Source: a virus. Taken from it: a stretch of DNA of 64,000 bases. The stretch is from IMG/VR virus record IMGVR_UViG_3300010401_000007, positions 1 to 64,000 of that record. One strand, written 5' to 3'. Below the pieces are notes generated by a model. The model did no database searches and was not told where the DNA came from. It saw only the letters and a list, made by a program, of their open reading frames with translations. The position numbers were made by a program, and so were the translations under genes. Every line of letters starts with the position of its first letter. Position 1 is the stretch's first letter. Positions 1 to 64,000 of the stretch are shown here, piece after piece.

Positions 1-620
1 ACCTCCCACAGACTCATCCCATCATGCAATCCCTCACACACATAGACCGTGCTATACCTCTTGGGGAATTCGGCAGGACGGAATAAACCGTGATAGAGAT
101 TCGGGGTTGAGGCCCATCTCGTCTGATTCTGATAGGTCCGGTAGACGTAGAGATTATTGATGACGTTGTCTGAGTTGTAGGATGGTACACACCACTCGGA
201 GGTAAGGGGGCACCAAACTACCCCCCATTTGAGGACGGTATCGGGGCTGAGTATCTTTCTCTCAGAGATAAACTGTTGGAGACGAGTTGGGGCGAACTCA
301 GATGACCATATCTCGTATAGCTTCCTAAGAGTCGAGATGAGATTGCCCTTCCACCCGCACATCTTACAGTCACACTCCCCTGTAGACTTCGTGGCGTAGA
401 ACTTCTCAATCCCACAGAACGGACACTCTCCATACCCCTGTAGACCATTCTGACTCATCGTCGTCTTATCGAGACCAATCCCCCAGAATCGGTAGCTCTT
501 CAGGAAGTCCGCTTCCTCTTTGGTACTACCGTTACTCGACTGCTGAGTCTGTGGAGGGGGATTGACGGTGTGGAATTGGGGTGTTGAGGGTGAAGGGAGT
601 CGTTCGGGTAGTCGAGGCAT
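1..620 (-). CDS. DNA primase (primase-helicase), N-terminal part
   Basis: The gene runs off the left edge, so only about 206 residues are visible. An N-terminal linker is followed by a primase-type zinc ribbon (CPFC near residue 59, then CDC and CGW about 15 residues later) and the start of a TOPRIM domain with the acidic motif VCEGLHDGM near the edge. This order is typical of phage primases that synthesise RNA primers and often continue into a DnaB-like helicase; whether a helicase follows cannot be seen. The start at 620 opens the only long frame. An SDR copy is read in frame as ISERK between the zinc ribbon and TOPRIM. It heads the leftward replication block. Confidence 0.8.
   Translation of the reverse strand, partial: MPRLPERLPSPSTPQFHTVNPPPQTQQSSNGSTKEEADFLKSYRFWGIGLDKTTMSQNGLQGYGECPFCGIEKFYATKSTGECDCKMCGWKGNLISTLRKLYEIWSSEFAPTRLQQFISERKILSPDTVLKWGVVWCPLTSEWCVPSYNSDNVINNLYVYRTYQNQTRWASTPNLYHGLFRPAEFPKRYSTVYVCEGLHDGMSLWE
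255..269 (-). repeat. SDR copy
   Basis: SDR means the dispersed dyad with core TTTCTCTGAGAAA; strand gives the orientation reading CTCTGAG. This copy lies inside the primase gene, read as ISERK. Confidence 0.7.
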
Positions 621-731
621 AACGGTTCCTAGGTAGGTAGTCGTAACTCCCTGGTGGTTAAGGGGTTACGTTAGGACGATTATTACGAACCTCGTCTAGA
701 GATCCGGTGTCAATCTACTAGAATAGGGGTA

Positions 732-772
732 GGAGTCTGGTACGGGATATGCGGTCTATTATACCAGACTCC
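732..772. promoter_or_regulatory. 11-bp perfect inverted repeat upstream of small plus gene
   Basis: GGAGTCTGGTA (732-742) and TACCAGACTCC (762-772) are exact complements separated by 19 nt. The element lies in the divergent gap between the primase start (620) and the gene at 797. It could be an operator or a 5-prime leader hairpin; the sequence does not decide. Confidence 0.5.
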
Positions 773-796
773 TCAACCACACTGGAGGGACTATCA

Positions 797-991
797 ATGG
801 TTACTCTGAACGTTCACAATACTCGATTGTCCAAGCGTAAGGAGTCGGAAGAGGAACGAGTAATCCGACTCCTCATGAGCAACCCTACTCTGACTGAAGA
901 TGAGGCACGTAGGGAGCTAGGTCTCTCCCCCCTCTCTGAGAAAGAGGATACTACTAACCGACCGGTTCTGAGTAGTCGATCCTCTTATTAG
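797..991 (+). CDS. small protein of unknown function, 64 aa
   Basis: The start at 797 is chosen because GGAGGGA lies six bases upstream; an earlier in-frame ATG at 749 has no such site and falls inside the inverted repeat at 732-772. The product is short, charged and helical, with a stretch (RVIRLLMSNPTLTEDEARRELG) that resembles a small helical DNA-binding or protein-binding unit, but no family is recognised. The C-terminus contains an SDR copy read as LSEKE. The 3-prime end overlaps the convergent gene 954-1469 by 38 bases. Confidence 0.5.
   Translation: MVTLNVHNTRLSKRKESEEERVIRLLMSNPTLTEDEARRELGLSPLSEKEDTTNRPVLSSRSSY
933..948 (+). repeat. SDR copy
   Basis: Inside the small gene 797-991, read as LSEKE. 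Confidence 0.75.
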
Positions 992-1469
992 TCGACCTAG
1001 CGTATTCGATTTCCGACCGAGTCGAATCCCCGATATATCCTCCTACGTTTAGTACGAGAATCGAATCGGCTAGATCAATTTTCCTCTTATGCAGTTCGTC
1101 CAAGGCGATTTTCTGTTCGGGAGTGCAACCGATCGTCTCTCCGTGTGTCACGACATCAACTACTACTTCCTGCGGACCCATGCACCCGTCTACAGTAACG
1201 GTCTGCTTGGAGACCTTGGCATTCGGGTAGTGACCTACCGTTAGGACAATGTCCCCTGACATCGTCAGGTTGTAATTCGCCTTCTGGAATGCCTCATAAA
1301 ACCGCGTACTTCCGCACAGACATACCACCCTCGGGACTGTCACACCGTACCTACCGAACTCCACTCGTAAGTCGGTTACAGACTCTCGAAACCGTCGTAG
1401 GCGACTCTCTAGATGACATCCGTCTAGGTCGCCACAGTCTGGACATGGTCGCGAGTTCATAGTGTGCAT
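954..1469 (-). CDS. nucleoside 2-deoxyribosyltransferase-like protein
   Basis: 171 residues. A short Cys-containing N-terminus (CPDCGDLDGC) precedes an alpha/beta domain with VVCLCGSTRF near residue 48 and ADSILVLNVGGYIGDSTRSE near residue 135, the pattern of phage proteins related to nucleoside 2-deoxyribosyltransferases, which move deoxyribose between bases or hydrolyse deoxynucleotides. Activity is inferred from family only. AAGGA lies 7 nt upstream, directly after an SDR copy. It sits beside a dNTP pyrophosphohydrolase, which fits a nucleotide-pool role. Confidence 0.6.
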   Translation of the reverse strand: MHTMNSRPCPDCGDLDGCHLESRLRRFRESVTDLRVEFGRYGVTVPRVVCLCGSTRFYEAFQKANYNLTMSGDIVLTVGHYPNAKVSKQTVTVDGCMGPQEVVVDVVTHGETIGCTPEQKIALDELHKRKIDLADSILVLNVGGYIGDSTRSEIEYARSTNKRIDYSEPVG

Positions 1470-1482
1470 GTTATTTTCCTTC

Positions 1483-1499
1483 TCTCTGAGAAAGAGGAG
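1483..1499 (+). repeat. SDR copy
   Basis: Upstream of the deoxyribosyltransferase-like gene start (1469). Confidence 0.8.
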
Positions 1500-1500
1500 A

Positions 1501-1887
1501 CTAGTCGTCCCGAATATGCTCGACGGGTTCGTCGGTAATCCCTTTCGGCCACGATCGGGTCTTATTAATCTTCATCTTCTCTCGTGCAGCCTCGATTAGT
1601 TGCATGATCTTGATCCCGCCTCGTCTACTGGCGTCGAGAATGAGGATGAGACAGTCCGCTAGTTCCTCTTTGAACTTGTCTGATACAGGTTGGGTTTCAC
1701 CCATGATCCTCAGAGACTCATACGCTCTCTGTGCCTCTACCGCTTCCTTCGCTAGATGCTTGAGAGGACCGATCGGACCACGTTCTGTATCAGGACCGAA
1801 CGTAGCTATAGACCAGTCTCTTTGATCCTCTACTAGATCAGCTAGGGCGATACCGAGTTCTGCGATCGTACCCATATACTGCGGCAT
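1501..1887 (-). CDS. dATP/dGTP pyrophosphohydrolase-like (MazG-fold, DUF550 type)
   Basis: 128 residues, all-alpha. The DQRDWSIATFGP motif near residue 21, then PLKHLAKEAVEA and KEELADCLILILDASRRGG, match the phage DUF550 or dATP/dGTP diphosphohydrolase family, in which acidic helices bind Mg and the dNTP. Such enzymes clear or remodel nucleotide pools. AAGGA lies 9 nt before the start. A small membrane protein gene ends 2 nt upstream. Confidence 0.65.
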   Translation of the reverse strand: MPQYMGTIAELGIALADLVEDQRDWSIATFGPDTERGPIGPLKHLAKEAVEAQRAYESLRIMGETQPVSDKFKEELADCLILILDASRRGGIKIMQLIEAAREKMKINKTRSWPKGITDEPVEHIRDD

Positions 1888-1889
1888 GA

Positions 1890-2030
1890 TTACTGATCCT
1901 TAATTGTGATTGTCATATTGGAGAAGGGTTTCAGAATGAAGACTATTAGTATCCACATCAACCCAGTTATGCAGATTCCGGTTAGCATACCTACGAAGAA
2001 CATATCAGTAGGATCTTTTAGGTTTATCAT
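1890..2030 (-). CDS. small single-pass membrane protein, 46 aa
   Basis: A 46-residue frame with one strong transmembrane stretch (FFVGMLTGICITGLMWILIV, residues 11-30) and a polar tail. It fills the gap between two genes exactly, ending 2 nt before the next gene's start, and an SDR copy lies just upstream of its ATG. No Shine-Dalgarno stronger than AGAGAGA is visible. Function unknown; small phage membrane proteins of this kind may act in exclusion or lysis timing, but nothing here shows that. Confidence 0.5.
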   Translation of the reverse strand: MINLKDPTDMFFVGMLTGICITGLMWILIVFILKPFSNMTITIKDQ

Positions 2031-2033
2031 ACG

Positions 2034-2050
2034 TTCTCTCTGAGAAAGAG
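2034..2050 (+). repeat. SDR copy
   Basis: Between two genes, next to the start at 2030. Confidence 0.75.
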
Positions 2051-2248
2051 TTAGTGCTTATACCTACTATTACGAAACCGATTGTAATAGTCGTCCCAGC
2101 ACTTACCGATGATCTCCACCTCTTCCGGTTCCAAGACGACCGTACCCTTTACCTCAGGGTCTACGAACTCCCATTTGATCTCATCGTCCTTGACGTAGTA
2201 CCCGATCTCTTGTTCCTGTCCTCGGAATGTAATCGTTAGGAAATTCAT
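2051..2248 (-). CDS. hypothetical protein, 65 aa
   Basis: The start at 2248 (MNFLTITFRGQ) is chosen because AGGAGA lies five bases upstream; the frame is open further but runs into the polymerase gene. The product is acidic and beta-rich (GYYVKDDEIKWEF). No family recognised. It lies immediately downstream of the DNA polymerase. Confidence 0.55.
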   Translation of the reverse strand: MNFLTITFRGQEQEIGYYVKDDEIKWEFVDPEVKGTVVLEPEEVEIIGKCWDDYYNRFRNSRYKH

Positions 2249-2256
2249 ACTATCTC

Positions 2257-4293
2257 CTAGAAGTTGATACCGACTGCCCATGTATCGGGGTGGTACTCGA
2301 TCGAAGTTGGAGTTGGAATACCAATTGCCGTACCGCACGATTCCATCGCCTCTTGGATCTTCTTAATCCTCCATAGGTTAGAGTTATCAGGATCGACTCT
2401 GGGGTCACCTACCTTGGGGAAGTCGAGGATTACCTCATCGTGTAGTTCAAGGTTGATGAACCCACTGAACCCGTCATCCTCCCTCCATTGTCTCAGTAGC
2501 TCATCCACCTTGACTAGTGCCCTCAACTTCCACCAACAGGCAGTCCCCTGTACGAAGTAGTTAAGAGGTATTGTAGGACTGATCCGGCCGTAGTCGGACC
2601 GGCTACACATCAAGGGATACCCCCTCTCAGGATCGACCTCGATATCGGGGATGGTCGAGACATACCCCTGTTTATTGGCCAGAGTGATAATCTGGTCACT
2701 GAGTCGAGCGATATTAGGGAATCGGTCCCGTACTCTCTGGTATGCACCCCTCACACGGTATGTCGAGTCAGCCGTCTCCTCTTGGGCACCGTATATAATG
2801 GCAAAGTTCCCATTCTTGACCCACTGGTAGTAGGTAGCTTCATAGAGATCCTTACAGTTCTTACCGTGCTTATGGAACAACTCTGGGTAGAGAGCATCGA
2901 ATACGACTAGGTGGTATGACCCGTAGTACGGTCCCTGATCGGGATGATTGAATACCTCGACTAGTTCAGGTTCGGGGGCAAAGAATGAGGGTATACGGAG
3001 TTCTAGATTCTTACCGTCGAGTGACCAGAACTCTCGATCAGGACCAGGACGGAATAGGGACTTGACCGATTCCCCACCGTCACCTTTCTTCTTGATGTTC
3101 TGGAGGTTGGGGTTACGGCATGAGCAACGTAACGTGGTCGTTCCCGTCGGGTTAATGTTAGGGTGGAGTCTGTGTACACACCCTTCTTCATGCCAGAACC
3201 GGTTATAGGTCGAGATATCCCCGATCATCTTGGCCGCATGACGCTTCTTCAGTAGTGAGTTAACGAACATCAACGGCTTACCAGTGCATGACCTGCTATA
3301 CCTGTCTAGAGCATCCTTATCGAGTGAGGGGACGTCCGTTTTAGCTTTCTTCCCCGGTCGTCCCTCTAACCCCATCTTGTCGAATACCAGTTCCTTGAGA
3401 GATTGATTAACCGATGAACCTGCGGGCATGACTAGATCATGGTTGTAGCTCTTGGCTATGTTGATACAGACCTTTGTACACCTATCCTCTTCCTCAGAGA
3501 ATTCCTCTAGCACCCTACTAACCTCTGAAGAAGAGAGGGTGAGTCCATCTCTCTCCATCCGATATAGGATAGGTAGGATCTTGAGACGTTCGTAGTATAC
3601 CGCCTCAAGTCCCCTACGCTGGATCTCACCCCATAGAGCCCCCCACAGTTGGAGGGTGTAGTAAGAGTCAGCATTGGCGTAATCAGAGAGGAGTGTGTAA
3701 TACTCATGAGGGTACTCCTTATCGGGGTTGAAATCCTCTCTCTCTTGGGTCTCCCAGTGATGGTACGCTAACGCTCGAAGTAACCACCCGTCCGCTTTCC
3801 AGTCTTCTTCCCCAGCAGACGGCATCTCAGGTAGTCCCTTCTTCGCTATCCTCCACTTGGGTAGATGACGACGACAGTAGTCTCTAGCGGACTTACATGC
3901 CTTCTCTAACTTGTCCTCGTATGGGGAGATATCTACCCCGAGGTATAGCATCACCTGATCGGTTAGGTTCAAGGGCGATCCTGAGTTGACCAAGTGACCG
4001 GCTAGGAGTGTGTCTCTGAGAGAAAGCCAAGGGAATGACTCTAGGTTAGTCACTCCGATCGACTCTAGACAGAGTACATCAAATCTCGCATTGTGTCCGA
4101 CCCTAGTTACTTCATTATTGATTAGTCCCTTGAGGAAATCGATATCCTCGTCTGGGATGATCGGCTGTCGATCGATCGGGTTCACTCCCCATTCAAGGAA
4201 CTTGGTTCCCGACTCGTCTGTGTACGTCACGTAATACGGCTTGCACCCGTGCCGGAGATCGACCCCCGTAGTTTCGCAATCCCATGAGAACAT
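2257..4293 (-). CDS. family A DNA polymerase with 3-5 exonuclease
   Basis: 678 residues. N-terminal DnaQ-like exonuclease: DCETTG (D5, E7), HNARFD (D72), and YANADSYY near 205. Polymerase palm motif A is SLDGKNLELR (D426), the O-helix is WVKNGNFAIIYG (K493, Y501) and motif C is LELHDE (618-620). These fit a replicative phage polymerase. The O-helix arginine that lies four residues before the lysine in E. coli Pol I is a tyrosine here (Y489). An SDR-like copy falls in the exonuclease domain (WLSLRDT). AGGA precedes the start. A structured RNA candidate occupies the gap upstream. Confidence 0.92.
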   Translation of the reverse strand: MFSWDCETTGVDLRHGCKPYYVTYTDESGTKFLEWGVNPIDRQPIIPDEDIDFLKGLINNEVTRVGHNARFDVLCLESIGVTNLESFPWLSLRDTLLAGHLVNSGSPLNLTDQVMLYLGVDISPYEDKLEKACKSARDYCRRHLPKWRIAKKGLPEMPSAGEEDWKADGWLLRALAYHHWETQEREDFNPDKEYPHEYYTLLSDYANADSYYTLQLWGALWGEIQRRGLEAVYYERLKILPILYRMERDGLTLSSSEVSRVLEEFSEEEDRCTKVCINIAKSYNHDLVMPAGSSVNQSLKELVFDKMGLEGRPGKKAKTDVPSLDKDALDRYSRSCTGKPLMFVNSLLKKRHAAKMIGDISTYNRFWHEEGCVHRLHPNINPTGTTTLRCSCRNPNLQNIKKKGDGGESVKSLFRPGPDREFWSLDGKNLELRIPSFFAPEPELVEVFNHPDQGPYYGSYHLVVFDALYPELFHKHGKNCKDLYEATYYQWVKNGNFAIIYGAQEETADSTYRVRGAYQRVRDRFPNIARLSDQIITLANKQGYVSTIPDIEVDPERGYPLMCSRSDYGRISPTIPLNYFVQGTACWWKLRALVKVDELLRQWREDDGFSGFINLELHDEVILDFPKVGDPRVDPDNSNLWRIKKIQEAMESCGTAIGIPTPTSIEYHPDTWAVGINF
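4011..4026 (+). repeat. SDR-like copy
   Basis: Inside the polymerase exonuclease domain, read as LSLRD; may be coincidental. Confidence 0.4.
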
Positions 4294-4320
4294 AGGTTAT
4301 CCTATACATAAGACTATAGT

Positions 4321-4468
4321 TGACTAGAGACTCTAACCCGACTTGAACGGGTAGTAGGCCGCCCGATACCGTAAGCCATGCGAAGACCGGTATCAGTCCT
4401 AGTAGAGCCGTATCCCGTTTTCCACACCCTACGGGATCAGAGGGTTGTGGGCAGAATAGTCCTAGTCA
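4321..4468 (-). ncRNA. structured RNA candidate with pseudoknot, upstream of DNA polymerase
   Basis: The 233-nt gap before the polymerase gene has many long complementary pairs: TGACTAG/CTAGTCA (4321-4327, 4462-4468) enclosing the element; ATCCCGT/ACGGGAT (4412-4418, 4431-4437) whose loop CCACACCCT pairs with AGGGTTGTGG (4441-4450, one bulge), a pseudoknot; TAGAGCC/GACTCTA (4403-4409, 4329-4335, one GU); GATACCG/CGGTATC (4365-4371, 4388-4394); and ACCCG-7 nt-CGGGT (4336-4352), which mimics a tRNA T-arm. It lacks U8, A14 and a valid anticodon arm, so it is not a normal tRNA. Role unknown; a leader regulating the polymerase is one option. Confidence 0.45.
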
Positions 4469-4526
4469 GTGAGTGGGTACGGAGGTTATACCCAGATGTC
4501 TAGTTCTACCTGCGTGGTTCACAATC

Positions 4527-5705
4527 TCAGTACGGAACCTGTTGGATCTTCTCCAAACTCACCGGTCCCATAGGCTTTTTGGTCTGCGGGTTGTCCAGCA
4601 CCTTACCGGTCGCGATGTCCTTCAGAACTACGGTATTGTCCTTAGGATCATACTTGATGATCTCGCATTCCACCGACTTATCGACCTTCTTGGTACGACC
4701 GTTCCACACCTGGGTATAGCACGGAGTACCCTCTACCTCATACCACTCGTGGGACGGTTCCTCGTGACTGCCGTCGTCAGCCGTAGTCGGGTTCTTGATC
4801 TCGTCTGCAATCGCTTGGAATGATGGTGCGGCATCGAAATCGTCCTTCCCCTTACCCGTCACAGAGAAGTAGATTGCCTCTAACTTATCCTGTGCGAGAT
4901 AGGCGGTGTCTCCCCCAGCATCGATCAGCTTCACTAACTCGTCAGGATCATCCGGTAACTCAGGTTCCTTCGGCTTAGGAGAACTCTTCGCAGTACCGTT
5001 CGTAGATGGCTTCTTGGTAGCTACCGGTGCCGGTTCTGGAGTCGGTTCGGGCGTCTCCTCTACCTGTTGTTCTTCACCCCCTTGATCGTCCATACCCGCC
5101 GACTGTACCTCTGACATCAGTTGCTCTACCACATCATCACTAGCGGCTTCGTACCAGTTCTCCCATACACCCTCTTCACCCTTCGTACCGTCGGGTTTAG
5201 GTAGTGCCTTACGAACCGATGTCGAGAAATAGAACTTGGGTTTAGCTTGAGAGAGTAACTGACATGCTCGGTTAAGTTCCTCGGCACCGTTGTCTACCGA
5301 GTCATCGATAATCTCGTCTCCACCTAGAATCCTCATCCGATTCATGATGAGGGCGGTGTTGTGGTCCCGAGTGAGTACGTTACCCTTACTATCCTTACCC
5401 TCATCCAGAAGCATCCTGATACGGGTGTGGAGTCCTCGACACTTCTTGACTCCCTCAGGAGTAGCGATCGTCTCCGGGGTGAGACAGGATGCGACTGCGT
5501 AGAAATGCCACTTACCTGCGTTACCCCCAGTCTTGTACTTGTCGAAATAGCACTCTGTCAGTTGTGCGATACCTCGATCGATACCGGCCGGAATCTGGCC
5601 ACCTGTCGGAAGTACCGTTTCGTCTCGTGCATGGTCCTTCACCGTCTTATTGAGTGAGGAACCCATCGCCTTAACGAAGTCCGGTCGAGCTTGTTGCGGG
5701 GGCAT
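4527..5705 (-). CDS. phage recombination-associated protein, possible ssDNA-binding protein
   Basis: 392 residues. The start at 5705 (MPPQQARPDF) is chosen over an in-frame ATG at 5741 because the extension reads through an SDR copy, which here provides AGAAAGG about 10 nt upstream. The N-terminal half (to about 190) is a folded domain of unknown family; the middle is a Pro/Glu/Lys linker; the C-terminus (about 310-392) looks like a small beta domain. Position between the polymerase and the Sak4-like ATPase suggests a replication or recombination accessory role. That is inference from neighbourhood. Confidence 0.5.
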   Translation of the reverse strand: MPPQQARPDFVKAMGSSLNKTVKDHARDETVLPTGGQIPAGIDRGIAQLTECYFDKYKTGGNAGKWHFYAVASCLTPETIATPEGVKKCRGLHTRIRMLLDEGKDSKGNVLTRDHNTALIMNRMRILGGDEIIDDSVDNGAEELNRACQLLSQAKPKFYFSTSVRKALPKPDGTKGEEGVWENWYEAASDDVVEQLMSEVQSAGMDDQGGEEQQVEETPEPTPEPAPVATKKPSTNGTAKSSPKPKEPELPDDPDELVKLIDAGGDTAYLAQDKLEAIYFSVTGKGKDDFDAAPSFQAIADEIKNPTTADDGSHEEPSHEWYEVEGTPCYTQVWNGRTKKVDKSVECEIIKYDPKDNTVVLKDIATGKVLDNPQTKKPMGPVSLEKIQQVPY

Positions 5706-5716
5706 GTTACGTGACC

Positions 5717-5733
5717 TTTCTCTGAGAAAGAGG
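5717..5733 (+). repeat. SDR copy
   Basis: A 15-bp dyad, CTTTCTC-T-GAGAAAG, just before the start at 5705. Confidence 0.85.
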
Positions 5734-5744
5734 AGTGACACAGA

Positions 5745-6011
5745 CTATCGAACTCGCATCATCGGACTGTAACTCATCTTTGGAATCCCGTCTCCACCAC
5801 ACCAGTACCGACAACTACACCGAGGATTCCGTTGTAGTGCCGGTCGTGAGATCGAGTGATCGGGTTGATACTGTCCCCGTACCGACACGAAGGGATCGTA
5901 ATACACTGGCGGATGGGTCTCACGAGTGACTGGTGAGGATTTACCCTCGATACTCTCCCTAATCTCCCGTTGCTCTCGCTTCATCTTCCGGATTCGAGAT
6001 TGCTTACCCAT
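5745..6011 (-). CDS. hypothetical basic protein, 88 aa
   Basis: Start at 6011 (MGKQSRIRKMKREQ), overlapping the end of the upstream gene by 8 nt. The N-terminus is strongly basic; the C-terminus has CSCRYWCGG, which could bind metal. No family recognised. The in-frame extension to 6068 lies inside the upstream gene. Confidence 0.4.
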   Translation of the reverse strand: MGKQSRIRKMKREQREIRESIEGKSSPVTRETHPPVYYDPFVSVRGQYQPDHSISRPALQRNPRCSCRYWCGGDGIPKMSYSPMMRVR

Positions 6012-6234
6012 CCTCCATACCCTCCATATCTGGGTGGAATAGTAGAGCATTGATATCACCAAACACATCGCCTACCGTAGCGTCCTCAATGACGATCGTC
6101 TCCTTACGATTTCCTGGTTCGGGGAATCCAGCCACCCCACCTTTCTTACGGAGGATGATACGGATCTCTACGATACCCTCATCGTCCCTTCTCTTGTCGA
6201 TGCTACTCTCCTGTCTCTTCTTGTACTTGCTCAT
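6004..6234 (-). CDS. hypothetical protein, 76 aa
   Basis: Basic N-terminus, then a short beta-rich stretch (EIRIILRKK) and an acidic tail. It overlaps the stop of the Sak4-like gene by 4 nt (ATGA type), so it is translationally coupled to the recombination genes. No family recognised. Confidence 0.5.
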   Translation of the reverse strand: MSKYKKRQESSIDKRRDDEGIVEIRIILRKKGGVAGFPEPGNRKETIVIEDATVGDVFGDINALLFHPDMEGMEDG

Positions 6235-7145
6235 GGGTTATCCTCTATAACATACTCTCCCTTAAACACAGATATCATCTTATCGTACATCTCTTGAGGA
6301 GTCTGACAGTCAATGTACTCAGGAACCGTATCGGGATCAGAACTACGAATACCGGCTATGTAATTGGGATGTAGTTTGACCCTGAGTCTACGTAGTGTCC
6401 TCCCCGTCTCCTTTTCTTCTGTGACTGTTTGTGGGATGTTATTCACCTTCTTCGTTGTCGTGATCGATTTCACCTCCTTCTCAATCGATAACCGGCAGAT
6501 ATAGTCACATACGTCACTCAGCCATAATGCGGTGGCACCCCCTAGGTCCGGTCCCATCATAGACTCTACCCACTGACTCCTTACCACGGCCGGTCTTCGG
6601 TCTGATTTATCGCGGTTATGGTCCTTCTCTTTGACAAGTACCACTGTATTATGTGACCCGTTAAGATACGGTCTCATAACCTCTCTGGCCTTCTCACTTC
6701 TCCCCCGATACTGCTCCTCACTAATCAGACCGAACGATAGGATCTCTGGGATACTCTGAACCCCTAGAGACTCTTTCAGAGCAATATCCTGTAGACTAGT
6801 CGCACTATCCAGTACGACCGTCTTATAGGGGTGCTGTCGGCTATTCAATTCGTCAGCTAGATCTACAGCTTTCTTGATACTATCGACTCGGAGATACTTA
6901 ACCCCTGGTATCTTCGTAACCGACTTTGCACCACCCGTTCTGTTAGGTTCCATCGCCACCAGTAGAAGAGGTTTAGGGAATAGACACGCTAGGGTTGTCT
7001 TCCCACAACGATTTACCCCGTAAAGGCATACCCTTAGAGGATCATCCTCTAGTTCTGATACATCGATAGCTTGATCGAGGATACTACTCGTCTCTCTTCT
7101 CTGAGGAAGAGGACGACTGTTCTGGACTTGGTTGATTCGGGGCAT
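6231..7145 (-). CDS. Sak4-like RecA-fold ATPase
   Basis: 304 residues. Walker A is GVNRCGKTT near residue 40 and Walker B is TVVLDSAT near residue 103, within an AAA/RecA-like NTPase domain typical of phage Sak4 annealing ATPases that drive homologous recombination with an SSB-like partner. The start at 7145 (MPRINQ) has AGAGGA upstream. A degenerate SDR (CTCTGAGGAAGAGG) is read in the N-terminal linker as LPQRRE. Its first 60 bases overlap the end of the zinc protein gene 7084-7272. Confidence 0.75.
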   Translation of the reverse strand: MPRINQVQNSRPLPQRRETSSILDQAIDVSELEDDPLRVCLYGVNRCGKTTLACLFPKPLLLVAMEPNRTGGAKSVTKIPGVKYLRVDSIKKAVDLADELNSRQHPYKTVVLDSATSLQDIALKESLGVQSIPEILSFGLISEEQYRGRSEKAREVMRPYLNGSHNTVVLVKEKDHNRDKSDRRPAVVRSQWVESMMGPDLGGATALWLSDVCDYICRLSIEKEVKSITTTKKVNNIPQTVTEEKETGRTLRRLRVKLHPNYIAGIRSSDPDTVPEYIDCQTPQEMYDKMISVFKGEYVIEDNP

Positions 7146-7272
7146 TAGGTACGTCCTCTCTTGGGTCCCAGTCACAGTTACAGCAACTAGGTACATGTCC
7201 ACACTGAGTACACCAGATGGGTCCTGGTGGTCCTTCTTCTTTACAGTTATACTTACACTCTCTACGAGGCAT
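7084..7272 (-). CDS. small zinc-binding protein, 62 aa
   Basis: Cysteines at CKYNC, CTQC and CCNC give a likely zinc ribbon in the first 35 residues, followed by a Ser/Pro tail ending in SSSEKRDE, which is an SDR copy. The tail overlaps the start of the Sak4-like gene in another frame. Function unknown. Confidence 0.5.
   Translation of the reverse strand: MPRRECKYNCKEEGPPGPIWCTQCGHVPSCCNCDWDPREDVPNAPNQPSPEQSSSSSEKRDE
7097..7113 (+). repeat. SDR copy, degenerate
   Basis: In the overlap of the zinc-protein tail and the Sak4-like N-terminus. Confidence 0.6.
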
Positions 7273-7281
7273 CTTTACCCC

Positions 7282-8388
7282 CTATTGGAGTTCATTGAAC
7301 AAGCTATCCACTCTTCGCATACCCAACATCCCCCCGTGTACTAACATCTCGTTATAGTCAGTCGGTAGGTCCATCCCGAACACACCAAACGGGGTTCGGT
7401 AGTGCCAGGTTCCAGGGGTGATATCTCTCTTAACTGTCACCATATTATACCAATCACAGATCTCTTCTAATAGCGGGTCTAAACAAGTAGTCTTGAACCG
7501 AGTAATATCCTTCTCCGTCACTTCCACCATCCACCGCATGAAGTAGTGTTCCGGTTCATCTTTCATGTACTGTCCGAGTCGGCTGTAGTACGACTCCCAT
7601 GACTCCTCTGGGTGATTCTTGGTCGCCTTATGTCGGACGATAGTACCCTTTCCGCCTGATAAGGGCCGGCGGATACAGTTGTACCTGACACCACCGATCG
7701 ACTTATCTCTCCACCTCTTATTAGACCGATTCCAGAAGTCGCTATCCTGTTTCTCTGAGAGAGAGATGATATATAACATCGTCTGGAGATCAAATGTCAG
7801 TTGCCGCTTAATCTCCTCAGCGTCGATATCCCCCTTCGTCTTGTTCTCGTACAACCACACCCTACCATCGATCAGATCCACCCCATCCCATTTACCCCTC
7901 AGTCTCACTACCCGACCGCTGGGTAACTTATAGGGCACATCGAATACCTGTTCCCGTAAGAGGGGTTCTATAGCGACCTGCTCAGTGTTCTTCCTCCAGT
8001 AGTCCAAGTAGATGGGGAACTGAGTCCTACAGACATTCGACCAGTGGTTAATCTGGTCCGTGTCGTAGGGGTACTGTTCGTATAGCTTTTTAATATAATC
8101 CTCCATGTGTCCGCCGATCTTCATATCTCCCACGAATCCACTACGATTGATATTCCACTCCATTTCCTCTTCACATGCATGCCACATCTCCCCGTAGGAG
8201 AGTCTATGGGAGAATCGATCAGACGGCTTGATCCCCTCGATATTGGCTAGTCGAAACCTCTCTCGGCATCGGAGGAACGATTGAATCATCGACTGTGTAA
8301 TACCACCTAGTGGTCCCTCACCTTCTGGACCCTTCCATAGCGGACCACGGGGCTTGAGATTCAGCTTCATGTTAGTTGGTAGGGGCAT
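7282..8388 (-). CDS. PD-(D/E)XK nuclease, Cas4/RecB type
   Basis: 368 residues. The start at 8388 has GGAGG seven bases upstream. SMIQSFLRCRERF (near 33) is the conserved N-terminal helix of the family; GKWDGVDL (near 168) and YENKT (near 182) carry the catalytic D and ExK, and QLTFDLQTMLY is the QxxxY motif. Phage members process DNA ends for recombination or degrade DNA. An SDR copy is read as LSEKQD between the QxxxY helix and the C-terminal part. Next to the Sak4-like ATPase, which fits a recombination pair. Confidence 0.78.
   Translation of the reverse strand: MPLPTNMKLNLKPRGPLWKGPEGEGPLGGITQSMIQSFLRCRERFRLANIEGIKPSDRFSHRLSYGEMWHACEEEMEWNINRSGFVGDMKIGGHMEDYIKKLYEQYPYDTDQINHWSNVCRTQFPIYLDYWRKNTEQVAIEPLLREQVFDVPYKLPSGRVVRLRGKWDGVDLIDGRVWLYENKTKGDIDAEEIKRQLTFDLQTMLYIISLSEKQDSDFWNRSNKRWRDKSIGGVRYNCIRRPLSGGKGTIVRHKATKNHPEESWESYYSRLGQYMKDEPEHYFMRWMVEVTEKDITRFKTTCLDPLLEEICDWYNMVTVKRDITPGTWHYRTPFGVFGMDLPTDYNEMLVHGGMLGMRRVDSLFNELQ
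7750..7766 (+). repeat. SDR copy
   Basis: Inside the nuclease gene, read as LSEKQ. Confidence 0.75.
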
Positions 8389-8539
8389 TCTTATCCTCCA
8401 CAATAAAGGGTTCGGGATCGTCTTGAGATTGCTGCTTATATACCTCTATCATCCGTTTAAGAACGTCATCTATCTCGGGGCTATATATAAGTTTCACTCT
8501 TCCCGTCGTTACCGTTTGGGTGGATATCTTATCTGACAT
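8372..8539 (-). CDS. hypothetical protein, 55 aa
   Basis: A frame of 55 codons from ATG at 8539, overlapping the nuclease start by 17 nt and lying 2 nt after the upstream gene. Translation has a plausible folded mix (LIYSPEIDDVLKRMIEVYK) and typical codon use. Small and unrecognised, but it exactly fills an otherwise empty gap in a tight operon. Confidence 0.55.
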   Translation of the reverse strand: MSDKISTQTVTTGRVKLIYSPEIDDVLKRMIEVYKQQSQDDPEPFIVEDKNAPTN

Positions 8540-8541
8540 AC

Positions 8542-8964
8542 CTACCTCTGTGTCTGGGGTGTAATACGAACTGGTTGTGGGGTATCCTGTTCCGAGTAGT
8601 ATTTAACCTGACTCGGGAACCATTCTGGATTGAGACAGATACCGTCTGAGGTGTTGAGTGACAGTACGTCGTCAGTACCGACCGGCATCCACCCCCTCCC
8701 TCGGTGTACCCTGATCCTCATCACATGAGATCCTAACTGCTTCTGCTCAGCCCTGATCAAGTCACATGCTAGGGCACACCCTAGTAGGTCACCCGACAAC
8801 TCGACTAGATGGACTGGGAGTGTGACACCCCGTACCGTCTCTTCGATCGTGATAGGGGATAGCGGGGTCTTGACCCTACCCCCTAAGTATCGAGAGAGAG
8901 TACCTGTCGATAGTCCGTTCAGGTCGATCAGAGTGATTGCGACTCGCTCAGTTGGTTTCGGCAT
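8542..8964 (-). CDS. hypothetical protein, 140 aa
   Basis: Start at 8964, with the ATG overlapping the upstream stop (TGATG), so it is coupled. Mixed alpha/beta composition, with no recognised motif. It lies between the nuclease and uracil-DNA glycosylase genes. Confidence 0.5.
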   Translation of the reverse strand: MPKPTERVAITLIDLNGLSTGTLSRYLGGRVKTPLSPITIEETVRGVTLPVHLVELSGDLLGCALACDLIRAEQKQLGSHVMRIRVHRGRGWMPVGTDDVLSLNTSDGICLNPEWFPSQVKYYSEQDTPQPVRITPQTQR

Positions 8965-9239
8965 CACATATACCCCATCTTACCGGCGATGTAGGTTACA
9001 AAGTCTGGGTGATCACTCTCTCTTCTTGCTTCTACTATCTTTCCCTCTGGTACAGATTGCATGTTATCCTCCATACATCTCTGTATTATCTCTACCGCCT
9101 GTCTAGGGTCGTTAATCTTTTTGACTAGACACTCCCAAGGACACACTCCGTCGTCATCTCTCCCGCAGATTACTAACTCTACGTATGCCACTGCATGGGT
9201 AATGTTCGGCCAACTATTTAGTAGTTCTTGTGCTGTCAT
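8964..9239 (-). CDS. hypothetical protein, 91 aa
   Basis: Helical small protein with CGRDDDGVCPWEC near the middle. Its start lies inside the end of the glycosylase gene (26-nt overlap) and its stop overlaps the next start. No family recognised. Confidence 0.5.
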   Translation of the reverse strand: MTAQELLNSWPNITHAVAYVELVICGRDDDGVCPWECLVKKINDPRQAVEIIQRCMEDNMQSVPEGKIVEARRESDHPDFVTYIAGKMGYM

Positions 9240-9804
9240 TGACCTTACTCCATGCTTGAGCGATGGTGACGATACACTTCTTAGTCATGAGACCCTGTGC
9301 GGCTTGGGGCGAACGAATCACTGCCGCAGGGTGAGTAATCGTGATGATAGGGACATCAGGTAGTTTGGGAGAGTCCTTATACCCCTTCTGAGTCCACTTA
9401 TCAGCTAGTGACCCAACCGTCACGATCAGTCGAGGGTTAGCGATCCTCACGAACTCCTCTAGTCGAGGGCGACACTGCTTGATCTGGTCGGGGTCGGGTT
9501 CGTCCTTCTGGTTGTTCTCGTTCAGAGGAAGACATCCCACCAGATTCGTGATGGCGTACTTCACCTCTGGGGGTAGCGACCTCTTGATGATCGAGTCGAG
9601 TAGGTGTCCGGCCGGTCCTTGAAATGGGAGTCCGATCACGTCTTCTGACGATCCAGGGGCTTCACCGATGAAGACTACCTCTGCTGGAGTCGTGCCCCTC
9701 CCTAGCACCACCTTGGTCACTCGGCTACAGAGTTCATGACCGCACCCATTACCCCACTTCTGACAGTGCTGTACCCAAGGACTGAGAGTACGGAGAGGAG
9801 TCAC
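9214..9804 (-). CDS. uracil-DNA glycosylase, family 4/5 type
   Basis: 196 residues. Motif 1 is FIGEAPGSSEDVIGLPFQGP (near 45), followed by AGHLLD, and motif 2 is ITHPAAVIRS (near 158), the active-site signatures of family 4/5 uracil-DNA glycosylases, which excise uracil. N-terminal cysteines (HC, GCGHELC) may be part of the iron-sulfur set usual in family 4, though I cannot place all four. The SDR at 9819 lies just upstream of its start and inside the tail of the preceding gene. Confidence 0.8.
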   Translation of the reverse strand: MTPLRTLSPWVQHCQKWGNGCGHELCSRVTKVVLGRGTTPAEVVFIGEAPGSSEDVIGLPFQGPAGHLLDSIIKRSLPPEVKYAITNLVGCLPLNENNQKDEPDPDQIKQCRPRLEEFVRIANPRLIVTVGSLADKWTQKGYKDSPKLPDVPIITITHPAAVIRSPQAAQGLMTKKCIVTIAQAWSKVNDSTRTTK

Positions 9805-10262
9805 GATACCGCCTCCTTCTTCTCTGAGAGAGAGATGATACTAGCCGGTCTGATCTTCTCCCAGTACCGAACCCCCATATCGGATAGAGTGTACTTACCA
9901 TCTCCCGTTCGTTTGAAGTACCTACTACTATTCACATAGGTACACATCGATCCGTAAACTGATCCGTAGTTGTATCCAGTAATCCTAGCTAGGTCATTTG
10001 CACTAGTTGGACCATGTTCACCCAAGTAGCAGACCATAGAGTTAACCTTCTCTATAGATGTCTGCTTCTCGGTTATCCTAGATACATCAGGTACTCTCTT
10101 ACTGGGAGCTACGGACAATCGACTGACGGTCAAGTCCTCGCTACTCCGTACACTACTCTGTAAAAGTACCCTCCTCGCCCTCTTCAGTGTCCGTAGCTCA
10201 TCCCTTAACACCTCGATCTGAGCATCCAAGACTGCCACACTGTAGTTAAGTCGATCGGACAT
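9801..10262 (-). CDS. coiled-coil and winged-helix DNA-binding protein
   Basis: 153 residues. Residues 8-35 are a heptad-like helix (DAQIEVLRDELRTLKRAR). Residues 85-140 resemble a winged helix (TSANDLARITGYNYGSVYG then YTLSDMGVRYW). The C-terminus reads through an SDR as SLSEKKE. Likely a small regulator or nucleoid-type protein; target unknown. It overlaps the next start by 4 nt. Confidence 0.55.
   Translation of the reverse strand: MSDRLNYSVAVLDAQIEVLRDELRTLKRARRVLLQSSVRSSEDLTVSRLSVAPSKRVPDVSRITEKQTSIEKVNSMVCYLGEHGPTSANDLARITGYNYGSVYGSMCTYVNSSRYFKRTGDGKYTLSDMGVRYWEKIRPASIISLSEKKEAVS
9819..9836 (+). repeat. SDR copy
   Basis: Upstream of the glycosylase start and in the C-terminus of the winged-helix gene (SLSEKKE). 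Confidence 0.8.
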
Positions 10263-10675
10263 GAGCGTGACTCCTTAGCGATCTGTCGTGATCTCTCCCT
10301 AATCACATCTGCAGAGTAGTAGCATTTGTAACTACAATATCTCCTATCTCTAACTGACCGTGTCTTCTTATAGGTGAAGTTATTATGGCATGTAGGACAT
10401 TTAACTGTAGTGTCCTCGGTCGAGATATCCTTTCGATAGCACTTTCTGGAACAGTATATTTGCTGATCGGTGTAACACCTTTTTACCGAACCACACCTCT
10501 TACATAGGATCTTAAATCTCTTAGTATCATAGACCGATACGGAGAATGACTGATCTACTACGCTAACCGAGTGAGGCATCCGATCGACCATCCGACCACG
10601 TTTCTCGTAGATAATCTCCTCGATCTCGGGGTCACCTACTGCGTACTCCCACTCAGGATCGAATTCAGGAGGCAT
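10205..10675 (-). CDS. protein with two tandem zinc-finger units
   Basis: 156 residues. Two similar units: CKRC...CSRKC (near 59-82) and CPTC...CSYKC (near 95-120), each CxxC-x(14-18)-CxxxC. Such repeats occur in phage DNA-binding or nuclease-associated proteins, but no catalytic HNH motif is visible. It overlaps the downstream winged-helix gene by 58 nt. Confidence 0.5.
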   Translation of the reverse strand: MPPEFDPEWEYAVGDPEIEEIIYEKRGRMVDRMPHSVSVVDQSFSVSVYDTKRFKILCKRCGSVKRCYTDQQIYCSRKCYRKDISTEDTTVKCPTCHNNFTYKKTRSVRDRRYCSYKCYYSADVIRERSRQIAKESRSCPIDLTTVWQSWMLRSRC

Positions 10676-10685
10676 AGGGTCCGTC

Positions 10686-10895
10686 CTATTTAGGATTGGC
10701 TGACTTGGCTAGAGACTCTAGTTGGGACAGATGAATTAGTAGGTCTGTCTCGCACTGTAATAAGTCTTCCTCTATCTGTTTCCAATCGGCAGGGTCTCCC
10801 CCACCCTTCCAAGAATCTCTATCGAATGCGGTTACGTAGTTTCTGAGTAGTCTCATAGTCTTCCTAGAAACCTTCGGCAGTTTCTTCCTACCCAT
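10686..10895 (-). CDS. hypothetical helical protein, 69 aa
   Basis: Start at 10895 (MGRKKLPKVS), just after an SDR copy; a longer frame reads through the SDR into the resolvase gene and is rejected. Basic N-terminus, helical remainder. Overlaps the resolvase stop by 8 nt, so probably coupled to it. Confidence 0.5.
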   Translation of the reverse strand: MGRKKLPKVSRKTMRLLRNYVTAFDRDSWKGGGDPADWKQIEEDLLQCETDLLIHLSQLESLAKSANPK

Positions 10896-11427
10896 GTTGT
10901 TTCTCTGAGAAAGAGGTAGATACCGAGGACTGATAGAGTCTCTGGGCGTAGAGAGCGAGTAATGCGGCATCGGCACACTGTCTGCTGATCTTGGTATCAG
11001 GAATCAGTCGTCTCGCCCATGAGTGGAGTTCCCTCTTACGTTGGTCGTACTCCAGTCCGGGGGGAATATTGATACCTAGGGACTTCTGCCAAGTTATAGG
11101 AGCTACTGATTGAGATGTTCTATCTGAGAATCCTAATGACACTAGACACATCTGACACCAACCGTAATTGATACCTAATTCAAACATACTTGATCCTGGT
11201 TGTCCTCCATGTTTTCTATCCCCCCCGCTCTTAGTCTTACCCTTTGGGATGTATCCAGTTACTTTCTCGATCACGGCACGTACTGGGTACTTAGAGTCCC
11301 AACCATACTTTAATCGGGTGTATAGATCCTCTGCTGTAGGGGGCATATCTATCAGAGTTAGACTCTCTCCGGATAGTATTGCTATACCCCCATTCACCCC
11401 CGGATCGATCCCGATGAACGTACTCAT
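10888..11427 (-). CDS. RuvC-like Holliday junction resolvase
   Basis: 179 residues. IGIDPG (D8), VIEKV (E52) and CADAALLALY (near 155) are the RNase H-fold acidic positions of phage RuvC-like resolvases, which cut branched DNA before packaging. SRRLIPD-type basic residues lie before the last motif. The C-terminus is an SDR read as FSEKQHG. It is the second gene of the leftward early unit behind the divergent region at 11655-11911. Confidence 0.78.
   Translation of the reverse strand: MSTFIGIDPGVNGGIAILSGESLTLIDMPPTAEDLYTRLKYGWDSKYPVRAVIEKVTGYIPKGKTKSGGDRKHGGQPGSSMFELGINYGWCQMCLVSLGFSDRTSQSVAPITWQKSLGINIPPGLEYDQRKRELHSWARRLIPDTKISRQCADAALLALYAQRLYQSSVSTSFSEKQHG
10900..10916 (+). repeat. SDR copy
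   Basis: Before the start at 10895, in the resolvase C-terminus (FSEKQ). Confidence 0.8.
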
Positions 11428-11654
11428 TTGCCCCCCACTACTGTGATTGTGACTTGATCGGGCTGGACCGACACCCTTACCACTAACCCCATTCGAGTAG
11501 CTGCCTTCTTAGCACTCGACCACATACCATGACTCTGACAGTGGTAATCCAGTCCTCTGATCAGGGTGAATGTACCCCCACTGAACCACTCTCGCCAGGG
11601 ATATCTCACCCCCCTAGGGAGTCTCGGCCCTTCCTTTCTACGGGTAGTCGGCAT
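11424..11654 (-). CDS. hypothetical protein, 76 aa
   Basis: Basic N-terminus with PWREWFSGG, then a beta-rich end (VVRVSVQPDQVTITVV). First gene of the leftward early unit. Overlaps the resolvase start by 4 nt. No family recognised. Confidence 0.5.
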   Translation of the reverse strand: MPTTRRKEGPRLPRGVRYPWREWFSGGTFTLIRGLDYHCQSHGMWSSAKKAATRMGLVVRVSVQPDQVTITVVGGK

Positions 11655-11841
11655 AGTCTCCTCATTTCTCTGCTCCCAGTTGACTATCCACTCGACGGGT
11701 CAGACTCTACCTCCTCTTCCACCCCCGTTTCAAGTCCTTCTCAGGAATTCCTAGAAATTATTTCCCGCCCCAATTCCCCATGATTCCTAGCGATTCGGTG
11801 GCAGACTACTCCCGAGTTGGGGAAATTTCTGCCGACTGGGG

Positions 11842-11870
11842 TTGCAAGAGTGGATAGTCCAGTCTAGTAT
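11842..11870 (+). promoter_or_regulatory. sigma70-type promoter for plus-strand operon
   Basis: TTGCAA (11842-11847), 17-nt spacer, TAGTAT (11865-11870), 41 nt before the first plus-strand start at 11912. A second plus promoter at 62504 has the same layout and the preceding bases GGG in common. The surrounding 11740-11840 is rich in short dyads (AGGAATTCCT; TTGGGG/CCCCAA), which may be operator sites for the divergent leftward unit. Confidence 0.55.
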
Positions 11871-11911
11871 TACGGTAGAGGTGAAACGAGAACCCGAACC
11901 GGAGACGAGAG

Positions 11912-12118
11912 ATGACCCGCTACAGCGAAGACACAGGGTTTATCACAATCAGTCTGGGGCAGTACAACAAGCTGATGGAACTGAATCGGGATTGGATGAA
12001 CTCTGTATGGGTGATCTTCCCGAAGCAGTTCCTAGGTAATCGAATCACGGTATCGGGTATCGGCGGTAGTGGACTGGCTACCCGACTTAACTATATCCGA
12101 GAAACCTACGGCATGTAG
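11912..12118 (+). CDS. hypothetical protein, 68 aa
   Basis: First gene of the plus operon. GGAG lies 7 nt before the ATG. The sequence (GFITISLGQYNKLMELNRD) suggests a small alpha/beta protein of unknown family. Confidence 0.6.
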   Translation: MTRYSEDTGFITISLGQYNKLMELNRDWMNSVWVIFPKQFLGNRITVSGIGGSGLATRLNYIRETYGM

Positions 12119-12131
12119 TGGAGTCCCAAGG

Positions 12132-12203
12132 ATGGTCCTCTGGTATCACGTCTACCTCCCGAACCTCGTGTCCTACATCCTCTTTCGAGTCACCGGTTAC
12201 TGA
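12132..12203 (+). CDS. possible 23-aa membrane peptide
   Basis: A 23-codon frame with GGAG eight bases upstream, almost wholly hydrophobic or aromatic (MVLWYHVYLPNLVSYILF). Its stop codon overlaps the Shine-Dalgarno of the next gene. Real or a leader peptide; the short length limits confidence. Confidence 0.35.
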   Translation: MVLWYHVYLPNLVSYILFRVTGY

Positions 12204-12213
12204 GGTATCTACC

Positions 12214-12501
12214 GTGCGTACCGCCCCCGCCCGTGGCATCTGCCGATGGTCTAAGGATGCCGCTAACGGTAACCGGTGTCTCGTGATCAACGAGGTGTTG
12301 TACGAAGTGGTCGAGATCGAGAGCGGATACGAGCTACTGAGGATGGATGAGCGGAACGACCGTGTTATCCGCTACACGGTCACTCCCCTGAATAACGATT
12401 ACTGGACCTGTACCTGTCCTGACGCTAAGTACAAGCGGGGCGGTCATAGCTGCAAACACGCTATGGGACTTCGTGCCGGACTCCGTGCATTACCCTTCTG
12501 A
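12214..12501 (+). CDS. SWIM zinc-finger protein, 95 aa
   Basis: The C-terminal half has CTCPDAKYKRGGHSCKHA, a CxCx(n)CxH SWIM zinc finger, a nucleic-acid or protein interaction module. The GTG at 12214 is preferred because GAGGT lies 7 nt before it; the in-frame region upstream has atypical composition and overlaps a better-placed small frame. Followed after an SDR by the next gene. Confidence 0.6.
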   Translation: MRTAPARGICRWSKDAANGNRCLVINEVLYEVVEIESGYELLRMDERNDRVIRYTVTPLNNDYWTCTCPDAKYKRGGHSCKHAMGLRAGLRALPF

Positions 12502-12510
12502 GAAAGAGGA
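12495..12510 (+). repeat. SDR copy
   Basis: Provides the Shine-Dalgarno of the gene at 12517. Confidence 0.8.
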
Positions 12511-12516
12511 CTAACC

Positions 12517-12726
12517 ATGAAACAGTCTGAGATTCGAGTCGGCGGGGTGTACAAGGCGAAGGTGTCGAATAACATCGTATCCGTCCGAGTTACGGGTATC
12601 GATGAGAGGGAGAACTACGGTACTCGAAGTAGTCGTAAGATCAAGATCTATCGATGTACCAATCTCTCAACCGGTCGAGAAATAACCATCAAGTCATCTA
12701 CCCGATTCCGCTCTGAGGTGAAGTAA
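12517..12726 (+). CDS. hypothetical beta-rich protein, 69 aa
   Basis: Starts 7 nt after an SDR whose AGAAAGAGGA forms the Shine-Dalgarno. Sequence pattern VGGVYKAKVSNNIVSVRV...YRCTNL is a small barrel-like fold common among phage hypothetical proteins. Role unknown. Confidence 0.6.
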   Translation: MKQSEIRVGGVYKAKVSNNIVSVRVTGIDERENYGTRSSRKIKIYRCTNLSTGREITIKSSTRFRSEVK

Positions 12727-12728
12727 CC

Positions 12729-12878
12729 ATGTACCGACTCGTTATCACCCAATCCCACAGCGGGTGGGTATGGGAAATCCGACTGGATGGGGCGTTCATC
12801 ACTGGTGGGGCTTGCTACACCCGTGAGGAGTGTGAACGAGTCGGGCAATCCATGATTACTCGGTTACGGTGGAACTGA
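12729..12878 (+). CDS. hypothetical protein, 49 aa
   Basis: 49 codons, ATG two bases after the previous stop, with GAGGTG eight bases upstream. Trp-rich start (MYRLVITQSHSGWVWEIRL). Fits the tight spacing of the operon. Confidence 0.55.
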   Translation: MYRLVITQSHSGWVWEIRLDGAFITGGACYTREECERVGQSMITRLRWN

Positions 12879-12890
12879 CTAGGAGTCACT

Positions 12891-13112
12891 ATGAAGAAGT
12901 TGAAGAGTCACCACGTACAGGAGTTTCAGATAATACTCAGGGTCTTCACCGACCCTACAACAGAGTCCTACCCGAAGAGGGGTATTACTACTGCCGGTAT
13001 GAAGAGAATACTAAAGGATGCGATCAATAACCGAGTGAGTGAATGTATCGATCGCATTGAGTTTGAACATGTAGCGGATGTCAATATAGCGGATGTGTCA
13101 GAAGACGAGTAG
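12891..13112 (+). CDS. hypothetical protein, 73 aa
   Basis: AGGAG lies 6 nt upstream. Lysine-rich helical N-terminus and acidic C-terminus. No family recognised. Confidence 0.55.
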   Translation: MKKLKSHHVQEFQIILRVFTDPTTESYPKRGITTAGMKRILKDAINNRVSECIDRIEFEHVADVNIADVSEDE

Positions 13113-13140
13113 TTACCTAACCCTCTCTCGGAGTCCCCAC

Positions 13141-13353
13141 ATGTACCACAAATCCCTCAAGCTGGCCAACCTATTTTACCGCTGGTGCAACCTACTCCAT
13201 GAGGTCGGTTTAACCTACCATGACCCCAACCTGAAGCTAAAGTCGGAACGATACATGAAGGCTGCCGATTACCTCCTAGATCGAGTGTTCCGAGACACTA
13301 AGGAGACTCGGTACGTCCAGTCTCAGGAATCTGTACCGAATCCCGTGTACTGA
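13141..13353 (+). CDS. hypothetical helical protein, 70 aa
   Basis: Start at 13141 because CGGAG lies upstream; the frame is open back to 13093 inside the previous gene. Helical (LANLFYRWCNLLHEVG). Function unknown. Confidence 0.55.
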   Translation: MYHKSLKLANLFYRWCNLLHEVGLTYHDPNLKLKSERYMKAADYLLDRVFRDTKETRYVQSQESVPNPVY

Positions 13354-13363
13354 CCTACCTACT

Positions 13364-13379
13364 ATCTGAGAAAGAGGAG
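13364..13379 (+). repeat. SDR copy
   Basis: Provides the Shine-Dalgarno of the gene at 13386. Confidence 0.8.
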
Positions 13380-13385
13380 TAGTCC

Positions 13386-13655
13386 ATGAAGATCAGTGAG
13401 ATCATCTCCGTCTTAGAACAGGAGATGCGTCGTCTTGGGGATCGAGAGGTACTAGAGGGACAGGTGTTCGGTCCGGCTAAACCGTTCGTCATCGGCGGTC
13501 TTCTCTCTGGGGAACATCTCCCCAAGAGTCCCATACGAGGGGAAGACAAGTTCCACAGGTTCATCTACGGCAATGAGGACAACCTAGAGGTATATGGGGA
13601 GAATTACGCTATTCTCTACCTCCGTCCTATTGTCGCCCTAGATCACCTCGTATAA
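13386..13655 (+). CDS. hypothetical protein, 89 aa
   Basis: Preceded by an SDR that provides AAAGAGGAG six bases upstream. Starts with an amphipathic helix (MKISEIISVLEQEMRRLG), followed by a beta-rich part ending YAILYLRPIV. Resembles many phage proteins that begin with this helix; role unknown. Confidence 0.6.
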   Translation: MKISEIISVLEQEMRRLGDREVLEGQVFGPAKPFVIGGLLSGEHLPKSPIRGEDKFHRFIYGNEDNLEVYGENYAILYLRPIVALDHLV

Positions 13656-13669
13656 TACCCCCGCTCGCA

Positions 13670-13690
13670 ACCCTCTCACTTCGGGAGGGT
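13670..13690 (+). terminator. hairpin before the 523-residue gene
   Basis: ACCCTC (13670-13675) pairs with GAGGGT (13685-13690) over a 9-nt loop and is followed by TGTCTCTTT. It may be a partial terminator or attenuator between the small genes and the large one. Confidence 0.45.
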
Positions 13691-13719
13691 GTCTCTTTCC
13701 CCAGTCTCGGAGATGGATC

Positions 13720-15291
13720 ATGCCTCGTCTTGAAGATGCTACCGCTGCTAAGGATCAGGTTCAGTCGAACGGTACTCCTGACAGTGCTACGGACACCCCC
13801 CCTGTGAAGGAGGACAAGAAGTCTCCTCGTCCCCGTCCCACCAAGGACAAAGAACCGGAACCCACCCTTCTCTATCCCGATGTGGAGTTCCACAAGTTCA
13901 CCGGTCCCGATGCGATGAAGGTGGACACGGCTAAGCAGTACCTCGGGTGGCAGACCGAGGACGAATACAAGGCTGAGAAGGAGAAAGACCCGAAGGTGAA
14001 GAAGACGGATGACGGCAAACCCATCGTGCCCGGGTTCAATGAGGACTACTTCACCAAGGACTACTTCGACGTGAAGGTCCGGTGTCCATTCAACACGAAA
14101 AACCGACCCTTCGAACGATCTCACGCCCTTAGTCTAGCTCAGTCGATCCTCAACTCTGGTCCAGGTCTCCCTCTGGAGAAGCGAGACTGGCACTATAACG
14201 GTGAGGACATCCTGATCGGGGCATATGGTCAGTGTCTCAGCGGTCAGCATCGACTCATCGCCCTCATCCTCGCGTACCAGATGTGGGTAGACGACCAGAA
14301 GAACAACGGGGGGAAGAAGTACGGTAAGTCATGGCCGACTCAACCGGTCCTCGAAACTGGGGTCAAGACCGGTATCAGTGAGGAACCCTACGTTCTCCGG
14401 ACCTTCGATAACACGAAGCCGACCACCCTCAGTGATGTCCTCTATCGTGACCCCGCGTTCAAGAAGGAACTCCCCGGGGCGAAACGGGAACTGTCTGGGA
14501 TGCTGGCCAAGGCGGTCAACTTCTTGTGGGAACGGACTGGGGCGTCCCAACTGACGGACTACCAGACTCACGGCGAGTCGGTGGAGTTCCTCGGTCGTCA
14601 CCCCAAGCTGTATGACTTCGTCAAGAATCTGTTCACTCTCGACGGAGGTAATCGCAACGAGAGCGGTACTGGCCGTACTATCACCGGACTGGGGTTCAGT
14701 AACGGTCTCTGTGCCGGTCTCCAGTACCTCATGGCGGCAAGTGCGACTAATCCAGATAAGTACAAGGCTAATCGGTCCCAACGTGCTATCAACTGGGAGT
14801 TCGAGGATAAGGCGAACGGGTTCTTCATCGACCTGTCCAACAAGAGCAACCTCCGTGAATCGGTCGAGAGTCTGATGAAGGATCTCGATAACGACGAACT
14901 CAGTGGGACCAAGGCGAACATCTGTCTTCTGGTCGAACACTGGAACCTGTACGTGAAGTGTGCCCCTGATGAGGAAGTCCTCCCCGGAGAGATCACTCAA
15001 GCCAAGTTCTATGAGGACCACTTCAAAGAGAACAGTAACGGTAAGCTTCGGTTCTACAACCCTTCTGATGTCGGAGGTATCGACATCGGGGATAAGCAAG
15101 AACCTACTGAGGAGGACAAGGCAAAGGACGAGGAGGCTAAGAAGAAGGTCGATGCCGACCGTAACAAGAAGATGGATAAGGTAATCGATACTGTCCAGAA
15201 GACGGGGTCAAAGACTATCGGTGAGGAAGCTGCTGTTGAAGCTGCCAAGATCCGTGCCCGTCAGGAAGCACGGGCTGCTAGTAAGAAGTAG
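13720..15291 (+). CDS. ParB-like GQHRL-domain protein, 523 aa
   Basis: A charged, disordered N-terminus (1-45), then a domain with GQCLSGQHRLIALILA near residue 171 and GISEEPYVLRTFDNTKPTT near 215, as in phage proteins related to ParB/DGQHR nuclease-like folds. A helical C-terminal domain and a Lys/Glu-rich tail follow. Family members are common in phages of high-GC hosts and have no settled role. It is flanked by two hairpins (13670, 15309), which suggests independent control. If the SDR is a protein-bound site, this is one candidate partner; that is speculation. Confidence 0.5.
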   Translation: MPRLEDATAAKDQVQSNGTPDSATDTPPVKEDKKSPRPRPTKDKEPEPTLLYPDVEFHKFTGPDAMKVDTAKQYLGWQTEDEYKAEKEKDPKVKKTDDGKPIVPGFNEDYFTKDYFDVKVRCPFNTKNRPFERSHALSLAQSILNSGPGLPLEKRDWHYNGEDILIGAYGQCLSGQHRLIALILAYQMWVDDQKNNGGKKYGKSWPTQPVLETGVKTGISEEPYVLRTFDNTKPTTLSDVLYRDPAFKKELPGAKRELSGMLAKAVNFLWERTGASQLTDYQTHGESVEFLGRHPKLYDFVKNLFTLDGGNRNESGTGRTITGLGFSNGLCAGLQYLMAASATNPDKYKANRSQRAINWEFEDKANGFFIDLSNKSNLRESVESLMKDLDNDELSGTKANICLLVEHWNLYVKCAPDEEVLPGEITQAKFYEDHFKENSNGKLRFYNPSDVGGIDIGDKQEPTEEDKAKDEEAKKKVDADRNKKMDKVIDTVQKTGSKTIGEEAAVEAAKIRARQEARAASKK

Positions 15292-15308
15292 TCGAGTTAT
15301 CAGTCTCA

Positions 15309-15331
15309 GGGGGTGGTAACGTGCTACCCCC
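15309..15331 (+). terminator. terminator-like hairpin after the 523-residue gene
   Basis: GGGGGT (15309-15314) and ACCCCC (15326-15331) pair, followed by the pyrimidine-rich TTCTTCTCT that is also the beginning of an SDR copy. Confidence 0.5.
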
Positions 15332-15333
15332 TT

Positions 15334-15354
15334 CTTCTCTGAGAGAAAGAGAGG
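15334..15354 (+). repeat. SDR copy
   Basis: Provides the Shine-Dalgarno of the gene at 15361. Confidence 0.8.
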
Positions 15355-15360
15355 TATATC

Positions 15361-15609
15361 ATGCGAGTGGAAACAATTACGGATCTACCGAACGATACCG
15401 AGATCCTACTGTGTTGTACCATCTGTGGGTATACATCTTACTTTGACCCTAGAACCCCTACTCACTGTGACGGATGCTCTCGACAGTTACTAGAAGCCAA
15501 ACAGTGTATTGGTCTAGGTGGGAAATGTCCTCTATGCGATAGAGTGTCCGGAGTCGAATACCCTCTCGAAGTTGATAAGAAGTGGTCATCCCTACTGGAG
15601 AACAAGTAA
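15361..15609 (+). CDS. zinc-ribbon protein, 82 aa
   Basis: Three cysteine pairs, CTIC, CDGC and CPLC, spaced as in double zinc ribbons. Preceded by an SDR whose GAAAGAGAGG is the Shine-Dalgarno. Function unknown. Confidence 0.55.
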   Translation: MRVETITDLPNDTEILLCCTICGYTSYFDPRTPTHCDGCSRQLLEAKQCIGLGGKCPLCDRVSGVEYPLEVDKKWSSLLENK

Positions 15610-15611
15610 TC

Positions 15612-15827
15612 ATGTCTAACGTCTTCCACTCGTCCACCCCCCGACCCCTCCGCACCTCCCTCAACGGGGTGTATCACGAGGATGAACCTGTGAAGGAGAA
15701 ACCCCGTGTTGTCCGTACCCGGCTCGCTGAGTACGACGGAGGGTTGATCCAATTGGATAGGTTCCTTAGAGGGGGTGCCGTTCGTCTCGTCCGTACTGGT
15801 AAGAAACAGATGGTGGAGTTCGTGTAA
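15612..15827 (+). CDS. hypothetical basic protein, 71 aa
   Basis: Start at 15612, two bases after the previous stop, with GGAG about 11 nt upstream. Contains RLAEYDGGLIQLDRFLRGG, then a basic end. Overlaps the next start by one base (TAATG). Confidence 0.5.
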   Translation: MSNVFHSSTPRPLRTSLNGVYHEDEPVKEKPRVVRTRLAEYDGGLIQLDRFLRGGAVRLVRTGKKQMVEFV

Positions 15828-16177
15828 TGGCTCGTCCTAAGAGTCGTAAAGCAACCGGCTATCTCCCGTCCCCTAATGATGCTGGGATTCGTCCCTGTCC
15901 ATTCGATCGGGACGAGTTCCACAAGCGGGCGAGACAAGTTAAGGTGACTCTGGAGTATGCCGGTCAGACGATCGAGTTGTTCCTAGTCCCTGACGACTTC
16001 AAGACGGGGTCATACGGGTTCAGGAATCAGGGTCATGACCAGAAGGTGCAGTTCGACATGGACGGTGCCCCAGCGATCTTCCAGTGCAACCTATTACTGA
16101 CTCTGGTAGGTAGTGGGAAGATGGATGCTTGGGTTGAGTGGGATCGACAGAAGAGAGAACAGGAGGATAAAGCGTAA
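15827..16177 (+). CDS. hypothetical protein, 116 aa
   Basis: Last gene of the plus operon. Basic N-terminus, then a beta-rich domain (KVTLEYAGQTIELFLVP; GYGF-like turn; QKVQFDMDG). Followed 2 nt later by a strong terminator. Confidence 0.55.
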   Translation: MARPKSRKATGYLPSPNDAGIRPCPFDRDEFHKRARQVKVTLEYAGQTIELFLVPDDFKTGSYGFRNQGHDQKVQFDMDGAPAIFQCNLLLTLVGSGKMDAWVEWDRQKREQEDKA

Positions 16178-16179
16178 AC

Positions 16180-16207
16180 ACCAATAGGGCCACACATCCC
16201 TATTGGT
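16180..16207. terminator. bidirectional terminator between convergent units
   Basis: ACCAATAGGG (16180-16189) and CCCTATTGGT (16198-16207) form a perfect 10-bp stem with an 8-nt loop, 2 nt after the last plus-strand stop. Confidence 0.65.
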
Positions 16208-16249
16208 GAGATCGAATCACACTCCTTTCTACGAACCAGTCCCCTTCAT

Positions 16250-16271
16250 ACTCCCCTGATAGTAGGGGAGT
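16250..16271. terminator. second terminator-like hairpin
   Basis: ACTCCCCT and AGGGGAGT form an 8-bp stem with a 6-nt loop, followed on the plus strand by TTCCCATTTAT. Back-to-back hairpins fit a convergent boundary. Confidence 0.5.
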
Positions 16272-16285
16272 TCCCATTTATACTA

Positions 16286-16418
16286 ACCCGAGATAGGGTA
16301 TCTACCCATCGCCCCTCATCCAGTCGATTGACACAGTCTACTGATCCCCTAGACTAGACTGCTCGACTGGTGGACCGCACGCCTCTCCCTCGTGCGTCTC
16401 GGGTGTACCTGTAGATAC
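16286..16418. ncRNA. structured RNA candidate with crossed helices
   Basis: Five perfect pairings: ACCCGAGA/TCTCGGGT (16286-16293, 16397-16404); GTATCTAC/GTAGATAC (16298-16305, 16411-16418); CCAGTCGA/TCGACTGG (16320-16327, 16363-16370); CAGTCTA/TAGACTG (16334-16340, 16355-16361); CGCACG/CGTGCG (16376-16381, 16391-16396). The first two cross, forming a pseudoknot. Strand is undetermined. No known RNA class recognised. Confidence 0.45.
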
Positions 16419-16420
16419 GA

Positions 16421-16942
16421 TTATCGACGGAAGATCCTACGTCGAGAGACAGAGGTAGAGGTAGCTGGGGTACACTGGCCGTTAGCACACGTCCCTTGTA
16501 GAGTTGTCACCCCCGTTATCGGGTCAGTCGAGTACAGTAGTTGCTGGTAGCTCGGTTGAACAGGGGTAGTGAACGTAGTACCCGCCGGATAGCACACCCC
16601 GTTCACACAGACCGTACCTGTCGAGGTGGTAGTCGTAGTCTGGGGGGAGAACGTCACCTTGGGTTGAGTGTCCTCATCGGCATAGATCCATGTCCTATTC
16701 GGACCGGGCTTGATTAACCGACCCGAGAGACACTTGATCACACCGGGAGCTAGAGGAGCTTCCACCTTGGGGGCGGTATAATTCGGATCTGCGGTGTGTT
16801 CGTTACAGTTCTTGCACTTACAAGACCCTGTAACAACACACCCACAGTTACAACCGTCGATCTTCTTACCGTCTTCGGCATAGGTGCTAGAGGCGTAAAA
16901 CAGAATTGCACAGAGACTTAGTAATCGGGTCCAGTCTTTCAT
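16421..16942 (-). CDS. secreted Cys-rich protein, 173 aa
   Basis: Start at 16942 (MKDWTRLLSLCAILFYASST) because AAGGAG lies upstream; it begins with a typical signal peptide ending near YAED. The mature part has CNCGCVVTGSCKCKNCNEH, a dense cysteine knot or metal site, then paired CVNGVC and CANGQC repeats and a basic end (RRRIFRR). Probably exported. Function unknown. Confidence 0.5.
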   Translation of the reverse strand: MKDWTRLLSLCAILFYASSTYAEDGKKIDGCNCGCVVTGSCKCKNCNEHTADPNYTAPKVEAPLAPGVIKCLSGRLIKPGPNRTWIYADEDTQPKVTFSPQTTTTTSTGTVCVNGVCYPAGTTFTTPVQPSYQQLLYSTDPITGVTTLQGTCANGQCTPATSTSVSRRRIFRR

Positions 16943-16964
16943 GGTTACTCCTTGAAGGTTAGAA

Positions 16965-17216
16965 CTAGCTGTTAAGATCCTTCGGCCACATACAGTGAGA
17001 GGTTTCTGGGCATGTCTCGTCAGGTTGGATGAGGATGACTCCGGCACGGTAATAGGTCCGGCCGCAGTTGAACACCGTGATATCAACTGTCTTACCCTCA
17101 TCCCTCACGTTCTCGACAATGGCAGCGAACGGTTTATCATTGTCCTTGTCGAAGATGAGGTAGTCATCTGATCGAGCATGGTAGTGAAGACAGTCGGATA
17201 CGTTAGGTTTGATCAT
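16965..17216 (-). CDS. hypothetical phage protein, 83 aa, paralogue of 37291-37647
   Basis: Shares the pattern MI.P.V...HY, P.AAI, V..T.VFN.G..Y.R and QP...CPE..H.MW with the protein at 37291-37647. This is a widespread small phage family of unknown role, in which the middle (AAIVENV) resembles a beta sandwich or SH3-like fold. Confidence 0.55.
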   Translation of the reverse strand: MIKPNVSDCLHYHARSDDYLIFDKDNDKPFAAIVENVRDEGKTVDITVFNCGRTYYRAGVILIQPDETCPETSHCMWPKDLNS

Positions 17217-17241
17217 AGAAGTGGTGGGGTCAGGTGTGGGG

Positions 17242-17577
17242 TTACTTTCCTAACTGGTACATCATTGTCCAGTAGTCATCTATTTTAATGTACTCTGTCA
17301 CCTTGTACTCGGGCATCATCTCGGTGTAGTGCTGCCAGTTCATAGGACAGGTCCATACCTTATAGATCTTCACCGGTTGAGGGTCGGTCCAACTATTCGG
17401 CCTGTATACGATGTCATAGACCACCATGAATCCAGACGGTAATCCTGAGTAGTCGAATGTCCCCCAGTAGGTTCCTACAGGGTAGATATCGGGTCTAGGT
17501 GATGGGACTGAGAGTCGAGGATCGAGATGACTCGGTACAGGGGCGAGACACAGTAGTAGAGCGAGTAGGTAGGTCAT
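17242..17577 (-). CDS. secreted protein, 111 aa
   Basis: Signal peptide MTYLLALLLCLAPVPS, then an aromatic-rich mature part (YWGTFDYSGLPSGFMVVYD). The ATG overlaps the stop of the protease gene by one base (TAATG), so it is coupled to it. Unknown function. Confidence 0.5.
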   Translation of the reverse strand: MTYLLALLLCLAPVPSHLDPRLSVPSPRPDIYPVGTYWGTFDYSGLPSGFMVVYDIVYRPNSWTDPQPVKIYKVWTCPMNWQHYTEMMPEYKVTEYIKIDDYWTMMYQLGK

Positions 17578-19247
17578 TAGGGGGATACCCCCAGAGAGTT
17601 GAGTACCGTCTGAATCGGGGAGAATATCCCTGTTACCGTACTACCTGCGAATACCTGACCTACCCAATCCCCATTCAGATCGACCACCAGTGACCCACTG
17701 TCACCGGGGATGATCCAGCTAACCCCTGACTCAGCCGATGCAACTAGTACCTGATTGGTGTAGGTCAGGTTCCTCCCCTCATCGTTTACCTGTACCGTCT
17801 GATTCACAGCTATAACGATACCCCGTGCCGTCCCCCAGAACCCGAACTTATAGATGATATCCCCTGGATGAACCGTGGCGGTTACGGGGTTGGTACGAAT
17901 CGTCTTGAGATCGGTGTCATCCCCAGCGTTCGTATACCCATAGTTGAAGTTGACCTGAGACTGTGAGTTCAGAGTGATGAGTGAGGAGTCATTGAGTTGA
18001 TATCCGACTGGGGTGAACGACTTCACCGTACCGAACGCTACCCCTCCCTTGAAATAGGGTCCGGGCTGAGTGATGACAGTCCCGATTGCTGCATTACCCT
18101 GTACATCGGCTACGACGTGACGATTACTGAGTCCGGCGAATGTACCGTCTGGGAGTTGCACGTACCCTGTGAGAGTCCCCGTACCTCCTGACTGGTTACC
18201 GATCGCGGATGCACCGACAGGGGATGTCTGAGGCGATCCGAGGAGGGTACTGGCGTCATAGGTCTGATATCCCCCGTCTGGGTTGGTCCCGAGCAATCCA
18301 CCCGTCTTGGAGTATCGTGCTAATCCATCTAACTGATGTACCGTCCCGACCCATGAACTATTCTCTGAGAGAGAGGGGGTAGTAGTGGTAGAAGGGTCGA
18401 GAGAACGGGTACTAACTACCCTCCCCCCATTTTGGGAGAATAGAACATTCGTATCCAGTTCCAGTAACCGGTTATCCGATGTCGTCACCTCCACATATGG
18501 AACTAACTGTTGTGTCTCATACCCCACCCCGATCGACACTGCGTCAGGAACCCCGACCGTAGATCCCTCCTGTAATCCGTTGGGGGAGAATACCCTCACC
18601 TTACCATCCGATAGTACCGCTACCGACTCCTCCAGAGTCCCGTAGAAGTCCCCTACTGCAACCTGACCCCCCGTCCTGGAATTAGGGTCTCCCCCGAAGA
18701 AGGAGTTCACCGAGTTACCGTGCATATCGAACACACGGACGTTACTACTACCTCCTACTCCGGCACAGGTGTAGACGAGATGATCGATCGGGTCGATAGC
18801 GACATTCAACCCACCTCGGAACTCACTGTCATAGGCGAAGAAGTTGGCTAGGAGACTCATATTCGATCCGTCGAAGATCTCACATCGAGGACCGCCCCCG
18901 TTCTGAGTCCCGATCACGATGTCAGGTATACCGTCCCCTGTTACGTCCCCAGTAGCGATATTGAGTCCGTCTCGATACGTACTCTCTAGGACGAACTGAT
19001 CGAAGGTGGGTTGAGGGACACCATTCTGAAATGGGGCGATCTGGAGTCGAGGTCCACCTCCCCTACCCCCGACTGCATATACCGTGTACTGGCCGAGTAC
19101 CGAGGTCTCCTCTAGGGATGCATGGACTGACCCTGTATACCCTGCGAACGGTTGATAGGCGACTTGGTCATTCTCGACAGAACCGTTTATGACCGTCACG
19201 TAGGCCGGACAATCACGAGACTCAAGTTGTTCGACAGTGAGTTTCAT
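17577..19247 (-). CDS. secreted FG-GAP and trypsin-like serine protease, planctomycete type
   Basis: 556 residues. LTVEQLESRDCPA at 3-15 is the planctomycete LExR..PA N-terminal motif of exported proteins. Residues 85-250 carry FG-GAP-like repeats (GDVTGDGIPDIVIG; GDFYGTLEESVAV), a beta-propeller. A protease domain follows with SNRHVVAD (H377), LNDSSLI (D420) and IPGDSGSL (S517), a complete catalytic triad order. An SDR, read as SLSENSS (292-298), lies at the junction of propeller and protease. A phage-borne host-type surface protease is unusual; it may act on the host envelope or the virion. Confidence 0.75.
   Translation of the reverse strand: MKLTVEQLESRDCPAYVTVINGSVENDQVAYQPFAGYTGSVHASLEETSVLGQYTVYAVGGRGGGPRLQIAPFQNGVPQPTFDQFVLESTYRDGLNIATGDVTGDGIPDIVIGTQNGGGPRCEIFDGSNMSLLANFFAYDSEFRGGLNVAIDPIDHLVYTCAGVGGSSNVRVFDMHGNSVNSFFGGDPNSRTGGQVAVGDFYGTLEESVAVLSDGKVRVFSPNGLQEGSTVGVPDAVSIGVGYETQQLVPYVEVTTSDNRLLELDTNVLFSQNGGRVVSTRSLDPSTTTTPSLSENSSWVGTVHQLDGLARYSKTGGLLGTNPDGGYQTYDASTLLGSPQTSPVGASAIGNQSGGTGTLTGYVQLPDGTFAGLSNRHVVADVQGNAAIGTVITQPGPYFKGGVAFGTVKSFTPVGYQLNDSSLITLNSQSQVNFNYGYTNAGDDTDLKTIRTNPVTATVHPGDIIYKFGFWGTARGIVIAVNQTVQVNDEGRNLTYTNQVLVASAESGVSWIIPGDSGSLVVDLNGDWVGQVFAGSTVTGIFSPIQTVLNSLGVSP
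18361..18376 (+). repeat. SDR copy
   Basis: At the propeller/protease junction of the serine-protease gene (SLSENSS). Confidence 0.8.
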
Positions 19248-19296
19248 GGGTGGAATATGAGGTAGGGTGGGGGGTTGTGAATTAGGGAGAAATTAT

Positions 19297-19350
19297 CAGA
19301 CCGGACGGCACACCCTATTCTCTGAGAGAAAGGATATACCCTCCGGTCTG
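19297..19350. promoter_or_regulatory. 9-bp dyad enclosing an SDR copy
   Basis: CAGACCGGA (19297-19305) pairs with TCCGGTCTG (19342-19350). The 36-nt loop holds an SDR (19318-19333). Lies between the two secreted-protease genes. Confidence 0.45.
19318..19333 (+). repeat. SDR copy
   Basis: In the loop of the dyad at 19297-19350. Confidence 0.8.
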
Positions 19351-19375
19351 TAGGTAAGGTCTGACTACAGTGGGG

Positions 19376-21163
19376 TCACATCCCCAGATCAGCGAGTACT
19401 TTCATCACAGCAGCGATCAGATCCGGGTTACTACCGATCGCCACAGCATCAGTCAGTAGCTTCTCTGCCGCAGCGAGAACCCCAGTTCGGTTGGCTACAG
19501 CGTCCTTGAGTGCGGCGAGATCGGCCAGGAGAGTCCCGTTACCGTCCTTCCGTACCTCACTGAAGAGGTTGAGAAGGTCCATGACGAGTCCGAATGAGAA
19601 CTGAGTCTTATCCCCCTTCTCGGCAGACTCCTTAGACATGGAGTCTTTCACAGCACGGGCGAGCTTCAAGTCCTCTAGTCGCTGTTCCTTATCTTTCTCA
19701 GAGAACAGTTTGGGGGCTGCCGTATTCGGCGTAGCGGTCCCGGTCAAAGTCACTGTCTTACTCCCCCCGAAGATCCCCCCACTCGGAATCTGACCCGTCA
19801 CCGTGACACTATAGGTCGGATACACCACAACCGGCGGAGGGGGAGGGGCTACACCGACAGTCACAATGGTACTGGCCTTAGCCGTCTCACCTTTGCTGTC
19901 GATCACCACCACAGTGGCCGTATAAGACCCATTCGTTGCGTAGGTGTGACTCGGATCAGTACCCGTCTGACCGTCCCCGTATACCCAGTTATTCACGAAG
20001 GGACTCGTACCGTTCGTAATAGTGGCGTTGAAGGTAACCGAAGTACTAGCCGTAGCGACCATTGTCGGAGGGAGAGTCACAGAGAACGTAGTCGGGTCGG
20101 GGGGAGTAGGTCCGTTACCCGTCGCTTGGCACCACATCGCACCGTAGCCGACCGAGTTAGCACCGTAAGCAGTCCTCATATACCCTTGCTCGCCCCACGA
20201 GGTGTCCCACGAGTTACGGAGAATCCAGTATCCACCCGATCGGATCGACACATCATCAGACCATCCCACGAGGATGATCGCATGATTGATCCCCGTATAC
20301 CCCGTTCCAGTGAATACCCCGCTACTGTATGCGGACCATGCGTCATCCACTGCGACGGCACACGCGATAGGGCCATACTGCATCATCGCTGTCTTGATCG
20401 CAGTCGTATCCGCCACACCCTGACTCGATCCCACATACCCGTAGTTAGCGATCTTCCCCGGCATCGAGGACACAGACTTACATCGGGTAACCTGACCCTG
20501 GTAGGGTCCGTAGTCACTGGTGAAGGGGAGACCGGAAGACTTGGCATGAGAGAGAACGGTCTCCGGCCAGTCACCGTCACACCCCCCGTTGGAGTAGCAA
20601 GACAGAGTAAACTGTTCCGACAGGATGAACTGTCCGGACTTACCGTTACCGGCTTTGATGTTAGCCGACTCGACAGCACCCGTCCCCGAGAAGTCCCAGC
20701 AGCTACCGCACTGGGCTTGATTCTTGATGGGGTTTACCCATCCTTGGGTACGACAGTCGAACGAAGCTGGAAGGGGGGTTACAGGACCGGCACGAAGGGC
20801 GTTAGGGTTCCTCTTGTGAGAGTCGTCAATCCGCTTCTGAAGATCCTTGGGAGGACGACATCCGAGGAAGGACTTAGCAGCTTGTTCGAACGTCTCATCA
20901 CTCTTCTCGGCACGGAGACCGAGTTGCTTGTTGAGAGTCACCCGTTCGTGTTCGGCCTTAGCGATTGCGTCATAGACCCGATTCCGCTTGACCGTGTAGG
21001 ACTGACCTACCGCTTTCTTCTCCGTGTCCTTGAACCGTGCTTCCTCTGGGGACGGCATCGGTTGAGGGATGTTGTCTTGAGTTGCATTCACGTACTTACT
21101 GGAGTTGACCCCGAACCCAATGAAGAGTCCGAGGACAACGGCACCGAAACACCGATAGAACAT
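19376..21163 (-). CDS. secreted papain-like (C1A) protease with PKD domain
   Basis: 595 residues from the ATG at 21163. Signal sequence (FYRCFGAVVLGLFIGFGV), propeptide to about 130, then a C1A domain with QCGSCWDFS (Cys near 155), LSEQFTLSC, INHAIILVGW (His) and WILRNSWDTSWGEQGYM (Asn). A PKD domain follows (VYGDGQTGTDPSHTY near 395). The C-terminal 100 residues are helical and begin near an SDR read as FSEKDKEQR. Phages rarely encode such enzymes; a role in host envelope remodelling or release is possible but unproven. Confidence 0.78.
   Translation of the reverse strand: MFYRCFGAVVLGLFIGFGVNSSKYVNATQDNIPQPMPSPEEARFKDTEKKAVGQSYTVKRNRVYDAIAKAEHERVTLNKQLGLRAEKSDETFEQAAKSFLGCRPPKDLQKRIDDSHKRNPNALRAGPVTPLPASFDCRTQGWVNPIKNQAQCGSCWDFSGTGAVESANIKAGNGKSGQFILSEQFTLSCYSNGGCDGDWPETVLSHAKSSGLPFTSDYGPYQGQVTRCKSVSSMPGKIANYGYVGSSQGVADTTAIKTAMMQYGPIACAVAVDDAWSAYSSGVFTGTGYTGINHAIILVGWSDDVSIRSGGYWILRNSWDTSWGEQGYMRTAYGANSVGYGAMWCQATGNGPTPPDPTTFSVTLPPTMVATASTSVTFNATITNGTSPFVNNWVYGDGQTGTDPSHTYATNGSYTATVVVIDSKGETAKASTIVTVGVAPPPPPVVVYPTYSVTVTGQIPSGGIFGGSKTVTLTGTATPNTAAPKLFSEKDKEQRLEDLKLARAVKDSMSKESAEKGDKTQFSFGLVMDLLNLFSEVRKDGNGTLLADLAALKDAVANRTGVLAAAEKLLTDAVAIGSNPDLIAAVMKVLADLGM
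19693..19706 (-). repeat. SDR copy
   Basis: In the papain-like gene after the PKD part (LFSEKD). Confidence 0.7.
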
Positions 21164-21244
21164 GATCACCGTGGGGTTAGAGAACTGGACGACTGGGGCG
21201 AACTACTGACCGTGTGGGGTGTCGTTAGGGAGGAGACAGACCGT

Positions 21245-21310
21245 CCCCGGCTATGGAAGACGATTAGTACCGTCGTCACCTCACCCCACGTAAGGCGTCC
21301 ATAGCCGGGG
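21245..21310. other. 13-bp perfect stem with 40-nt structured loop
   Basis: CCCCGGCTATGGA (21245-21257) and TCCATAGCCGGGG (21298-21310) are exact complements. The loop contains GACGA and TCGTC, forming an inner stem. It sits in the 213-nt gap between the papain-like protease and a membrane-protein gene. Terminator or structured RNA. Confidence 0.5.
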
Positions 21311-21376
21311 GGTACGAGTCATCAGTCTATTAGACTATCCGACCAGTAGTAGCTTAGAGTAGTACCGATAGGTAGT

Positions 21377-21733
21377 CTAAGACTGACGAGATTGAGGAGA
21401 GGGTGGGTCAGATTTGCGACGGGGGGTATACGGGGCTGGAGGTCCGGTATCAGAGTGTCGTCTATCGAGTACGGTTAGGATTACATCTGTCTTATCTCGA
21501 ATATGGGAGATCTCAGCAACTACTTGCCTCAGTACCTCAGCCGTCTGCTTATCGATATCGTCCCTAGACTGTAACCGCCTCTCATACTCCTCTCTCATAC
21601 TCTTACGTTCCTCTCGGATATCTGGGTAGACCACTCGAATAACCCAGATACCGAGAGCGATGAGAACTAGAAAACTACCTCCCTGTGCCGTTGCTTGAAC
21701 CATCTGTATGAGTTGCGTATCGGACGGACTCAT
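21377..21733 (-). CDS. membrane protein with coiled coil, 118 aa
   Basis: One transmembrane helix (GGSFLVLIALGIWVIRVVYP, 18-37) followed by a charged coiled coil to about 90 and a Pro/Ser-rich tail. Holin- or spanin-like topology, and the neighbourhood has secreted enzymes, but no family is recognised. Confidence 0.5.
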   Translation of the reverse strand: MSPSDTQLIQMVQATAQGGSFLVLIALGIWVIRVVYPDIREERKSMREEYERRLQSRDDIDKQTAEVLRQVVAEISHIRDKTDVILTVLDRRHSDTGPPAPYTPRRKSDPPSPQSRQS

Positions 21734-21817
21734 AACTCAGTGACCACCAAGACTGTAGAGGTAGTGATATACTAATAGTCGTGTTTCAGTCAGAGCATAG
21801 TAAGGACTGGTTAGTTA

Positions 21818-22042
21818 TTACGGCTTCTTAGGGGGCTGAGAGGACGGGATCGTATTCCAGTAGGGTTGACCCGACACCGGATCAAACTCCAGTACGGCAT
21901 TACCGATAGGTGGTGGAAGGGCCGTAGTCTTACCGTCCTTACAGTAAAAGATGGTCCCGTTGGCGTTACCGGCACAGGGGTCGGCAGCAGCGGACGGGGG
22001 CACACCACACGATTGCTGGGGATTCTGAGGATTAGGAGACAT
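21818..22042 (-). CDS. hypothetical Pro-rich protein, 74 aa
   Basis: Contains GTIFYCKDGKTTALPPPIG and AVLEFDPVSGQPYW, similar to short segments of phage fibre tips. Its start abuts, on the opposite strand, the start of the lipoprotein gene 22044-22487. Function unknown. Confidence 0.4.
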   Translation of the reverse strand: MSPNPQNPQQSCGVPPSAAADPCAGNANGTIFYCKDGKTTALPPPIGNAVLEFDPVSGQPYWNTIPSSQPPKKP

Positions 22043-22043
22043 C

Positions 22044-22487
22044 GTGACTACTCGCTTTCTCTTTGTACTAGTTGGGATCTTAGGACTGGGGACATTACTA
22101 GCATGTCGTCAGGAGGTACGGAGAACAGAGGTAGAGATTGTCAGTCTCGACTCTTTTATCCGTACACACAATCGTACTCCGTCGACTGCTAGTTATGCGT
22201 GGGAAGGTAAGACAGTTCAGGTTACACTGAACCCGAAAGAGCGTAGGTACAAAGTGTATGAGTGGGGGGTTGGTATCGAGTCGGATATCCCGAATGCCCC
22301 TCCGGTCGTCATGTTCCTCTCTGAGAGAAAGATAGATACGGCGGGTGATACACTCGTTCTTATAGTCACCGGCAGATGTCACGGTAGGGTGAACGACGGG
22401 GTGAGAAGATCGAGAGACATCAACTGGTATATCCGAGTTGATAACTGTTCTATCGATGTCACTCGTCCGGTCGAGCAATCGGAGTGA
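22044..22487 (+). CDS. putative lipoprotein, 147 aa, isolated plus-strand gene
   Basis: GTG start with AGGAG seven bases upstream. The N-terminus (MTTRFLFVLVGILGLGTLLAC) has a lipobox LLAC, cysteine near 21, so the mature protein should be lipid-anchored. The remainder is beta-rich; an SDR is read as FLSERKID. It is the only plus-strand gene in a leftward block and starts one base from the divergent gene. Plausible roles are an outer-membrane spanin or exclusion lipoprotein; neither is shown. Confidence 0.55.
   Translation: MTTRFLFVLVGILGLGTLLACRQEVRRTEVEIVSLDSFIRTHNRTPSTASYAWEGKTVQVTLNPKERRYKVYEWGVGIESDIPNAPPVVMFLSERKIDTAGDTLVLIVTGRCHGRVNDGVRRSRDINWYIRVDNCSIDVTRPVEQSE
22315..22333 (+). repeat. 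SDR copy
   Basis: Inside the lipoprotein gene (FLSERK). Confidence 0.75.
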
Positions 22488-22938
22488 GTTTCATCTTCTT
22501 ACGGATCTCCTCCAAGGTAGCGACACTCTGATTGACCGCTACCGTCATCTTGGTCACCACCTCCCCTAACTCCCTCATCATCTTTCCTTGCTCCTTCAGT
22601 ACAGCTAGTTCATGCTGTCGCTTCTTATCCGCCTCCATACCCGCCGCTAATCTGTCCTTCTCCCTCTCACTCTCAAACATTGCTCTGAGTTGACCCTCAG
22701 ACTCCTTACGGGCCTCCATACTCTCCCGCATGAAGTACCCTGCTAGCACGAGTACGGCTACGGTCAGGATGAAGGCTAGTACTCGATTGAGTCCGTCTCC
22801 TGATAGTGCCCCTACCGATCGTACTACCTCTGTCGCACCTTGTACCCCTCTGTCGAATACATTATTCGGAGAGGGTTGGTTATTGATGACGACTGGAGTC
22901 ATGACGGATGGGAGTGCATCGTGTTCAGCGGTCGGCAT
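22459..22938 (-). CDS. membrane-anchored coiled-coil protein, 159 aa
   Basis: One transmembrane helix (VLAFILTVAVLVLAGYF, about 53-69) and a long coiled coil (70-150). Topology resembles i-spanins or fusion-type envelope proteins. An SDR lies just upstream of the start. Convergent with the lipoprotein gene, overlapping it by 29 nt, an arrangement that would suit a spanin pair in opposite strands, but this is inference. Confidence 0.5.
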   Translation of the reverse strand: MPTAEHDALPSVMTPVVINNQPSPNNVFDRGVQGATEVVRSVGALSGDGLNRVLAFILTVAVLVLAGYFMRESMEARKESEGQLRAMFESEREKDRLAAGMEADKKRQHELAVLKEQGKMMRELGEVVTKMTVAVNQSVATLEEIRKKMKLTPIARPDE

Positions 22939-22943
22939 GTCTA

Positions 22944-22963
22944 TTCTCTGAGAGAAAGAGAGG
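22944..22963 (+). repeat. SDR copy
   Basis: Upstream of the start at 22938. Confidence 0.8.
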
Positions 22964-22995
22964 GATAGACAGAGGGCGGAGGGTAATGGACAGTC

Positions 22996-23184
22996 CTATC
23001 GGAATGAACATTGATGGAACGTCGCATCACATGTCTTGATATCGATTGCACAAGTATTGACCCCGACCAAGTGACAGTTATTGAAGGTGAACTCTCGAAC
23101 CCCATTCACCATCGCTTGGTTCACCATCTCGTTGAACTCAGTCTGCCCCTGCTCGCCCTGATAGACCTTGTTATCGATAGTCAT
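22996..23184 (-). CDS. hypothetical protein, 62 aa
   Basis: Cysteine-containing beta-helix-like pattern (FTFNNCHLVGVNTCAIDIKTC). An SDR variant just upstream provides GAGGA eight bases before the ATG. May relate to the beta-helix fibre next door. Confidence 0.45.
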   Translation of the reverse strand: MTIDNKVYQGEQGQTEFNEMVNQAMVNGVREFTFNNCHLVGVNTCAIDIKTCDATFHQCSFR

Positions 23185-23187
23185 GAC

Positions 23188-23203
23188 TTTTCCTCAGAGA
23201 AGG
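23188..23203 (-). repeat. SDR variant
   Basis: Reads TTCTCTGAGGAAAAG on the minus strand and provides GAGGA for the start at 23184. Confidence 0.65.
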
Positions 23204-23228
23204 TTAGAAGATACTCGGGGGAGATCGA

Positions 23229-24665
23229 TCATGTGAACCCGATATTCGACCCTGCACTACCGGCACCGATACAGGCGGACCCATTCAAGAGTACGTAGTC
23301 CCCTTGGAACACTGTGTTATGGCTACCGATCCCCGGTGAAGTAGTGATGTTACCTGTAGTCGAGGAACCAGCTACAGGAGGGGTGGTAGTCGTGTTGAAG
23401 TTGTTCGTATTCCCGTTCAGGTCTGTGAAGTTAGCGAATGAGTTACCGTTGAAACTAGTTGCTTGGTTATTCGAGAACCCAGCACCGAACACAGTCGCAT
23501 ACCCCGTGAAGATACAGTTCGTGCATGAGTAACCGATACCCTGCCATGTTGCTCCACTATCATTGTTCCCGTAGATGAACCCGTTCGTGGCACCTCCACT
23601 AGCACCTAGTACGAACACACAGTTGTTATAGGTAACTGGACTACCACCTGTACTACCTCGGATACGACCACTGTGCTTACCGAAACAACGAGTGAAGGTA
23701 TTAGCGTACTGGGCGTCCCATGAGACATTCAGGAACGAGTCAGTCACCGTGATGACCGAGACACTCCCCCATGTCGGGGCGACGAATGTAGTGAACGTAC
23801 CGATCTGACATTGAGTCAGAGTACCGTTGTTCGGTCCGAATGCCGTTCCCGTACCCGCCGCTACCCCAGTACCGAGAGGGGGGATGAACTGGCATCGGGT
23901 TGCAGCGATAGACCCTGTATTGATGTTCTGTCCGATACCGGAGATAGCCCCTGAGAGTCCGGTAAAGGAGCAATCGACGGCAACGAACACGGTGGCGTTG
24001 ATATGACTGAATGCCGATTTCTGACCCCCGATCACATTACACCGATAGAGACTGATACCTGTTGACCCTACCGAGTTGTGACCACTGATACCGTCGTCAC
24101 AGTGAGCGACATTCACATCGTAGGCGTTAACCTGTGCCCCGATACTACTCCCGATACCGTTACCCGATGCGATCTCGTACCCGAATATCTGGAGTCCATT
24201 CCCGTAGATATTGAAGGTATAGTTCGCATCGTTCGACTGTCCCTCAATAGCCGATGCGAGTGCGGCACTCAGGTTATTCGAGATCAGTCTACATCCCTGT
24301 TGGAAGTAGACGTTACAGACGGTGGGACTACCTAGAGTTCCTAGAGTCGGGGTAAGGGTGTCGTCAATAAGATCGGAAGCGGCGACGTAGGCATTGACCG
24401 TTGTCCCCCCAGACTGTGCCGAGAGTGCTGTGGTGAGTCGGGATAGTGTCTTGAACGGCTTACCCCGACTCCCGTCATTCTTATCGTTACCCCAGGGGGT
24501 GACATAGTAGTTAAACGGTCCGATCGTAACGGGTATCCCAGCAGTCGCACCGATCGAGGTAGCCGTGATCGGGAGATTAGGCCCACCTCTCTGCTGGACA
24601 ATCCCCCCCGGAGGATTAGTTAGTCCTCGGAGGATTGCGATAGGGGCTTGAACAAGAGGACTCAT
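23229..24665 (-). CDS. right-handed beta-helix tail protein, 478 aa
   Basis: Begins with a short anchor, then YYVTPWGNDKNDGSRGKPFK near 53, a pectate-lyase-type start, followed by many short Asn/Gly/Cys-rich coils with the NC.(F/I) rhythm of parallel beta-helices. Such phage proteins are receptor-binding or depolymerase spikes. No catalytic residues can be assigned. Start overlaps the upstream stop by 4 nt. Confidence 0.6.
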   Translation of the reverse strand: MSPLVQAPIAILRGLTNPPGGIVQQRGGPNLPITATSIGATAGIPVTIGPFNYYVTPWGNDKNDGSRGKPFKTLSRLTTALSAQSGGTTVNAYVAASDLIDDTLTPTLGTLGSPTVCNVYFQQGCRLISNNLSAALASAIEGQSNDANYTFNIYGNGLQIFGYEIASGNGIGSSIGAQVNAYDVNVAHCDDGISGHNSVGSTGISLYRCNVIGGQKSAFSHINATVFVAVDCSFTGLSGAISGIGQNINTGSIAATRCQFIPPLGTGVAAGTGTAFGPNNGTLTQCQIGTFTTFVAPTWGSVSVITVTDSFLNVSWDAQYANTFTRCFGKHSGRIRGSTGGSPVTYNNCVFVLGASGGATNGFIYGNNDSGATWQGIGYSCTNCIFTGYATVFGAGFSNNQATSFNGNSFANFTDLNGNTNNFNTTTTPPVAGSSTTGNITTSPGIGSHNTVFQGDYVLLNGSACIGAGSAGSNIGFT

Positions 24666-25570
24666 ACCGGTGTCACGCTAGCCGTCATAGCGGTTCCCTG
24701 ACCACTCACGGTATCGAGTAGGACACAGACACCCGCCGACCCGTTAACCTGTGCTAGATACCGTTGCTTGAGAGGTGTACCAGTCCCGTTGAGAACGGTC
24801 ATGGGGATGATATTCGCTGCGTAGTACGTTCCGTCCCCGTCGAGACAGAATACAATCGGTTGTACGGCTACAGTCGATCGGAAGTCAGTCGCCGTGATTG
24901 TGATATCGATGATGGCGTATAGATACCCCGTACAGTCGACTGGGGTAATCGCACCTGGGACGACATAGGCGTTATTGGAATTGAACTGTGCGGTGGTAAA
25001 CTGGTTACCTGTCCCGACTACCTGTACATCTACTGCACCTGCCGTACCACCTGTCGTGAACGTCCCTACCGCCGTGATCACACACCCACTCGTTCGACTC
25101 GCTGCACCCGTCTCGGGGATATTACAGACGAACTTGGGGTTACCACTATCGGTCGAGAGAAAGATTGCGTATCCGACGGGTGTACTAGAAGGGGCTGTGA
25201 ATGTCATCCGGAGAGTACCGTTACTACCCCCCGGAGTAGAACTCACTACAGCCGGACCGACTGCGAACCCGTTAGCGTTATATGGTACGTAGGCGGTGTA
25301 GTAAGTCGTACCACTAACGAGTGATCCACCAGTCTGACCGGATAGGGTGATATTCCCCCCTACCCCGATCTTATCGATAGCGGTAATAGCACTCCGCTGG
25401 ACAACCTGTGTGCCTAACTTGGCATTCGTCCGTAGGTTAGCAGTCCCTAGTACGGCTAGGAGATTGTATACCGGTCCGAGAAAGGGGTCACCAACTGATC
25501 CCGCACCACTACCTGTCTGGAGATACTTAGCTGCTCCAAGGGCATCCAGGATCTCAAGAGGGGTCGCCAT
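24662..25570 (-). CDS. tail appendage protein, 302 aa
   Basis: Helical N-terminus (EILDALGAAKYLQ) then beta-sandwich-like repeats including a fibronectin-like stretch (SGTTYYTAYVPYNANG; PVGYAIFLSTDSG). Fits baseplate or fibre proteins. Coupled at both ends by 1-4-nt overlaps. Confidence 0.5.
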   Translation of the reverse strand: MATPLEILDALGAAKYLQTGSGAGSVGDPFLGPVYNLLAVLGTANLRTNAKLGTQVVQRSAITAIDKIGVGGNITLSGQTGGSLVSGTTYYTAYVPYNANGFAVGPAVVSSTPGGSNGTLRMTFTAPSSTPVGYAIFLSTDSGNPKFVCNIPETGAASRTSGCVITAVGTFTTGGTAGAVDVQVVGTGNQFTTAQFNSNNAYVVPGAITPVDCTGYLYAIIDITITATDFRSTVAVQPIVFCLDGDGTYYAANIIPMTVLNGTGTPLKQRYLAQVNGSAGVCVLLDTVSGQGTAMTASVTPV

Positions 25571-25752
25571 TACAGATATCCCCAGTCTTCTAGGAGTACG
25601 AGTAGAGCGTATTGAGAGTTACGAGAATCGTTGAACTGAAGAGAGGGTATATACGGTGGAGGCGGTGGGGGAGGACTCGTACCACTCTTCTGTTCATCTG
25701 CCGTCATGACAGAGAGTGGAGATTGTAGACTGCTTAACCATGAGGTAGGCAT
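25570..25752 (-). CDS. hypothetical Pro-rich protein, 60 aa
   Basis: Start at 25752 (MPTSWLSSL). Contains a run of seven prolines and ends ALLVLLEDWGYL. One-base overlap with the next gene. Possibly a linker or chaperone of the fibre; not recognised. Confidence 0.4.
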   Translation of the reverse strand: MPTSWLSSLQSPLSVMTADEQKSGTSPPPPPPPYIPSLQFNDSRNSQYALLVLLEDWGYL

Positions 25753-25757
25753 AGGGG

Positions 25758-26081
25758 TTATACCCCCCAATACGCAGCGGTCCCTGTACCCGATCCGGAC
25801 AGGATATAGAGGTACTGGAGATTACCGAACCCATCGATCGAGTTAACTTTCATAGCCGCACAGTCGATCGACTCTTCTCCACCTGCCGAGACTGGGAATC
25901 CTGTACTAGCGGTCAGTCCGGATAATGCTGCGGCATCATTCTCATAGAACCCGTAGTAGAAGGTCTGACTACCGGTGTTCTTAAGACGGATACCGGTGTA
26001 GACTCTCTGACCAGGACTTACCACTAGAGCGGTCGGGGTAGAGGCACTGATTGTATTATTCTGACCGTTGAACCCAACCAT
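25758..26081 (-). CDS. tail fibre-associated beta protein, 107 aa
   Basis: A small beta-sandwich pattern (RVYTGIRLKNTGSQTFYYGF; NLQYLYILSGSGTG) common among phage tail accessory proteins. Function unknown. Confidence 0.45.
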   Translation of the reverse strand: MVGFNGQNNTISASTPTALVVSPGQRVYTGIRLKNTGSQTFYYGFYENDAAALSGLTASTGFPVSAGGEESIDCAAMKVNSIDGFGNLQYLYILSGSGTGTAAYWGV

Positions 26082-26088
26082 AGGGAGT

Positions 26089-26128
26089 AGTCCTCCGTAG
26101 TAGGAATGACCCTACATACCAGAGGACT
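26089..26128 (-). terminator. hairpin between fibre gene and glycosyltransferase gene
   Basis: AGTCCTC (26089-26095) and GAGGACT (26122-26128) enclose an inner GTAGG/CCTAC-type stem. The rest of the 90-nt gap holds two ACTAGT palindromes. Confidence 0.35.
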
Positions 26129-26171
26129 AGTTTAGTTGGATAATGACTAGTTGGCTAAAATCAGGGGTAGG

Positions 26172-28118
26172 TTAGGAGGTAGATAAGTGTTTTACGAGTA
26201 CCGCCTTATGGAGATAGGTCTTATGGATCTCTAATCCGAATGGTTCTAGTGGATTCAGAAATGGGTGTAGGGCACGATATCCACCTAAATAGCAGTCTTG
26301 TTCGTCATGTCTCTGGTGTACGTCTTGGGTCAGTACGAGACACTTCCATCGTCGCAGTTCGATGAGTCTGGTGAGTAGTTGGGTGATAACTGAGTTCGGG
26401 AGATGATGTAGGACATCCTTACAGAGTAGGACATCAGCGGGGGCTATGAGTTCAGGACTCTTGGTTGCATCTAGTAGAGACCATCTCCCCGCCGGGTAGT
26501 TTCTCTGAAAGAGAGATAGAGCCTTGGGAGTTACGTCATACCCTTGGTAGATCGGGAAGGTCAGTTGACGAGCGATCATCCCGTCCCCACATCCAATATC
26601 GACACAGGAAGTCCATCCCTCTTTCTCAGAGAGTTCCTTGATGATCTCAATATATGGTTTGCTCTCCCCCTCACTACTCCCTGACCCACTACCCCCTCCC
26701 CAAATCCTTCTCTCGTAGATAGTCGAGAACCGTGATGACGGGTCGATAGTCCTACGATTGAGAACTGAGGCGAGGATATCGAACACTCTACCCTCTAGAG
26801 GAAGTTGATACCGAGGGTTAGAGTACCCAGTCTTACCGATGGGGATATCTTCAGGGTCGTAGAGTTTACCCCGACACCTATGGACGATCATCGGTTGACT
26901 ATTCCACCGACAGACGAAAGAGGTATCGTCCCAATCCGCATTACCGAGACAGGTATAGGTAGATGCTCCTGCTTGTAGTGCTACTCTCCATGTGTCCTGA
27001 TCCCCGAACATCTTCCCGAAGTAGTAGTCTGAGTGTTCGCACATCCATGCAGCAGCCGCTATCAGGTTCCACCCTCGGTCCTTACGGGATATGAAGAGTT
27101 GTCCCCCTTGGACTTGGGGGGGTTTCCCGGTAGGAGGGATACCGAGCTCGTGCCACTTTACCGTTCGATCGTTTCCAGGGAGATCCTTCCAATAGACGAA
27201 TGGGGACTGATCGAGTACCGAGAACATAGGGGTAGGGTCAGACACACAGTATGCATCGGCATCGAGATAGAGGAGTCGATCGAATGGACAGTGAGCGATA
27301 GCGTATAGCTTGGACTCCCATCCCCCCTGTCCGATATTCCCCCTCGGTATTCGAGTATCCCCTAGTCTCTCGGCTACTGCATCGGCATCGATCAACTCAA
27401 CGTCTAGTCCTTCTACATCAGTCGGATCAACTGGTTCACAAGATCCTCGATACCACACCTGTATCGGGAGAGTACACCCCAACTCTCTTAGGAGTCGACA
27501 CCCTATTACGATACCGATCCAATAGGGACCGCCCCCTACGTAGAGGATACCGTCATCGTGACCACCACCCGGATCGAGTGGGGGATTGCCGATTATTTCT
27601 CTGAGAGAGAGGAGATAGGACTGTCGGTCAGGTGAGGGAGTGGGGTAGCGGTCGGATAAAGGGGTGTTATGAACGGAGGAAGGTAGCTCCGGTAACTCAT
27701 AGTCTTCACACGTCCGACAGGAGTGAGCATGAGGTGATATCGGACCCCTAGTGACTCTTTCGTAATCTCCGGACGGATGAAGACATTGGTAGACATGTTT
27801 ACCCTCTGCGGCTTGGCTATTACAGGACGTACACCGACTCAATAACCCACCTTGGTATCGACACGGGGTCTTGAGAACTGGTAGGGGATTTCGAGTCTGA
27901 ATACCGCCCGGTGTATGGGGGCGGGTTCGTATTGGGAGGATATGACCGTCTCCCCCTCTCAGTTCGTTAACAGTCTGATTGGTATGGAATGAATAACAGT
28001 GACCGCAGGTGTCAGACTGGTGGTAGGAGTAGACTCCGACTCTTACCTCGTTCTCGATGATGAAGTGCACTCGGTCACAGGTACACCCTACTCTTTCTCT
28101 CAGAGAAGTAGTTGTCAT
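26172..28118 (-). CDS. glycosyltransferase-methyltransferase fusion, 648 aa
   Basis: Start at 28118 (MTTTSLRERVGCTC), giving no overlap with the upstream gene. Residues 1-150 hold many Cys pairs (CGHC, CTSC, CRTC), likely zinc. Residues 185-460 form a GT domain: ILYVGGGPYWIG, GGWESKLYAIAHCPFDRLLY and LDADAYC (DxD). Residues 480-648 form a class I SAM methyltransferase starting at RIWGGGSGSGS, with VDIGCGDG and LCKDVLHHLPN. Four SDRs lie in it, at the N-terminus, at the zinc/GT boundary (SLREI), at the GT/MTase boundary (LSEKE) and within the MTase (LFQRN). Probably modifies virion or host glycans. Confidence 0.7.
   Translation of the reverse strand: MTTTSLRERVGCTCDRVHFIIENEVRVGVYSYHQSDTCGHCYSFHTNQTVNELRGGDGHILPIRTRPHTPGGIQTRNPLPVLKTPCRYQGGLLSRCTSCNSQAAEGKHVYQCLHPSGDYERVTRGPISPHAHSCRTCEDYELPELPSSVHNTPLSDRYPTPSPDRQSYLLSLREIIGNPPLDPGGGHDDGILYVGGGPYWIGIVIGCRLLRELGCTLPIQVWYRGSCEPVDPTDVEGLDVELIDADAVAERLGDTRIPRGNIGQGGWESKLYAIAHCPFDRLLYLDADAYCVSDPTPMFSVLDQSPFVYWKDLPGNDRTVKWHELGIPPTGKPPQVQGGQLFISRKDRGWNLIAAAAWMCEHSDYYFGKMFGDQDTWRVALQAGASTYTCLGNADWDDTSFVCRWNSQPMIVHRCRGKLYDPEDIPIGKTGYSNPRYQLPLEGRVFDILASVLNRRTIDPSSRFSTIYERRIWGGGSGSGSSEGESKPYIEIIKELSEKEGWTSCVDIGCGDGMIARQLTFPIYQGYDVTPKALSLFQRNYPAGRWSLLDATKSPELIAPADVLLCKDVLHHLPNSVITQLLTRLIELRRWKCLVLTQDVHQRHDEQDCYLGGYRALHPFLNPLEPFGLEIHKTYLHKAVLVKHLSTS
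26500..26517 (+). repeat. SDR variant
   Basis: In the methyltransferase domain (LFQRN). Confidence 0.6.
26619..26636 (-). repeat. SDR copy
   Basis: At the glycosyltransferase/methyltransferase junction (LSEKEG). Confidence 0.75.
27597..27613 (+). repeat. SDR copy
   Basis: At the zinc/glycosyltransferase junction (SLREI). Confidence 0.75.
28092..28108 (-). repeat. SDR copy
   Basis: Just after the start at 28118 (SLRERV). Confidence 0.75.
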
Positions 28119-28131
28119 ATGAGGACTCGGA

Positions 28132-28614
28132 TCAAGGCCCAGTAGCGGTCCCGAATGCGAAGTGGATGACAGCCGGATTACAGGTATAGGAGGATGCACC
28201 TAAGAAGTTACCGCTACCGTCTCCGTACACTGCTTGGCATACGAATTGATTACTACTGGTCCACCATAGATACCAGCACGATCCCGTAGACGGGTTGCAT
28301 ACTGTATAGGCACCGAATCCAGTCCCGGGGGGGTATCTCGGGTATGTGGGGTCCCAAGTCATATCCCCTGTGAAGCTACCCGAGGGGACATCGGCACCGG
28401 TCCAACTCAAGATAGAATTAGTGTCGAGTTCTGGACACCCCCCTGTAGGAGTTCCGGGGACTGGGCACGAACCCTGAGACGGTGCCGGTAGTCCACAGCA
28501 TCCAGTCGGATTACGGACAGTCGAGGTAGGACCTACTATAGCACCGAATAGGGTTAGGTTAGCGAACTCGACGGTGAATCCTATGATCGTACCCGAATCG
28601 ATACTACCACTCAT
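28132..28614 (-). CDS. tail protein, 160 aa
   Basis: Start at 28614 overlaps the upstream stop (ATGA). Beta-rich, Gly/Pro/Cys-rich (TGCCGLPAPSQGSCPVPG). Likely a tail-tip or fibre protein by position; family not recognised. Confidence 0.45.
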   Translation of the reverse strand: MSGSIDSGTIIGFTVEFANLTLFGAIVGPTSTVRNPTGCCGLPAPSQGSCPVPGTPTGGCPELDTNSILSWTGADVPSGSFTGDMTWDPTYPRYPPGTGFGAYTVCNPSTGSCWYLWWTSSNQFVCQAVYGDGSGNFLGASSYTCNPAVIHFAFGTATGP

Positions 28615-29771
28615 GGGGACACCGTAAGAGAACACTGTCCGAGTTGTGTTGAGTTATTACCGTCCCAGTGAGCGTAGAAGTCCGGTATCACTTGGAGAAA
28701 CGATTGGTCCGTCCATAAAGGGGAGGTAGGAGGCGGTGGATTAACAAATGCTCCTGATTGTGCGGCGATACTCCACCCGTTGAAGGTAATGTCATATCGT
28801 ACCGAGATATTCACCGTGCCGTAGTTACCTTGCCACATATGAGTCGTCAGACTCGTCTGACCGTAGAACACAACTCGATATGTACCCGCTACCGCACCGG
28901 TCGGTATAAATACGATCAGATCAGGATGGGACTCTAGTAGTCCTCCGTCTGCCGTCGGATATTGGCTATCGCAGATAAAGTCCCCTACCCCATCTGTTAC
29001 CACGAACACCCCGTTGAATAATAGTCCACCGGGATCGGTAGGACTCTTGAACCCCTCTAGGTGGACAGGATCACAGTAAGGGAGAGACATTGTCGACTGT
29101 CCATCACCGGTTGAATAGTACACAACCGGACCTACAGCGGGGGCGAGTTGCCAAGTTACTGACGCCGATATGAACCAGTTGTTACCGGGCAGTGCCGGAC
29201 CGAGACAGGTAGCGGTAATTAGAAGAGGTGGACCCACTCCGGTAGCGAATAGTGACCAGTATCCAGCACTGAACGAGTATGGTCCCCTCGGTACAAGATA
29301 GGTTCCTACCCAGTCTACATATCGACCGTCGGGGGAGAGATCGGTAAATACATTACAGACAGCGGGTGGAAACTCTAGTCCTGCTGGGCAACAATCAGAC
29401 GGGAACGGGTTTGGTGGTACACAGTCTGGTAAACAGGTATTACCAGCACTCATCCCACCACCAGATGGTATCGTTACGTTCCGATACTCTACCCAGTAGC
29501 CGATAATACACCCGCAGGTGACTCCCGCATCACCAGAGGATAGGTCTACCTCACCACTATCAACCCTACCTGATTCTCCACCAGAACCGGGGCAACAGTC
29601 GTTAGGGATGAATCGACAGTAGGGGTCTCCTACAGTGGTCCCGACTGGGAATGTCACTTCGGCATACGTAACGTCAATACCCGTGATACAGTGAGGGGTA
29701 GGGGTGAAACTCCCTCCTGATCCGGAACCACTAGGGACTCCGGACCCACCGCTACCACTCGGACCTGCCAT
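28611..29771 (-). CDS. tail protein, 386 aa
   Basis: Gly/Ser-rich N-terminus (GSGGSGVPSGSGSGGS) followed by Cys-rich beta domains (CCPGSGGESG; CCPAGLEFP). The upstream gene ends in a similar Gly/Ser tail. SDR upstream of the start. Structural tail-tip role inferred from position. Confidence 0.5.
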   Translation of the reverse strand: MAGPSGSGGSGVPSGSGSGGSFTPTPHCITGIDVTYAEVTFPVGTTVGDPYCRFIPNDCCPGSGGESGRVDSGEVDLSSGDAGVTCGCIIGYWVEYRNVTIPSGGGMSAGNTCLPDCVPPNPFPSDCCPAGLEFPPAVCNVFTDLSPDGRYVDWVGTYLVPRGPYSFSAGYWSLFATGVGPPLLITATCLGPALPGNNWFISASVTWQLAPAVGPVVYYSTGDGQSTMSLPYCDPVHLEGFKSPTDPGGLLFNGVFVVTDGVGDFICDSQYPTADGGLLESHPDLIVFIPTGAVAGTYRVVFYGQTSLTTHMWQGNYGTVNISVRYDITFNGWSIAAQSGAFVNPPPPTSPLWTDQSFLQVIPDFYAHWDGNNSTQLGQCSLTVSP

Positions 29772-29776
29772 ATCTA

Positions 29777-29793
29777 TTCTCTGAGAGAGAGGA
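29777..29793 (+). repeat. SDR copy
   Basis: Intergenic, upstream of the start at 29771. Confidence 0.8.
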
Positions 29794-29795
29794 TA

Positions 29796-31259
29796 CTACG
29801 ACCCGCCGCTACCCGATCCGGACCCAGCGTTACCATATACCACACAGATATTTGTCACTACAGGGATCGTTACCCCTGACCCACCTGATGACGGTGTGAA
29901 CGTCCAGAGGTTAGGGATAAGAGGATCGGGTGTCGCTGTGACGATACTCCCTACAGTCGGAGTACCAGAACCGGCCTGATACAGTACATAGAATGGGGGG
30001 CTGTCACCGAATCCTAAGTCCGGGCCATTACCAATGACCCCACTAGAATACACCTGAATCGACGCTGACCATGCCGTACCGTTTGTCCCCGTTAACTTGA
30101 CCGTGTATGAGTACCCTACTGGGGGGCGGTTACCGTAGGAGTTACGATCCGCCCAGTTCGATCTTACTACTCGGGTAATCACTCGATCGGACGGCATCAC
30201 TCGACTGACCCGACCCATAATCTCGGGTGAGGAGTTGTCCCAGTTACCGGGAGTGTATTCCCACTCAGTACGATCCTCTAATCCCGTCTGGACCCAAGGG
30301 ACTACCCCTCGGAATACACAGTCCGTTTTACTCAACCACCATCGATAATAGTCCTTAGCCGCTTGAGTCGCATACGGGGTCTGTACACCGGTCCCGTCGC
30401 TGGCCTTGGCATCCCCCATCACCCATGCTGACGTTCCACTGACTCCCGTTGCACCCGAGTAGGTAGCAAGGGCTAATGAGGCGAGAGTGATATTCTGGAC
30501 TACCTGTACATCACCCCAGAAAGCGGTATTCACACTCGCTGGTATCGATCCTACTAACTGATCGACTGTCGACCGTCCCCCGTAACCTACCTGTTCCTCA
30601 TAGGTCTCGAATTGGGTCTGATCATCAGAGTCCACGTTATCAGACTTATTGATCGAGTACGTCCCGTCGAGATTAGCGATGAATCGTAGACCGACTGTGG
30701 TACAGACTGCGTCCATTGTCAGGGGGAGTGGTACTGCGGGGACACTCCATCTCAGAGGGTTAGGAGTACCGTAGTTAGTGGATACAGTCGCCGTAGTGGC
30801 GGTGATCCCCATAGCCGTATTGAGTCCGGATATGAGGGTGTTCCAACTATCCCCCGCCGTGAATGAGTAGTTCAGTTCCTTCAACCAGAAGTAGTACCTC
30901 TTATCGACCAGTGTTATCCACCACATCGTCTGTACGGACTCAGTAAACCCCGGTCTAACCCCGAGTAGATACATACTCGGCTGAATCGACCCACCAATAC
31001 CGTCATCAATCAATAGGGTCTGTGCCGTCGCACCACTACCAACGGTACTGAGAATAGTAGCTAGTCCAGTACCGTCGACCAGTCCGTGAAAGACCGCCCA
31101 TCGACTACACCCTACCGGCCAGACTAGAGTATTGAGTCTAGCCTTCTCCTTATTCGGTTCCCCCGGACAGGGTAAGTGCTGAGTCTTGGCAGTGTTATAG
31201 GCGGGGAAGGTCCAAAGTTCAGGAGCGACACTAGCCCACCATCTTTCGACAATGGGCAT
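29796..31259 (-). CDS. tail protein, 487 aa
   Basis: Start at 31259 (MPIVERWWAS); the frame continues upstream through an SDR, which is judged to be leader. Sequence includes LTLVDKRYYFWLKEL and WTTVGLRFIANLDGTYSI-like segments seen in tail-tip or baseplate hub proteins. C-terminus GNAGSGSGSGGS. Role by position. Confidence 0.5.
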   Translation of the reverse strand: MPIVERWWASVAPELWTFPAYNTAKTQHLPCPGEPNKEKARLNTLVWPVGCSRWAVFHGLVDGTGLATILSTVGSGATAQTLLIDDGIGGSIQPSMYLLGVRPGFTESVQTMWWITLVDKRYYFWLKELNYSFTAGDSWNTLISGLNTAMGITATTATVSTNYGTPNPLRWSVPAVPLPLTMDAVCTTVGLRFIANLDGTYSINKSDNVDSDDQTQFETYEEQVGYGGRSTVDQLVGSIPASVNTAFWGDVQVVQNITLASLALATYSGATGVSGTSAWVMGDAKASDGTGVQTPYATQAAKDYYRWWLSKTDCVFRGVVPWVQTGLEDRTEWEYTPGNWDNSSPEIMGRVSRVMPSDRVITRVVRSNWADRNSYGNRPPVGYSYTVKLTGTNGTAWSASIQVYSSGVIGNGPDLGFGDSPPFYVLYQAGSGTPTVGSIVTATPDPLIPNLWTFTPSSGGSGVTIPVVTNICVVYGNAGSGSGSGGS

Positions 31260-31275
31260 GAGTACGTCCCGTCCC

Positions 31276-31294
31276 TTTTCTCTGAGAGAGAGGA
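31276..31294 (+). repeat. SDR copy
   Basis: Upstream of the start at 31259. Confidence 0.8.
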
Positions 31295-31325
31295 ACGGGA
31301 CACCACAAAAGGTCATAGGCATAGT

Positions 31326-31718
31326 CTAGTACCCAGTAGATTCGTGAGGACGTAGATCGAACTTGATTCTACTGAATACTGAAGGAAATGTGGAACGAGC
31401 GTAATTGAGAGCATTACCGTAACACCACTCACCTTTGATTACGAACACACTGCAAGATCCTGGTCGGCTATCTCCTGAGTTGTCATAGAAAGATATAATA
31501 GTCCATCCATTAACTACTGTTCTACATACCATTCCTAAAAGATTCTCGCCTTGTTGTGGCAGTAGCCCACAATCAAGGATCGAATATCGGAATGGTAGTA
31601 GTCTCTCTAGGTGTCTACCTGTGTTAAAGTCCCTATCGTGGAGGTAATGACCGGCCGATCTACCAGGCTGTATACCGAAGTAATAGCACTCTGGTATCGT
31701 CTCTTTCTCAGAAGACAT
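31326..31718 (-). CDS. hypothetical tail-region protein, 130 aa
   Basis: Start at 31718, AGGTG upstream; the N-terminus itself is an SDR (MSSEKETIPEC). Contains HDRDFNTGRHLERLLPFRYSI and Cys-rich parts; no family recognised. It lies between two tail genes. Confidence 0.5.
   Translation of the reverse strand: MSSEKETIPECYYFGIQPGRSAGHYLHDRDFNTGRHLERLLPFRYSILDCGLLPQQGENLLGMVCRTVVNGWTIISFYDNSGDSRPGSCSVFVIKGEWCYGNALNYARSTFPSVFSRIKFDLRPHESTGY
31699..31714 (-). repeat. SDR copy
   Basis: Forms the N-terminus of the gene starting at 31718 (SSEKE). Confidence 0.65.
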
Positions 31719-31719
31719 A

Positions 31720-33153
31720 TCACGCACCTGTAATCAGTGTGTTAGCGATAGTCGGTGACCCACTATAGGGTAACTGATATGTCGAGTTCTGGAATAGTTG
31801 CCAGAAGAAGTTTTGCCAGTTAGCACACCAGTAAGTAGCCCCTCCCTTATCATTACTGAGTGCCACCGTATATCCGTCTGGAGTCACCCCGTTCACATAC
31901 GGAGCAGCGGGGTTACTGAATACACAGAGAGCCGGTCCACCGATATATAGTGAGGTTGGTACAGCCATGGACAACCAGTCCATGAACAGATTACCACCAC
32001 TGACCGCAGTCGTGATCTTGATATCGAGTCTGACCGTCGAGGGTATTACTGTCGGGAGTCGGAAGTTGAACGAGTGTGCTACCCAACTAGTCGTCACTGT
32101 GTTGAGGTTGATATCGACACTATTCGCCGTACCACTCTGATCGTTAATGACTGTATTCGACCCATCGACTAGAGCTATGCGAATATGTCCTGTGATAGAG
32201 GCAGACGCTTTGAGATAGAAGTTACCGACCCACCCCGGTGAGGTGACTGTTGACGGCGAGACCGTAGTAGTCGTGCCAGCAGTAGATCCGGAAGAGGAAG
32301 AGGAGTTGAACTGCTGTGTAAGATGAGTGAGTACAGCCGTAGGGAGAAATTCGAGACAGTATGTTCCGCTGAGTGGGGCAGTAGTAGATTGTTGGACATC
32401 GGTCCCCCAAGTCCCTGTTACGAGATTGAAGTTATTAAGTACGGCAGTGGGGCTAGTCGATTGAGGAGTCCAGTTAGCGAAGTCCCCATTGGTCAGTAGG
32501 TTACCCCCCGAATCGGCATAGTCACTAGCCGATACAGCATTACCGTTCGCTACTCCCCCCGATCCTTGTGGGTAGTCCCAATCGAATTGTCCTACAGGAA
32601 CCCCGGTCGCTAGGGATGAGTTATTCTGTACTCCCTGCCAAGACCACCCCTCAAGTCCCTGTGTTGCACCCCCTGTGTACGAATCATTCGTGATCGTCAG
32701 GGTAGTAGACTCGGGAATGATATTCTGCCAGAGAGTACCATCACCTCTAGTTAGGGTAACGACTACATTACCCGTACCGATATTAGTCGAGAATGCTGTG
32801 ACTGATGAACCCACACTACATGACTGTACCGTAGCGGACTGAGCGATCATCTGTTCCATCAGATAGTAGAGAGCCGAGTTGATATCGGTCCCGAAGGTAG
32901 GGACTTGTGCCGCTACCATGTTGAGTAGGATCGACTGTGCCGTATTCTGCCATGCGAACATACCCTGAGATTCGGTCCGGATATTCGAGTCGTAGGAAGA
33001 TGTAAGACCTACGATCCACTCGGGGTTGATATAGGCGTATCCGGCTAACTCATTAAACGGGACTGGTTGTAGGGCTTGAGTCGTATTGATGAGGTAGTTG
33101 TTACGGCCACATCGACCGATTGCAGTGAAGAGATTAGTGAGATTGAGACTCAT
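31720..33153 (-). CDS. tail protein with carbohydrate-binding-like domain, 477 aa
   Basis: N-terminus helical (LFTAIGRCGRNNYLINT). Residues 220-390 have the pattern LLTNGDFANW...YCLEFLP...WVAHSFNFRLP...GNLFMDWLSM, like CBM4/9-type jelly rolls in phage fibres that bind surface sugars. Function by analogy. Confidence 0.55.
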   Translation of the reverse strand: MSLNLTNLFTAIGRCGRNNYLINTTQALQPVPFNELAGYAYINPEWIVGLTSSYDSNIRTESQGMFAWQNTAQSILLNMVAAQVPTFGTDINSALYYLMEQMIAQSATVQSCSVGSSVTAFSTNIGTGNVVVTLTRGDGTLWQNIIPESTTLTITNDSYTGGATQGLEGWSWQGVQNNSSLATGVPVGQFDWDYPQGSGGVANGNAVSASDYADSGGNLLTNGDFANWTPQSTSPTAVLNNFNLVTGTWGTDVQQSTTAPLSGTYCLEFLPTAVLTHLTQQFNSSSSSGSTAGTTTTVSPSTVTSPGWVGNFYLKASASITGHIRIALVDGSNTVINDQSGTANSVDINLNTVTTSWVAHSFNFRLPTVIPSTVRLDIKITTAVSGGNLFMDWLSMAVPTSLYIGGPALCVFSNPAAPYVNGVTPDGYTVALSNDKGGATYWCANWQNFFWQLFQNSTYQLPYSGSPTIANTLITGA

Positions 33154-33168
33154 CTAAGCACCGTCCAT

Positions 33169-33185
33169 ATTCTCTGAGAGAAAGA
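33169..33185 (+). repeat. SDR copy
   Basis: Intergenic, upstream of the start at 33153. Confidence 0.8.
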
Positions 33186-33192
33186 CAGTAGA

Positions 33193-35148
33193 CTATGCCG
33201 ATCCAGTTGATACGAAGTCGTCTAACCACTTACCTAGATCGGTAATCGACCCGCTCAAGAACGGGGGTGTATCAGCCGTGATTACCACCTGAGTCGCATC
33301 CTTGGCCTCATACTGGTACATCCCCTGTGCTTCGTAGATCACACTGACATTATCACTAGCCACTCTCTGATTCAGTACCGAGGGTGTACCCCCTACGAAT
33401 TGCCAATTACTATCGTCTACATCTCGGGGTGGGATATTCGGAGGGGCACCGACACGGCTAGCGATCCATCGTCTCGTCCAAGTACAGGTGGGGGATGAGT
33501 GGTTGATCGCTACATTCGTCCCACTGGGGGATGTCGTGGGCATGACGATAATACCGGGGTCTTCGGTATAGTCATTAATCGACGCCCACTGTGTGTAGAC
33601 AGCCGGTTGACCGTCATAGTAGTACAGTCCGTTAGAGTCGAATATGGGGGTAGTGGGGTACTGAGAGGCGATCAGTCCTGAGAATGCTGCTGTGAGAGTC
33701 GCTTTATCCTGTACTGCTCCGGCTTGTCCAGCACCATTACCCCCACCAGCAGGAGTATTCCACAACTGGATAATCGTATGGATACTCTTCGGTCCGGTTC
33801 CGGGAGCGTTAGGGGTAACGGGGAGACCACTACCGCACTGATCCTGTAGTAGTGCAGCATACATCTTAACTGTCGTAGCCAGTCCGGGTAACCCATCGGC
33901 AGGAGCTACGATTGACTCGTTAGGGTTAGCCCACGGTTCATACCCACCGATTCCACCTACCCCGTTACGGTCTCCCGTCCCGAATCCGACCCATGAGAGA
34001 GCCGGTATCCCCGTGATATTCACACCCTGTTGATTGATGACTCCTACGGCGTTCCTCTGTCCTAATCCACCCGCCATATCCCCTGCTGCTGGATTGATCA
34101 TCCCGATAGCATTATTGGCCCAGTTAGCTTGGGGGTTATTGACCGCTCCTACCTGACGTTGCTGATTCGGGGTGATAATGTAGGTTGATCGATATGCCGC
34201 AACTACAGAACTAGTCGTCTCCTTAGTCGAGAACTCGCACGACCCTATGATACGACCAGTCGCTAGTAGAGGAGATGCAGCGAATATCCGTGACCGAGCA
34301 ACGGACATCGCTATATCTCTGAGAGAAGAGGGTCTAGCAGTCAGTGTGCCGATCAGAGTTACCGTAACCTGACCCTTTCGGTAGATCTCCCCCTTAGTCG
34401 ATTCCCATGCTTCAGATTGATCAATGTCCATCTCGACGGCGGGGTAGATCGGTGCCCACTTAATCTGGGTATCCAGGAACGAGTAGTCACATCTCAGACC
34501 GTCCCGAGATATCGAGTAGCTAGACGACTCTCTCTTGAACCCTACCGGACATAGAGGGGCGATTAAGTTACGAGTACAGTAGTCGATGTTGATATTGGAT
34601 AGGGCGGATATGATACACGTCCCATTCCATCTCACACTCTCTCGGAACGTCCTGTCATAAGTCTTGGTCATCTCCCATCTATTACTAATCGGATCAGAAG
34701 GAGATTGAGTACCACAGTCACGGATGAATACAATGACTGACCAGTTAATCTCTAGAGTTTGCATAGTCGTATAGACGACACTGATAGCATCGTCTACCGG
34801 CCATGGTCCGGTTGCATCGTCTCTACCCTCTGGCAGATCGATAATAGCAAAAGTCTTATCGGTTACTCCTGCTGACCCAGATATATTGTAGTAGAACGCT
34901 TTACGAGGCTGGCAGAGATAGTGTCTAACTCGTCGGATTAGTCGGTCGGCTGTGATATCGTCCTCTTCGGCAGGGGGGTAGAGACCCCCCTCTAGATCCG
35001 GCATCTCACCAGCGGCTAGTATCGACCGTACCGTGATATGAACTTTCATGTAGAGAGCGTCAGTCCCAGACGGGTCTTTAACCGGTCCGTACTGATGGGA
35101 CATGGTATTGACAGTCGGGAGTGTAATCCCGTTATACACACATGACAT
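33193..35148 (-). CDS. large tail protein, 651 aa
   Basis: Starts MSCVYNGITLP, similar to the start of the protein at 37649 (YRGITLP). Mixed alpha/beta N-terminal half (LIRRVRHYLCQPRKAFYY), Gly/Asn-rich middle (350-500), C-terminal beta part. An SDR falls in SSLRDIAMS. Position after the tape measure suggests a distal-tail or baseplate protein. Confidence 0.55.
   Translation of the reverse strand: MSCVYNGITLPTVNTMSHQYGPVKDPSGTDALYMKVHITVRSILAAGEMPDLEGGLYPPAEEDDITADRLIRRVRHYLCQPRKAFYYNISGSAGVTDKTFAIIDLPEGRDDATGPWPVDDAISVVYTTMQTLEINWSVIVFIRDCGTQSPSDPISNRWEMTKTYDRTFRESVRWNGTCIISALSNINIDYCTRNLIAPLCPVGFKRESSSYSISRDGLRCDYSFLDTQIKWAPIYPAVEMDIDQSEAWESTKGEIYRKGQVTVTLIGTLTARPSSLRDIAMSVARSRIFAASPLLATGRIIGSCEFSTKETTSSVVAAYRSTYIITPNQQRQVGAVNNPQANWANNAIGMINPAAGDMAGGLGQRNAVGVINQQGVNITGIPALSWVGFGTGDRNGVGGIGGYEPWANPNESIVAPADGLPGLATTVKMYAALLQDQCGSGLPVTPNAPGTGPKSIHTIIQLWNTPAGGGNGAGQAGAVQDKATLTAAFSGLIASQYPTTPIFDSNGLYYYDGQPAVYTQWASINDYTEDPGIIVMPTTSPSGTNVAINHSSPTCTWTRRWIASRVGAPPNIPPRDVDDSNWQFVGGTPSVLNQRVASDNVSVIYEAQGMYQYEAKDATQVVITADTPPFLSGSITDLGKWLDDFVSTGSA
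34316..34331 (+). repeat. SDR copy
   Basis: Inside the 651-residue tail gene (SSLRDI). Confidence 0.65.
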
Positions 35149-35161
35149 ATGTTACCTGCAC

Positions 35162-36676
35162 CTACCGTGCGTCAGGACGCATATTATTCAGAGGATTGAT
35201 CCACCCGGGCATACGTCTGGGGTCAGGAGGTGCCGCACCAGGACCACCAGCAGGACCACCCGGCCAGTGACCCATATTGACGATATCCTTTGCACCGTCG
35301 ATCTTGACCCCGAAGATATTCTGTCCGGGAACGTCATCCTTCCTGCCGACCGTAAAGTCTAGTAGCTCGTTAATGTCCTTAGCGATTGAGGCGATAGGAC
35401 TAAGGATATTATTGAGTAGGTTGAGTAGATCTGATCCGACTGTGTTGGCGATATTCATCAACAGACTCTCAATCTTCTGCCAAGTCTGCTCGAATCGATT
35501 GAGACTATCCGTCAGATTACGACTCGACCCCCCTGTCTCTTGAGCCGTCTGGATATCCCGCAGAGTCCTACCCACATCGAGTTCGGCAATTCCTACGGCT
35601 TGTTGTCCACCTACCTGAGATAGTCTCCTGATCTCGTCTTCCTGTGCCCTTGTAAATGCATAAGTAGCTTTACTGAACTCGGCTACTGCTCCTGCAAATA
35701 CTGTCGCACCAGATAGTATGAGCCCCCCTTTGGACCCTAGTACCCCCTCACTGAGAATACCCCCTAATCCAGACTCGGTATCTTCATCAGATTGAGTAGG
35801 AGTAGACCCCTTAGCCGACGAGACTTTCTCTGAGAAAGAGGATGATCCCCCACTCTTAGCTTCTCTGACTGATCGGGACTTGAATCGACGGTATAGGTTC
35901 CTCCCCCGACGGAATGTCCCCCCTATAATCCCTGACACCTGTTGACCGAATCGACCGAGGTTAGCACCCGCTCCCGAGGACGGTACGAAGGACAGTAGGT
36001 GTGACCAGTCGAACGGTTCATCCTTCTTCTGTTTCTGCTCCTCTTTCTCAGAAGGAGTTGTAGGGCCGACACCCTTTTCGATTCGGAGTAGTGCCTCTAA
36101 TATCCTCTCCAGTATCGAGTCTGTGCGAGAGTAGACATCGGCATCAGGGGTAGGACCTGTTACCCCCTCGACATTCACTCTCGACTGTCTACCACCCTCC
36201 CCCGAAACAGGTACTAATTCTCCACCCCTAGGAGAGTCGTGAGTAACCCCGAGAGGGGGAGTCGGTGGGATGTTCCCTCCACCGTCCTCCGTACTAGTCG
36301 GAGGTGTCTCATCCTGTCCAAAGTCCCATCGACCGTTAGTGAATGAGTCAGTCGGGGAACTCATTGTATCGGCCGGAGACCTACCCGTCCGTGCCGACTC
36401 TGCTGCCGTCTGTTCTGCTACCTCTCCGGCTTGTCGGTAATACTCTTCCTCGGTCTGTCTATCGCCCGCAAACGCTTGGTTGACGTTGGAGAGCAGTTCG
36501 TCAGCAGTATTAGATTGTTGTATTGCAGAGATGAATTTATCGACTGCACTTCTACGATCTACTCCTAGGCTCTTAACTAGGTTCCATGCTCTGACAATAC
36601 CAGCACTAGCAAGACCGGGAGGCACCTCCCCACTAGTGAGAAGTGCCTCCCTGAGATTCTTGATATCCTCTTCCAT
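35162..36676 (-). CDS. tape-measure-like protein, 504 aa
   Basis: Helical N-terminus, a long disordered middle (110-250), a Gly-rich hydrophobic stretch (GSKGGLILSGATVFAGAVAE, about 310-330) and helical C-terminal part (SLNRFEQTWQKIESLLMNIA), as in tail tape measures. Two SDRs are read in linkers (PSEKEEQKQ and SFSEKVSS). At 504 residues it would imply a short tail if it is the only measure. Confidence 0.55.
   Translation of the reverse strand: MEEDIKNLREALLTSGEVPPGLASAGIVRAWNLVKSLGVDRRSAVDKFISAIQQSNTADELLSNVNQAFAGDRQTEEEYYRQAGEVAEQTAAESARTGRSPADTMSSPTDSFTNGRWDFGQDETPPTSTEDGGGNIPPTPPLGVTHDSPRGGELVPVSGEGGRQSRVNVEGVTGPTPDADVYSRTDSILERILEALLRIEKGVGPTTPSEKEEQKQKKDEPFDWSHLLSFVPSSGAGANLGRFGQQVSGIIGGTFRRGRNLYRRFKSRSVREAKSGGSSSFSEKVSSAKGSTPTQSDEDTESGLGGILSEGVLGSKGGLILSGATVFAGAVAEFSKATYAFTRAQEDEIRRLSQVGGQQAVGIAELDVGRTLRDIQTAQETGGSSRNLTDSLNRFEQTWQKIESLLMNIANTVGSDLLNLLNNILSPIASIAKDINELLDFTVGRKDDVPGQNIFGVKIDGAKDIVNMGHWPGGPAGGPGAAPPDPRRMPGWINPLNNMRPDAR
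35824..35842 (+). repeat. SDR copy
   Basis: In a tape-measure linker (SFSEKV). Confidence 0.85.
36041..36057 (-). repeat. SDR variant
   Basis: In a tape-measure linker (PSEKEE). Confidence 0.6.
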
Positions 36677-36734
36677 GTTACCCGTCTGGTATCTGTGTCA
36701 TATCAGGACTTCGTACCGAGTACACCTAGTAGGG

Positions 36735-37271
36735 CTATCCGAATTGCTGTTGCAGTCTGTTTGATTCGCTGGGCTTCGATGTACTCTCTGAGGTAGAGGA
36801 GTCCGCAGGATTCGGCATAGGTGAGTTTGCGGGGATAGGCGATGCCCTGGACTGCAAAGGTACAAAAGGGCGAGCAAGTCTCATGAGATCGAGACTGAAT
36901 TGGAGATAGGCGTTGAGTGTCCCGAGTTGACCGGCTACTGTCAGTCCTCGATCTCTTTTCACCCTCTTACCGTCGATCATCCACCCCTTACCTACGAACT
37001 CCTCAATCCCTGTCGCTTCTCTGAGAGAGAGGAGGATGAGGTTACGTAGCTCGATCCGCTGTTTCTGGGACTCTTCCTCATGAATCCCACCGACTCCTAA
37101 CGGTTGAGGTTGTGCTAGTCCGGAGTATTGATCCCTCCAATCCAGTCCCACCTTATCAATCAACGTCATCTCGATGACATACGGGTCACAACTCTTCCAT
37201 CTCACCCCGTCGAAATAGTAGAAGATATTCTGGGGGGCACGGTAGAAGAGTCGGCGGATGAAGTTGAACAT
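36735..37271 (-). CDS. tail assembly-like protein, 178 aa
   Basis: Start at 37271 (MFNFIRRLFYRAPQN). Residues 20-110 helical with an SDR (SLREATG); Pro/Ser-rich tail. Just upstream of the tape measure in transcription, where tail assembly chaperones usually lie. No frameshift signal identified. Confidence 0.45.
   Translation of the reverse strand: MFNFIRRLFYRAPQNIFYYFDGVRWKSCDPYVIEMTLIDKVGLDWRDQYSGLAQPQPLGVGGIHEEESQKQRIELRNLILLSLREATGIEEFVGKGWMIDGKRVKRDRGLTVAGQLGTLNAYLQFSLDLMRLARPFVPLQSRASPIPANSPMPNPADSSTSESTSKPSESNRLQQQFG
37018..37034 (+). repeat. SDR copy
   Basis: Inside the gene 36735-37271 (SLREAT). Confidence 0.75.
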
Positions 37272-37290
37272 GGTGGGGTCGATCAGGAGG

Positions 37291-37647
37291 TTACTTGGAG
37301 TCGTCCGACTTATCATCTAGGTCAAGATCAGTCTCAGTGTCCTCGTCTGTAAGATCGGGGACGGGGTACGGTTCGGCAGAGGTAGAATTCTGCTTATTGG
37401 TCTCGATTTGATACGGCATCCACATCGCGTGGGCACCTTCCGGACACTCATCCTTGGGTTGAACGAGTGTCACGTTACAACGGGAGTAGGACTTACCCTC
37501 ACTGTCGAACACGGCGAGATTCACACACCGATCATTATGGACGTGTGCGATCAGTGCGGCATGGGGTTGATCCTTACCACATCGGGCAGTAGGTTCATGA
37601 CCGGCAGGGTAGTAGTGGATGACTCGACCGACTGTGGGGGTGATCAT
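37291..37647 (-). CDS. hypothetical phage protein, 118 aa, paralogue of 16965-17216
   Basis: Pattern MI.P.VGRVIHYYP...HAALIAHV...VNLAVFDSEG...QP...CPEGAHAMW marks a widespread phage family of unknown role. Acidic C-terminal tail (DLTDEDTETDLDLDD). Confidence 0.55.
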   Translation of the reverse strand: MITPTVGRVIHYYPAGHEPTARCGKDQPHAALIAHVHNDRCVNLAVFDSEGKSYSRCNVTLVQPKDECPEGAHAMWMPYQIETNKQNSTSAEPYPVPDLTDEDTETDLDLDDKSDDSK

Positions 37648-37648
37648 T

Positions 37649-38047
37649 CTATCCTCCTACGATAATGTGAGGTTGAGGGTCGTCATCATCACGTTTGATC
37701 TTAGGGGGTCCGAAGTTATAGATGAACTTAACGGTAAGACCGTCTCCGCTAATCCAATAGTCTTGATCCCCCATAACGGTTCCTTGAGGGGGAGTACGAG
37801 ACTTTATGTATTGTGGATTGGAGTCACAGAGTTCTTTTAAATAAGCCGCTCTCTGCTCTCTACTGGTAAGGTGTGTGGGTATTTCACTCACTCGGATCTT
37901 GCCTTCCCTGCGGTAGTGGTATCTCCCCTCAGAATCAAGATGCCAACTCTCTGACATAGTGACATTAACGGGCATATCTGTACTCCCAATTTGAGAGACT
38001 GTGACCCTATCAGGGATCGGTAGTGTGATACCTCGATAGTTGATCAT
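37649..38047 (-). CDS. hypothetical tail-region protein, 132 aa
   Basis: N-terminal YRGITLPIPD resembles the large tail protein at 33193. SDR just upstream of the start, with GAGAGAAA before the ATG. Function unknown. Confidence 0.45.
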   Translation of the reverse strand: MINYRGITLPIPDRVTVSQIGSTDMPVNVTMSESWHLDSEGRYHYRREGKIRVSEIPTHLTSREQRAAYLKELCDSNPQYIKSRTPPQGTVMGDQDYWISGDGLTVKFIYNFGPPKIKRDDDDPQPHIIVGG

Positions 38048-38048
38048 G

Positions 38049-38065
38049 TTTTTCTCTCAGAGAGT
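38049..38065 (-). repeat. SDR copy
   Basis: Upstream of the start at 38047. Confidence 0.75.
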
Positions 38066-38076
38066 GGGGTTGGGAC

Positions 38077-38436
38077 TTAGGACTGTGGAGTCGATTCGAC
38101 AGGTGGACCCTTTATACGTCGTATCTCTCTTGCCCCTCCTTCACCATCATCCTCTACCACACAGATGACGGTCTGTTCATGATCCACTACGGGACAAGAA
38201 CTCGTATCCCACTTAGGGACATCCTCGAAGTTACCCCGTTCAGGATTAGTCGTCTTGGCTACCCCAGTGAATCCATACACCAACTTATTCCGTTGGATGA
38301 ACTGAAGTACCTGTTGATCCGTCGTACCCTCTCGAAACGGAGGTAGTTGAAACCTTACCGGTTCCTCAGTGAGTTCCAAGTTACCGGTAGGGTGGATAAT
38401 GTGGACGATGAATGTCTTACGAGTCTTCGGGGGCAT
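38077..38436 (-). CDS. hypothetical protein, 119 aa
   Basis: Lies directly after the tail-tube gene. FREGTTDQQVLQFIQRNK and a VICVVEDDGEGG beta hairpin; no family recognised. SDR upstream of the start. Confidence 0.45.
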   Translation of the reverse strand: MPPKTRKTFIVHIIHPTGNLELTEEPVRFQLPPFREGTTDQQVLQFIQRNKLVYGFTGVAKTTNPERGNFEDVPKWDTSSCPVVDHEQTVICVVEDDGEGGAREIRRIKGPPVESTPQS

Positions 38437-38441
38437 GGTCT

Positions 38442-38457
38442 ATCTCTGAGAAAGAGG
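38442..38457 (+). repeat. SDR copy
   Basis: Upstream of the start at 38436. Confidence 0.8.
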
Positions 38458-38480
38458 TAATAGGGGATGAGATAGACCGA

Positions 38481-39017
38481 TCAACTCGGGGCTGACCGTT
38501 GATATAGAACACCTGTGTTGATACTGGCCGTAGTCGGTGGGACATAGACGAATGCTTGGAGTTCGATCTCAGGAGTCGTCTCCTTCGTCCACACCCGATT
38601 ATCACCCGGTCGGACAACCCTGACCACAGGGAAGTACCACGGTCCGTCAGCCTCTTCCCCTGCGATACCGAGGGGTAGATAACAAGCGGTGTAGAAACTA
38701 CCACCCCCATAGAGAGTACCGGGAGTGACGAGAGTCCCATCTGTCGCACTAGCGATTGAGAGAGCCCGCAGCTTGGTCACGAACGTACCATCAAAGGGTA
38801 CGAGTCGGAATCGGATCGTGGCTATCGCATTGAGAAAGATGTTCTCGACAGGGGCACCATCCATCCCTCCCCCTTGGTCCGACTTGATGCCGTGTACCAG
38901 AGGGGTGATGGTGATATCCGCACCGTCCTGTGCTGTCCCGATCGCTGTCAGTGCATTAGCCGCACCGAACGGGAATTGGGGGGCAATCGGTCCGTGTACG
39001 TGATACGAGTTAGCCAT
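38481..39017 (-). CDS. major tail tube protein (probable)
   Basis: 178 residues, beta-rich, with long loop IKSDQGGGMDGAPVENIFLN and closing VRPGDNRVWTKETTPEIELQ. Size, composition and position after the tail terminator fit a siphovirus tail tube. No sheath gene is seen nearby. Confidence 0.55.
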   Translation of the reverse strand: MANSYHVHGPIAPQFPFGAANALTAIGTAQDGADITITPLVHGIKSDQGGGMDGAPVENIFLNAIATIRFRLVPFDGTFVTKLRALSIASATDGTLVTPGTLYGGGSFYTACYLPLGIAGEEADGPWYFPVVRVVRPGDNRVWTKETTPEIELQAFVYVPPTTASINTGVLYQRSAPS

Positions 39018-39044
39018 TGACTATACTACCATTAGAATGTATGA

Positions 39045-39581
39045 CTAACTATGGTTCTCATTGAGATAGACACGGCGGGTGTAGAACTGCCGAGTCACAT
39101 GGCACCGCTGATTATTGTAGTTGAACCCTGCGTAAGATCTCACACACCTCATCGGCACCAAGTCATCAGGTACAGCATAGTAGGGACTATCTAATAGTAG
39201 CTTAGCTAAAGCCAGTCCGGCCTTCATCGATGGATCTTGTCCATTGAAGAGTATGGCAAAGTTGATCGCATCGGCATCCCCGAGTAACTGGGCATAGCAC
39301 TCGATCAGGAACCCCCCGTCAGCAGCGTACTTGGCATTCACCCTATCCCATGCGAGCATCCCCCCGTAACTCCCCGGCACAGGTTCTTCACCCATGTCCT
39401 TGAGGATGACGTAGGGGACTCTCTGTTGTACCGAGGTGAGAGACCCTTGAGTAGTTACAGGAGCTTCATCGAGGTAGATAGGAGGGAGTACCCCTCCGCA
39501 CACTGCTGGGAATGCGGTAGGGTTGAGAGTGGCGTATAGGTTCTCTACAGCCTTGATCGCCGATAGGACAGGCTGAGCCAT
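39045..39581 (-). CDS. tail terminator-like protein, 178 aa
   Basis: Pattern LSAIKAVENLYATLNPTAFP, VPYVILKDMG and GGFLIECYAQ fits tail-terminator or minor tail proteins that close the tube. One-base overlap with the upstream gene. Confidence 0.5.
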   Translation of the reverse strand: MAQPVLSAIKAVENLYATLNPTAFPAVCGGVLPPIYLDEAPVTTQGSLTSVQQRVPYVILKDMGEEPVPGSYGGMLAWDRVNAKYAADGGFLIECYAQLLGDADAINFAILFNGQDPSMKAGLALAKLLLDSPYYAVPDDLVPMRCVRSYAGFNYNNQRCHVTRQFYTRRVYLNENHS

Positions 39582-39841
39582 TATTGTAGCTTGGAGAATT
39601 CAGTACGAGTAGATAAACCGTAGCGATGTTGGTCCGGATGTAGCTTAACTTGACATCTACCTGACGTTAGATACCATTTGAAGAACCCAGCATCATCTAC
39701 TTCCTGCCCGTCACATTGCACCTTCCCGCCTTTGGATGGTAGAGAAAAGTCTCCTAGTTCGTCCTTATTCCCCCTCGCCGTGACCATATCTGGTCTATTA
39801 GGTACTACCACTATCGAGTAGACTTCATATTCTTCTGGCAT
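39581..39841 (-). CDS. head-tail region protein, 86 aa
   Basis: Small beta protein (YSIVVVPNRPDMVTARG). Coupled by one-base overlaps on both sides. Possibly a minor connector. Confidence 0.45.
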   Translation of the reverse strand: MPEEYEVYSIVVVPNRPDMVTARGNKDELGDFSLPSKGGKVQCDGQEVDDAGFFKWYLTSGRCQVKLHPDQHRYGLSTRTEFSKLQ

Positions 39842-40200
39842 TAGATCATCTCCATGGCGTCTATGTACGATATAGGGGGGATATTACCGGCTTGCCGATT
39901 AGGTGACCGTAGCCCTTGTAGGATGAAGGTACGACCCGTGTCAGTAGCAACTAGTTTCGTCCCTCGTACCAGAGTGACCGACAGTGCTGAGGACAGTATC
40001 CCGATGACGTTACCAGTCCTCACCTGATTCTGTCCCAGCATCATCATCTGACCGCTACTAGTTGTGTTGATGATACAGGGGCATGATGATTGGTCGGGTG
40101 TGTCCGCCCAGTTCAGTTGTACACCTCCTCCGTAGTCCTGCGTAGGAGCTAGGGGTAGATATATGTCGATTGTATGAGGTGGCATATCTAGGATAGACAT
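39841..40200 (-). CDS. head-tail adaptor/head closure protein
   Basis: 119 residues. IDIYLPLAPTQDYGGGVQLN, CPCIINTTSS and TKLVATDTGRTFILQGLRSP match the small beta-barrel layout of head-closure proteins (gp7/gp16 type), which seal the portal. Order in the block supports it. Confidence 0.55.
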   Translation of the reverse strand: MSILDMPPHTIDIYLPLAPTQDYGGGVQLNWADTPDQSSCPCIINTTSSGQMMMLGQNQVRTGNVIGILSSALSVTLVRGTKLVATDTGRTFILQGLRSPNRQAGNIPPISYIDAMEMI

Positions 40201-40202
40201 AT

Positions 40203-40703
40203 CTACCTAGGGGATGAGATACGCTGGTACGGAATACCTCCCTCGATCACACGGGGGTATAGCACCGTACCGTAAGGGTGGATCGCCGCTACCATCGAGT
40301 CGTAGACCGATGCACCCTCTTCGTGATTCGGGAAGTAGTATTGATACTCTGCTACCTCACCCTGTCCTTCCGGTCCCTTGAAGATCACACTGAGTTGTGA
40401 CGCACCTCGAGCGAATGGGTTAGTACCAGTCGAAGGAGTTGCACCGAATAACTCAGCCTCACCGATGATACGTCCGAACTTCCTCACCAGACTATTCTGT
40501 CTAGCATCCTCAAACTTGAATCGACTGATATGGGACGTAATCGGGGCGACTACCCACCCTGGATCGGAGATCGGGGTAATCTGCTGATTGAATTGCCTGT
40601 CACTGGGGATACCCCAAGGGTACTTAGGATTCCATCCTGTATTCACTTGAGGGAGGGTCTGTACAGTCGGTACATCCCATGAATACTGTTTGAGTTGTGA
40701 CAT
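40203..40703 (-). CDS. head-tail joining protein, 166 aa
   Basis: Beta-rich with EGQGEVAEYQYYFPNHEEGA and VYDSMVAAIHPYGTVL; family not recognised. SDR upstream of its start. Position between connectors suggests a neck protein. Confidence 0.45.
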   Translation of the reverse strand: MSQLKQYSWDVPTVQTLPQVNTGWNPKYPWGIPSDRQFNQQITPISDPGWVVAPITSHISRFKFEDARQNSLVRKFGRIIGEAELFGATPSTGTNPFARGASQLSVIFKGPEGQGEVAEYQYYFPNHEEGASVYDSMVAAIHPYGTVLYPRVIEGGIPYQRISSPR

Positions 40704-40729
40704 GATAATAACCTAAGAGCCGTGTGTCT

Positions 40730-40748
40730 TCTCTGAGAGAAAGAGGAC
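40730..40748 (+). repeat. SDR copy
   Basis: Upstream of the start at 40703. Confidence 0.8.
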
Positions 40749-40960
40749 TACCGAGGGATCGTACAACCGAATCCATGTGCTGATAGAGACTCTGCTAGTG
40801 CTGCTAGTCCCTCTTCGGATCTCTCTTTACTCCCACAATTCAATAATGTACAGGGTGCTTCTATACCAGAGATATTAGCTACGATGTGAGTATCTTGAAC
40901 AAATATACTCTCAGCTTTGTCTAGATTAATCAAAACCTTATTAGGGGTATAGATCCACAT
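40748..40960 (-). CDS. hypothetical protein, 70 aa
   Basis: An SDR variant directly upstream supplies GAGGA eight bases before the ATG. Alpha/beta (MWIYTPNKVLINLDKAE). Not recognised. Confidence 0.45.
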   Translation of the reverse strand: MWIYTPNKVLINLDKAESIFVQDTHIVANISGIEAPCTLLNCGSKERSEEGLAALAESLSAHGFGCTIPR

Positions 40961-40963
40961 ATC

Positions 40964-40978
40964 TTTTCCTCAGAGAAG
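40964..40978 (-). repeat. SDR variant
   Basis: Same variant as at 23188; provides GAGGA for the start at 40960. Confidence 0.65.
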
Positions 40979-41674
40979 TTAGGCGATACAGGCCGCCATA
41001 TTCCGGTAGGGGTTCAATAGTCCAGCTATATCAGGAGACCCTAGTATACCTTGGATAATACTCATAAGACTGTAAGAATAACCGTCCCACGACTCCCCTA
41101 GGGGTTGTACACCGTACCTAGGAGTATTCAACACTCGGGAGACAGCCATACAAGCCGCTAGAGTGATGTCAGGAGGTAACACCACATCCGTTACCCCGTC
41201 CGTGTGATACCCCCCGTTGAACACCACCTGTATCGCACCAGGGTTATTAATCCGCTTGGAGGCGACTGTATAGACCGGCTTGAAGAAGGACAGTCCCCAC
41301 ACACCCCCCTGTAGATACTGGACTACCCCGTTACTACTTACAGTCGGGTCAGACTGATCCGGCTCCAACAGATAGTCCACATAGGGGGTCAGGAGGCTAC
41401 TACTCGTGAACTGTGTTGGGTTACCGTTCGCGTACCAGTTCAGATAGAGATTGAACGAGGAGATGTAGATAGGGGTCTGCTTGAATAACTGTATCTGATT
41501 GGTACGGGGGGCGGAGAGGATGAACGAGAAGGATGCGTACTCTAGAGTTCTCTGTAGATACTTCTTAACCGCACTATCGACGGCAGTGCAGATCTGTGTT
41601 AACTGAGCAAGTTGACCACCGGTGAACGTCCTATTCGCATAGGTCATCCACTCGGCGGGTGTGATAATCGACAT
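40979..41674 (-). CDS. head-tail connector protein, gp6-like
   Basis: 231 residues. GGQLAQLTQICTAVDSAVKK is the N-terminal helical part of gp6/DNA-packaging connectors, and VVLPPDITLAACMAVSRVLN the later helix. AGGTAGG precedes the ATG. The tRNA-like RNA at 41688 ends 14 nt upstream. Confidence 0.6.
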   Translation of the reverse strand: MSIITPAEWMTYANRTFTGGQLAQLTQICTAVDSAVKKYLQRTLEYASFSFILSAPRTNQIQLFKQTPIYISSFNLYLNWYANGNPTQFTSSSLLTPYVDYLLEPDQSDPTVSSNGVVQYLQGGVWGLSFFKPVYTVASKRINNPGAIQVVFNGGYHTDGVTDVVLPPDITLAACMAVSRVLNTPRYGVQPLGESWDGYSYSLMSIIQGILGSPDIAGLLNPYRNMAACIA

Positions 41675-41687
41675 GTTACCTACCTAA

Positions 41688-41842
41688 TCCTCTCGGTAGG
41701 ACTCGAACCTACGTTTCTGGATACTCCCATCCCGATAACACATGAGACCTCTAGAACAGTCTCCTTAGATCGGTTTACAGTGAGTAGGCGTCCCTATCTC
41801 ACCTCGGTTTCACCAGCGTCCTAGCCTCTAGACGACAAGAGA
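41688..41842 (-). ncRNA. tRNA-like gene with about 82-nt insertion in the anticodon arm
   Basis: On the minus strand: acceptor TCTCTTG pairs with CGAGAGG (two GU), U8, D-arm GTCT-AGAGGCTA-GGAC with A14, G18G19 and A21, then CTGG; about 82 nt later CCAG, variable loop, T-arm GTAGG-TTCGAGT-CCTAC and discriminator A. Outer parts are canonical, tRNA-Glu/Asp-like. The insertion has its own hairpin (GTGAG..TAGG/CCTA..CTCAC) and GAGAC/GTCTC. No normal anticodon with U33 can be read. Could be an intron, an interrupted pseudogene or a tRNA mimic. Confidence 0.45.
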
Positions 41843-41878
41843 GTACACACCTTATCGTCTAGTACATAGAGTTGTCAA

Positions 41879-42820
41879 TTAGCTAGCAACCGCTTTCGTC
41901 ACACAGAACGTGAACACCGGTTGCTCGGTAGTAGTCCCAGTTAGGTCTGTAACAGTAACTTTGAACGATCCAGCACCGATTGCAGTCACCACGGCACTAT
42001 ATGCATCGGTTCCAGACTTTTGACAGATGTCAACCAAGTCATTCGCCCCCACGGACGAATTACTAACTGTAAAACTGAACGGGGTTGCACTTCCAGCAGC
42101 GGACACGAGAGTGATCTGACCGCAAGGGGTATTGATCGTCACCCCAGTGGTACGACTAGTACCCTGAGTAACGGTCCCACCCGCTCCCGTCGCATACCCG
42201 ATCCCACCACTGCTACTACTACTGAGGATCGATCCAGCAGAAGCGACGTTACCATTCGATGCCGTGACATTGAACTTGTTGGTGTTGACCGAGACGTTAC
42301 CTGTCACTGCCAGAGTGGAGGACAGGGTAACCGCACCAGTCACACCAAGTGTACTACTGAGGGTAGTAGCCCCAGTAACCCCCAGAGTCCCACCGATCGA
42401 AGCATTCCCACTGGTCGTGATCGAGGTGAACGAGGTAGTAGAACTAGTCAGTTGCAGGAACACCGGACCGTTCACAACTGACTGAGTCGTGATCAGGAAG
42501 TTAGCTGTACCAGTCGCACAGGTCGAAGGGGTAATCTGCACCCCGACGAAGTTACTGGCATCAGGAACAGCCCATGCGTAGGTCGAGTTGTCAGACGGGG
42601 AGAGGGTACTACCCCCACCGACACTGGCGAATGTGGACAGGTCGATCAGTCCTACATTGAACCAGTGCGTACCATCAGTAGTCGCTTGGACGGTAAAGGC
42701 GAGAGTACCGTAAGTACCACTCACCTGAATCGTCCAATAGTTCTGAACACCACTCAGAAGGGTGTTATTGACCGCTGTAGTCGGAGCGGTACTCGGTACT
42801 GAGAGACTGACTGCGGCCAT
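41879..42820 (-). CDS. capsid fibre/decoration protein, 313 aa
   Basis: Residues 135-175 have tandem GTLGVTGATTLSSTLGVTG-type repeats as in trimeric phage fibres. C-terminal domain (TQGTSRTTGVTIN..., SQKSGTDAY-like) matches small trimeric tips common downstream of capsid genes in high-GC phages. N-terminal domain 1-120 is beta-rich. Probably a virion surface fibre. Confidence 0.6.
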   Translation of the reverse strand: MAAVSLSVPSTAPTTAVNNTLLSGVQNYWTIQVSGTYGTLAFTVQATTDGTHWFNVGLIDLSTFASVGGGSTLSPSDNSTYAWAVPDASNFVGVQITPSTCATGTANFLITTQSVVNGPVFLQLTSSTTSFTSITTSGNASIGGTLGVTGATTLSSTLGVTGAVTLSSTLAVTGNVSVNTNKFNVTASNGNVASAGSILSSSSSGGIGYATGAGGTVTQGTSRTTGVTINTPCGQITLVSAAGSATPFSFTVSNSSVGANDLVDICQKSGTDAYSAVVTAIGAGSFKVTVTDLTGTTTEQPVFTFCVTKAVAS

Positions 42821-42858
42821 GTATGTGAGTCCTAGTTAGAGGCTAAGTACCGAGTCTG

Positions 42859-42875
42859 TTCTCTGAGAAAGAGGA
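42859..42875 (+). repeat. SDR copy
   Basis: Intergenic, 39 nt upstream of the start at 42820. Confidence 0.8.
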
Positions 42876-42888
42876 TGGACCATACCGC

Positions 42889-43344
42889 CTAGATATTTTG
42901 TGCGACCCCAGTGGTGTATCCAGGGTTGAGTCCCCCGAACTTCGAGGCCATCAGGAACCCAGCGAAGATATACACACTGGTCCCGACAATCGTAGCGACC
43001 GCACGGACGTACTGGTAAGGTAGTGCCGTGATCGATGCCGCTACAGGCACTTGGAACGGGATGATCTGCATGGCAGTCGGAGTCGTGGTAATCGTAACGG
43101 CATCGTTATTCCCCTGATCCGTACACGTTACCCAACTACCCAGTCCGTCTACCGATGCTTGACACGTTACCGTAACGGAAGTCAACCCCACTGCCGCACC
43201 GACTGCGACTAGAAGGTTGATCCGGTTCGGTCCCACGAGAGTCTGAATCGCCCTCCCGTTCGTCGTCCCCGAGATCTGTTGGGGATCGAGAGAGGGTTGT
43301 ACGGCTGCGACGATCTGGCTGAGATCGTTAAAATAGCTAGCGAT
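42889..43344 (-). CDS. capsid decoration protein, apparently starting at AUC
   Basis: The frame codes continuously from 43344: IASYFNDLSQIVAAVQPSLD, then QQISGTTNGRAIQTLVGPN, a start typical of this phage family (ISGT..G.A..T...NRINVL.A.GA). There is no ATG, GTG, TTG or CTG in frame before a GTG at 43236. At 43344 an ATC lies 7 nt after AAGAGGA, an ideal Shine-Dalgarno. Start at ATC (151 aa) therefore fits better than GTG (115 aa, no site). A base error ATG to ATC is the alternative. Confidence 0.55.
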   Translation of the reverse strand: MASYFNDLSQIVAAVQPSLDPQQISGTTNGRAIQTLVGPNRINLLVAVGAAVGLTSVTVTCQASVDGLGSWVTCTDQGNNDAVTITTTPTAMQIIPFQVPVAASITALPYQYVRAVATIVGTSVYIFAGFLMASKFGGLNPGYTTGVAQNI

Positions 43345-43358
43345 TGTAGTATCCTCTT

Positions 43359-43490
43359 AAGAGTTAGATGGTGGGATGGATTTCACATCCCTGCATCTAC
43401 CTCCCGGTAGACTCTGACCCGAGGGCAAAGGGATGCTCGGGAGTTCACCCCTATCTCGGACTGCACACATCTAGACTATCTAATACTCTT
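43359..43490 (-). ncRNA. structured RNA candidate between capsid and decoration genes
   Basis: TAGATG-GT-GGGATG-7 nt-CATCCC-TG-CATCTA (43365-43399) is a near-perfect double stem. CTACC-TCCC-GGTAG (43397-43410) has a GGGA tetraloop on the minus strand. CCCGAG/CTCGGG (43418-43441) has GGGATG in its loop, which can also pair with CATCCC at 43386. The ends AAGAG.TTAGAT and ATCTAA..CTCTT close the whole. It sits directly before the AAGAGGA site of the decoration gene; CTCTT is adjacent, so pairing could hide or free that site. Confidence 0.45.
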
Positions 43491-45070
43491 TAGAAGTTAG
43501 GTCCAAAGCCCTGAACGTTCGGAAACCAGAGGAACGCACTCGGATACTGGAATCCGATGTCCCCGTACATAGTCCCCTTGAGGATCACTTGATCCCGCAA
43601 GAAGGACACCCCGTCATGACCGTAGGTGAACTGGATCGCGGCGTATGAGGCGAAGATAGCGTATTGGAACATGCCGAAGAACACGTCAGACAGTCCGGTC
43701 CCAGACCCCTTCGTATTATTCAGCTTGAGGTTCGTAGTCTGGACTACCTTCCGTCCTCGGAACATGTTGGGGGAAGTCTCACCGAACCGTCGGAGTACAT
43801 CGACCAACACCCCGGCTTGGTCACCAGCAGCAACAGCATCGGCACGGAGACCGACCGCTGATGCATACTGCATGGGGGCCATCACCCAAGTCCCACCCCC
43901 CGCGTCCATGTTGAACGACCGTTGACCGATGAACGCTGGGAAGTAGTCCCCGTACTGCGGAAGGAGTTGATTACCGTTAGTCCCGATACCTTTACAGGTA
44001 CTAGTAGCAGGATTGGTACTGGTCTCGACGTTCAGGACGAGTCCGGAGTATTCGTTACTCGTCAGACCGAACGGGACCGAGGTAGACCCCTGACCGTACC
44101 ATGCATACCCGTCGAGTTGCAGACCGAGAGATCGACCGAGTTCCATCTGACACATACTGTCGAGAGTACCAGACGTGAACTGAGTCCCTTCGGCAGTGAG
44201 ACGGACCGCACCAGCGATCTTCTTAGCCGTCAGGTTCATCTGATCGGTAGTGAGTTGAGATACGGTGATGTCCTGCGACTCACCAACACTCTCGACACCA
44301 GGAGCCCCCATGATACGAGGTGCGACGTATCTCCCGTTCGGGGGGAGGGTCATCGCTTGGGCACCAGCAGCCAAGAACCCAGCTTGAGGCCGGATGAGGG
44401 GGATCACCTCACCCTGAATTGGGGGAGTTACTAAGTCGGACCCTAGACCGTCATCATATGCCGATTGGGACGACGTATTGACCGGTCCGGACTTGACGAT
44501 CATCCCCGCATGACGATCGACGATATACCCCTTCCGTCGTAACCAAGCTGCTTCATCAGGGTCGAAGGTCGGTCGGGTGGACGCACCCATAACCGCCTTG
44601 ACGTGCCGGAAGTCCGTTTCTACTTGACTACTACTCGTCAGCTTACCTCCATACGTCTCGTTCAGGTTGATCGGTAGCCAAATCCCCCCATCCATAACAT
44701 TAGGGGCGGATAGGGCACACCCCGTCCGATCCAGTACCGACTTGTACATCTTGCAGATAGCCGCTTCATGAGGGGCCATCCGTTCATCCTTGGCGATGAA
44801 TGCACGGAGGAAGTTATGGAAGTTGAAGGGCTGAGAGTCAGTCCCCCAACTCTTTGTCTCCATCGGTGGGGTGCCAGTTTCGATCATCTCTTGGGCACGG
44901 TCATTCGGTACAGTCTGAGCTTCCTGTACCGCTTTCTCTAACCGCTGAACCTCTGCCCGTGCCGTAGCGAGATCCTGTGCGGTCGGGATCTTGGGTTTAG
45001 CAGCAGGCTGATTCGGGTTGGTCTTACCGTTCGTGGTCGGCTGACGGTTACCGGTAGCAGGAGTCGCCAT
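43490..45070 (-). CDS. major capsid protein, HK97 fold
   Basis: 526 residues. A helical N-terminal arm (36-60, delta-like), then HK97-type features: SLGLQLDGYAWYG (near 330), GIGTNGNQLLPQ, and MQYASAVGLRADA (near 415), with a long loop region 130-200. Follows the prohead protease in gene order, as usual. It contains no SDR, unlike most long genes here. Confidence 0.78.
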   Translation of the reverse strand: MATPATGNRQPTTNGKTNPNQPAAKPKIPTAQDLATARAEVQRLEKAVQEAQTVPNDRAQEMIETGTPPMETKSWGTDSQPFNFHNFLRAFIAKDERMAPHEAAICKMYKSVLDRTGCALSAPNVMDGGIWLPINLNETYGGKLTSSSQVETDFRHVKAVMGASTRPTFDPDEAAWLRRKGYIVDRHAGMIVKSGPVNTSSQSAYDDGLGSDLVTPPIQGEVIPLIRPQAGFLAAGAQAMTLPPNGRYVAPRIMGAPGVESVGESQDITVSQLTTDQMNLTAKKIAGAVRLTAEGTQFTSGTLDSMCQMELGRSLGLQLDGYAWYGQGSTSVPFGLTSNEYSGLVLNVETSTNPATSTCKGIGTNGNQLLPQYGDYFPAFIGQRSFNMDAGGGTWVMAPMQYASAVGLRADAVAAGDQAGVLVDVLRRFGETSPNMFRGRKVVQTTNLKLNNTKGSGTGLSDVFFGMFQYAIFASYAAIQFTYGHDGVSFLRDQVILKGTMYGDIGFQYPSAFLWFPNVQGFGPNF

Positions 45071-45109
45071 ATTAGGGTCCGTAGGTGGTGACGGTATTAC
45101 TACCGGTAG

Positions 45110-48100
45110 TCAGTTGCGGTCACGATCTCGGATGTCGAGTAGCTGTTGAGCTAGCTGTGATGCTTGGTCCTTCCGATTCATCAACTCTTGATATTCCTCT
45201 ACTAATCTCGTCTCTTCAGGAGTTAGTTCCTGTTGTTCTAAAGACTTGTTTGTAGTAGAGGCGATCGGGGTTAGATCCTCCCTACGGAACCTGCGGGGTT
45301 TCCAGTCCATCGCTTCGAGTTCGGGGAATGATTTGAGGACTAGATACCCCTGAGGATCGACTAGTGGGAGACCACTGTCATCGAGTGACTTATTCTGTTT
45401 CTTCTTCTTAGGGTTAGACTCTTCCTCGTCCTCTTCCTCACGATCGAGGTTAGCCTCCTCACTCTCCTCTGAGTCGTCAGTCGCTTCCGGCTTCTCTTCT
45501 TCTTGTTCCGCTTCCTCTTCCTCGTCACCCCCCGTCTGTTCTCCCCCCTCCTCGTCTACAGGTGCTTCCTCTTCATCCGTAATCTCTTCTTCCTCTTCGG
45601 GGGACACCTCCTCCTCATCTACCATCTCCTCTCCACCCATCTCGGTAGACGACTCCGCACCCAGTCCCATAGTTGCCTGGTCTAGCTTCTCCTTGAGTGC
45701 TTCGGCTTGAGCAATACAGTCAGAAGCCATCTGCTTCAGCATGAGACAGGTCTTACCGATGTACTGTCGTGTCTCGATGTCATCAGACTGACTACCGTCC
45801 TCTTCGAGAGATGCACACCCATCCATCATGAACTGTGCAGCATTGAGTAGGGCACGTACCCCCGCTGACGGTTGACCACGACCCGCTGTATCATCAGGGA
45901 CCATAATCATCTCATCATCGATCGGGTCTTCTTCTCCCTGGTACTCTTGATCGATGTCATCGAATGACTTACCTTCGAATCCCCCCGAAATCGACCGGAG
46001 GTGTTCGGCGTGCTTCTTCCCCGACTCCTCCATATGATCCGCTACGATACCGAGGTGGGTATCGGGAGATAGGCCGTGTTTCTGCATATGACTCTCAGCC
46101 TCATGCAGAGTCCTGTGTAGCTCCCCAGCTTTCTCATGCTGGTTAGCCGCAGCATGGAGGGATTCAGAGTGGTCGTGATTTAGTTCTAGATCAGCAGCAC
46201 GACGTAAGTAGTCAGATGCACCCTTGTGGAAACTCTGTGCTCGTTCATGGTTACCAGACTCGGACTCTGTCCTAGCACGGTCCGATACGTGGGAGATCAC
46301 ATCTGCATTAGGATGGTGGTGTTGATCAAAGTGCCCGTGAGTCAGAGAGTGTGCCCATTCACTCTCAGCATGGGCTTCCCTCTTGGACCCCTCTAGATCC
46401 ATTGCCTTAGTCTTCTTACCCCTCTTCTCCCACATGGAGTGAGCGATTGCATAAGCCTGCTTATTGTCCTTGACGGGCTTACCCCGTACCCCCTCCTTCA
46501 TAATCTTCTCGATCTTCCCACTGATCCATTTGTTCTTCTCGTCATCTACTGACTTGTTCTCCATACCAGCGAATCGTTCTCCATGACTCTCATAGGCACG
46601 GTTATGTGCTTTAGCTGCTTCGTAATGTTCTCTTCTCTCACGGTGTAGATGGGGTCCAAACGACCTATATGCCGATTCATGGTAGTTTCTAGCACGTAGG
46701 TGACGCTCTGACGCTTCTGCCGAGTCTCCTCTCTCGGAGGCATCTAAGGCTAGTTGAGAGTGGTGATGTACGATATCGTGCTCTCCGCCAGTCTTAGGTA
46801 TAGACGAGGTAACTTCGTGTGCTTCTCGGCTATGTTCTTCTGCTGACATCTCACCATGAGACTTCTTAGACTCTCCGAATGCCTTACCATTTCTCTGAGA
46901 AAGAGGAGTATGACCGTTATGGGACAGTGACGGCACCCGATTTTTAACCGAGTGTTGAGAGTCCAACTCATCTAGTGACTTCCGAAGACGGTGAACGTCC
47001 CCAGTGTCATACCCACCCCGTTCTTCCATATGATCGGCAACTACCCCCTCTGGAGTATCGTGAGGTAGTGTCTCGCTAGACCCCCCGTGGATGTATCCGT
47101 GAGCGTGATGGTGTGCCTTGGCGGTACGATGTGCCTCAGCAGCATCTTTATGGAGACCGGCTAGTCGATCATTTCCCTCGGTCAATGCCCGTTCATATTC
47201 CCGATCGTGAGTTTCGGCTGACATGTCGTGATGTTCAATAGCCGCTTGTCGAGCGTTGTTAGAGAATACGACACTCTTCCCATCCCTTACCGGAACACTT
47301 CTAGCGTGACTTTGGGCTCTTAAGGCCGATGTCCGTAGTCCGGCTAGTCTCCCCCATCTCTCAGACTCCGAGTGTAGGGACAGTGCTTTCTCAGTGGCTT
47401 CCTGTGCCGAATTAGAATGTTTAGTAGGATTAACGGCTTTGACTACCTGTCCGTTGCGGGAAGGAGTATCGATACGAACTGATACAGACCTAGGACGGGA
47501 CATCAAGGCTGAGTCATCAGTAAAGGACTTGAGTACGAGAGGATGACACCGCTCTCCCGTCAGCAACTTACCAGTCCGAGCGATCTCATATGCTTTACAG
47601 ATCGTGTCATTACCGTCCGCTAGAAGAGTTCTGCATCCAGGGTTGACAGGAGTCCGAGCATGGGCGTACCCATGACCGTGCCATCGTTCGTAGTGGTAAG
47701 CATCTCGATTATCAAGTAGCGACTTGGTATTCAGACTCCAGTAGTCAATCCCCTCTTGGCCGATAGGAGTGAACTCGATCGATACCCCAGTGGCGATATC
47801 ATCCCTGATCAACTGTTCACACTGTCGGGCGGTGTCGAGACATTCCTGAATCGAGTACGTACCAACCTTACGACGGGTCCGAGGGTCATCGAACTTGGTC
47901 CGATCCACACCGTCTAGGTCATTCATACTCTTGAAAAAGATGGACTCTCCCACAGCGACTGGATGAGTCTCGTTCTTCCAGTTCAGCGACTTGATACTGA
48001 CCGCACCATGACCAATCGGGATCTTATGAGTCCAGTTAATGACTGGGTACTCTTCGAACGGTGTCCAGATACCGCCATCGGGACGAACATAATCCCCTGC

Positions 48101-48205
48101 AATGTCATGGAGAGGATATGTTAAGATAGACTCGACAGGACCATTGGCGAGTCGAGACTTAATAATACGGCCCGTGAGTGCCGTTAAGTGTTGAGGAGTG
48201 TTCAT
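45110..48205 (-). CDS. prohead protease with long His-rich and acidic C-terminal extension, 1031 aa
   Basis: Residues 1-160 resemble an S78-type prohead protease: INWTHKIPIGHG carries a likely catalytic His and ATGVSIEFTPIG the Ser region. Residues 260-760 are helical with dense His (AHRTAKAHHHAHG; HHSQLALDA) and two VADHMEE(R/S)G units near 392 and 723, close to the TIGR02996 ADWLEERG motif. Residues 770-950 are very acidic and scaffold-like. One SDR is read as LSQRNGK. Start ATG at 48205, just after a hairpin (48206-48229). Confidence 0.6.
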   Translation of the reverse strand: MNTPQHLTALTGRIIKSRLANGPVESILTYPLHDIAGDYVRPDGGIWTPFEEYPVINWTHKIPIGHGAVSIKSLNWKNETHPVAVGESIFFKSMNDLDGVDRTKFDDPRTRRKVGTYSIQECLDTARQCEQLIRDDIATGVSIEFTPIGQEGIDYWSLNTKSLLDNRDAYHYERWHGHGYAHARTPVNPGCRTLLADGNDTICKAYEIARTGKLLTGERCHPLVLKSFTDDSALMSRPRSVSVRIDTPSRNGQVVKAVNPTKHSNSAQEATEKALSLHSESERWGRLAGLRTSALRAQSHARSVPVRDGKSVVFSNNARQAAIEHHDMSAETHDREYERALTEGNDRLAGLHKDAAEAHRTAKAHHHAHGYIHGGSSETLPHDTPEGVVADHMEERGGYDTGDVHRLRKSLDELDSQHSVKNRVPSLSHNGHTPLSQRNGKAFGESKKSHGEMSAEEHSREAHEVTSSIPKTGGEHDIVHHHSQLALDASERGDSAEASERHLRARNYHESAYRSFGPHLHRERREHYEAAKAHNRAYESHGERFAGMENKSVDDEKNKWISGKIEKIMKEGVRGKPVKDNKQAYAIAHSMWEKRGKKTKAMDLEGSKREAHAESEWAHSLTHGHFDQHHHPNADVISHVSDRARTESESGNHERAQSFHKGASDYLRRAADLELNHDHSESLHAAANQHEKAGELHRTLHEAESHMQKHGLSPDTHLGIVADHMEESGKKHAEHLRSISGGFEGKSFDDIDQEYQGEEDPIDDEMIMVPDDTAGRGQPSAGVRALLNAAQFMMDGCASLEEDGSQSDDIETRQYIGKTCLMLKQMASDCIAQAEALKEKLDQATMGLGAESSTEMGGEEMVDEEEVSPEEEEEITDEEEAPVDEEGGEQTGGDEEEEAEQEEEKPEATDDSEESEEANLDREEEDEEESNPKKKKQNKSLDDSGLPLVDPQGYLVLKSFPELEAMDWKPRRFRREDLTPIASTTNKSLEQQELTPEETRLVEEYQELMNRKDQASQLAQQLLDIRDRDRN
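46890..46906 (+). repeat. SDR copy
   Basis: Inside the prohead protease extension (LSQRNG). Confidence 0.8.
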
Positions 48206-48229
48206 CACCCCGTCATCGGAGATGGGGTG
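48206..48229. promoter_or_regulatory. hairpin at the divergent start of the prohead protease gene
   Basis: CACCCC (48206-48211) and GGGGTG (48224-48229) pair; on the minus strand GGGGTG is immediately followed by the ATG, so the stem would cover the ribosome site. Confidence 0.45.
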
Positions 48230-48254
48230 TTATCTTAGTTGGGGGAGTGACTAT

Positions 48255-48767
48255 ATGGCTAAAAGTAATCGAGGTAACGGCCGTCAGGACTTCTCTGAGA
48301 AAGAGGAGAGTAGCCGGCCTATGATCACTCCGGACCCTAAAATACAGGATCTAGTAGTCAGTCGGGGGGATAGGATTATGATTCATACAAATCTTACTAT
48401 AGGTGAAGGTGAGGCTACTCCCTCTTCCTCAGAGAATACTAACAGCACTCCCAAGAAGTCTCGAAGGAAGGAACCTCCTATCGCCATCACCATGTTAGAT
48501 CCTACCGAGGTAGGTCTAGCACTGTGGAGAGCGAGACTACTATTCGTCACCTTTATCGATCAGTTGGCCCTACTCCTTACCGACAAGATCACAGCAGCAC
48601 AACTCAAGAAGGCTGCACAGGACGAGAAGTGTCAACTACTCTCCACTATCGAGAAATGGGAACCGATCAAGAGGATACAGGGGGTGCTAGATCGTATCCC
48701 TGTACCCCCCGATGCCGATATTAACCCCAAGACTGGACTTGATCAGGAGGATGAGGGAGATGAATGA
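48255..48767 (+). CDS. hypothetical protein, 170 aa
   Basis: Start at 48255 with GGGAG eight bases upstream. Disordered N-terminus carrying two SDRs (FSEKEES; SSSENTN), then a helical domain (EVGLALWRARLLFVTFIDQL). Divergent from the prohead protease. Not recognised. Confidence 0.5.
   Translation: MAKSNRGNGRQDFSEKEESSRPMITPDPKIQDLVVSRGDRIMIHTNLTIGEGEATPSSSENTNSTPKKSRRKEPPIAITMLDPTEVGLALWRARLLFVTFIDQLALLLTDKITAAQLKKAAQDEKCQLLSTIEKWEPIKRIQGVLDRIPVPPDADINPKTGLDQEDEGDE
48290..48307 (+). repeat. SDR copy
   Basis: Near the start of the plus gene at 48255 (FSEKEE). Confidence 0.8.
48421..48437 (-). repeat. SDR variant
   Basis: Second copy in the same plus gene (SSSEN). Confidence 0.6.
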
Positions 48768-48888
48768 CTTGGAACTGATATGGTGGCCGGATGAGGCGAT
48801 ACTGTACATTATGGGAGATGAGGAGTATTATGTGATCATAGCGGATAACCCATTCGGCTACTCTTGGTTACACTCGAAACAGAACTGA
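48760..48888 (+). CDS. hypothetical protein, 42 aa
   Basis: 42 codons overlapping the previous stop (ATGAATGA), AGGAGG nine bases upstream. Aromatic and acidic (LELIWWPDEAILYIMGDEE). Ends convergent with the AP2-like gene, overlapping by 21 nt. Confidence 0.5.
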   Translation: MNDLELIWWPDEAILYIMGDEEYYVIIADNPFGYSWLHSKQN

Positions 48889-49344
48889 CATCCTCTTCTC
48901 TGTCTCGATCCCTCTGAATCGAGACACAAACTCCCTCATCGCATAGATACCCCATCGACGGGTCATCCATAGACCCGTCCAGGACCATCCCTCTCGATCA
49001 GGGTGGTCCTTGTCCCATCCTAATACCTGTGGGGTAACGATGATAGGGGTTCCGGCCACATACACCGTGACTCGGAACCCTAGGTTCCTCACCCTGACGA
49101 TCGACCAGGGAGTTCTTCTAGTACACGGATACTGGAGAATCCTCTTCCATAAGAACCCATACTGTTTCTTATACCACTTCACCACCATCTCAGCAGCTTC
49201 ACGGGCGGTGGGTTGAGACCCGAGATAGACGGTCCTCTCATTCACACGGATGATAGCTTGATACCCCCGAGGACGGGAGTTGCACTTGTATACGTCTCGA
49301 TAACGCCCAGTCCGGGCGTTATAGAGGATGTCAGTATCGTGCAT
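48868..49344 (-). CDS. AP2-domain-like DNA-binding protein, 158 aa
   Basis: GYQAIIRVNERTVYLGSQPT then AREAAEMVVKWYK (27-60) is the three-strand-plus-helix pattern of AP2 domains found in phage homing proteins. A second half (LGFRVTVYVAGTPIIVTPQV) may be a degenerate copy. No HNH nuclease part is present, so it may be a remnant of a mobile gene or a regulator. Confidence 0.5.
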   Translation of the reverse strand: MHDTDILYNARTGRYRDVYKCNSRPRGYQAIIRVNERTVYLGSQPTAREAAEMVVKWYKKQYGFLWKRILQYPCTRRTPWSIVRVRNLGFRVTVYVAGTPIIVTPQVLGWDKDHPDREGWSWTGLWMTRRWGIYAMREFVSRFRGIETEKRMSVLFRV

Positions 49345-49582
49345 TCAGGTACTCTTGATAGGCCCGTTCAACGGCTCTCTTAGCAGCGGATAGGGTCTTC
49401 ATCTTAGGTCGAGCAGGAGGATTCTGTAGATTATCAGAATCGAGACCCCATCCATATCCATTTTCCTTGGTACTACCTAGACCACCGCAATAGGGCGGTA
49501 GTCCTACGAACCCTACTCGATGTACACCTACATGATACCCATGACACCTATAACCATGTTCCCAATGGAGTTGTTCGGTCAT
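49331..49582 (-). CDS. hypothetical protein, 83 aa
   Basis: His/Gly-rich start (WEHGYRCHGYHVGVHRVGFV), then AKRAVERAYQEYL, a pattern recurring in small phage proteins. Overlaps the AP2-like start by 14 nt. Function unknown. Confidence 0.5.
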   Translation of the reverse strand: MTEQLHWEHGYRCHGYHVGVHRVGFVGLPPYCGGLGSTKENGYGWGLDSDNLQNPPARPKMKTLSAAKRAVERAYQEYLNARY

Positions 49583-49590
49583 AGTCGGGA

Positions 49591-52299
49591 TTATACAGAG
49601 GCGAGAGTCCCATAGTCTACAGTCGGTGTATCATCGGGGAGTGACTTATTCTTCCTCTCCTCTCTCAATCGCTTAGCGTGTTCTTCATGGATATCGGCAG
49701 CATTTAGATGGTATACACGGGCGGTATCGTGTATAGACTTCACTTCAGGATCGTTAGATTCCTCAGATGAGAACTTGTGCCCCTCAGCGATATTACGGTG
49801 TCTCTGTGCGATTTGAGAGTGATTCGGCTTATCTCTCTTCAACTGATTCCTGATCGCACTACTGTCTAGCGTCCTCAGATACTCTCTCCCCCCGTTACTA
49901 TGTTTCGACTCCTTGGTACGGTCTAGGGCCAGATTGGATACGTGTCGGGGTTGCTCAGACCCGTGAAATAGACTCTCTCTTTCCCCCATCGACTTTGTTC
50001 CCCTCTTCTCATTCATCTTCTCCCCAATCGCCTTAGCTTCCTCATGATCCTTAGCCGAGATATGGAATGCTCGGATTACAGGGAACCCAGCTTCCTTGAA
50101 CTTGGCTAACCTCTTATGACCGTCCACTACATAGGACTGATGCTTGTCATCCTTCCATAGTGCGATAGGGGGCACCTTCATAGGATCGATTAACTTGAAC
50201 TCCTCACTCCGTCTCTCCTCTGATAGTCCGTCCTGACCATCGAACTCCTTATACTGTAACTTCTCAGGATCACACTGGATCGACCCCACCACACACCACT
50301 CGATCTTACCCCCGTGTCGGAATGTCCCGTCTGGATGACGATGGTACTCTCGGTCCTCATCATCGATCACGACACCGTAGGGACTGGAGGTGACCGGCCA
50401 AGGGGTGTCCTCAGTCGATTTGACCTTCCTCTTACTCTCCTGTAGGGCTCTCTTAGCGGCTTGAGACTTACTCAGTCGCTTCCCCTGATACCCTTCCTTG
50501 ACGAGTTGCTTGGTCCTCTTCCGTACCCACCCCTGAGACTTGGGGTAGTTAGAGACGAGAGTTCCACCAGTAGAGTCTGTGTAGGCGGATTGGGGCAGAG
50601 ACTTACCTATAATACGATCTGCCATCCTCTCGTCGCCCTCGTCACGTACTCGATCGGATGTTACATGTTCAGGGGTGTCCTCTCTGAGACCGTACTTCTT
50701 ATTATGATGAGCTACTAAATGGGCGTGAGCAGCTATCTCATTGAGTCTCTTACCTCTCTCGTGTCCTCTCTTGTCTTGAGGACTAATGCCCTCTCGTTCT
50801 AAGTGCTTACCGTGTTCTTCTGCCGCTAAGGAGTGATAATGATAGGCTTTTAGATGGTCTGCCTCATCCCCCTCGGTAACACCCCGTAACGCCTCTCTAT
50901 GTCCCTTCTGAGAAAGATTAGCTGGATGAGATAATGGATATCGTTTTGTACGATTGATGACAGTGGGGTCACTCCTACTAGACGCTATGTGTGCATCAAG
51001 ACTAGCACGGTAGGCGTCTATAGATTTACCTACCCGTCGAGTCGATCCCTGTTCTTGGTCGTTCTCCATATCCCCCATATCCTCAGACTCGTCAGTCCCC
51101 TCACCAATCGGTTGACCGTTCTCATCCAACTCCTGCTCCTTCTGTTGGTAGAGGTGGTCATCACCCCCCAACATATCCAGGAACCACTGTCCCAACTTAC
51201 GGACCTTCCCCATATCAGGGACTTCACCTCTCGTCCCATTGGGATTGAGAGTATGATGGAGTTCAGCCAGTGTGTGTGCTGCGGCTAATCTCGACACCGA
51301 CTGTTCAGGAGCAATATCCGTCACAGGAATGTGTACCAGTGCATCGGCGACTGCATGACGGGCATGAGTGTTACCGTGTTTCTCATCGATCAGTCCGTAT
51401 AGTTTCTCACTCTTATTACGGAACCGATCCATCAAGGATTTGGGGGCATGGACTGGGAGTCCTAGTACCTCGGTCAACTTCTCCTGTGCCATCTTGTTCA
51501 GATGGTGAGAGGAGTTGTATGGAGGGGGGCTAACTTCCGGTCGGGGGTTCTCTGAGAAAGAGGAGATCTCGTCACTATCCTCAGGGTTACCTTCAGTGTG
51601 TGACTCTCGGTCGTTACCGTTATCGTCCTTTTCTAACCTCCCATAGTCCCGACTCTTATCCCTCGACTTGACCCTTAGTAGATCGTCCCACTCTAGACGG
51701 GACTTGAACCCCGTCCCCAGACTCCTGATTCGATGTGCCGTCTCCTCATCCCCTTCATCATGGACCTTATCGGCGATGATTCCAGGGTCAGTGTCAGGAT
51801 GGAATCCATGAACCTGTGCATGGTGTGCGGCTAGATTATGGGCAGCAGCACGACCATGAATATACTGTGCATACTCATGTCTCTTGGCCAAGTCCCCTAC
51901 GGCGTTATTCGACCCTGGATCATGCTCATGGAAGGCAAGATCGTGGTATCTAGCAGCTTTTAGATATTCACCCGACTTAGCCGCGTCGAGTGCTTGTTGG
52001 GCTCTTCGTCGGGCTGGATGCTCATGGTGATATGTGGAGGCAGTCGTAGCATGATGTGCTGACCCCGAGAATCCTACTGGATCTAGTGCTTTGTACGTGA
52101 CGGTAGACGGTGTGTGTACTACCTCTCTCTCAGAGAACTGAGTCGGGACGACGGGTTGACCCCTCTGAAAGAGAGAGAGAAGAGTCACCAACTGAGTCGT
52201 CTCACTCTTACCCTTATCGATACCCCGCTCGTAGGACTCACGGGCGAGTCTCTTAGCTTCCTTGCGTGCTACTGAGATCGGGACGAGTGGTTCGGTCAT
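49591..52299 (-). CDS. His-rich morphogenesis-region protein with ParB-like domain, 902 aa
   Basis: Start at 52299, overlapping no gene. Helical, His-rich segments (YHHEHPARRRAQQALDAA; AAAHNLAAHHAQVHG) recur, with TIGR02996-like units IIADKVHDEGDE near 173 and VTSDRVRDEGDER near 553, matching those in the prohead protease. Residues about 695-765 (LIDPMKVPPIALWKDD, YVVDGHKRLAKFKEAG) form a ParB N-terminal-like domain. Four SDRs are read in linkers (FSEREV, LFQRGQ, SSFSENP, LSQKGH). Between portal and prohead protease, so it may enter the virion. Confidence 0.5.
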   Translation of the reverse strand: MTEPLVPISVARKEAKRLARESYERGIDKGKSETTQLVTLLSLFQRGQPVVPTQFSEREVVHTPSTVTYKALDPVGFSGSAHHATTASTYHHEHPARRRAQQALDAAKSGEYLKAARYHDLAFHEHDPGSNNAVGDLAKRHEYAQYIHGRAAAHNLAAHHAQVHGFHPDTDPGIIADKVHDEGDEETAHRIRSLGTGFKSRLEWDDLLRVKSRDKSRDYGRLEKDDNGNDRESHTEGNPEDSDEISSFSENPRPEVSPPPYNSSHHLNKMAQEKLTEVLGLPVHAPKSLMDRFRNKSEKLYGLIDEKHGNTHARHAVADALVHIPVTDIAPEQSVSRLAAAHTLAELHHTLNPNGTRGEVPDMGKVRKLGQWFLDMLGGDDHLYQQKEQELDENGQPIGEGTDESEDMGDMENDQEQGSTRRVGKSIDAYRASLDAHIASSRSDPTVINRTKRYPLSHPANLSQKGHREALRGVTEGDEADHLKAYHYHSLAAEEHGKHLEREGISPQDKRGHERGKRLNEIAAHAHLVAHHNKKYGLREDTPEHVTSDRVRDEGDERMADRIIGKSLPQSAYTDSTGGTLVSNYPKSQGWVRKRTKQLVKEGYQGKRLSKSQAAKRALQESKRKVKSTEDTPWPVTSSPYGVVIDDEDREYHRHPDGTFRHGGKIEWCVVGSIQCDPEKLQYKEFDGQDGLSEERRSEEFKLIDPMKVPPIALWKDDKHQSYVVDGHKRLAKFKEAGFPVIRAFHISAKDHEEAKAIGEKMNEKRGTKSMGERESLFHGSEQPRHVSNLALDRTKESKHSNGGREYLRTLDSSAIRNQLKRDKPNHSQIAQRHRNIAEGHKFSSEESNDPEVKSIHDTARVYHLNAADIHEEHAKRLREERKNKSLPDDTPTVDYGTLASV
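50915..50930 (+). repeat. SDR variant
   Basis: In the 902-residue gene (LSQKGH). Confidence 0.55.
51549..51565 (+). repeat. SDR copy
   Basis: In the 902-residue gene (SSFSEN). Confidence 0.8.
52122..52138 (-). repeat. SDR copy
   Basis: In the 902-residue gene (FSEREV). Confidence 0.7.
52162..52180 (+). repeat. SDR variant
   Basis: In the 902-residue gene (LFQRGQ), 24 nt from the previous copy. Confidence 0.55.
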
Positions 52300-52301
52300 G
52301 A

Positions 52302-52577
52302 TCAATCCACCTTCACGTCGGTCTTACTCTTCGTACCCTGTCCGACCTGTCGATACTCTCTGTGAGATAAGGAGAGTGCCTCATCCTGAGTGTAGAGGTG
52401 TTGTCCCCGTTCCCACAGTACACCCCCACTCTTTTCCCTCAGTACGATCCTGAACCCGAATCGTCTGATAAACTGATCTTCCTTACACGGTCCACTCTCA
52501 TTCATCACAGGATCAGGTAGGGTGAGGATACTAGCACCGTCGTTATTCACTCCACCCTTGAGCTTATAGTTCGACAT
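52302..52577 (-). CDS. hypothetical protein, 91 aa
   Basis: Contains ESGPCKEDQFIRRFGFRIV then EYRQVGQGTKS. Not recognised. Stop lies 3 nt before the His-rich gene start. Confidence 0.45.
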   Translation of the reverse strand: MSNYKLKGGVNNDGASILTLPDPVMNESGPCKEDQFIRRFGFRIVLREKSGGVLWERGQHLYTQDEALSLSHREYRQVGQGTKSKTDVKVD

Positions 52578-52580
52578 AGA

Positions 52581-52862
52581 TTACCTCACCAGTTCGTATT
52601 GTTGGTGAAATACATCCTCTTCTCTGACCCGAACTGTGCCATCGGATTCTCTTATTATCCAGTCACCTACTCTAGCTAGTAATTTATGTTCCGAATTAGG
52701 GAGAGGGATTTGTATATCACAAGAGAACTTACCTTTCTCCATTTTGCTGATATATTCCCAGTCGACACTATAAGACTCACCTAGAAACGTATTAGCAGTA
52801 TCGGGATGACCGTCCCATCGAACTGCGTGTATCAGATCGGACTTCTTACAAAAGGTATGCAA
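52581..52862 (-). CDS. conserved phage protein (AVxWDG...GDWIIR type), 93 aa
   Basis: HAVRWDGHPD near 13, then VGDWIIRESDGTVRVREEDV and HQQYE near the end: the pattern of a widespread small phage family of unknown function. Stop precedes the portal-distal gene by 3 nt. Confidence 0.6.
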   Translation of the reverse strand: MHTFCKKSDLIHAVRWDGHPDTANTFLGESYSVDWEYISKMEKGKFSCDIQIPLPNSEHKLLARVGDWIIRESDGTVRVREEDVFHQQYELVR

Positions 52863-52863
52863 T

Positions 52864-54600
52864 TTACCCTCCTGTGACGGATAGGACTGATCGACGTAGT
52901 AACTTCCTCACCGACCTAGGGTCAGATACCACTCTCTGAGAGAGAGGAGGTACGGGACTGACACCACCTGTAGGAATTTCCCCCGTTTTCCCAATAGGGT
53001 CGGGTAGGGACTTACTCTCTTTCCCGCCCCCCTTACTCGGTCTAGGTGGTAGTGTCCCCTTTCCACCCTTATTCTCAGGTCGGGGGGGTTCCTCAGACCC
53101 ACCGTCAGTTACCGCAGCGACACCCCCCTCATCTACTTCTCCAGTACCCTCAGCGAGTTCTAGTCTCTCCTGTTGAGACACCATATCTACTCCTGCGGCT
53201 TGCTCTTGCAGCTTGGTAAAGATCGAGGGGAGTACGTCACCACCGTCTACCGGCTTGAGTCCCCGTCGTACCCTGATCTCATTCACCATCATCGTACCGT
53301 CTACGGCCCCAGCTTGGTTCTGTTGCTCCACAATCGTAGGGTCATCTAACTTCGGCATCACGATCGAGCATCGAATACCCTTTCGAGATAGACCCCAGTC
53401 CTTCACAGGACCGTCAGTCAGGGTGTTCGCGACCATCCCCAAGAAGGGTTCATAGGTCGAGATACGAGACCGTTGGATCTCGGCCCAGTCCTCTGCATAC
53501 GATCCCGTTGTCTTGAGTCCTACCGTCGAGAGGTTAATCCCGAACACCCCCGCGAGGGTCTGTCCGGCTACCCGTTCCCACTCGGTAGAGAACCCCATGA
53601 CATCAGCGGAGGGCTTAGTAGGATTCACCACGGCGGCAGGACGGGTAGGATCTCCCCCACCGAAGAACATCGCCTTACCGTGGTTATCAGGTCCGGAGTG
53701 TACGGCTTCATACTCGGCACGGGCCGCGTCCATCACCTCTTTGGTTGCACCCGGCATATCAATCACCACAGACGGATTAACCCCGTTCTGCATGACACTC
53801 CAGCAACTACGGTCGATCATCTCCAGTAGATCGATACTCACCTGATTAGCTTGAGTCGGTGAGACTGGGGACCAGTTATAGAGGGGGTGGGGATTCTGGA
53901 TGATGTAGAAGTTACGAGCATCGATCGTAACCCCAAGCATCCCACTGATCGCAGTAGGAATTACGCCTATTAGTCCTGCTGGATAAAAAGGTTGGATACG
54001 GTAACCACCCAGGGGATAGATATTACTGCTGAGTCCGGGGACGGGGACCACGAGAGCCGTAGGGACCACGAATAACTTACCTGGGGCTCCAGCCTTGTTA
54101 TGCGGACCCCAGATCATTACCCGACCTGTCAGATAATACTGAATGATGATCTTGGCTAGGAATGTGGGCCAAGTATCGACCTTATTAGGGTGTCGTAGAA
54201 TAGATACCAGAGGGTGATTCTCAAAGGGGGCGTACTCCACATCCTGTTGTGACCCCCCTGGATTAGCACGACCCTCGATACCTCCTACCCTCTTCTCCAG
54301 TCCGATCTTTGATGCCGACATACTACTGATCAGGGTCCGACACCCCATGTAAATAATCGACTGGTAGTGTTGGACTTGATTGAACGGTGAATTGAGAGGA
54401 TAGGACGGTAGGTTATTGTTGAACGTCGCCTCTAGGTACTTTGCATAGTAGGCGTTAGCTGGATCTCTCTGTATCTGCTTCGCCTCCCATTCTCTCCGTC
54501 TCGGTAGGAATGCACTGGTCGGGATATCGAGTTGACCAGTAGACGGAGCTAGACTCGGGCCCTGAGTCCAGTTCGGTTGGTAGTATGACGAGGGAATCAT
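52864..54600 (-). CDS. portal protein, HK97 type
   Basis: 578 residues. VQHYQSIIYMGCRTLISSMS (77-96) is the characteristic helix of HK97-family portals; HPLVSILRHPN (near 132), FLAKIIIQYYLTGRVMIW and the later GVFGINLSTVG (near 375) support it. The C-terminal 100 residues are disordered and Pro/Gly-rich, with an SDR read as PLSQRVV. A 10-bp hairpin lies 8 nt upstream of the start. Confidence 0.8.
   Translation of the reverse strand: MIPSSYYQPNWTQGPSLAPSTGQLDIPTSAFLPRRREWEAKQIQRDPANAYYAKYLEATFNNNLPSYPLNSPFNQVQHYQSIIYMGCRTLISSMSASKIGLEKRVGGIEGRANPGGSQQDVEYAPFENHPLVSILRHPNKVDTWPTFLAKIIIQYYLTGRVMIWGPHNKAGAPGKLFVVPTALVVPVPGLSSNIYPLGGYRIQPFYPAGLIGVIPTAISGMLGVTIDARNFYIIQNPHPLYNWSPVSPTQANQVSIDLLEMIDRSCWSVMQNGVNPSVVIDMPGATKEVMDAARAEYEAVHSGPDNHGKAMFFGGGDPTRPAAVVNPTKPSADVMGFSTEWERVAGQTLAGVFGINLSTVGLKTTGSYAEDWAEIQRSRISTYEPFLGMVANTLTDGPVKDWGLSRKGIRCSIVMPKLDDPTIVEQQNQAGAVDGTMMVNEIRVRRGLKPVDGGDVLPSIFTKLQEQAAGVDMVSQQERLELAEGTGEVDEGGVAAVTDGGSEEPPRPENKGGKGTLPPRPSKGGGKESKSLPDPIGKTGEIPTGGVSPVPPLSQRVVSDPRSVRKLLRRSVLSVTGG
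52932..52950 (+). repeat. SDR copy
   Basis: In the portal C-terminal tail (PLSQRV). Confidence 0.75.
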
Positions 54601-54607
54601 AGACCGT

Positions 54608-54643
54608 CCCCAGTAGTATCTAGAGGAGATAGAACTACTGGGG
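54608..54643 (-). promoter_or_regulatory. 10-bp hairpin at the portal start
   Basis: CCCCAGTAGT (54608-54617) and ACTACTGGGG (54634-54643) are perfect complements with a 16-nt loop. On the minus strand its GGGG flows into the ribosome-binding region of the portal gene. Confidence 0.5.
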
Positions 54644-54672
54644 AGGATACCGTCTTAGAATTGTGAAGGGGA

Positions 54673-55044
54673 CTAGAGTAGAGAAGTGGGATGGGGCGTG
54701 ACTCGAAGTGTTAGTGCTGCACAATCCTCTGCTTCTCTTCTAGTAGAGTAAATTACTCCTCTTATCCGAGTATCCCCTCTGTCCCGATACGTCTTATACC
54801 AATCTATATGTAGTCCGCTATGATCGAATCGTCCTTCCATATCTTTATTATGGCACTCGGCAGAGTCGAAGTACCACCCGTCATATGTCCTCCAAGGCCA
54901 TCTATCTAATCGAGCCAATTCCTCATATCCCTTTGCCCTCGGATCTCCAATATCCCATAGGTGTTCAGCCAACATCATACGGGTAGTCTGGTCTGTCGGG
55001 TCTTTATCTAATATTGACTGTAAGGCGGACTCTATATCTGTCAT
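54673..55044 (-). CDS. TIGR02996-like repeat-companion domain protein, 123 aa
   Basis: Residues 4-40 (ALQSILDKDPTDQTTRMMLA, then EHLWDIGDPRAKGYEELARL) follow the TIGR02996 pattern known from Gemmata and related planctomycetes. The remainder (GWYFDSAECHNKDM) is unrecognised. Suggests gene flow with the host lineage. Confidence 0.6.
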   Translation of the reverse strand: MTDIESALQSILDKDPTDQTTRMMLAEHLWDIGDPRAKGYEELARLDRWPWRTYDGWYFDSAECHNKDMEGRFDHSGLHIDWYKTYRDRGDTRIRGVIYSTRREAEDCAALTLRVTPHPTSLL

Positions 55045-55054
55045 AACACTACCT

Positions 55055-55150
55055 CTATATCTCCAACAGACAGTAAATGATCGGTACGGCTAAGGCAACC
55101 AGTACGACCATGAAGGTGATCATGTCGTCTAGTTTATCTTCTTCAGACAT
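55055..55150 (-). CDS. small membrane protein, 31 aa
   Basis: 31 codons with GGGAG five bases upstream: a short acidic start (MSEEDKLDDM) and one transmembrane stretch (ITFMVVLVALAVPIIYCLL). Fills the gap between two genes. Confidence 0.5.
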   Translation of the reverse strand: MSEEDKLDDMITFMVVLVALAVPIIYCLLEI

Positions 55151-55159
55151 CTTTACTCC

Positions 55160-55318
55160 CTATCTTGATGTCCCATTCGACCGTGTCATAGGTCTCATTA
55201 GCTTCCTCATCCCAAGTCCTACCCAACTGTACGTGTTCTTGCAATAGGGGCACTCTCCACCGACCCATTCCTCTACTTGTAGATCGAGGTTACAGAAGGG
55301 GCAGTAGATGGTTGTCAT
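55160..55318 (-). CDS. zinc-ribbon protein, 52 aa
   Basis: Start at 55318 (MTTIYCPFC) with GAGGT eight bases upstream. CPFC and CPYC form a zinc ribbon. Function unknown. Confidence 0.55.
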   Translation of the reverse strand: MTTIYCPFCNLDLQVEEWVGGECPYCKNTYSWVGLGMRKLMRPMTRSNGTSR

Positions 55319-55390
55319 CTCAGGAACCTCACTGATATATTCCATCCTTGATTATACACTACCTAGTAGTGTAGGATATCGATGGAACCG

Positions 55391-55440
55391 AATATATATT
55401 ATATATTATATATACTAATTAGAAAAAGACCCCCCCCCCC
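55391..55440. promoter_or_regulatory. TA-rich tract and C11 run
   Basis: About 30 bases of alternating T and A (55391-55420) are followed by AATTAGAAAAAGA and eleven C. On the minus strand it gives two overlapping TATAAT-like hexamers about 70 nt upstream of the zinc-ribbon gene. Possible promoter or melting site; the only such tract in the window. Confidence 0.35.
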
Positions 55441-55466
55441 TAGGAATTAGGAAGGAGGGGTATAGG

Positions 55467-55772
55467 TTATTTGCCCACTACTTCCTTTGCTCCCATAGGT
55501 TCAGCCTTGTTAGTGAAAGTGACAGGTGCGATCGTGTAGACCTTGGGATCACCCCAACTATTCTTGACCGTGAATGGTTCTCCTGACTCTACCTGCACAT
55601 GAGGAACCTTGGTAGGGCTATTCTCTTCTGTGATATCCGGTTGCTCTGTCCTTTTGATCTCGATTACCGGACCGGGGCGGAAGATCACTGAGGCGATACC
55701 TACACACGCGATAGCAATGATAGCTACGATACCTACCTTGTAGATACCGTTATCTTCGTTCTGGTTGTTCAC
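55467..55772 (-). CDS. membrane protein, 101 aa
   Basis: N-terminal transmembrane helix (VGIVAIIAIACVGIASVIF, 13-31), then a Pro-rich and a beta-rich extracytoplasmic part. Overlaps the upstream gene by 4 nt. Unknown role. Confidence 0.5.
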   Translation of the reverse strand: MNNQNEDNGIYKVGIVAIIAIACVGIASVIFRPGPVIEIKRTEQPDITEENSPTKVPHVQVESGEPFTVKNSWGDPKVYTIAPVTFTNKAEPMGAKEVVGK

Positions 55773-56287
55773 TGTTGCTCCTTAACCTTGAGTAGTTCAT
55801 CAATCTTCACCTTGGGATCGGGTAGTGCCTCAAACTCGATCCCATCATAATACTGCACCGCTAACTTGTGGTCCGTCACATAGTCTCGCCAGTTCACGTT
55901 ATAGAACTGGAGGATAGTGTGAGTCTTATCAACTGTACTCTGACCCTTGGACATCAGTAGTCCACCAGCACACTCCCCTGTCTTACAGAGGAGTCGGTGA
56001 CCGTACTTCTTCATGAGGGCATCGAACACATCAGTCGGCATACTCATCAGCTTGAACCCGCCCATAAATTCCCCCTTATAGTTACAACACAGATGTTCTA
56101 ATACGTATTCAAGATGATCGGTTGGTATCTTGCACTGATAGACTATCTGTTCACCTATCTTAAGGGCGATACTGGTACTAGGGGGTAATGACGGATAGGG
56201 GAGGTCAGTCCCGAACTCGATACCCTCAAAGCTATGATCCTCTATCTTGTCCACTATCTTGACCGGTCTGCCTCTGAATGTGCCCAT
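55769..56287 (-). CDS. hypothetical protein, 172 aa
   Basis: Alpha/beta protein with TDHLEYVLEHLCCNYKGEFM and HRLLCKTGECAGGLL. Not recognised. One-base overlap with the upstream gene. Confidence 0.5.
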   Translation of the reverse strand: MGTFRGRPVKIVDKIEDHSFEGIEFGTDLPYPSLPPSTSIALKIGEQIVYQCKIPTDHLEYVLEHLCCNYKGEFMGGFKLMSMPTDVFDALMKKYGHRLLCKTGECAGGLLMSKGQSTVDKTHTILQFYNVNWRDYVTDHKLAVQYYDGIEFEALPDPKVKIDELLKVKEQQ

Positions 56288-56493
56288 TATCTACCCTCCC
56301 CTATCCGTGTGATCAATCTGACTGTGTTCACCAGGATCTCATGACACCGACTGTTCTCCCGATAGACCGCCTTCTGTAGACCCAACTTGATCTCTTGGAA
56401 CATCCTTACATACATACTCTTCTCAGGTTGTAGACTGGGGGCGATCTTGCTGATGATCTCCTTTGTCAACTCCTCGATCTGTGCTTCGGTCAT
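56287..56493 (-). CDS. hypothetical helical protein, 68 aa
   Basis: Start at 56493 (MTEAQIEELTKE); an SDR just upstream supplies GAGAAAGGA. Fully helical. The in-frame extension through the SDR to 56553 is rejected. Confidence 0.5.
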   Translation of the reverse strand: MTEAQIEELTKEIISKIAPSLQPEKSMYVRMFQEIKLGLQKAVYRENSRCHEILVNTVRLITRIGEGR

Positions 56494-56617
56494 CGGATTC
56501 CTTTCTCTGAGAAAGAGTACAGTAGGGACAGGGTATCCCTCGGAGGCGACCATTGATCCTCCGGACTACCAATGTGCCATACCCTCTACACCATCTACAG
56601 GGGGACGTTGTTCCCAT
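56423..56617 (-). CDS. small zinc-ribbon protein, 64 aa, overlapping
   Basis: CRWCRGYG and PCPYC spaced 16 residues apart form a DnaJ-like zinc ribbon (CxxCxGxG). AAGGA lies 8 nt before the ATG, and the start overlaps the co-chaperonin stop by 23 nt. Its C-terminal half overlaps the next gene by 71 nt in another frame and includes an SDR (LSQRKES). Overlap makes it less certain. Confidence 0.4.
   Translation of the reverse strand: MGTTSPCRWCRGYGTLVVRRINGRLRGIPCPYCTLSQRKESDDRSTDRGVDKGDHQQDRPQSTT
56501..56518 (+). repeat. SDR copy
   Basis: Perfect 15-bp dyad upstream of the start at 56493. Confidence 0.85.
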
Positions 56618-57029
56618 CTACCAAGTCCTTACGACGACGGGAGATAATATTGGCTGCTGGAATGTGATAGTAGCTCTGGGTACTGTCCCCGTCCTCTACA
56701 TCCCTCCCAGCGTTAGAGATGAAGTTGACGATATCCCCGAGTTCCAGTTGAGTGATAGAGATGAAGTGCCCGTGGTCATCCCAGTGACCAGGACCGATCC
56801 CGATTACCTTCCCAGTGTCCATAGGCACTTGCTGATTCTGGGGACGATGTAACATCCCCACCTTCTCCGGCTTATCGAACCTCTTGATGATGACCATGTT
56901 GAGCCGTGGTTCGAAGGGGCAGTCAGGGGTCATCTTAGCTGTAGGTGCATAAGGTCCGTCCGCATTAATCTCATGGACGTTCTTATTCACCACGTCCCCC
57001 TTGTTCTGGTTCGTCTGCTTGATGTTCAC
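56595..57029 (-). CDS. GroES-like co-chaperonin (Cpn10)
   Basis: 144 residues. RLNMVIIKRFDKPEKVGMLH (43-62), then DTGKVIGIGPG (70-80), LELGDIVNF and YYHIPAANIISR match the Cpn10 barrel order, with the mobile-loop region in between. N-terminal 40 residues are extra and disordered. GTG start with AAGGA upstream next to an SDR. Phage Cpn10 proteins (T4 gp31 type) redirect host GroEL to fold capsid protein; that role is inferred. Confidence 0.65.
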   Translation of the reverse strand: MNIKQTNQNKGDVVNKNVHEINADGPYAPTAKMTPDCPFEPRLNMVIIKRFDKPEKVGMLHRPQNQQVPMDTGKVIGIGPGHWDDHGHFISITQLELGDIVNFISNAGRDVEDGDSTQSYYHIPAANIISRRRKDLVDGNNVPL

Positions 57030-57041
57030 GTTCCTTACTCC

Positions 57042-57057
57042 TTCTCTGAGAGAAAGT
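57042..57057 (+). repeat. SDR copy
   Basis: Upstream of the co-chaperonin start. Confidence 0.8.
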
Positions 57058-57118
57058 AGATACCTCTACCTCTTAGTTAGTAGAGCGGTAGGTATTATAC
57101 CGAGTTCGACTTAGCTAA

Positions 57119-58180
57119 TCATCTCCTCGGTATCGGGTAGAACTTGGGGTCGACCTTTCCATTCTTGGGTACTGTACTTACTACCTCGAATGTACTCTTC
57201 ACGGGCGGGGTAAGGATCATGTGGATGAGGAGGACAAAGGCATCTGCTTCATCAGGTGACCGTCCTATCATGTCCTTGAGAGTCAACCTCTTGTCCTTAC
57301 TGTCCCTCTTCTGCTTAGGCGGTAGAATCTGAATCCCGTCCTCGTTATATTGAATGGGGAACTTAGACAGTTGACGGTGTAGCTCTGCTAACTCAGGGGT
57401 GTTTGATGGGATGCCGTATCCTGGTGGATCTTGAAAACCCCCTGACCCAGTGGGAATGGGATTCGGATCGAGAAGCTTGGACGCCTCTGCGTATAGTTGC
57501 ACCCGTCGTGATCGGTATATCGCCTTCTGTTCCTTCAACTCCTTCTCTTCCTCAGAAGAAGGATTCTGGATTAGATTACTTGGCGTCTCCCCGAATCCAA
57601 TCGTCCTGACGGCATACCCCTGATCCCTCAATCGATCGGCGTGCTGCTTCCCACCACCCCCCCTGTCGAACCCCACATTGTAGGCGTATATATTCCATTT
57701 CCTCATGAGTCCGAGACACTGTCCAGTGATGACAGAGGTGTCAGGAGTTCTAAGGCTCTGCAATTCGAGGATACCCCGTATATCTCCAACACAGAAGGCT
57801 GTATTGTCACCACCCTCTCCGACATCCACCCCCATATAGATATCTCCGCATCGTAATGACTCATTACCAGATTGGGGGGGTCGGATACCGTATCGAACGG
57901 TATAAGGCTGCAACTCATTAGCTATCCTCTCGGCTCTCTGTAACCATCCTTGGGGGAATAGGAATAGTCCTGGTCCCTTATAGAACTGGGCGTAGAGTTT
58001 GACCGTCTTCTCATGGTCATTTAGGGTATTGCTCCTCTCTACGAAGTCAGCCCATGACAACACACCGGGGATGACCTGCTCCCCAGTGGGTTGCTGTCCT
58101 GCCGCTATCTGAGCATGAGCTAGTCTCACACTTGGAGACTGCATAGCTGAGATACGGATGATCTTCCTGAATAACCCCAT
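57119..58180 (-). CDS. large terminase, C-terminal nuclease half (separate gene)
   Basis: 353 residues. FRKIIRISAMQSPSVR at 4-19 is the segment that in ordinary large terminases directly follows the ATPase domain. RNase H-fold acidic residues: YMGVDVGEGGDN (D119), NVGFDRGGGG (D172) and SPDEADAF near 312. With the ATPase half (59668-60309) it sums to a normal terminase of about 566 residues. An SDR lies upstream of the start. Three unrelated genes separate the halves. Confidence 0.8.
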   Translation of the reverse strand: MGLFRKIIRISAMQSPSVRLAHAQIAAGQQPTGEQVIPGVLSWADFVERSNTLNDHEKTVKLYAQFYKGPGLFLFPQGWLQRAERIANELQPYTVRYGIRPPQSGNESLRCGDIYMGVDVGEGGDNTAFCVGDIRGILELQSLRTPDTSVITGQCLGLMRKWNIYAYNVGFDRGGGGKQHADRLRDQGYAVRTIGFGETPSNLIQNPSSEEEKELKEQKAIYRSRRVQLYAEASKLLDPNPIPTGSGGFQDPPGYGIPSNTPELAELHRQLSKFPIQYNEDGIQILPPKQKRDSKDKRLTLKDMIGRSPDEADAFVLLIHMILTPPVKSTFEVVSTVPKNGKVDPKFYPIPRR

Positions 58181-58192
58181 GACCGTGTCTAT

Positions 58193-58206
58193 TCTCTGAG
58201 AAAGGG
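58193..58206 (+). repeat. SDR copy
   Basis: Upstream of the terminase nuclease-half start. Confidence 0.75.
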
Positions 58207-58210
58207 GGGA

Positions 58211-58438
58211 CTAGGACGACTTAAGATCCCATAGACATTTAGCGTACTGTTTAGATAAACCTGTCTGTAGACCTAACACCCACTCTAAAGTTCCTATCAT
58301 CAGCTTGGCGGCCGTACTCTTCTGTATGTAGATGGCACAAAGGACTATATCATCGATGGTATTAATTGCGGACTCGTACTGAGATACTACTTTTCTCAAA
58401 GCTTCTAGATCGGTCTTGATATCATCTTCTGTCTTCAT
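58211..58438 (-). CDS. hypothetical helical protein, 75 aa
   Basis: Helical throughout (DIKTDLEALRKVVSQYESAI). One of the three genes lying between the terminase halves. Overlaps the zinc protein by 17 nt, downstream of an SDR. Not recognised. Confidence 0.5.
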   Translation of the reverse strand: MKTEDDIKTDLEALRKVVSQYESAINTIDDIVLCAIYIQKSTAAKLMIGTLEWVLGLQTGLSKQYAKCLWDLKSS

Positions 58439-58646
58439 GTCGCTCCCTCCACTTTCTCTGTTTCTCAGAGAAGTAGTTGATATGAACTAGACACACACTC
58501 TTCTCACCATGTCGAGGACGGCTACAGACTAGACATAGACCCAGTCTTTTCTTCTTCTCCGTCCTAGACCGACCGTTACCCCTACACCGTACACAGGTCT
58601 TATAGGGGTATCGACACCATCTCAGCCGACAGTGGGAACATAACAT
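58422..58646 (-). CDS. zinc-binding protein, 74 aa
   Basis: Start at 58646 (MLCSHCRLRWC) with GGGAG upstream. CSHC, CVRC, CLVC and a following C/H give two zinc sites among basic residues, as in phage HNH-associated zinc proteins, but no nuclease motif is present. C-terminus is an SDR (YFSEKQRK). Between the terminase halves. Confidence 0.5.
   Translation of the reverse strand: MLCSHCRLRWCRYPYKTCVRCRGNGRSRTEKKKRLGLCLVCSRPRHGEKSVCLVHINYFSEKQRKWRERHEDRR
58458..58475 (-). repeat. SDR variant
   Basis: C-terminus of the zinc gene (YFSEKQ), upstream of the start at 58438. Confidence 0.6.
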
Positions 58647-59671
58647 GACTTCTCCCACTCCTGACGACAGTACCTTTTAGCCGCTACCTTCAGCTTATCC
58701 AGTCCTACCATTCGATTACCGTTATACGAGGCTACGATATTACTCGTCCCTTCTGCGATGATCCTCTTACCCTCTTCTGGGAGTAGATCGAATAGACACT
58801 TGGGGAGTACATAAGCTCGATCTAGACCCGGTTCCCCTTGACCCTGTACATACCAGTAACAGTACATCGCACCGTAGATCATCCCTATCACTGGTTCACG
58901 ATCGATGATAGTAATCTCAGCCGGCTCCCGACCGACCACTGGGGCGATGGGATCGAGTCTCCCGTCCCCTTCAACGAGCACCCGGGTCAGGTCGTCCTTC
59001 TCCCACTCTCCCCCGCAGTGGACACACGGCGAGTACCGACTGTCCCAGTCCCACACCTCAACTTTCCCTTGCCCATCACAGTGCGGGCACACCTCACCCA
59101 CCAACTGCCCCACCGTACACCTCACACCCTCCAGCATCCCCCGTCGCACGTACCCCGCCGGTCCGGATTGGGTCGGGTCGTGGGCGAGGAAGCCGGAGTG
59201 GTCCCAGAAGACGTTGAGGCCGGGGAACCACGTCGCATGATGGGTGGTGAGGAGGGTTGATTCACGCTGCCGTCGCGGGGGAATCCGGTTGCCGTCTTCG
59301 TCCCGCGTTCGGTCGATACCGCACGGGCCATTGTGGTGCTGGCCGCCACCCCGGAGTCGCACGCAACCGCCACAGCCACACGTCCGGCGGATTTCGGCAA
59401 TCTGGATCTGGAGGCGGATAAATTCTCCCCTCGCGGTCACGGCGTCGGGGGTGCGGCCGGTGCCGTCACACTGCGGGCATTCGTCACACTCCTCCCACGC
59501 CGCCCGTGACGTTGACCAGATCTTCCCGTCGCACTTGCCGCCGAGCCGGGGGCACTTCACCTCGCCGCCCGTCTCCCCCAACCAGTCCGCCCACACCAAC
59601 CTAATATTGTCATCACTAGGGTTGTCATGAATAGCAGCGAGTAGACCATACTCAGTAGAGGCACTGGTCAT
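58622..59671 (-). CDS. TIGR02996-domain protein with zinc ribbons, host-derived, 349 aa
   Basis: Residues 8-33 (LLAAIHDNPSDDNIRLVWAD, WLGETG) are a clear TIGR02996 domain. Cys clusters (CDECPQCDGTG; CGCGGC; CPHCDGQG; CVHCGG) form zinc ribbons. The stretch about 59040-59620 is far richer in G+C than the flanks, as in Gemmata-type hosts, which suggests recent capture. The ATG overlaps the stop of the terminase ATPase half (ATATGA). It is the first insert between the terminase halves. Confidence 0.65.
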   Translation of the reverse strand: MTSASTEYGLLAAIHDNPSDDNIRLVWADWLGETGGEVKCPRLGGKCDGKIWSTSRAAWEECDECPQCDGTGRTPDAVTARGEFIRLQIQIAEIRRTCGCGGCVRLRGGGQHHNGPCGIDRTRDEDGNRIPPRRQRESTLLTTHHATWFPGLNVFWDHSGFLAHDPTQSGPAGYVRRGMLEGVRCTVGQLVGEVCPHCDGQGKVEVWDWDSRYSPCVHCGGEWEKDDLTRVLVEGDGRLDPIAPVVGREPAEITIIDREPVIGMIYGAMYCYWYVQGQGEPGLDRAYVLPKCLFDLLPEEGKRIIAEGTSNIVASYNGNRMVGLDKLKVAAKRYCRQEWEKSCYVPTVG

Positions 59672-60309
59672 ATGATTAACTCCCCCTTAGGGTACTCCTT
59701 GTCTCCAGCCTCAGTATTGTTCTTCCACCACGTAGAATTATCCGATTCCCAACAGTTACCGATCGCTAGCATTCGATGAAACCACCCAGAGGCCATTGTG
59801 TAATACGAATTGGGAATAGATGAGCATTCATCAGGTAAGAATAGTGTCCTAGGAATCCCATCCCCTGTCTTAGCTACGTGATGACCCTGCATCGAGGCGA
59901 TACGGTCTGGTGAGGCAACCTTACCTACAATATAAGATAGTGGGTCTATCTCACCCTTCTTAGGGCCAGTCATAATCACCCTCTTGATATGAAGGTGATT
60001 GACGATTAGCGGACCCTTGGGGTAGATTAGCGGATATTGACAGTCGTTAATCCAATCCTGCATCTCACCCCAGAGTACCTTCAAGTGGTCTTCACTAGCA
60101 GAAGTGGTAACGATCTTACAGGGAGACCGAGTGAGGAAGAACCAAGGACAGGTGAACCCAGCTACATAGTCCTTGCCCATAACGTTAGCGGCCGGTACGT
60201 AAGTCTCCTTATTCTCAACTACACTCTGTAGTATCTCCTGCTGCTCCTTATAGAACTTCCTCTTAGGCCAACCCCACTGCTGGAACTTAATGGGATCAGC
60301 GGGTTTCAT
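59668..60309 (-). CDS. large terminase, N-terminal ATPase half (separate gene)
   Basis: 213 residues. Walker A variant PAANVMGKDYVAG (G45, K46), Walker B TLFLPDECSS (D160, E161), and the coupling region AIGNCWESDN near 185. The ATPase cuts off after KGELII, exactly where the linker to the nuclease would begin, and the remaining half is the gene at 57119-58180. The stop TGA overlaps the start of the inserted TIGR02996 gene. Confidence 0.8.
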   Translation of the reverse strand: MKPADPIKFQQWGWPKRKFYKEQQEILQSVVENKETYVPAANVMGKDYVAGFTCPWFFLTRSPCKIVTTSASEDHLKVLWGEMQDWINDCQYPLIYPKGPLIVNHLHIKRVIMTGPKKGEIDPLSYIVGKVASPDRIASMQGHHVAKTGDGIPRTLFLPDECSSIPNSYYTMASGWFHRMLAIGNCWESDNSTWWKNNTEAGDKEYPKGELII

Positions 60310-61085
60310 CCTATCGTTCTCCTAGGAGTAGCAGTTAGTGCAGGGTCTTGATATCTACCGTTAAACGACTTGATTAGTTCAGCTAACTCACTACTAGTGA
60401 ACCCTGCAAATGACTCTCTAACAGGAACCAACTTGAGATACTTATCAATCGCCTCCACCTTACTCAACACCTCCTTGGGTACATCCCCATCCCATATCAC
60501 TACTGGTTCTACCTCAATCCATCGACGTAAGAGCCAGATGATACTCTCTGAGAAAGAGGATGACACATTAACGCTACTACACAGATAAGTAGGAATACTG
60601 GACATGTGCCGACCTGATATATTCTGCCACAGATACCGTTCGGACCCTTTATATAGTGGTCGAATATGACCAATACTGTCGTCGCACAGTAATCTCTCCT
60701 CACACCTAGCCCACCTCAAACACTCACTACCCTTCTCCATATCCCACTCATCCCTCACATACCACTCTAACCCTACTGGGCATTGACCCTCCTTTTCCCA
60801 CACCTTACACATCATCAAGAACCGTTCATCATCCTTGAGTCGATCCAACTTATCGAGTTCGGGGTTCATCTTTACTACTTCCTTGAACCACTTACGGAAC
60901 CAGACCTCATCAATGTGGTGATAGGCCAGAACCTTACTATATTTCAGAACTTCTAGAGAGTTGTACTCTACTGACCCATCTCCTACCCCTATTACTTCTA
61001 CTATTTCATTAGGAGTAGTCACTGTGTTAGGTGATTCAATTACACTCGTCCATCTGCTACCTACCTTAATTTCATACGAAGACAT
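60306..61085 (-). CDS. hypothetical protein, 259 aa, paralogue of 61072-61644
   Basis: Start at 61085, AAGGTG upstream. FLMMCKVWEKEGQCPVGLEW and SIIWLLRRWIEVEPVVIWDG are also found, slightly changed, in the next gene. The pattern is loosely like planctomycete short repeat-companion proteins. An SDR is read as SFSES before the second block. Position beside the terminase is unexplained. Confidence 0.45.
   Translation of the reverse strand: MSSYEIKVGSRWTSVIESPNTVTTPNEIVEVIGVGDGSVEYNSLEVLKYSKVLAYHHIDEVWFRKWFKEVVKMNPELDKLDRLKDDERFLMMCKVWEKEGQCPVGLEWYVRDEWDMEKGSECLRWARCEERLLCDDSIGHIRPLYKGSERYLWQNISGRHMSSIPTYLCSSVNVSSSFSESIIWLLRRWIEVEPVVIWDGDVPKEVLSKVEAIDKYLKLVPVRESFAGFTSSELAELIKSFNGRYQDPALTATPRRTIG
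60544..60559 (+). repeat. SDR copy
   Basis: Inside the gene 60306-61085 (SFSES). Confidence 0.75.
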
Positions 61086-61644
61086 GGCAGGCACCTTCCC
61101 AGATCTTACGTTGATCTATAGTCGCTTTAACTTGAGGAGGAAGGACTACATCTAACATATCAGTGTCGGGATCGACTCTTGTAAGGGCCGAATAGTGAAT
61201 CCCATCCTTCTCAATAGTCTGGATTATGACTTGAGGATCTCTCACCACTACCGGCCGTACCTCGTCCCACCGCCGGATTAGCCAGAGAATCGCATCGGGG
61301 AATGTATCGAATTTGGTTATAGTCGATCGATCACGATATATACAGTCAGGAATATCGCACCTATTCGTATAGATCCCTACTCGACACCAGCAGTAGAATT
61401 TATCACTAGATAATAGATCGATAAATATAGGACACACCCCACCGTCCTGTAACTCATTGAACGAGAAGTTATTTCTATCCGGCTCCAAATAACACCACAA
61501 CACCGCCTCGGCCGCCCACTCCAGGTCCATCTCATCCTTCAACCACAGATAGAGTCCATAAGGTGCCCTCCCTTCAGTCTCCCAGATCTTACATAGGGCG
61601 ATGAAGTTGGGTTCATGGATGAGATTAGCGATCATCTTATTCAT
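61072..61644 (-). CDS. hypothetical protein, 190 aa, paralogue of 60306-61085
   Basis: FIALCKIWETEGRAPYGLYL (13-32) and AILWLIRRWDEVRPVVVRD (near 113-131) correspond to blocks of its neighbour. Cysteines in VCPIF and FYCWC. SDR at the preceding junction. Function unknown. Confidence 0.45.
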   Translation of the reverse strand: MNKMIANLIHEPNFIALCKIWETEGRAPYGLYLWLKDEMDLEWAAEAVLWCYLEPDRNNFSFNELQDGGVCPIFIDLLSSDKFYCWCRVGIYTNRCDIPDCIYRDRSTITKFDTFPDAILWLIRRWDEVRPVVVRDPQVIIQTIEKDGIHYSALTRVDPDTDMLDVVLPPQVKATIDQRKIWEGACHVFV

Positions 61645-62282
61645 TCTACACCCTCTTTCTCAGAGACAGGTTCCGGAGTCTGCCCCGTTAACTCCACAAT
61701 TCTCGGTCCCACAGGATCTACTACATCACTCTTCCCACACAGTCGATCCCAGTAGTCAGGAGGCATAGTATTGACCACCTCATCGTCGAGTTGAGGTAGA
61801 GTCGTCTTGACATCTCCCCCTAACCGAAGGAGATTGATCCTGTCTCTTATACACCCTTGGATAATCATTAGAAACCTAGGATCACCCGTCTGCCCCCTTA
61901 CCTGCCGCTTAATAGTTACCTCTCCAGGTTGCTTCTCTATCCTATTCTCACCAGTAGGTACACCTCTCCTACCCAGCACTGGAATCGACTTGTAATAGTG
62001 AGTCTTCTCGATACTCTTCACCTCAGCGTCAGCACATGACTTCTCCCATGAGTCCCAAGCTGATGCCTCTACTAAGTCCACCCGAGCTAGCTCCCCACTG
62101 ATCAGAGTCCGTAGATCCTCCCCCATCTCTTTCAGCCATCTATCCCGAGTCCTCTTCAAGTCACCTGTTACTACCGCCCGGCTAACCCCGAGCTTGGTGG
62201 CGATCTCCTGGTGTGAGGCACCCGTCAGGTACAGAGCAACGATAGTCCTCTGCCTCTGGATCAGTTGATACTCGTTCGGCAT
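61641..62282 (-). CDS. small terminase subunit (probable)
   Basis: 213 residues. N-terminal helix-turn-helix (LYLTGASHQEIATKLGVSRA, 17-36) with recognition helix, then a helical oligomerisation region (SAWDSWEKSCADAEV) and acidic C-terminus ending in an SDR (VSEKEGVE). Small terminases recognise pac or cos sites. Position at the head of the packaging block supports it. Confidence 0.65.
   Translation of the reverse strand: MPNEYQLIQRQRTIVALYLTGASHQEIATKLGVSRAVVTGDLKRTRDRWLKEMGEDLRTLISGELARVDLVEASAWDSWEKSCADAEVKSIEKTHYYKSIPVLGRRGVPTGENRIEKQPGEVTIKRQVRGQTGDPRFLMIIQGCIRDRINLLRLGGDVKTTLPQLDDEVVNTMPPDYWDRLCGKSDVVDPVGPRIVELTGQTPEPVSEKEGVE
61651..61667 (-). repeat. SDR copy
   Basis: C-terminus of the small terminase (VSEKEG), upstream of the start at 61644. 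Confidence 0.75.
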
Positions 62283-62312
62283 GACAGGATGTCATTCTCT
62301 GATAGGATGTCA
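62282..62312. promoter_or_regulatory. two operator-like repeats at the packaging-operon start
   Basis: TGACAGGATGTCA (62282-62294) and TGATAGGATGTCA (62300-62312) are dyad-like 13-mers, 18 nt apart; the first overlaps the small-terminase start codon. The rest of 62313-62503 holds no gene and no other clear element. Confidence 0.4.
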
Positions 62313-62503
62313 GAGCATCGGATTAGGATGATCTGAGAGGGATGATTGGTACGCTATTTTCGTGACCACCTCGAATTCTAGTACGATTCCCTACCAGTTG
62401 TCCATTATAAAAACAGACCACTAGAGGCGATCGGCACCGAATCTGCTTACCACCAAGTTAGAAGAGTCTACCGTACTATCTAGGAATTTTCTAGGATTCG
62501 GGG

Positions 62504-62532
62504 TTGCCTCAGAAGTGGGCAGAGACTAAATT
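62504..62532 (+). promoter_or_regulatory. sigma70-type promoter for the winged-helix gene
   Basis: TTGCCT (62504-62509), 17-nt spacer, TAAATT (62527-62532), 36 nt before the ATG at 62569. Same GGGGTTGC context and spacing as the promoter at 11842, and both lie near a TAGGAATT or AGGAATTCC dyad. Confidence 0.5.
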
Positions 62533-62568
62533 GAACTGTACAGAACTGAGGCATCGACCGGAGAACAT

Positions 62569-62868
62569 ATGGAACTAGATCTCACCCCCTTCCAGAAACG
62601 GAAGTCCCCCATCCGAGTCCTACAGGTACTCTCTCAAGCCGTAGGACCGATGGCCCGTAAGACCATCGCCCCACTCACGGGGTTGATGATGGAGAACGAA
62701 CGTATCCCCAGTGAGACGAACACCTACAAGTTCCTCACCTCGGAGAAGTACGTCACCGAGAAGGATCTTACCTTCGACGATGACCATACCGAGACTGTGT
62801 ACGCCATTACCCAGAAGGGTCGTAAGGTACTAGAGGAGATGAGTAAGCTACCAGTCGAGATTAAGTAA
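62569..62868 (+). CDS. winged-helix DNA-binding protein, 99 aa
   Basis: CGGAG precedes the ATG. RVLQVLSQAVGPMARKTIAP, then YKFLTSEKYVTEKDL and YAITQKGRKVLEEM, is a winged-helix layout with a wing and final helix, as in PadR or phage regulators. Own promoter and terminator, opposite in direction to the packaging operon, so a regulator of that operon is plausible. Confidence 0.6.
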   Translation: MELDLTPFQKRKSPIRVLQVLSQAVGPMARKTIAPLTGLMMENERIPSETNTYKFLTSEKYVTEKDLTFDDDHTETVYAITQKGRKVLEEMSKLPVEIK

Positions 62869-62881
62869 CCCACCAACTATT

Positions 62882-62914
62882 AACCCCACCCTGATCGGTG
62901 GGGTTATTTATTTT
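62882..62914 (+). terminator. rho-independent terminator
   Basis: AACCCCACC (62882-62890), 6-nt loop, GGTGGGGTT (62897-62905), then ATTTATTTT. It follows the winged-helix gene by 13 nt and merges into an SDR copy. Confidence 0.75.
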
Positions 62915-62928
62915 CTGAGAAAGAGAGT
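62911..62928 (+). repeat. SDR copy
   Basis: Directly after the terminator at 62882. Confidence 0.75.
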
Positions 62929-62931
62929 GAA

Positions 62932-63165
62932 TTACGGTATTGGACCCCTATTCACATTGACCATATAAACCCAACCCGGCTTGATCACATGTAGATTCCC
63001 CTTCTTATCTGATATCAACATCCCATCTCCATCCTGTTTCTCATACATCACTGTTGCAGGGTTAACTATATTTACCCAAGTATCAGGTACATACAGAAAT
63101 CGTACTTCATGTACCGTGTCTGAGTATGGGTACTCTTTATTAGGTTCCATGTGTATCATCTTCAT
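62932..63165 (-). CDS. hypothetical protein, 77 aa
   Basis: Start at 63165, AAGGGA eight bases upstream. Beta-rich (EVRFLYVPDTWVNIVNPATV) with a closing VIKPGWVYMV. Its start overlaps the end of the Mom-like gene. Not recognised. Confidence 0.5.
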   Translation of the reverse strand: MKMIHMEPNKEYPYSDTVHEVRFLYVPDTWVNIVNPATVMYEKQDGDGMLISDKKGNLHVIKPGWVYMVNVNRGPIP

Positions 63166-63934
63166 TCACTAATCCCTTCTTCGGGTAAGGAACTCGTAAC
63201 CTCTCTACCTCTCGTCTCATCTTCTTATCGAGCGGCATCAAGTATCGGTGCTTACTACTACCCATGACCTTACAGTGTGAGTGATTGACCTTGGTCCCGT
63301 GACGGTGGATCAAGGTACGACCGTGTACCCTACCCTCCCCTGGTATCCAGTATTCCCCCGCTGCCGTACTCATCCCCGTGTAGACCCAATTCCCAGCTTG
63401 GTAGATGACTCCTACATGCTCCTGGTCAGGGTCAGCGTAGGAGATCACTAGTCTTAGATCCGGATACCGTCCGCGGAGTAGGCGTAGACACTCACTAACG
63501 ATCTTCGTGACTGGGGTCTTGTGGGAACGGAGAGCAATGCGAGCCAGTTCGCAGCCTTCACGGTTCTCGATACCGTACCGTTTGAACATTCGATCCATAC
63601 CGACACCAAATACAACTGCCCCCCGATAATCCATATCCTCCCAGACTCCGAGGTGTACCAACTTACTTCGGGGCATAGTTTTAGAGTAGTGCCAGTTGGT
63701 GACAGAGTACACTGCTGCTTCATAGGTACACCAATCGACTCGGAGTTGACACGGTTCCCCCGTATGTTTTCTCTGAGAAAGAGGACTAGTCGTCTCCTCG
63801 GCAGATCTTATCTGGGCAGCTTGCGAAAGTACCTGTGGAGTTGGTCCATATTTTAAGTTCTGTCCCGCATGAGTTACATCGGATAGAGGGAGTAGTCTCG
63901 GTGGGAGTCTGGGCACGGTCCTTCTCCTTCTCAT
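63140..63934 (-). CDS. Mom-like DNA-modification protein
   Basis: Up to 264 residues. AAVYSVTNWHYSKTMPRSKL (74-93), then VHLGVWEDMDYRGAVVFGVG and YADPDQEHVGVIYQAGNWVY near 175, match the phage Mu Mom family, a GNAT-fold enzyme that modifies adenine and blocks host restriction. The only in-frame ATG (63934) lies 150 nt inside the overlapping zinc-finger gene; the conserved domain begins near 63740, just after an SDR (LSQRKHTG), so the true start may be a non-AUG codon there. Confidence 0.7.
   Translation of the reverse strand: MRRRRTVPRLPPRLLPLSDVTHAGQNLKYGPTPQVLSQAAQIRSAEETTSPLSQRKHTGEPCQLRVDWCTYEAAVYSVTNWHYSKTMPRSKLVHLGVWEDMDYRGAVVFGVGMDRMFKRYGIENREGCELARIALRSHKTPVTKIVSECLRLLRGRYPDLRLVISYADPDQEHVGVIYQAGNWVYTGMSTAAGEYWIPGEGRVHGRTLIHRHGTKVNHSHCKVMGSSKHRYLMPLDKKMRREVERLRVPYPKKGLVNEDDTHGT
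63768..63785 (+). repeat. SDR copy
   Basis: At the end of the zinc-finger gene, inside the mom-like frame (LSQRK). Confidence 0.8.
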
Positions 63935-64000
63935 CACTCCAGTAGTCCCAACTCTTACAGATCGTTATGAGTCCTTCTATGAACGCATTCTTACTAGTGA
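63786..64000 (-). CDS. zinc-finger protein, C-terminal part, overlapping mom-like gene
   Basis: An open frame enters from the right edge and ends at the TAG at 63788-63786. IRCNSCGTELKIW and ASCPDKICRGDD form a four-Cys zinc finger. In phage Mu, the zinc protein Com overlaps mom and activates its translation; the same arrangement here suggests a Com-like partner, though sequence similarity to Com cannot be checked. The stop lies next to an SDR. Confidence 0.5.
   Translation of the reverse strand, partial: TSKNAFIEGLITICKSWDYWSDEKEKDRAQTPTETTPSIRCNSCGTELKIWTNSTGTFASCPDKICRGDD

What the first reader, a model, noticed from the sequence alone, without database searches (positions are those of the whole stretch)
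255..63785. About 50 copies of one short dyad (SDR) scattered through 64 kb of phage genome
The sequence TTTCTCTGAGAAA (often extended to CTTTCTCTGAGAAAGAGG, with variants GAGAGAGAGG, GAGAGAAAGAG and CCTCAGAGAAG) recurs about once per 1.2 kb, in both orientations and in every functional block. The two halves are mirror complements around one base, as in a dimeric protein site. It resembles in concept the stoperators and start-associated sequences of mycobacteriophages, but the sequence is unrelated to those. It may be a genome-wide repressor, nucleoid, partition or translation signal.
Basis: partly seen in the sequence, partly recalled or inferred. Interest (0 to 1): 0.92.

Follow-up and report, generated by a model that had tools for sequence, protein, structure and literature searches.

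The report
Oriented DNA signal repeated throughout phage genome
An uncultured phage, probably of planctomycete bacteria, carries about 50 copies of one short oriented DNA signal, half of them inside genes where codon choice cannot explain them; distant relatives carry their own version, which points to a shared but unidentified DNA-binding system.

Summary
The strict form YYYYCTCAGAGA occurs 44 times (33 on -, 11 on +) against 1.45 (max 5) in synonymous-codon shuffles; a weight matrix gives 53. The consensus is CCTCTYTCTCAGAGAA, with G enriched at +13/+14. Only the core is a dyad: the pyrimidine arm is conserved, the purine arm decays, and the arms do not covary. About 40% of sites are intergenic, many overlapping ribosome-binding sites. 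The rest lie deep in genes, mostly sense, but antisense copies also exceed expectation (8 vs 0.96), which indicates recognition in double-stranded DNA. The exact motif is absent from relatives (~40% identical polA and TerL) and from GTDB genomes beyond about chance. However, several relatives carry their own Y-tract-CAG-purine version, two found by unsupervised k-mer ranking in contigs fetched later. Bearers are scattered on the polA tree. Best reading: an orientation-biased, stoperator-like array of sites for a sequence-specific DNA-binding protein. The candidate is a conserved opposite-strand winged-helix protein (62569-62868); the link is circumstantial. Translation, mobile-element and codon-bias readings fit worse. 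A replication, nicking or packaging signal cannot be excluded. The family lacks a detectable integrase. Interest is above average; the mechanism is unproven.

The parts
255..269 (+). strict site, centre 264
932..946 (-). strict site, centre 937
1482..1496 (-). strict site, centre 1487, upstream of an ATG
2036..2050 (-). strict site, centre 2041, 11 bp before a start
3487..3501 (+). strict site, centre 3496, antisense inside DNA polymerase gene
4012..4026 (-). strict site, centre 4017, inside DNA polymerase gene over conserved residues LRDTLLAG
5718..5732 (-). strict site, centre 5723, 18 bp before start of 4527-5705
7097..7111 (-). strict site, centre 7102, inside Sak4-like gene
7751..7765 (-). 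strict site, centre 7756, inside exonuclease gene
9820..9834 (-). strict site, centre 9825, upstream of UDG gene
10901..10915 (-). strict site, centre 10906, end of RuvC-like gene
15335..15349 (-). strict site, centre 15340, before + gene 15361
18361..18375 (-). strict site, centre 18366
19318..19332 (-). strict site, centre 19323
19691..19705 (+). strict site, centre 19700, antisense
22317..22331 (-). strict site, centre 22322
22944..22958 (-). strict site, centre 22949, 11 bp before a start
23187..23201 (+). strict site, centre 23196, reversed, 12 bp before a start
26619..26633 (+). strict site, centre 26628, antisense
27597..27611 (-). strict site, centre 27602
28093..28107 (+). strict site, centre 28102
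29777..29791 (-). strict site, centre 29782, 11 bp before a start
31278..31292 (-). strict site, centre 31283
33170..33184 (-). strict site, centre 33175, 22 bp before a start
34315..34329 (-). strict site, centre 34320
35826..35840 (-). strict site, centre 35831
37017..37031 (-). strict site, centre 37022
38050..38064 (+). strict site, centre 38059, reversed
38442..38456 (-). strict site, centre 38447, 11 bp before a start
40729..40743 (-). strict site, centre 40734
40963..40977 (+). strict site, centre 40972, reversed, 12 bp before a start
42859..42873 (-). strict site, centre 42864
46891..46905 (-). strict site, centre 46896, deep in 1031-aa gene
48291..48305 (-). strict site, centre 48296
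48422..48436 (+). strict site, centre 48431
51548..51562 (-). strict site, centre 51553
52123..52137 (+). strict site, centre 52132, antisense
52932..52946 (-). strict site, centre 52937, end of portal gene
56503..56517 (-). strict site, centre 56508
57042..57056 (-). strict site, centre 57047, 18 bp before a start
58192..58206 (-). strict site, centre 58197, 17 bp before TerL C-terminal part
60544..60558 (-). strict site, centre 60549
61653..61667 (+). strict site, centre 61662, reversed, 18 bp before a start
63769..63783 (-). strict site, centre 63774, inside Mom gene
12494..12508 (-). weight-matrix-only site, centre 12499
13362..13376 (-). weight-matrix-only site, centre 13367
26501..26515 (-). 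weight-matrix-only site, centre 26506
31701..31715 (+). weight-matrix-only site, centre 31710
36041..36055 (+). weight-matrix-only site, centre 36050
36784..36798 (-). weight-matrix-only site, centre 36789
52161..52175 (-). weight-matrix-only site, centre 52166
57545..57559 (+). weight-matrix-only site, centre 57554
58458..58472 (+). weight-matrix-only site, centre 58467
62911..62925 (-). weight-matrix-only site, centre 62916, 48 bp past the end of the winged-helix gene
62569..62868 (+). 99-aa winged-helix (MarR/PadR-like) DNA-binding protein on the strand opposite to most genes; candidate (unproven) ligand of the sites
   Evidence: Pfam weak HTH_45/PadR; model pLDDT 81; MarR/PadR folds by Foldseek; homologues in G021, G022, G026, G029 and others

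Best explanation
The copies are sites for one sequence-specific double-stranded-DNA-binding protein, spread over the whole phage genome and working like stoperators or operators. Bound protein at gene starts and inside genes would block or pause transcription coming from the site's preferred side, or hold the genome silent. Shown: the site is real, long, core-palindromic but asymmetric, over-represented beyond codon use inside coding sequence on both strands with a sense preference, and replaced by other sequences of the same Y-tract-CAG-purine pattern in relatives. Inferred: that one protein binds it, that the effect is on transcription, and that the protein is the conserved opposite-strand winged-helix protein at 62569-62868.
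For: Excess over codon-preserving shuffles. Deep antisense copies also enriched: 8 vs 0.96 in the window, 3 vs 0.27 and 4 vs 0.84 in G022, 9 vs 2.0 in G026. No arm covariation, so not an RNA hairpin. Sense bias 33:11, as for L5 stoperators, whose orientation tracks transcription (PMC9283540). Genome-specific versions of the pattern in G022, G026, G038 and G029, then as the top-ranked dispersed k-mers in G051 (CTTTCCTCCAGA) and G055 (TTTTCTTCAGGG). Bearers scattered on the polA tree, as expected if specificity changes fast. Winged-helix gene: MarR/PadR-type fold. In G022 two copies of its second dyad TTTGAATCCAAA lie in this gene's promoter region (P=0.04); in G021 three copies of its own dispersed dyad lie at this gene (P=0.003).
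Against: No integrase, serine recombinase, ParA or HTH_3 match in the window, so no evidence of lysogeny for a silencing repressor to maintain. Known stoperators sit in short intergenic spaces; here more than half are deep in genes and not placed relative to the next start. In the window only one site lies at the winged-helix gene (P=0.34), and that gene is also present in relatives without the pattern, so the pairing is not established. A host-encoded binder is equally possible.
Confidence: 0.4

Rival explanations
1. Genome-maintenance signal read on DNA with a polarity: recombination hot spot, preferred lagging-strand priming site, site-specific nick, or packaging/segregation mark. Density and direction matter, not genes.
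For: Copies run through genes irrespective of gene starts. Spacing more even than random: window strict set P=0.014, 53-site set P=0.06; G022 dyad P<0.001. One strand preferred. In the few opposite-strand gene regions of the window and G022, copies mostly keep the genome-wide orientation (9 vs 2, small numbers). The family has a primase-type protein, PolA, RuvC-like, Sak4 and PD-(D/E)XK nuclease genes. Single-strand interruptions at a short consensus on one strand only are known in phages (PMC3517423).
Against: Orientation is 3:1, not strict. No orientation switch along the genome. In G026, G029 and G038 orientation follows the gene (5 of 5). Evenness is only marginal in the window with all 53 sites. 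The site is far longer than known primase or Chi sites (general knowledge).
Confidence: 0.22
2. Binding sites of a host-encoded global regulator or nucleoid protein that the phage exploits; different hosts give different consensus sequences in related phages.
For: Bearers scattered on the tree with different consensus sequences. Host control of phage genes through host-regulator sites is known (CtrA, title and abstract of PMC9437464).
Against: An exact 17-mer consensus scan of 84,980 GTDB species genomes gave 42 single hits, about chance, none clustered; a degenerate host site would be missed by this. The host is not identified below phylum.
Confidence: 0.15
3. Translation-initiation element of the start-associated-sequence (SAS) type: a pyrimidine tract plus a purine run serving as Shine-Dalgarno sequence.
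For: 14 of 22 intergenic sites are centred 9-25 bp before a start (expected 2.7). The purine run AGAGAA/AGGAG resembles a Shine-Dalgarno sequence. Sense bias.
Against: 31 of 53 sites are inside genes. Intragenic ones are no closer to a downstream start than random positions. Antisense copies are enriched. Reversed copies also sit at starts. The 'uniform intergenic' null is generous because true non-coding gaps in phages lie mainly just before starts.
Confidence: 0.15
4. Mobile or insertional short repeat, or a coincidence of codon usage.
For: Many near-identical copies in both orientations.
Against: Copies over conserved residues in PolA (DTLLAG block) fit ungapped into the alignment, so at least that one arose by substitution. 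Flanks are not duplicated (no conservation beyond about 25 bp). Synonymous and codon-order shuffles fail to reproduce the count.
Confidence: 0.04

Closest known systems
Stoperators of Cluster A mycobacteriophages (L5-type immunity repressor)
   Same: Dozens of copies across one phage genome, asymmetric site, orientation tracks transcription, consensus specific to the phage.
   Different: Different sequence. L5 sites are 13-mers in promoters and short intergenic spaces; here most are deep in genes with some antisense. Core is palindromic. No integrase or lysogeny module seen. Binding protein not proven.
Start-associated sequences (SAS/ESAS) of Cluster K mycobacteriophages
   Same: Short repeated sequence absent from host genomes, partly symmetric, often overlapping the ribosome-binding site (14 of 22 intergenic copies here); function unknown.
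   Different: SAS copies are almost all at starts, 11-19 per genome and restricted to non-structural genes. Here they are in all blocks, mostly intragenic, and in both orientations.
SPbeta repeated element (SPBRE) bound by MrpR
   Same: Short repeated element dispersed over a phage genome and recognised by a phage master repressor.
   Different: SPBRE sites are in promoter/intergenic regions; the sequence and the proposed binder's fold differ (MrpR is a recombinase fold, the candidate here a winged helix).
Localized single-strand interruption sites (T5, phiKMV-like, phage tf)
   Same: Short consensus repeated along the genome with strand preference, consensus differing between relatives.
   Different: Those sites are on one strand only and far fewer (14 in tf). 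No nick was or could be tested here.

Membership tests
Cluster A (L5-type) stoperators | about 20-30 asymmetric copies across the phage genome | tested here: met
   44-53 copies; left arm conserved, right arm decays
Cluster A (L5-type) stoperators | located in promoters and short intergenic spaces | tested here: not met
   31 of 53 inside genes
Cluster A (L5-type) stoperators | orientation correlates with direction of transcription | tested here: inconclusive
   33:11 bias with the majority strand, but in opposite-strand regions copies keep the genome-wide orientation
Cluster A (L5-type) stoperators | bound by the phage's immunity repressor, in a temperate phage | tested here: inconclusive
   no integrase, resolvase or HTH_3 in the window; contig incomplete; binding not testable with these tools
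Cluster K SAS | copies lie within a few nt upstream of start codons, one orientation | tested here: not met
   enriched at starts, but most copies are intragenic and 11 of 44 are reversed
SPBRE / MrpR | binder is a tyrosine-recombinase-fold repressor | tested here: inconclusive
   PF00589 gives no match in this record or 10 relatives; remote folds not excluded
Localized single-strand interruptions | sites on one strand only | tested here: not met
   33:11 between strands
Localized single-strand interruptions | sites nicked in virion DNA | not testable with these tools
   needs native virion DNA
Host-type iterated signals (HIP1, Chi, uptake sequences) | the same motif over-represented in the host chromosome | tested here: inconclusive
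   42 scattered single hits in 84,980 genomes; host genome not identified

The most novel reading that the evidence does not exclude
A family of uncultured phages shares a bipartite, oriented DNA signal (about eight pyrimidines, CAG, about four purines, 7-8 bp, then GG), kept by selection inside coding sequences on both strands at intervals near 1.5 kb. Its exact sequence is reset in each lineage, and its job is on the DNA itself (replication, recombination, nicking or packaging polarity) rather than gene regulation.
Probability: 0.22. Interest if true: 0.85.

Novelty: new variant of a known kind. Interest (0 to 1): 0.62.

Why it matters
Dispersed phage binding-site arrays are known mostly from a few cultured temperate phages and mostly between genes. 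Here an array runs through genes and along both strands. Distant relatives carry their own version of the same pattern, without any recognisable lysogeny module in the contigs examined. That makes the specificity and turnover of such arrays comparable across an uncultured family, and gives one small candidate protein and one defined DNA site to test.

Tried and rejected
RNA hairpin or Shine-Dalgarno-sequestering stem: no arm covariation. Promoter: no -35/-10-like conservation upstream and intragenic copies ignore downstream starts. Protein-level repeat: intragenic copies were seen in all three reading frames (translations). Known RNA family: none in the window. Other over-represented words in the window (ACGGTAA, TAGCGGC) are frame-locked codon pairs, not DNA signals. 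Close relatives: none found with portal, capsid, TerL or polA queries, nor in GenBank phages for DNA, portal, exonuclease or TerL. Genes shared only by motif-bearing relatives: none shared by all of them. The model of the ParB-like 523-aa protein was too poor to use (pLDDT 38). One motif finder run without a fixed site fraction degenerated and was replaced.
Full report
OBSERVATION. The window is positions 1-64000 of a 66,693-base IMG/VR record. TTTCTCTGAGAAA with up to two mismatches has 74 matches (palindromic copies counted on both strands) against 1.37 in dinucleotide shuffles. Read as an oriented site, YYYYCTCAGAGA occurs 44 times, 33 on the minus strand, which carries most genes, and 11 on the plus strand. 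Shuffling synonymous codons within genes gives 1.45 on average (max 5); shuffling codon order gives 0.25. The ten most over-represented 10-mers of the window are pieces of this motif or their complements. A weight matrix finds 53 sites, with at most about one expected above the same score in Markov shuffles.

ANATOMY. The consensus is CCTCTYTCTCAGAGAA. The core TCTCAGAGA is a dyad around A. The upstream pyrimidine arm stays conserved (C at -9 in 41/44, T at -8 in 42/44, T at -6 in 44/44); the downstream arm fades after GAGAA. Arms pair exactly as often as independence predicts at every position, so neither a strict two-fold site nor an RNA hairpin is being maintained. A weak second block, G at +13 and +14, is enriched (24/44 and 28/44 against 10.5 expected). 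I noticed it first in the window profile, so that test was not blind, although pooled relatives show it too.

PLACEMENT. Gene calls were made by a simple codon-usage caller of my own. Of 53 sites, 22 are intergenic, 20 sense and 11 antisense in genes; intergenic DNA is about 10%. Fourteen of the 22 intergenic sites are centred 9-25 bp before a start codon (expected 2.7), where the purine arm can double as a Shine-Dalgarno sequence. The null is generous because true gaps in a compact phage lie mainly before starts. Intragenic sense copies are no nearer to a downstream start than random positions. Deep antisense copies are themselves enriched (8 vs 0.96, none of 300 shuffles). An mRNA-only role does not predict that, so I infer recognition of double-stranded DNA with an orientation preference. 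One copy inside DNA polymerase lies over residues conserved among relatives without an alignment gap, so it arose by substitution. Spacing of the strict set is somewhat more even than random (CV 0.72, P=0.014), but with 53 sites this weakens to P=0.06.

RELATIVES. A TerL signature pattern recovered 45 contigs, and a polA alignment a further group. All are distant: best polA matches about 41-46% identical. None carries the window's exact motif in number, and an exact 17-mer scan of GTDB genomes gave 42 scattered single hits (my estimate of chance is about 30). But the generic pattern Y7-CAG-RR is enriched in coding sequence over synonymous shuffles in G022, G026, G038 and G029, and not in G030, G040 or G042. 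The pattern was framed after seeing the window and G022, so the later contigs matter more. In G051 and G055, fetched afterwards, the top-ranked dispersed k-mers, found without reference to the pattern, are CTTTCCTCCAGA and TTTTCTTCAGGG. Bearers do not form a clade on a weakly resolved polA tree.

SECOND MOTIFS. G022 also has TTTGAATCCAAA (34 copies of its core TGAATCCAA, very even spacing, P<0.001), which alternates with its Y-CAG motif more than expected (P=0.02). G021 has 18 copies of GGCCTTGRAAAGGCTGGGCTCAA, mostly intergenic. Thus several members carry dispersed, partly palindromic sites of unrelated sequence.

WHAT BINDS. No integrase, serine recombinase or ParA was detected in the record or ten relatives, and no HTH_3 match in the window. 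A small protein on the opposite strand (62569-62868) is conserved across the family and models as a MarR/PadR-type winged helix (pLDDT 81; Foldseek E about 4e-4). Copies of the local dyads cluster at this gene in G021 (3 copies, P=0.003) and G022 (2 copies upstream, P=0.04) but not clearly in the window (1 copy, P=0.34). These P values ignore intergenic preference and the choice of gene, so this is a lead, not a demonstration. The gene is also present in relatives lacking the Y-CAG pattern.

INTERPRETATION. The best-supported explanation is an orientation-biased array of sites for a sequence-specific DNA-binding protein, acting like stoperators (PMC9283540). It also resembles SAS sequences (PMC3203893) and SPBRE (PMC10516654) in concept, but the placement tests exclude membership of the first two as defined. 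A DNA-maintenance signal remains the main rival: copies ignore gene starts and, in opposite-strand regions of the window and G022, mostly keep the genome-wide orientation (9 vs 2), although G026, G029 and G038 show the reverse (5 of 5). Localized nicks on one strand (PMC3517423) are a precedent but are strictly one-stranded. A host-encoded binder is also open.

HOST. An ORF inserted in the split TerL carries the TIGR02996 domain (44.1 bits, cut-off 29.05). From general knowledge this domain is characteristic of Gemmata-like Planctomycetota, so that host group is likely but not shown.

LIMITS. No relative close enough for site-by-site conservation was found; contigs are fragments; gene starts are approximate; no binding, transcription or replication data exist for this phage.

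Noticed in passing
window 57119-60309: TerL is split: ATPase part 59668-60309 and nuclease part 57119-58180, separated by about 1.5 kb with other ORFs, one carrying TIGR02996. In G021 the same protein is one continuous gene across the junction; several other relatives also have an interruption there.
   Followed up: partly
window 63140-63916: Mom-like DNA-modification protein (PF25680, E=1.7e-42), suggesting modified phage DNA.
   Followed up: no
window 1501-1887 and 9214-9804: dATP/dGTP pyrophosphohydrolase-like (PF04447) and uracil-DNA glycosylase genes, with a PolA of unusual motif; no adenylosuccinate-synthetase-like gene was noticed. Possible altered nucleotide chemistry.
   Followed up: no
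window 13720-15291: 523-aa opposite-strand protein with a GQHRL (ParB/DGQHR-like) motif, conserved in about 12 relatives; no Pfam match and a poor structural model.
   Followed up: partly
G022 (L123-L126): Two dispersed motifs (TTTGAATCCAAA and CTCTCTTTCAGGA) alternate along the genome; three pairs lie about 31 bp apart.
   Followed up: partly
G023 (L127-L128), five sites: AGTGAGTATACTA repeated in intergenic DNA 40-54 bp from gene starts; looks like a shared promoter/operator.
   Followed up: no
G046 (L156-L158): Clusters of a GAGCGAACCGA repeat at 37-bp period in several places (tandem arrays).
   Followed up: no
window 1-620: The record begins inside a primase-type gene (zinc-ribbon N-terminal part only), so the contig end is internal to the genome.
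   Followed up: no
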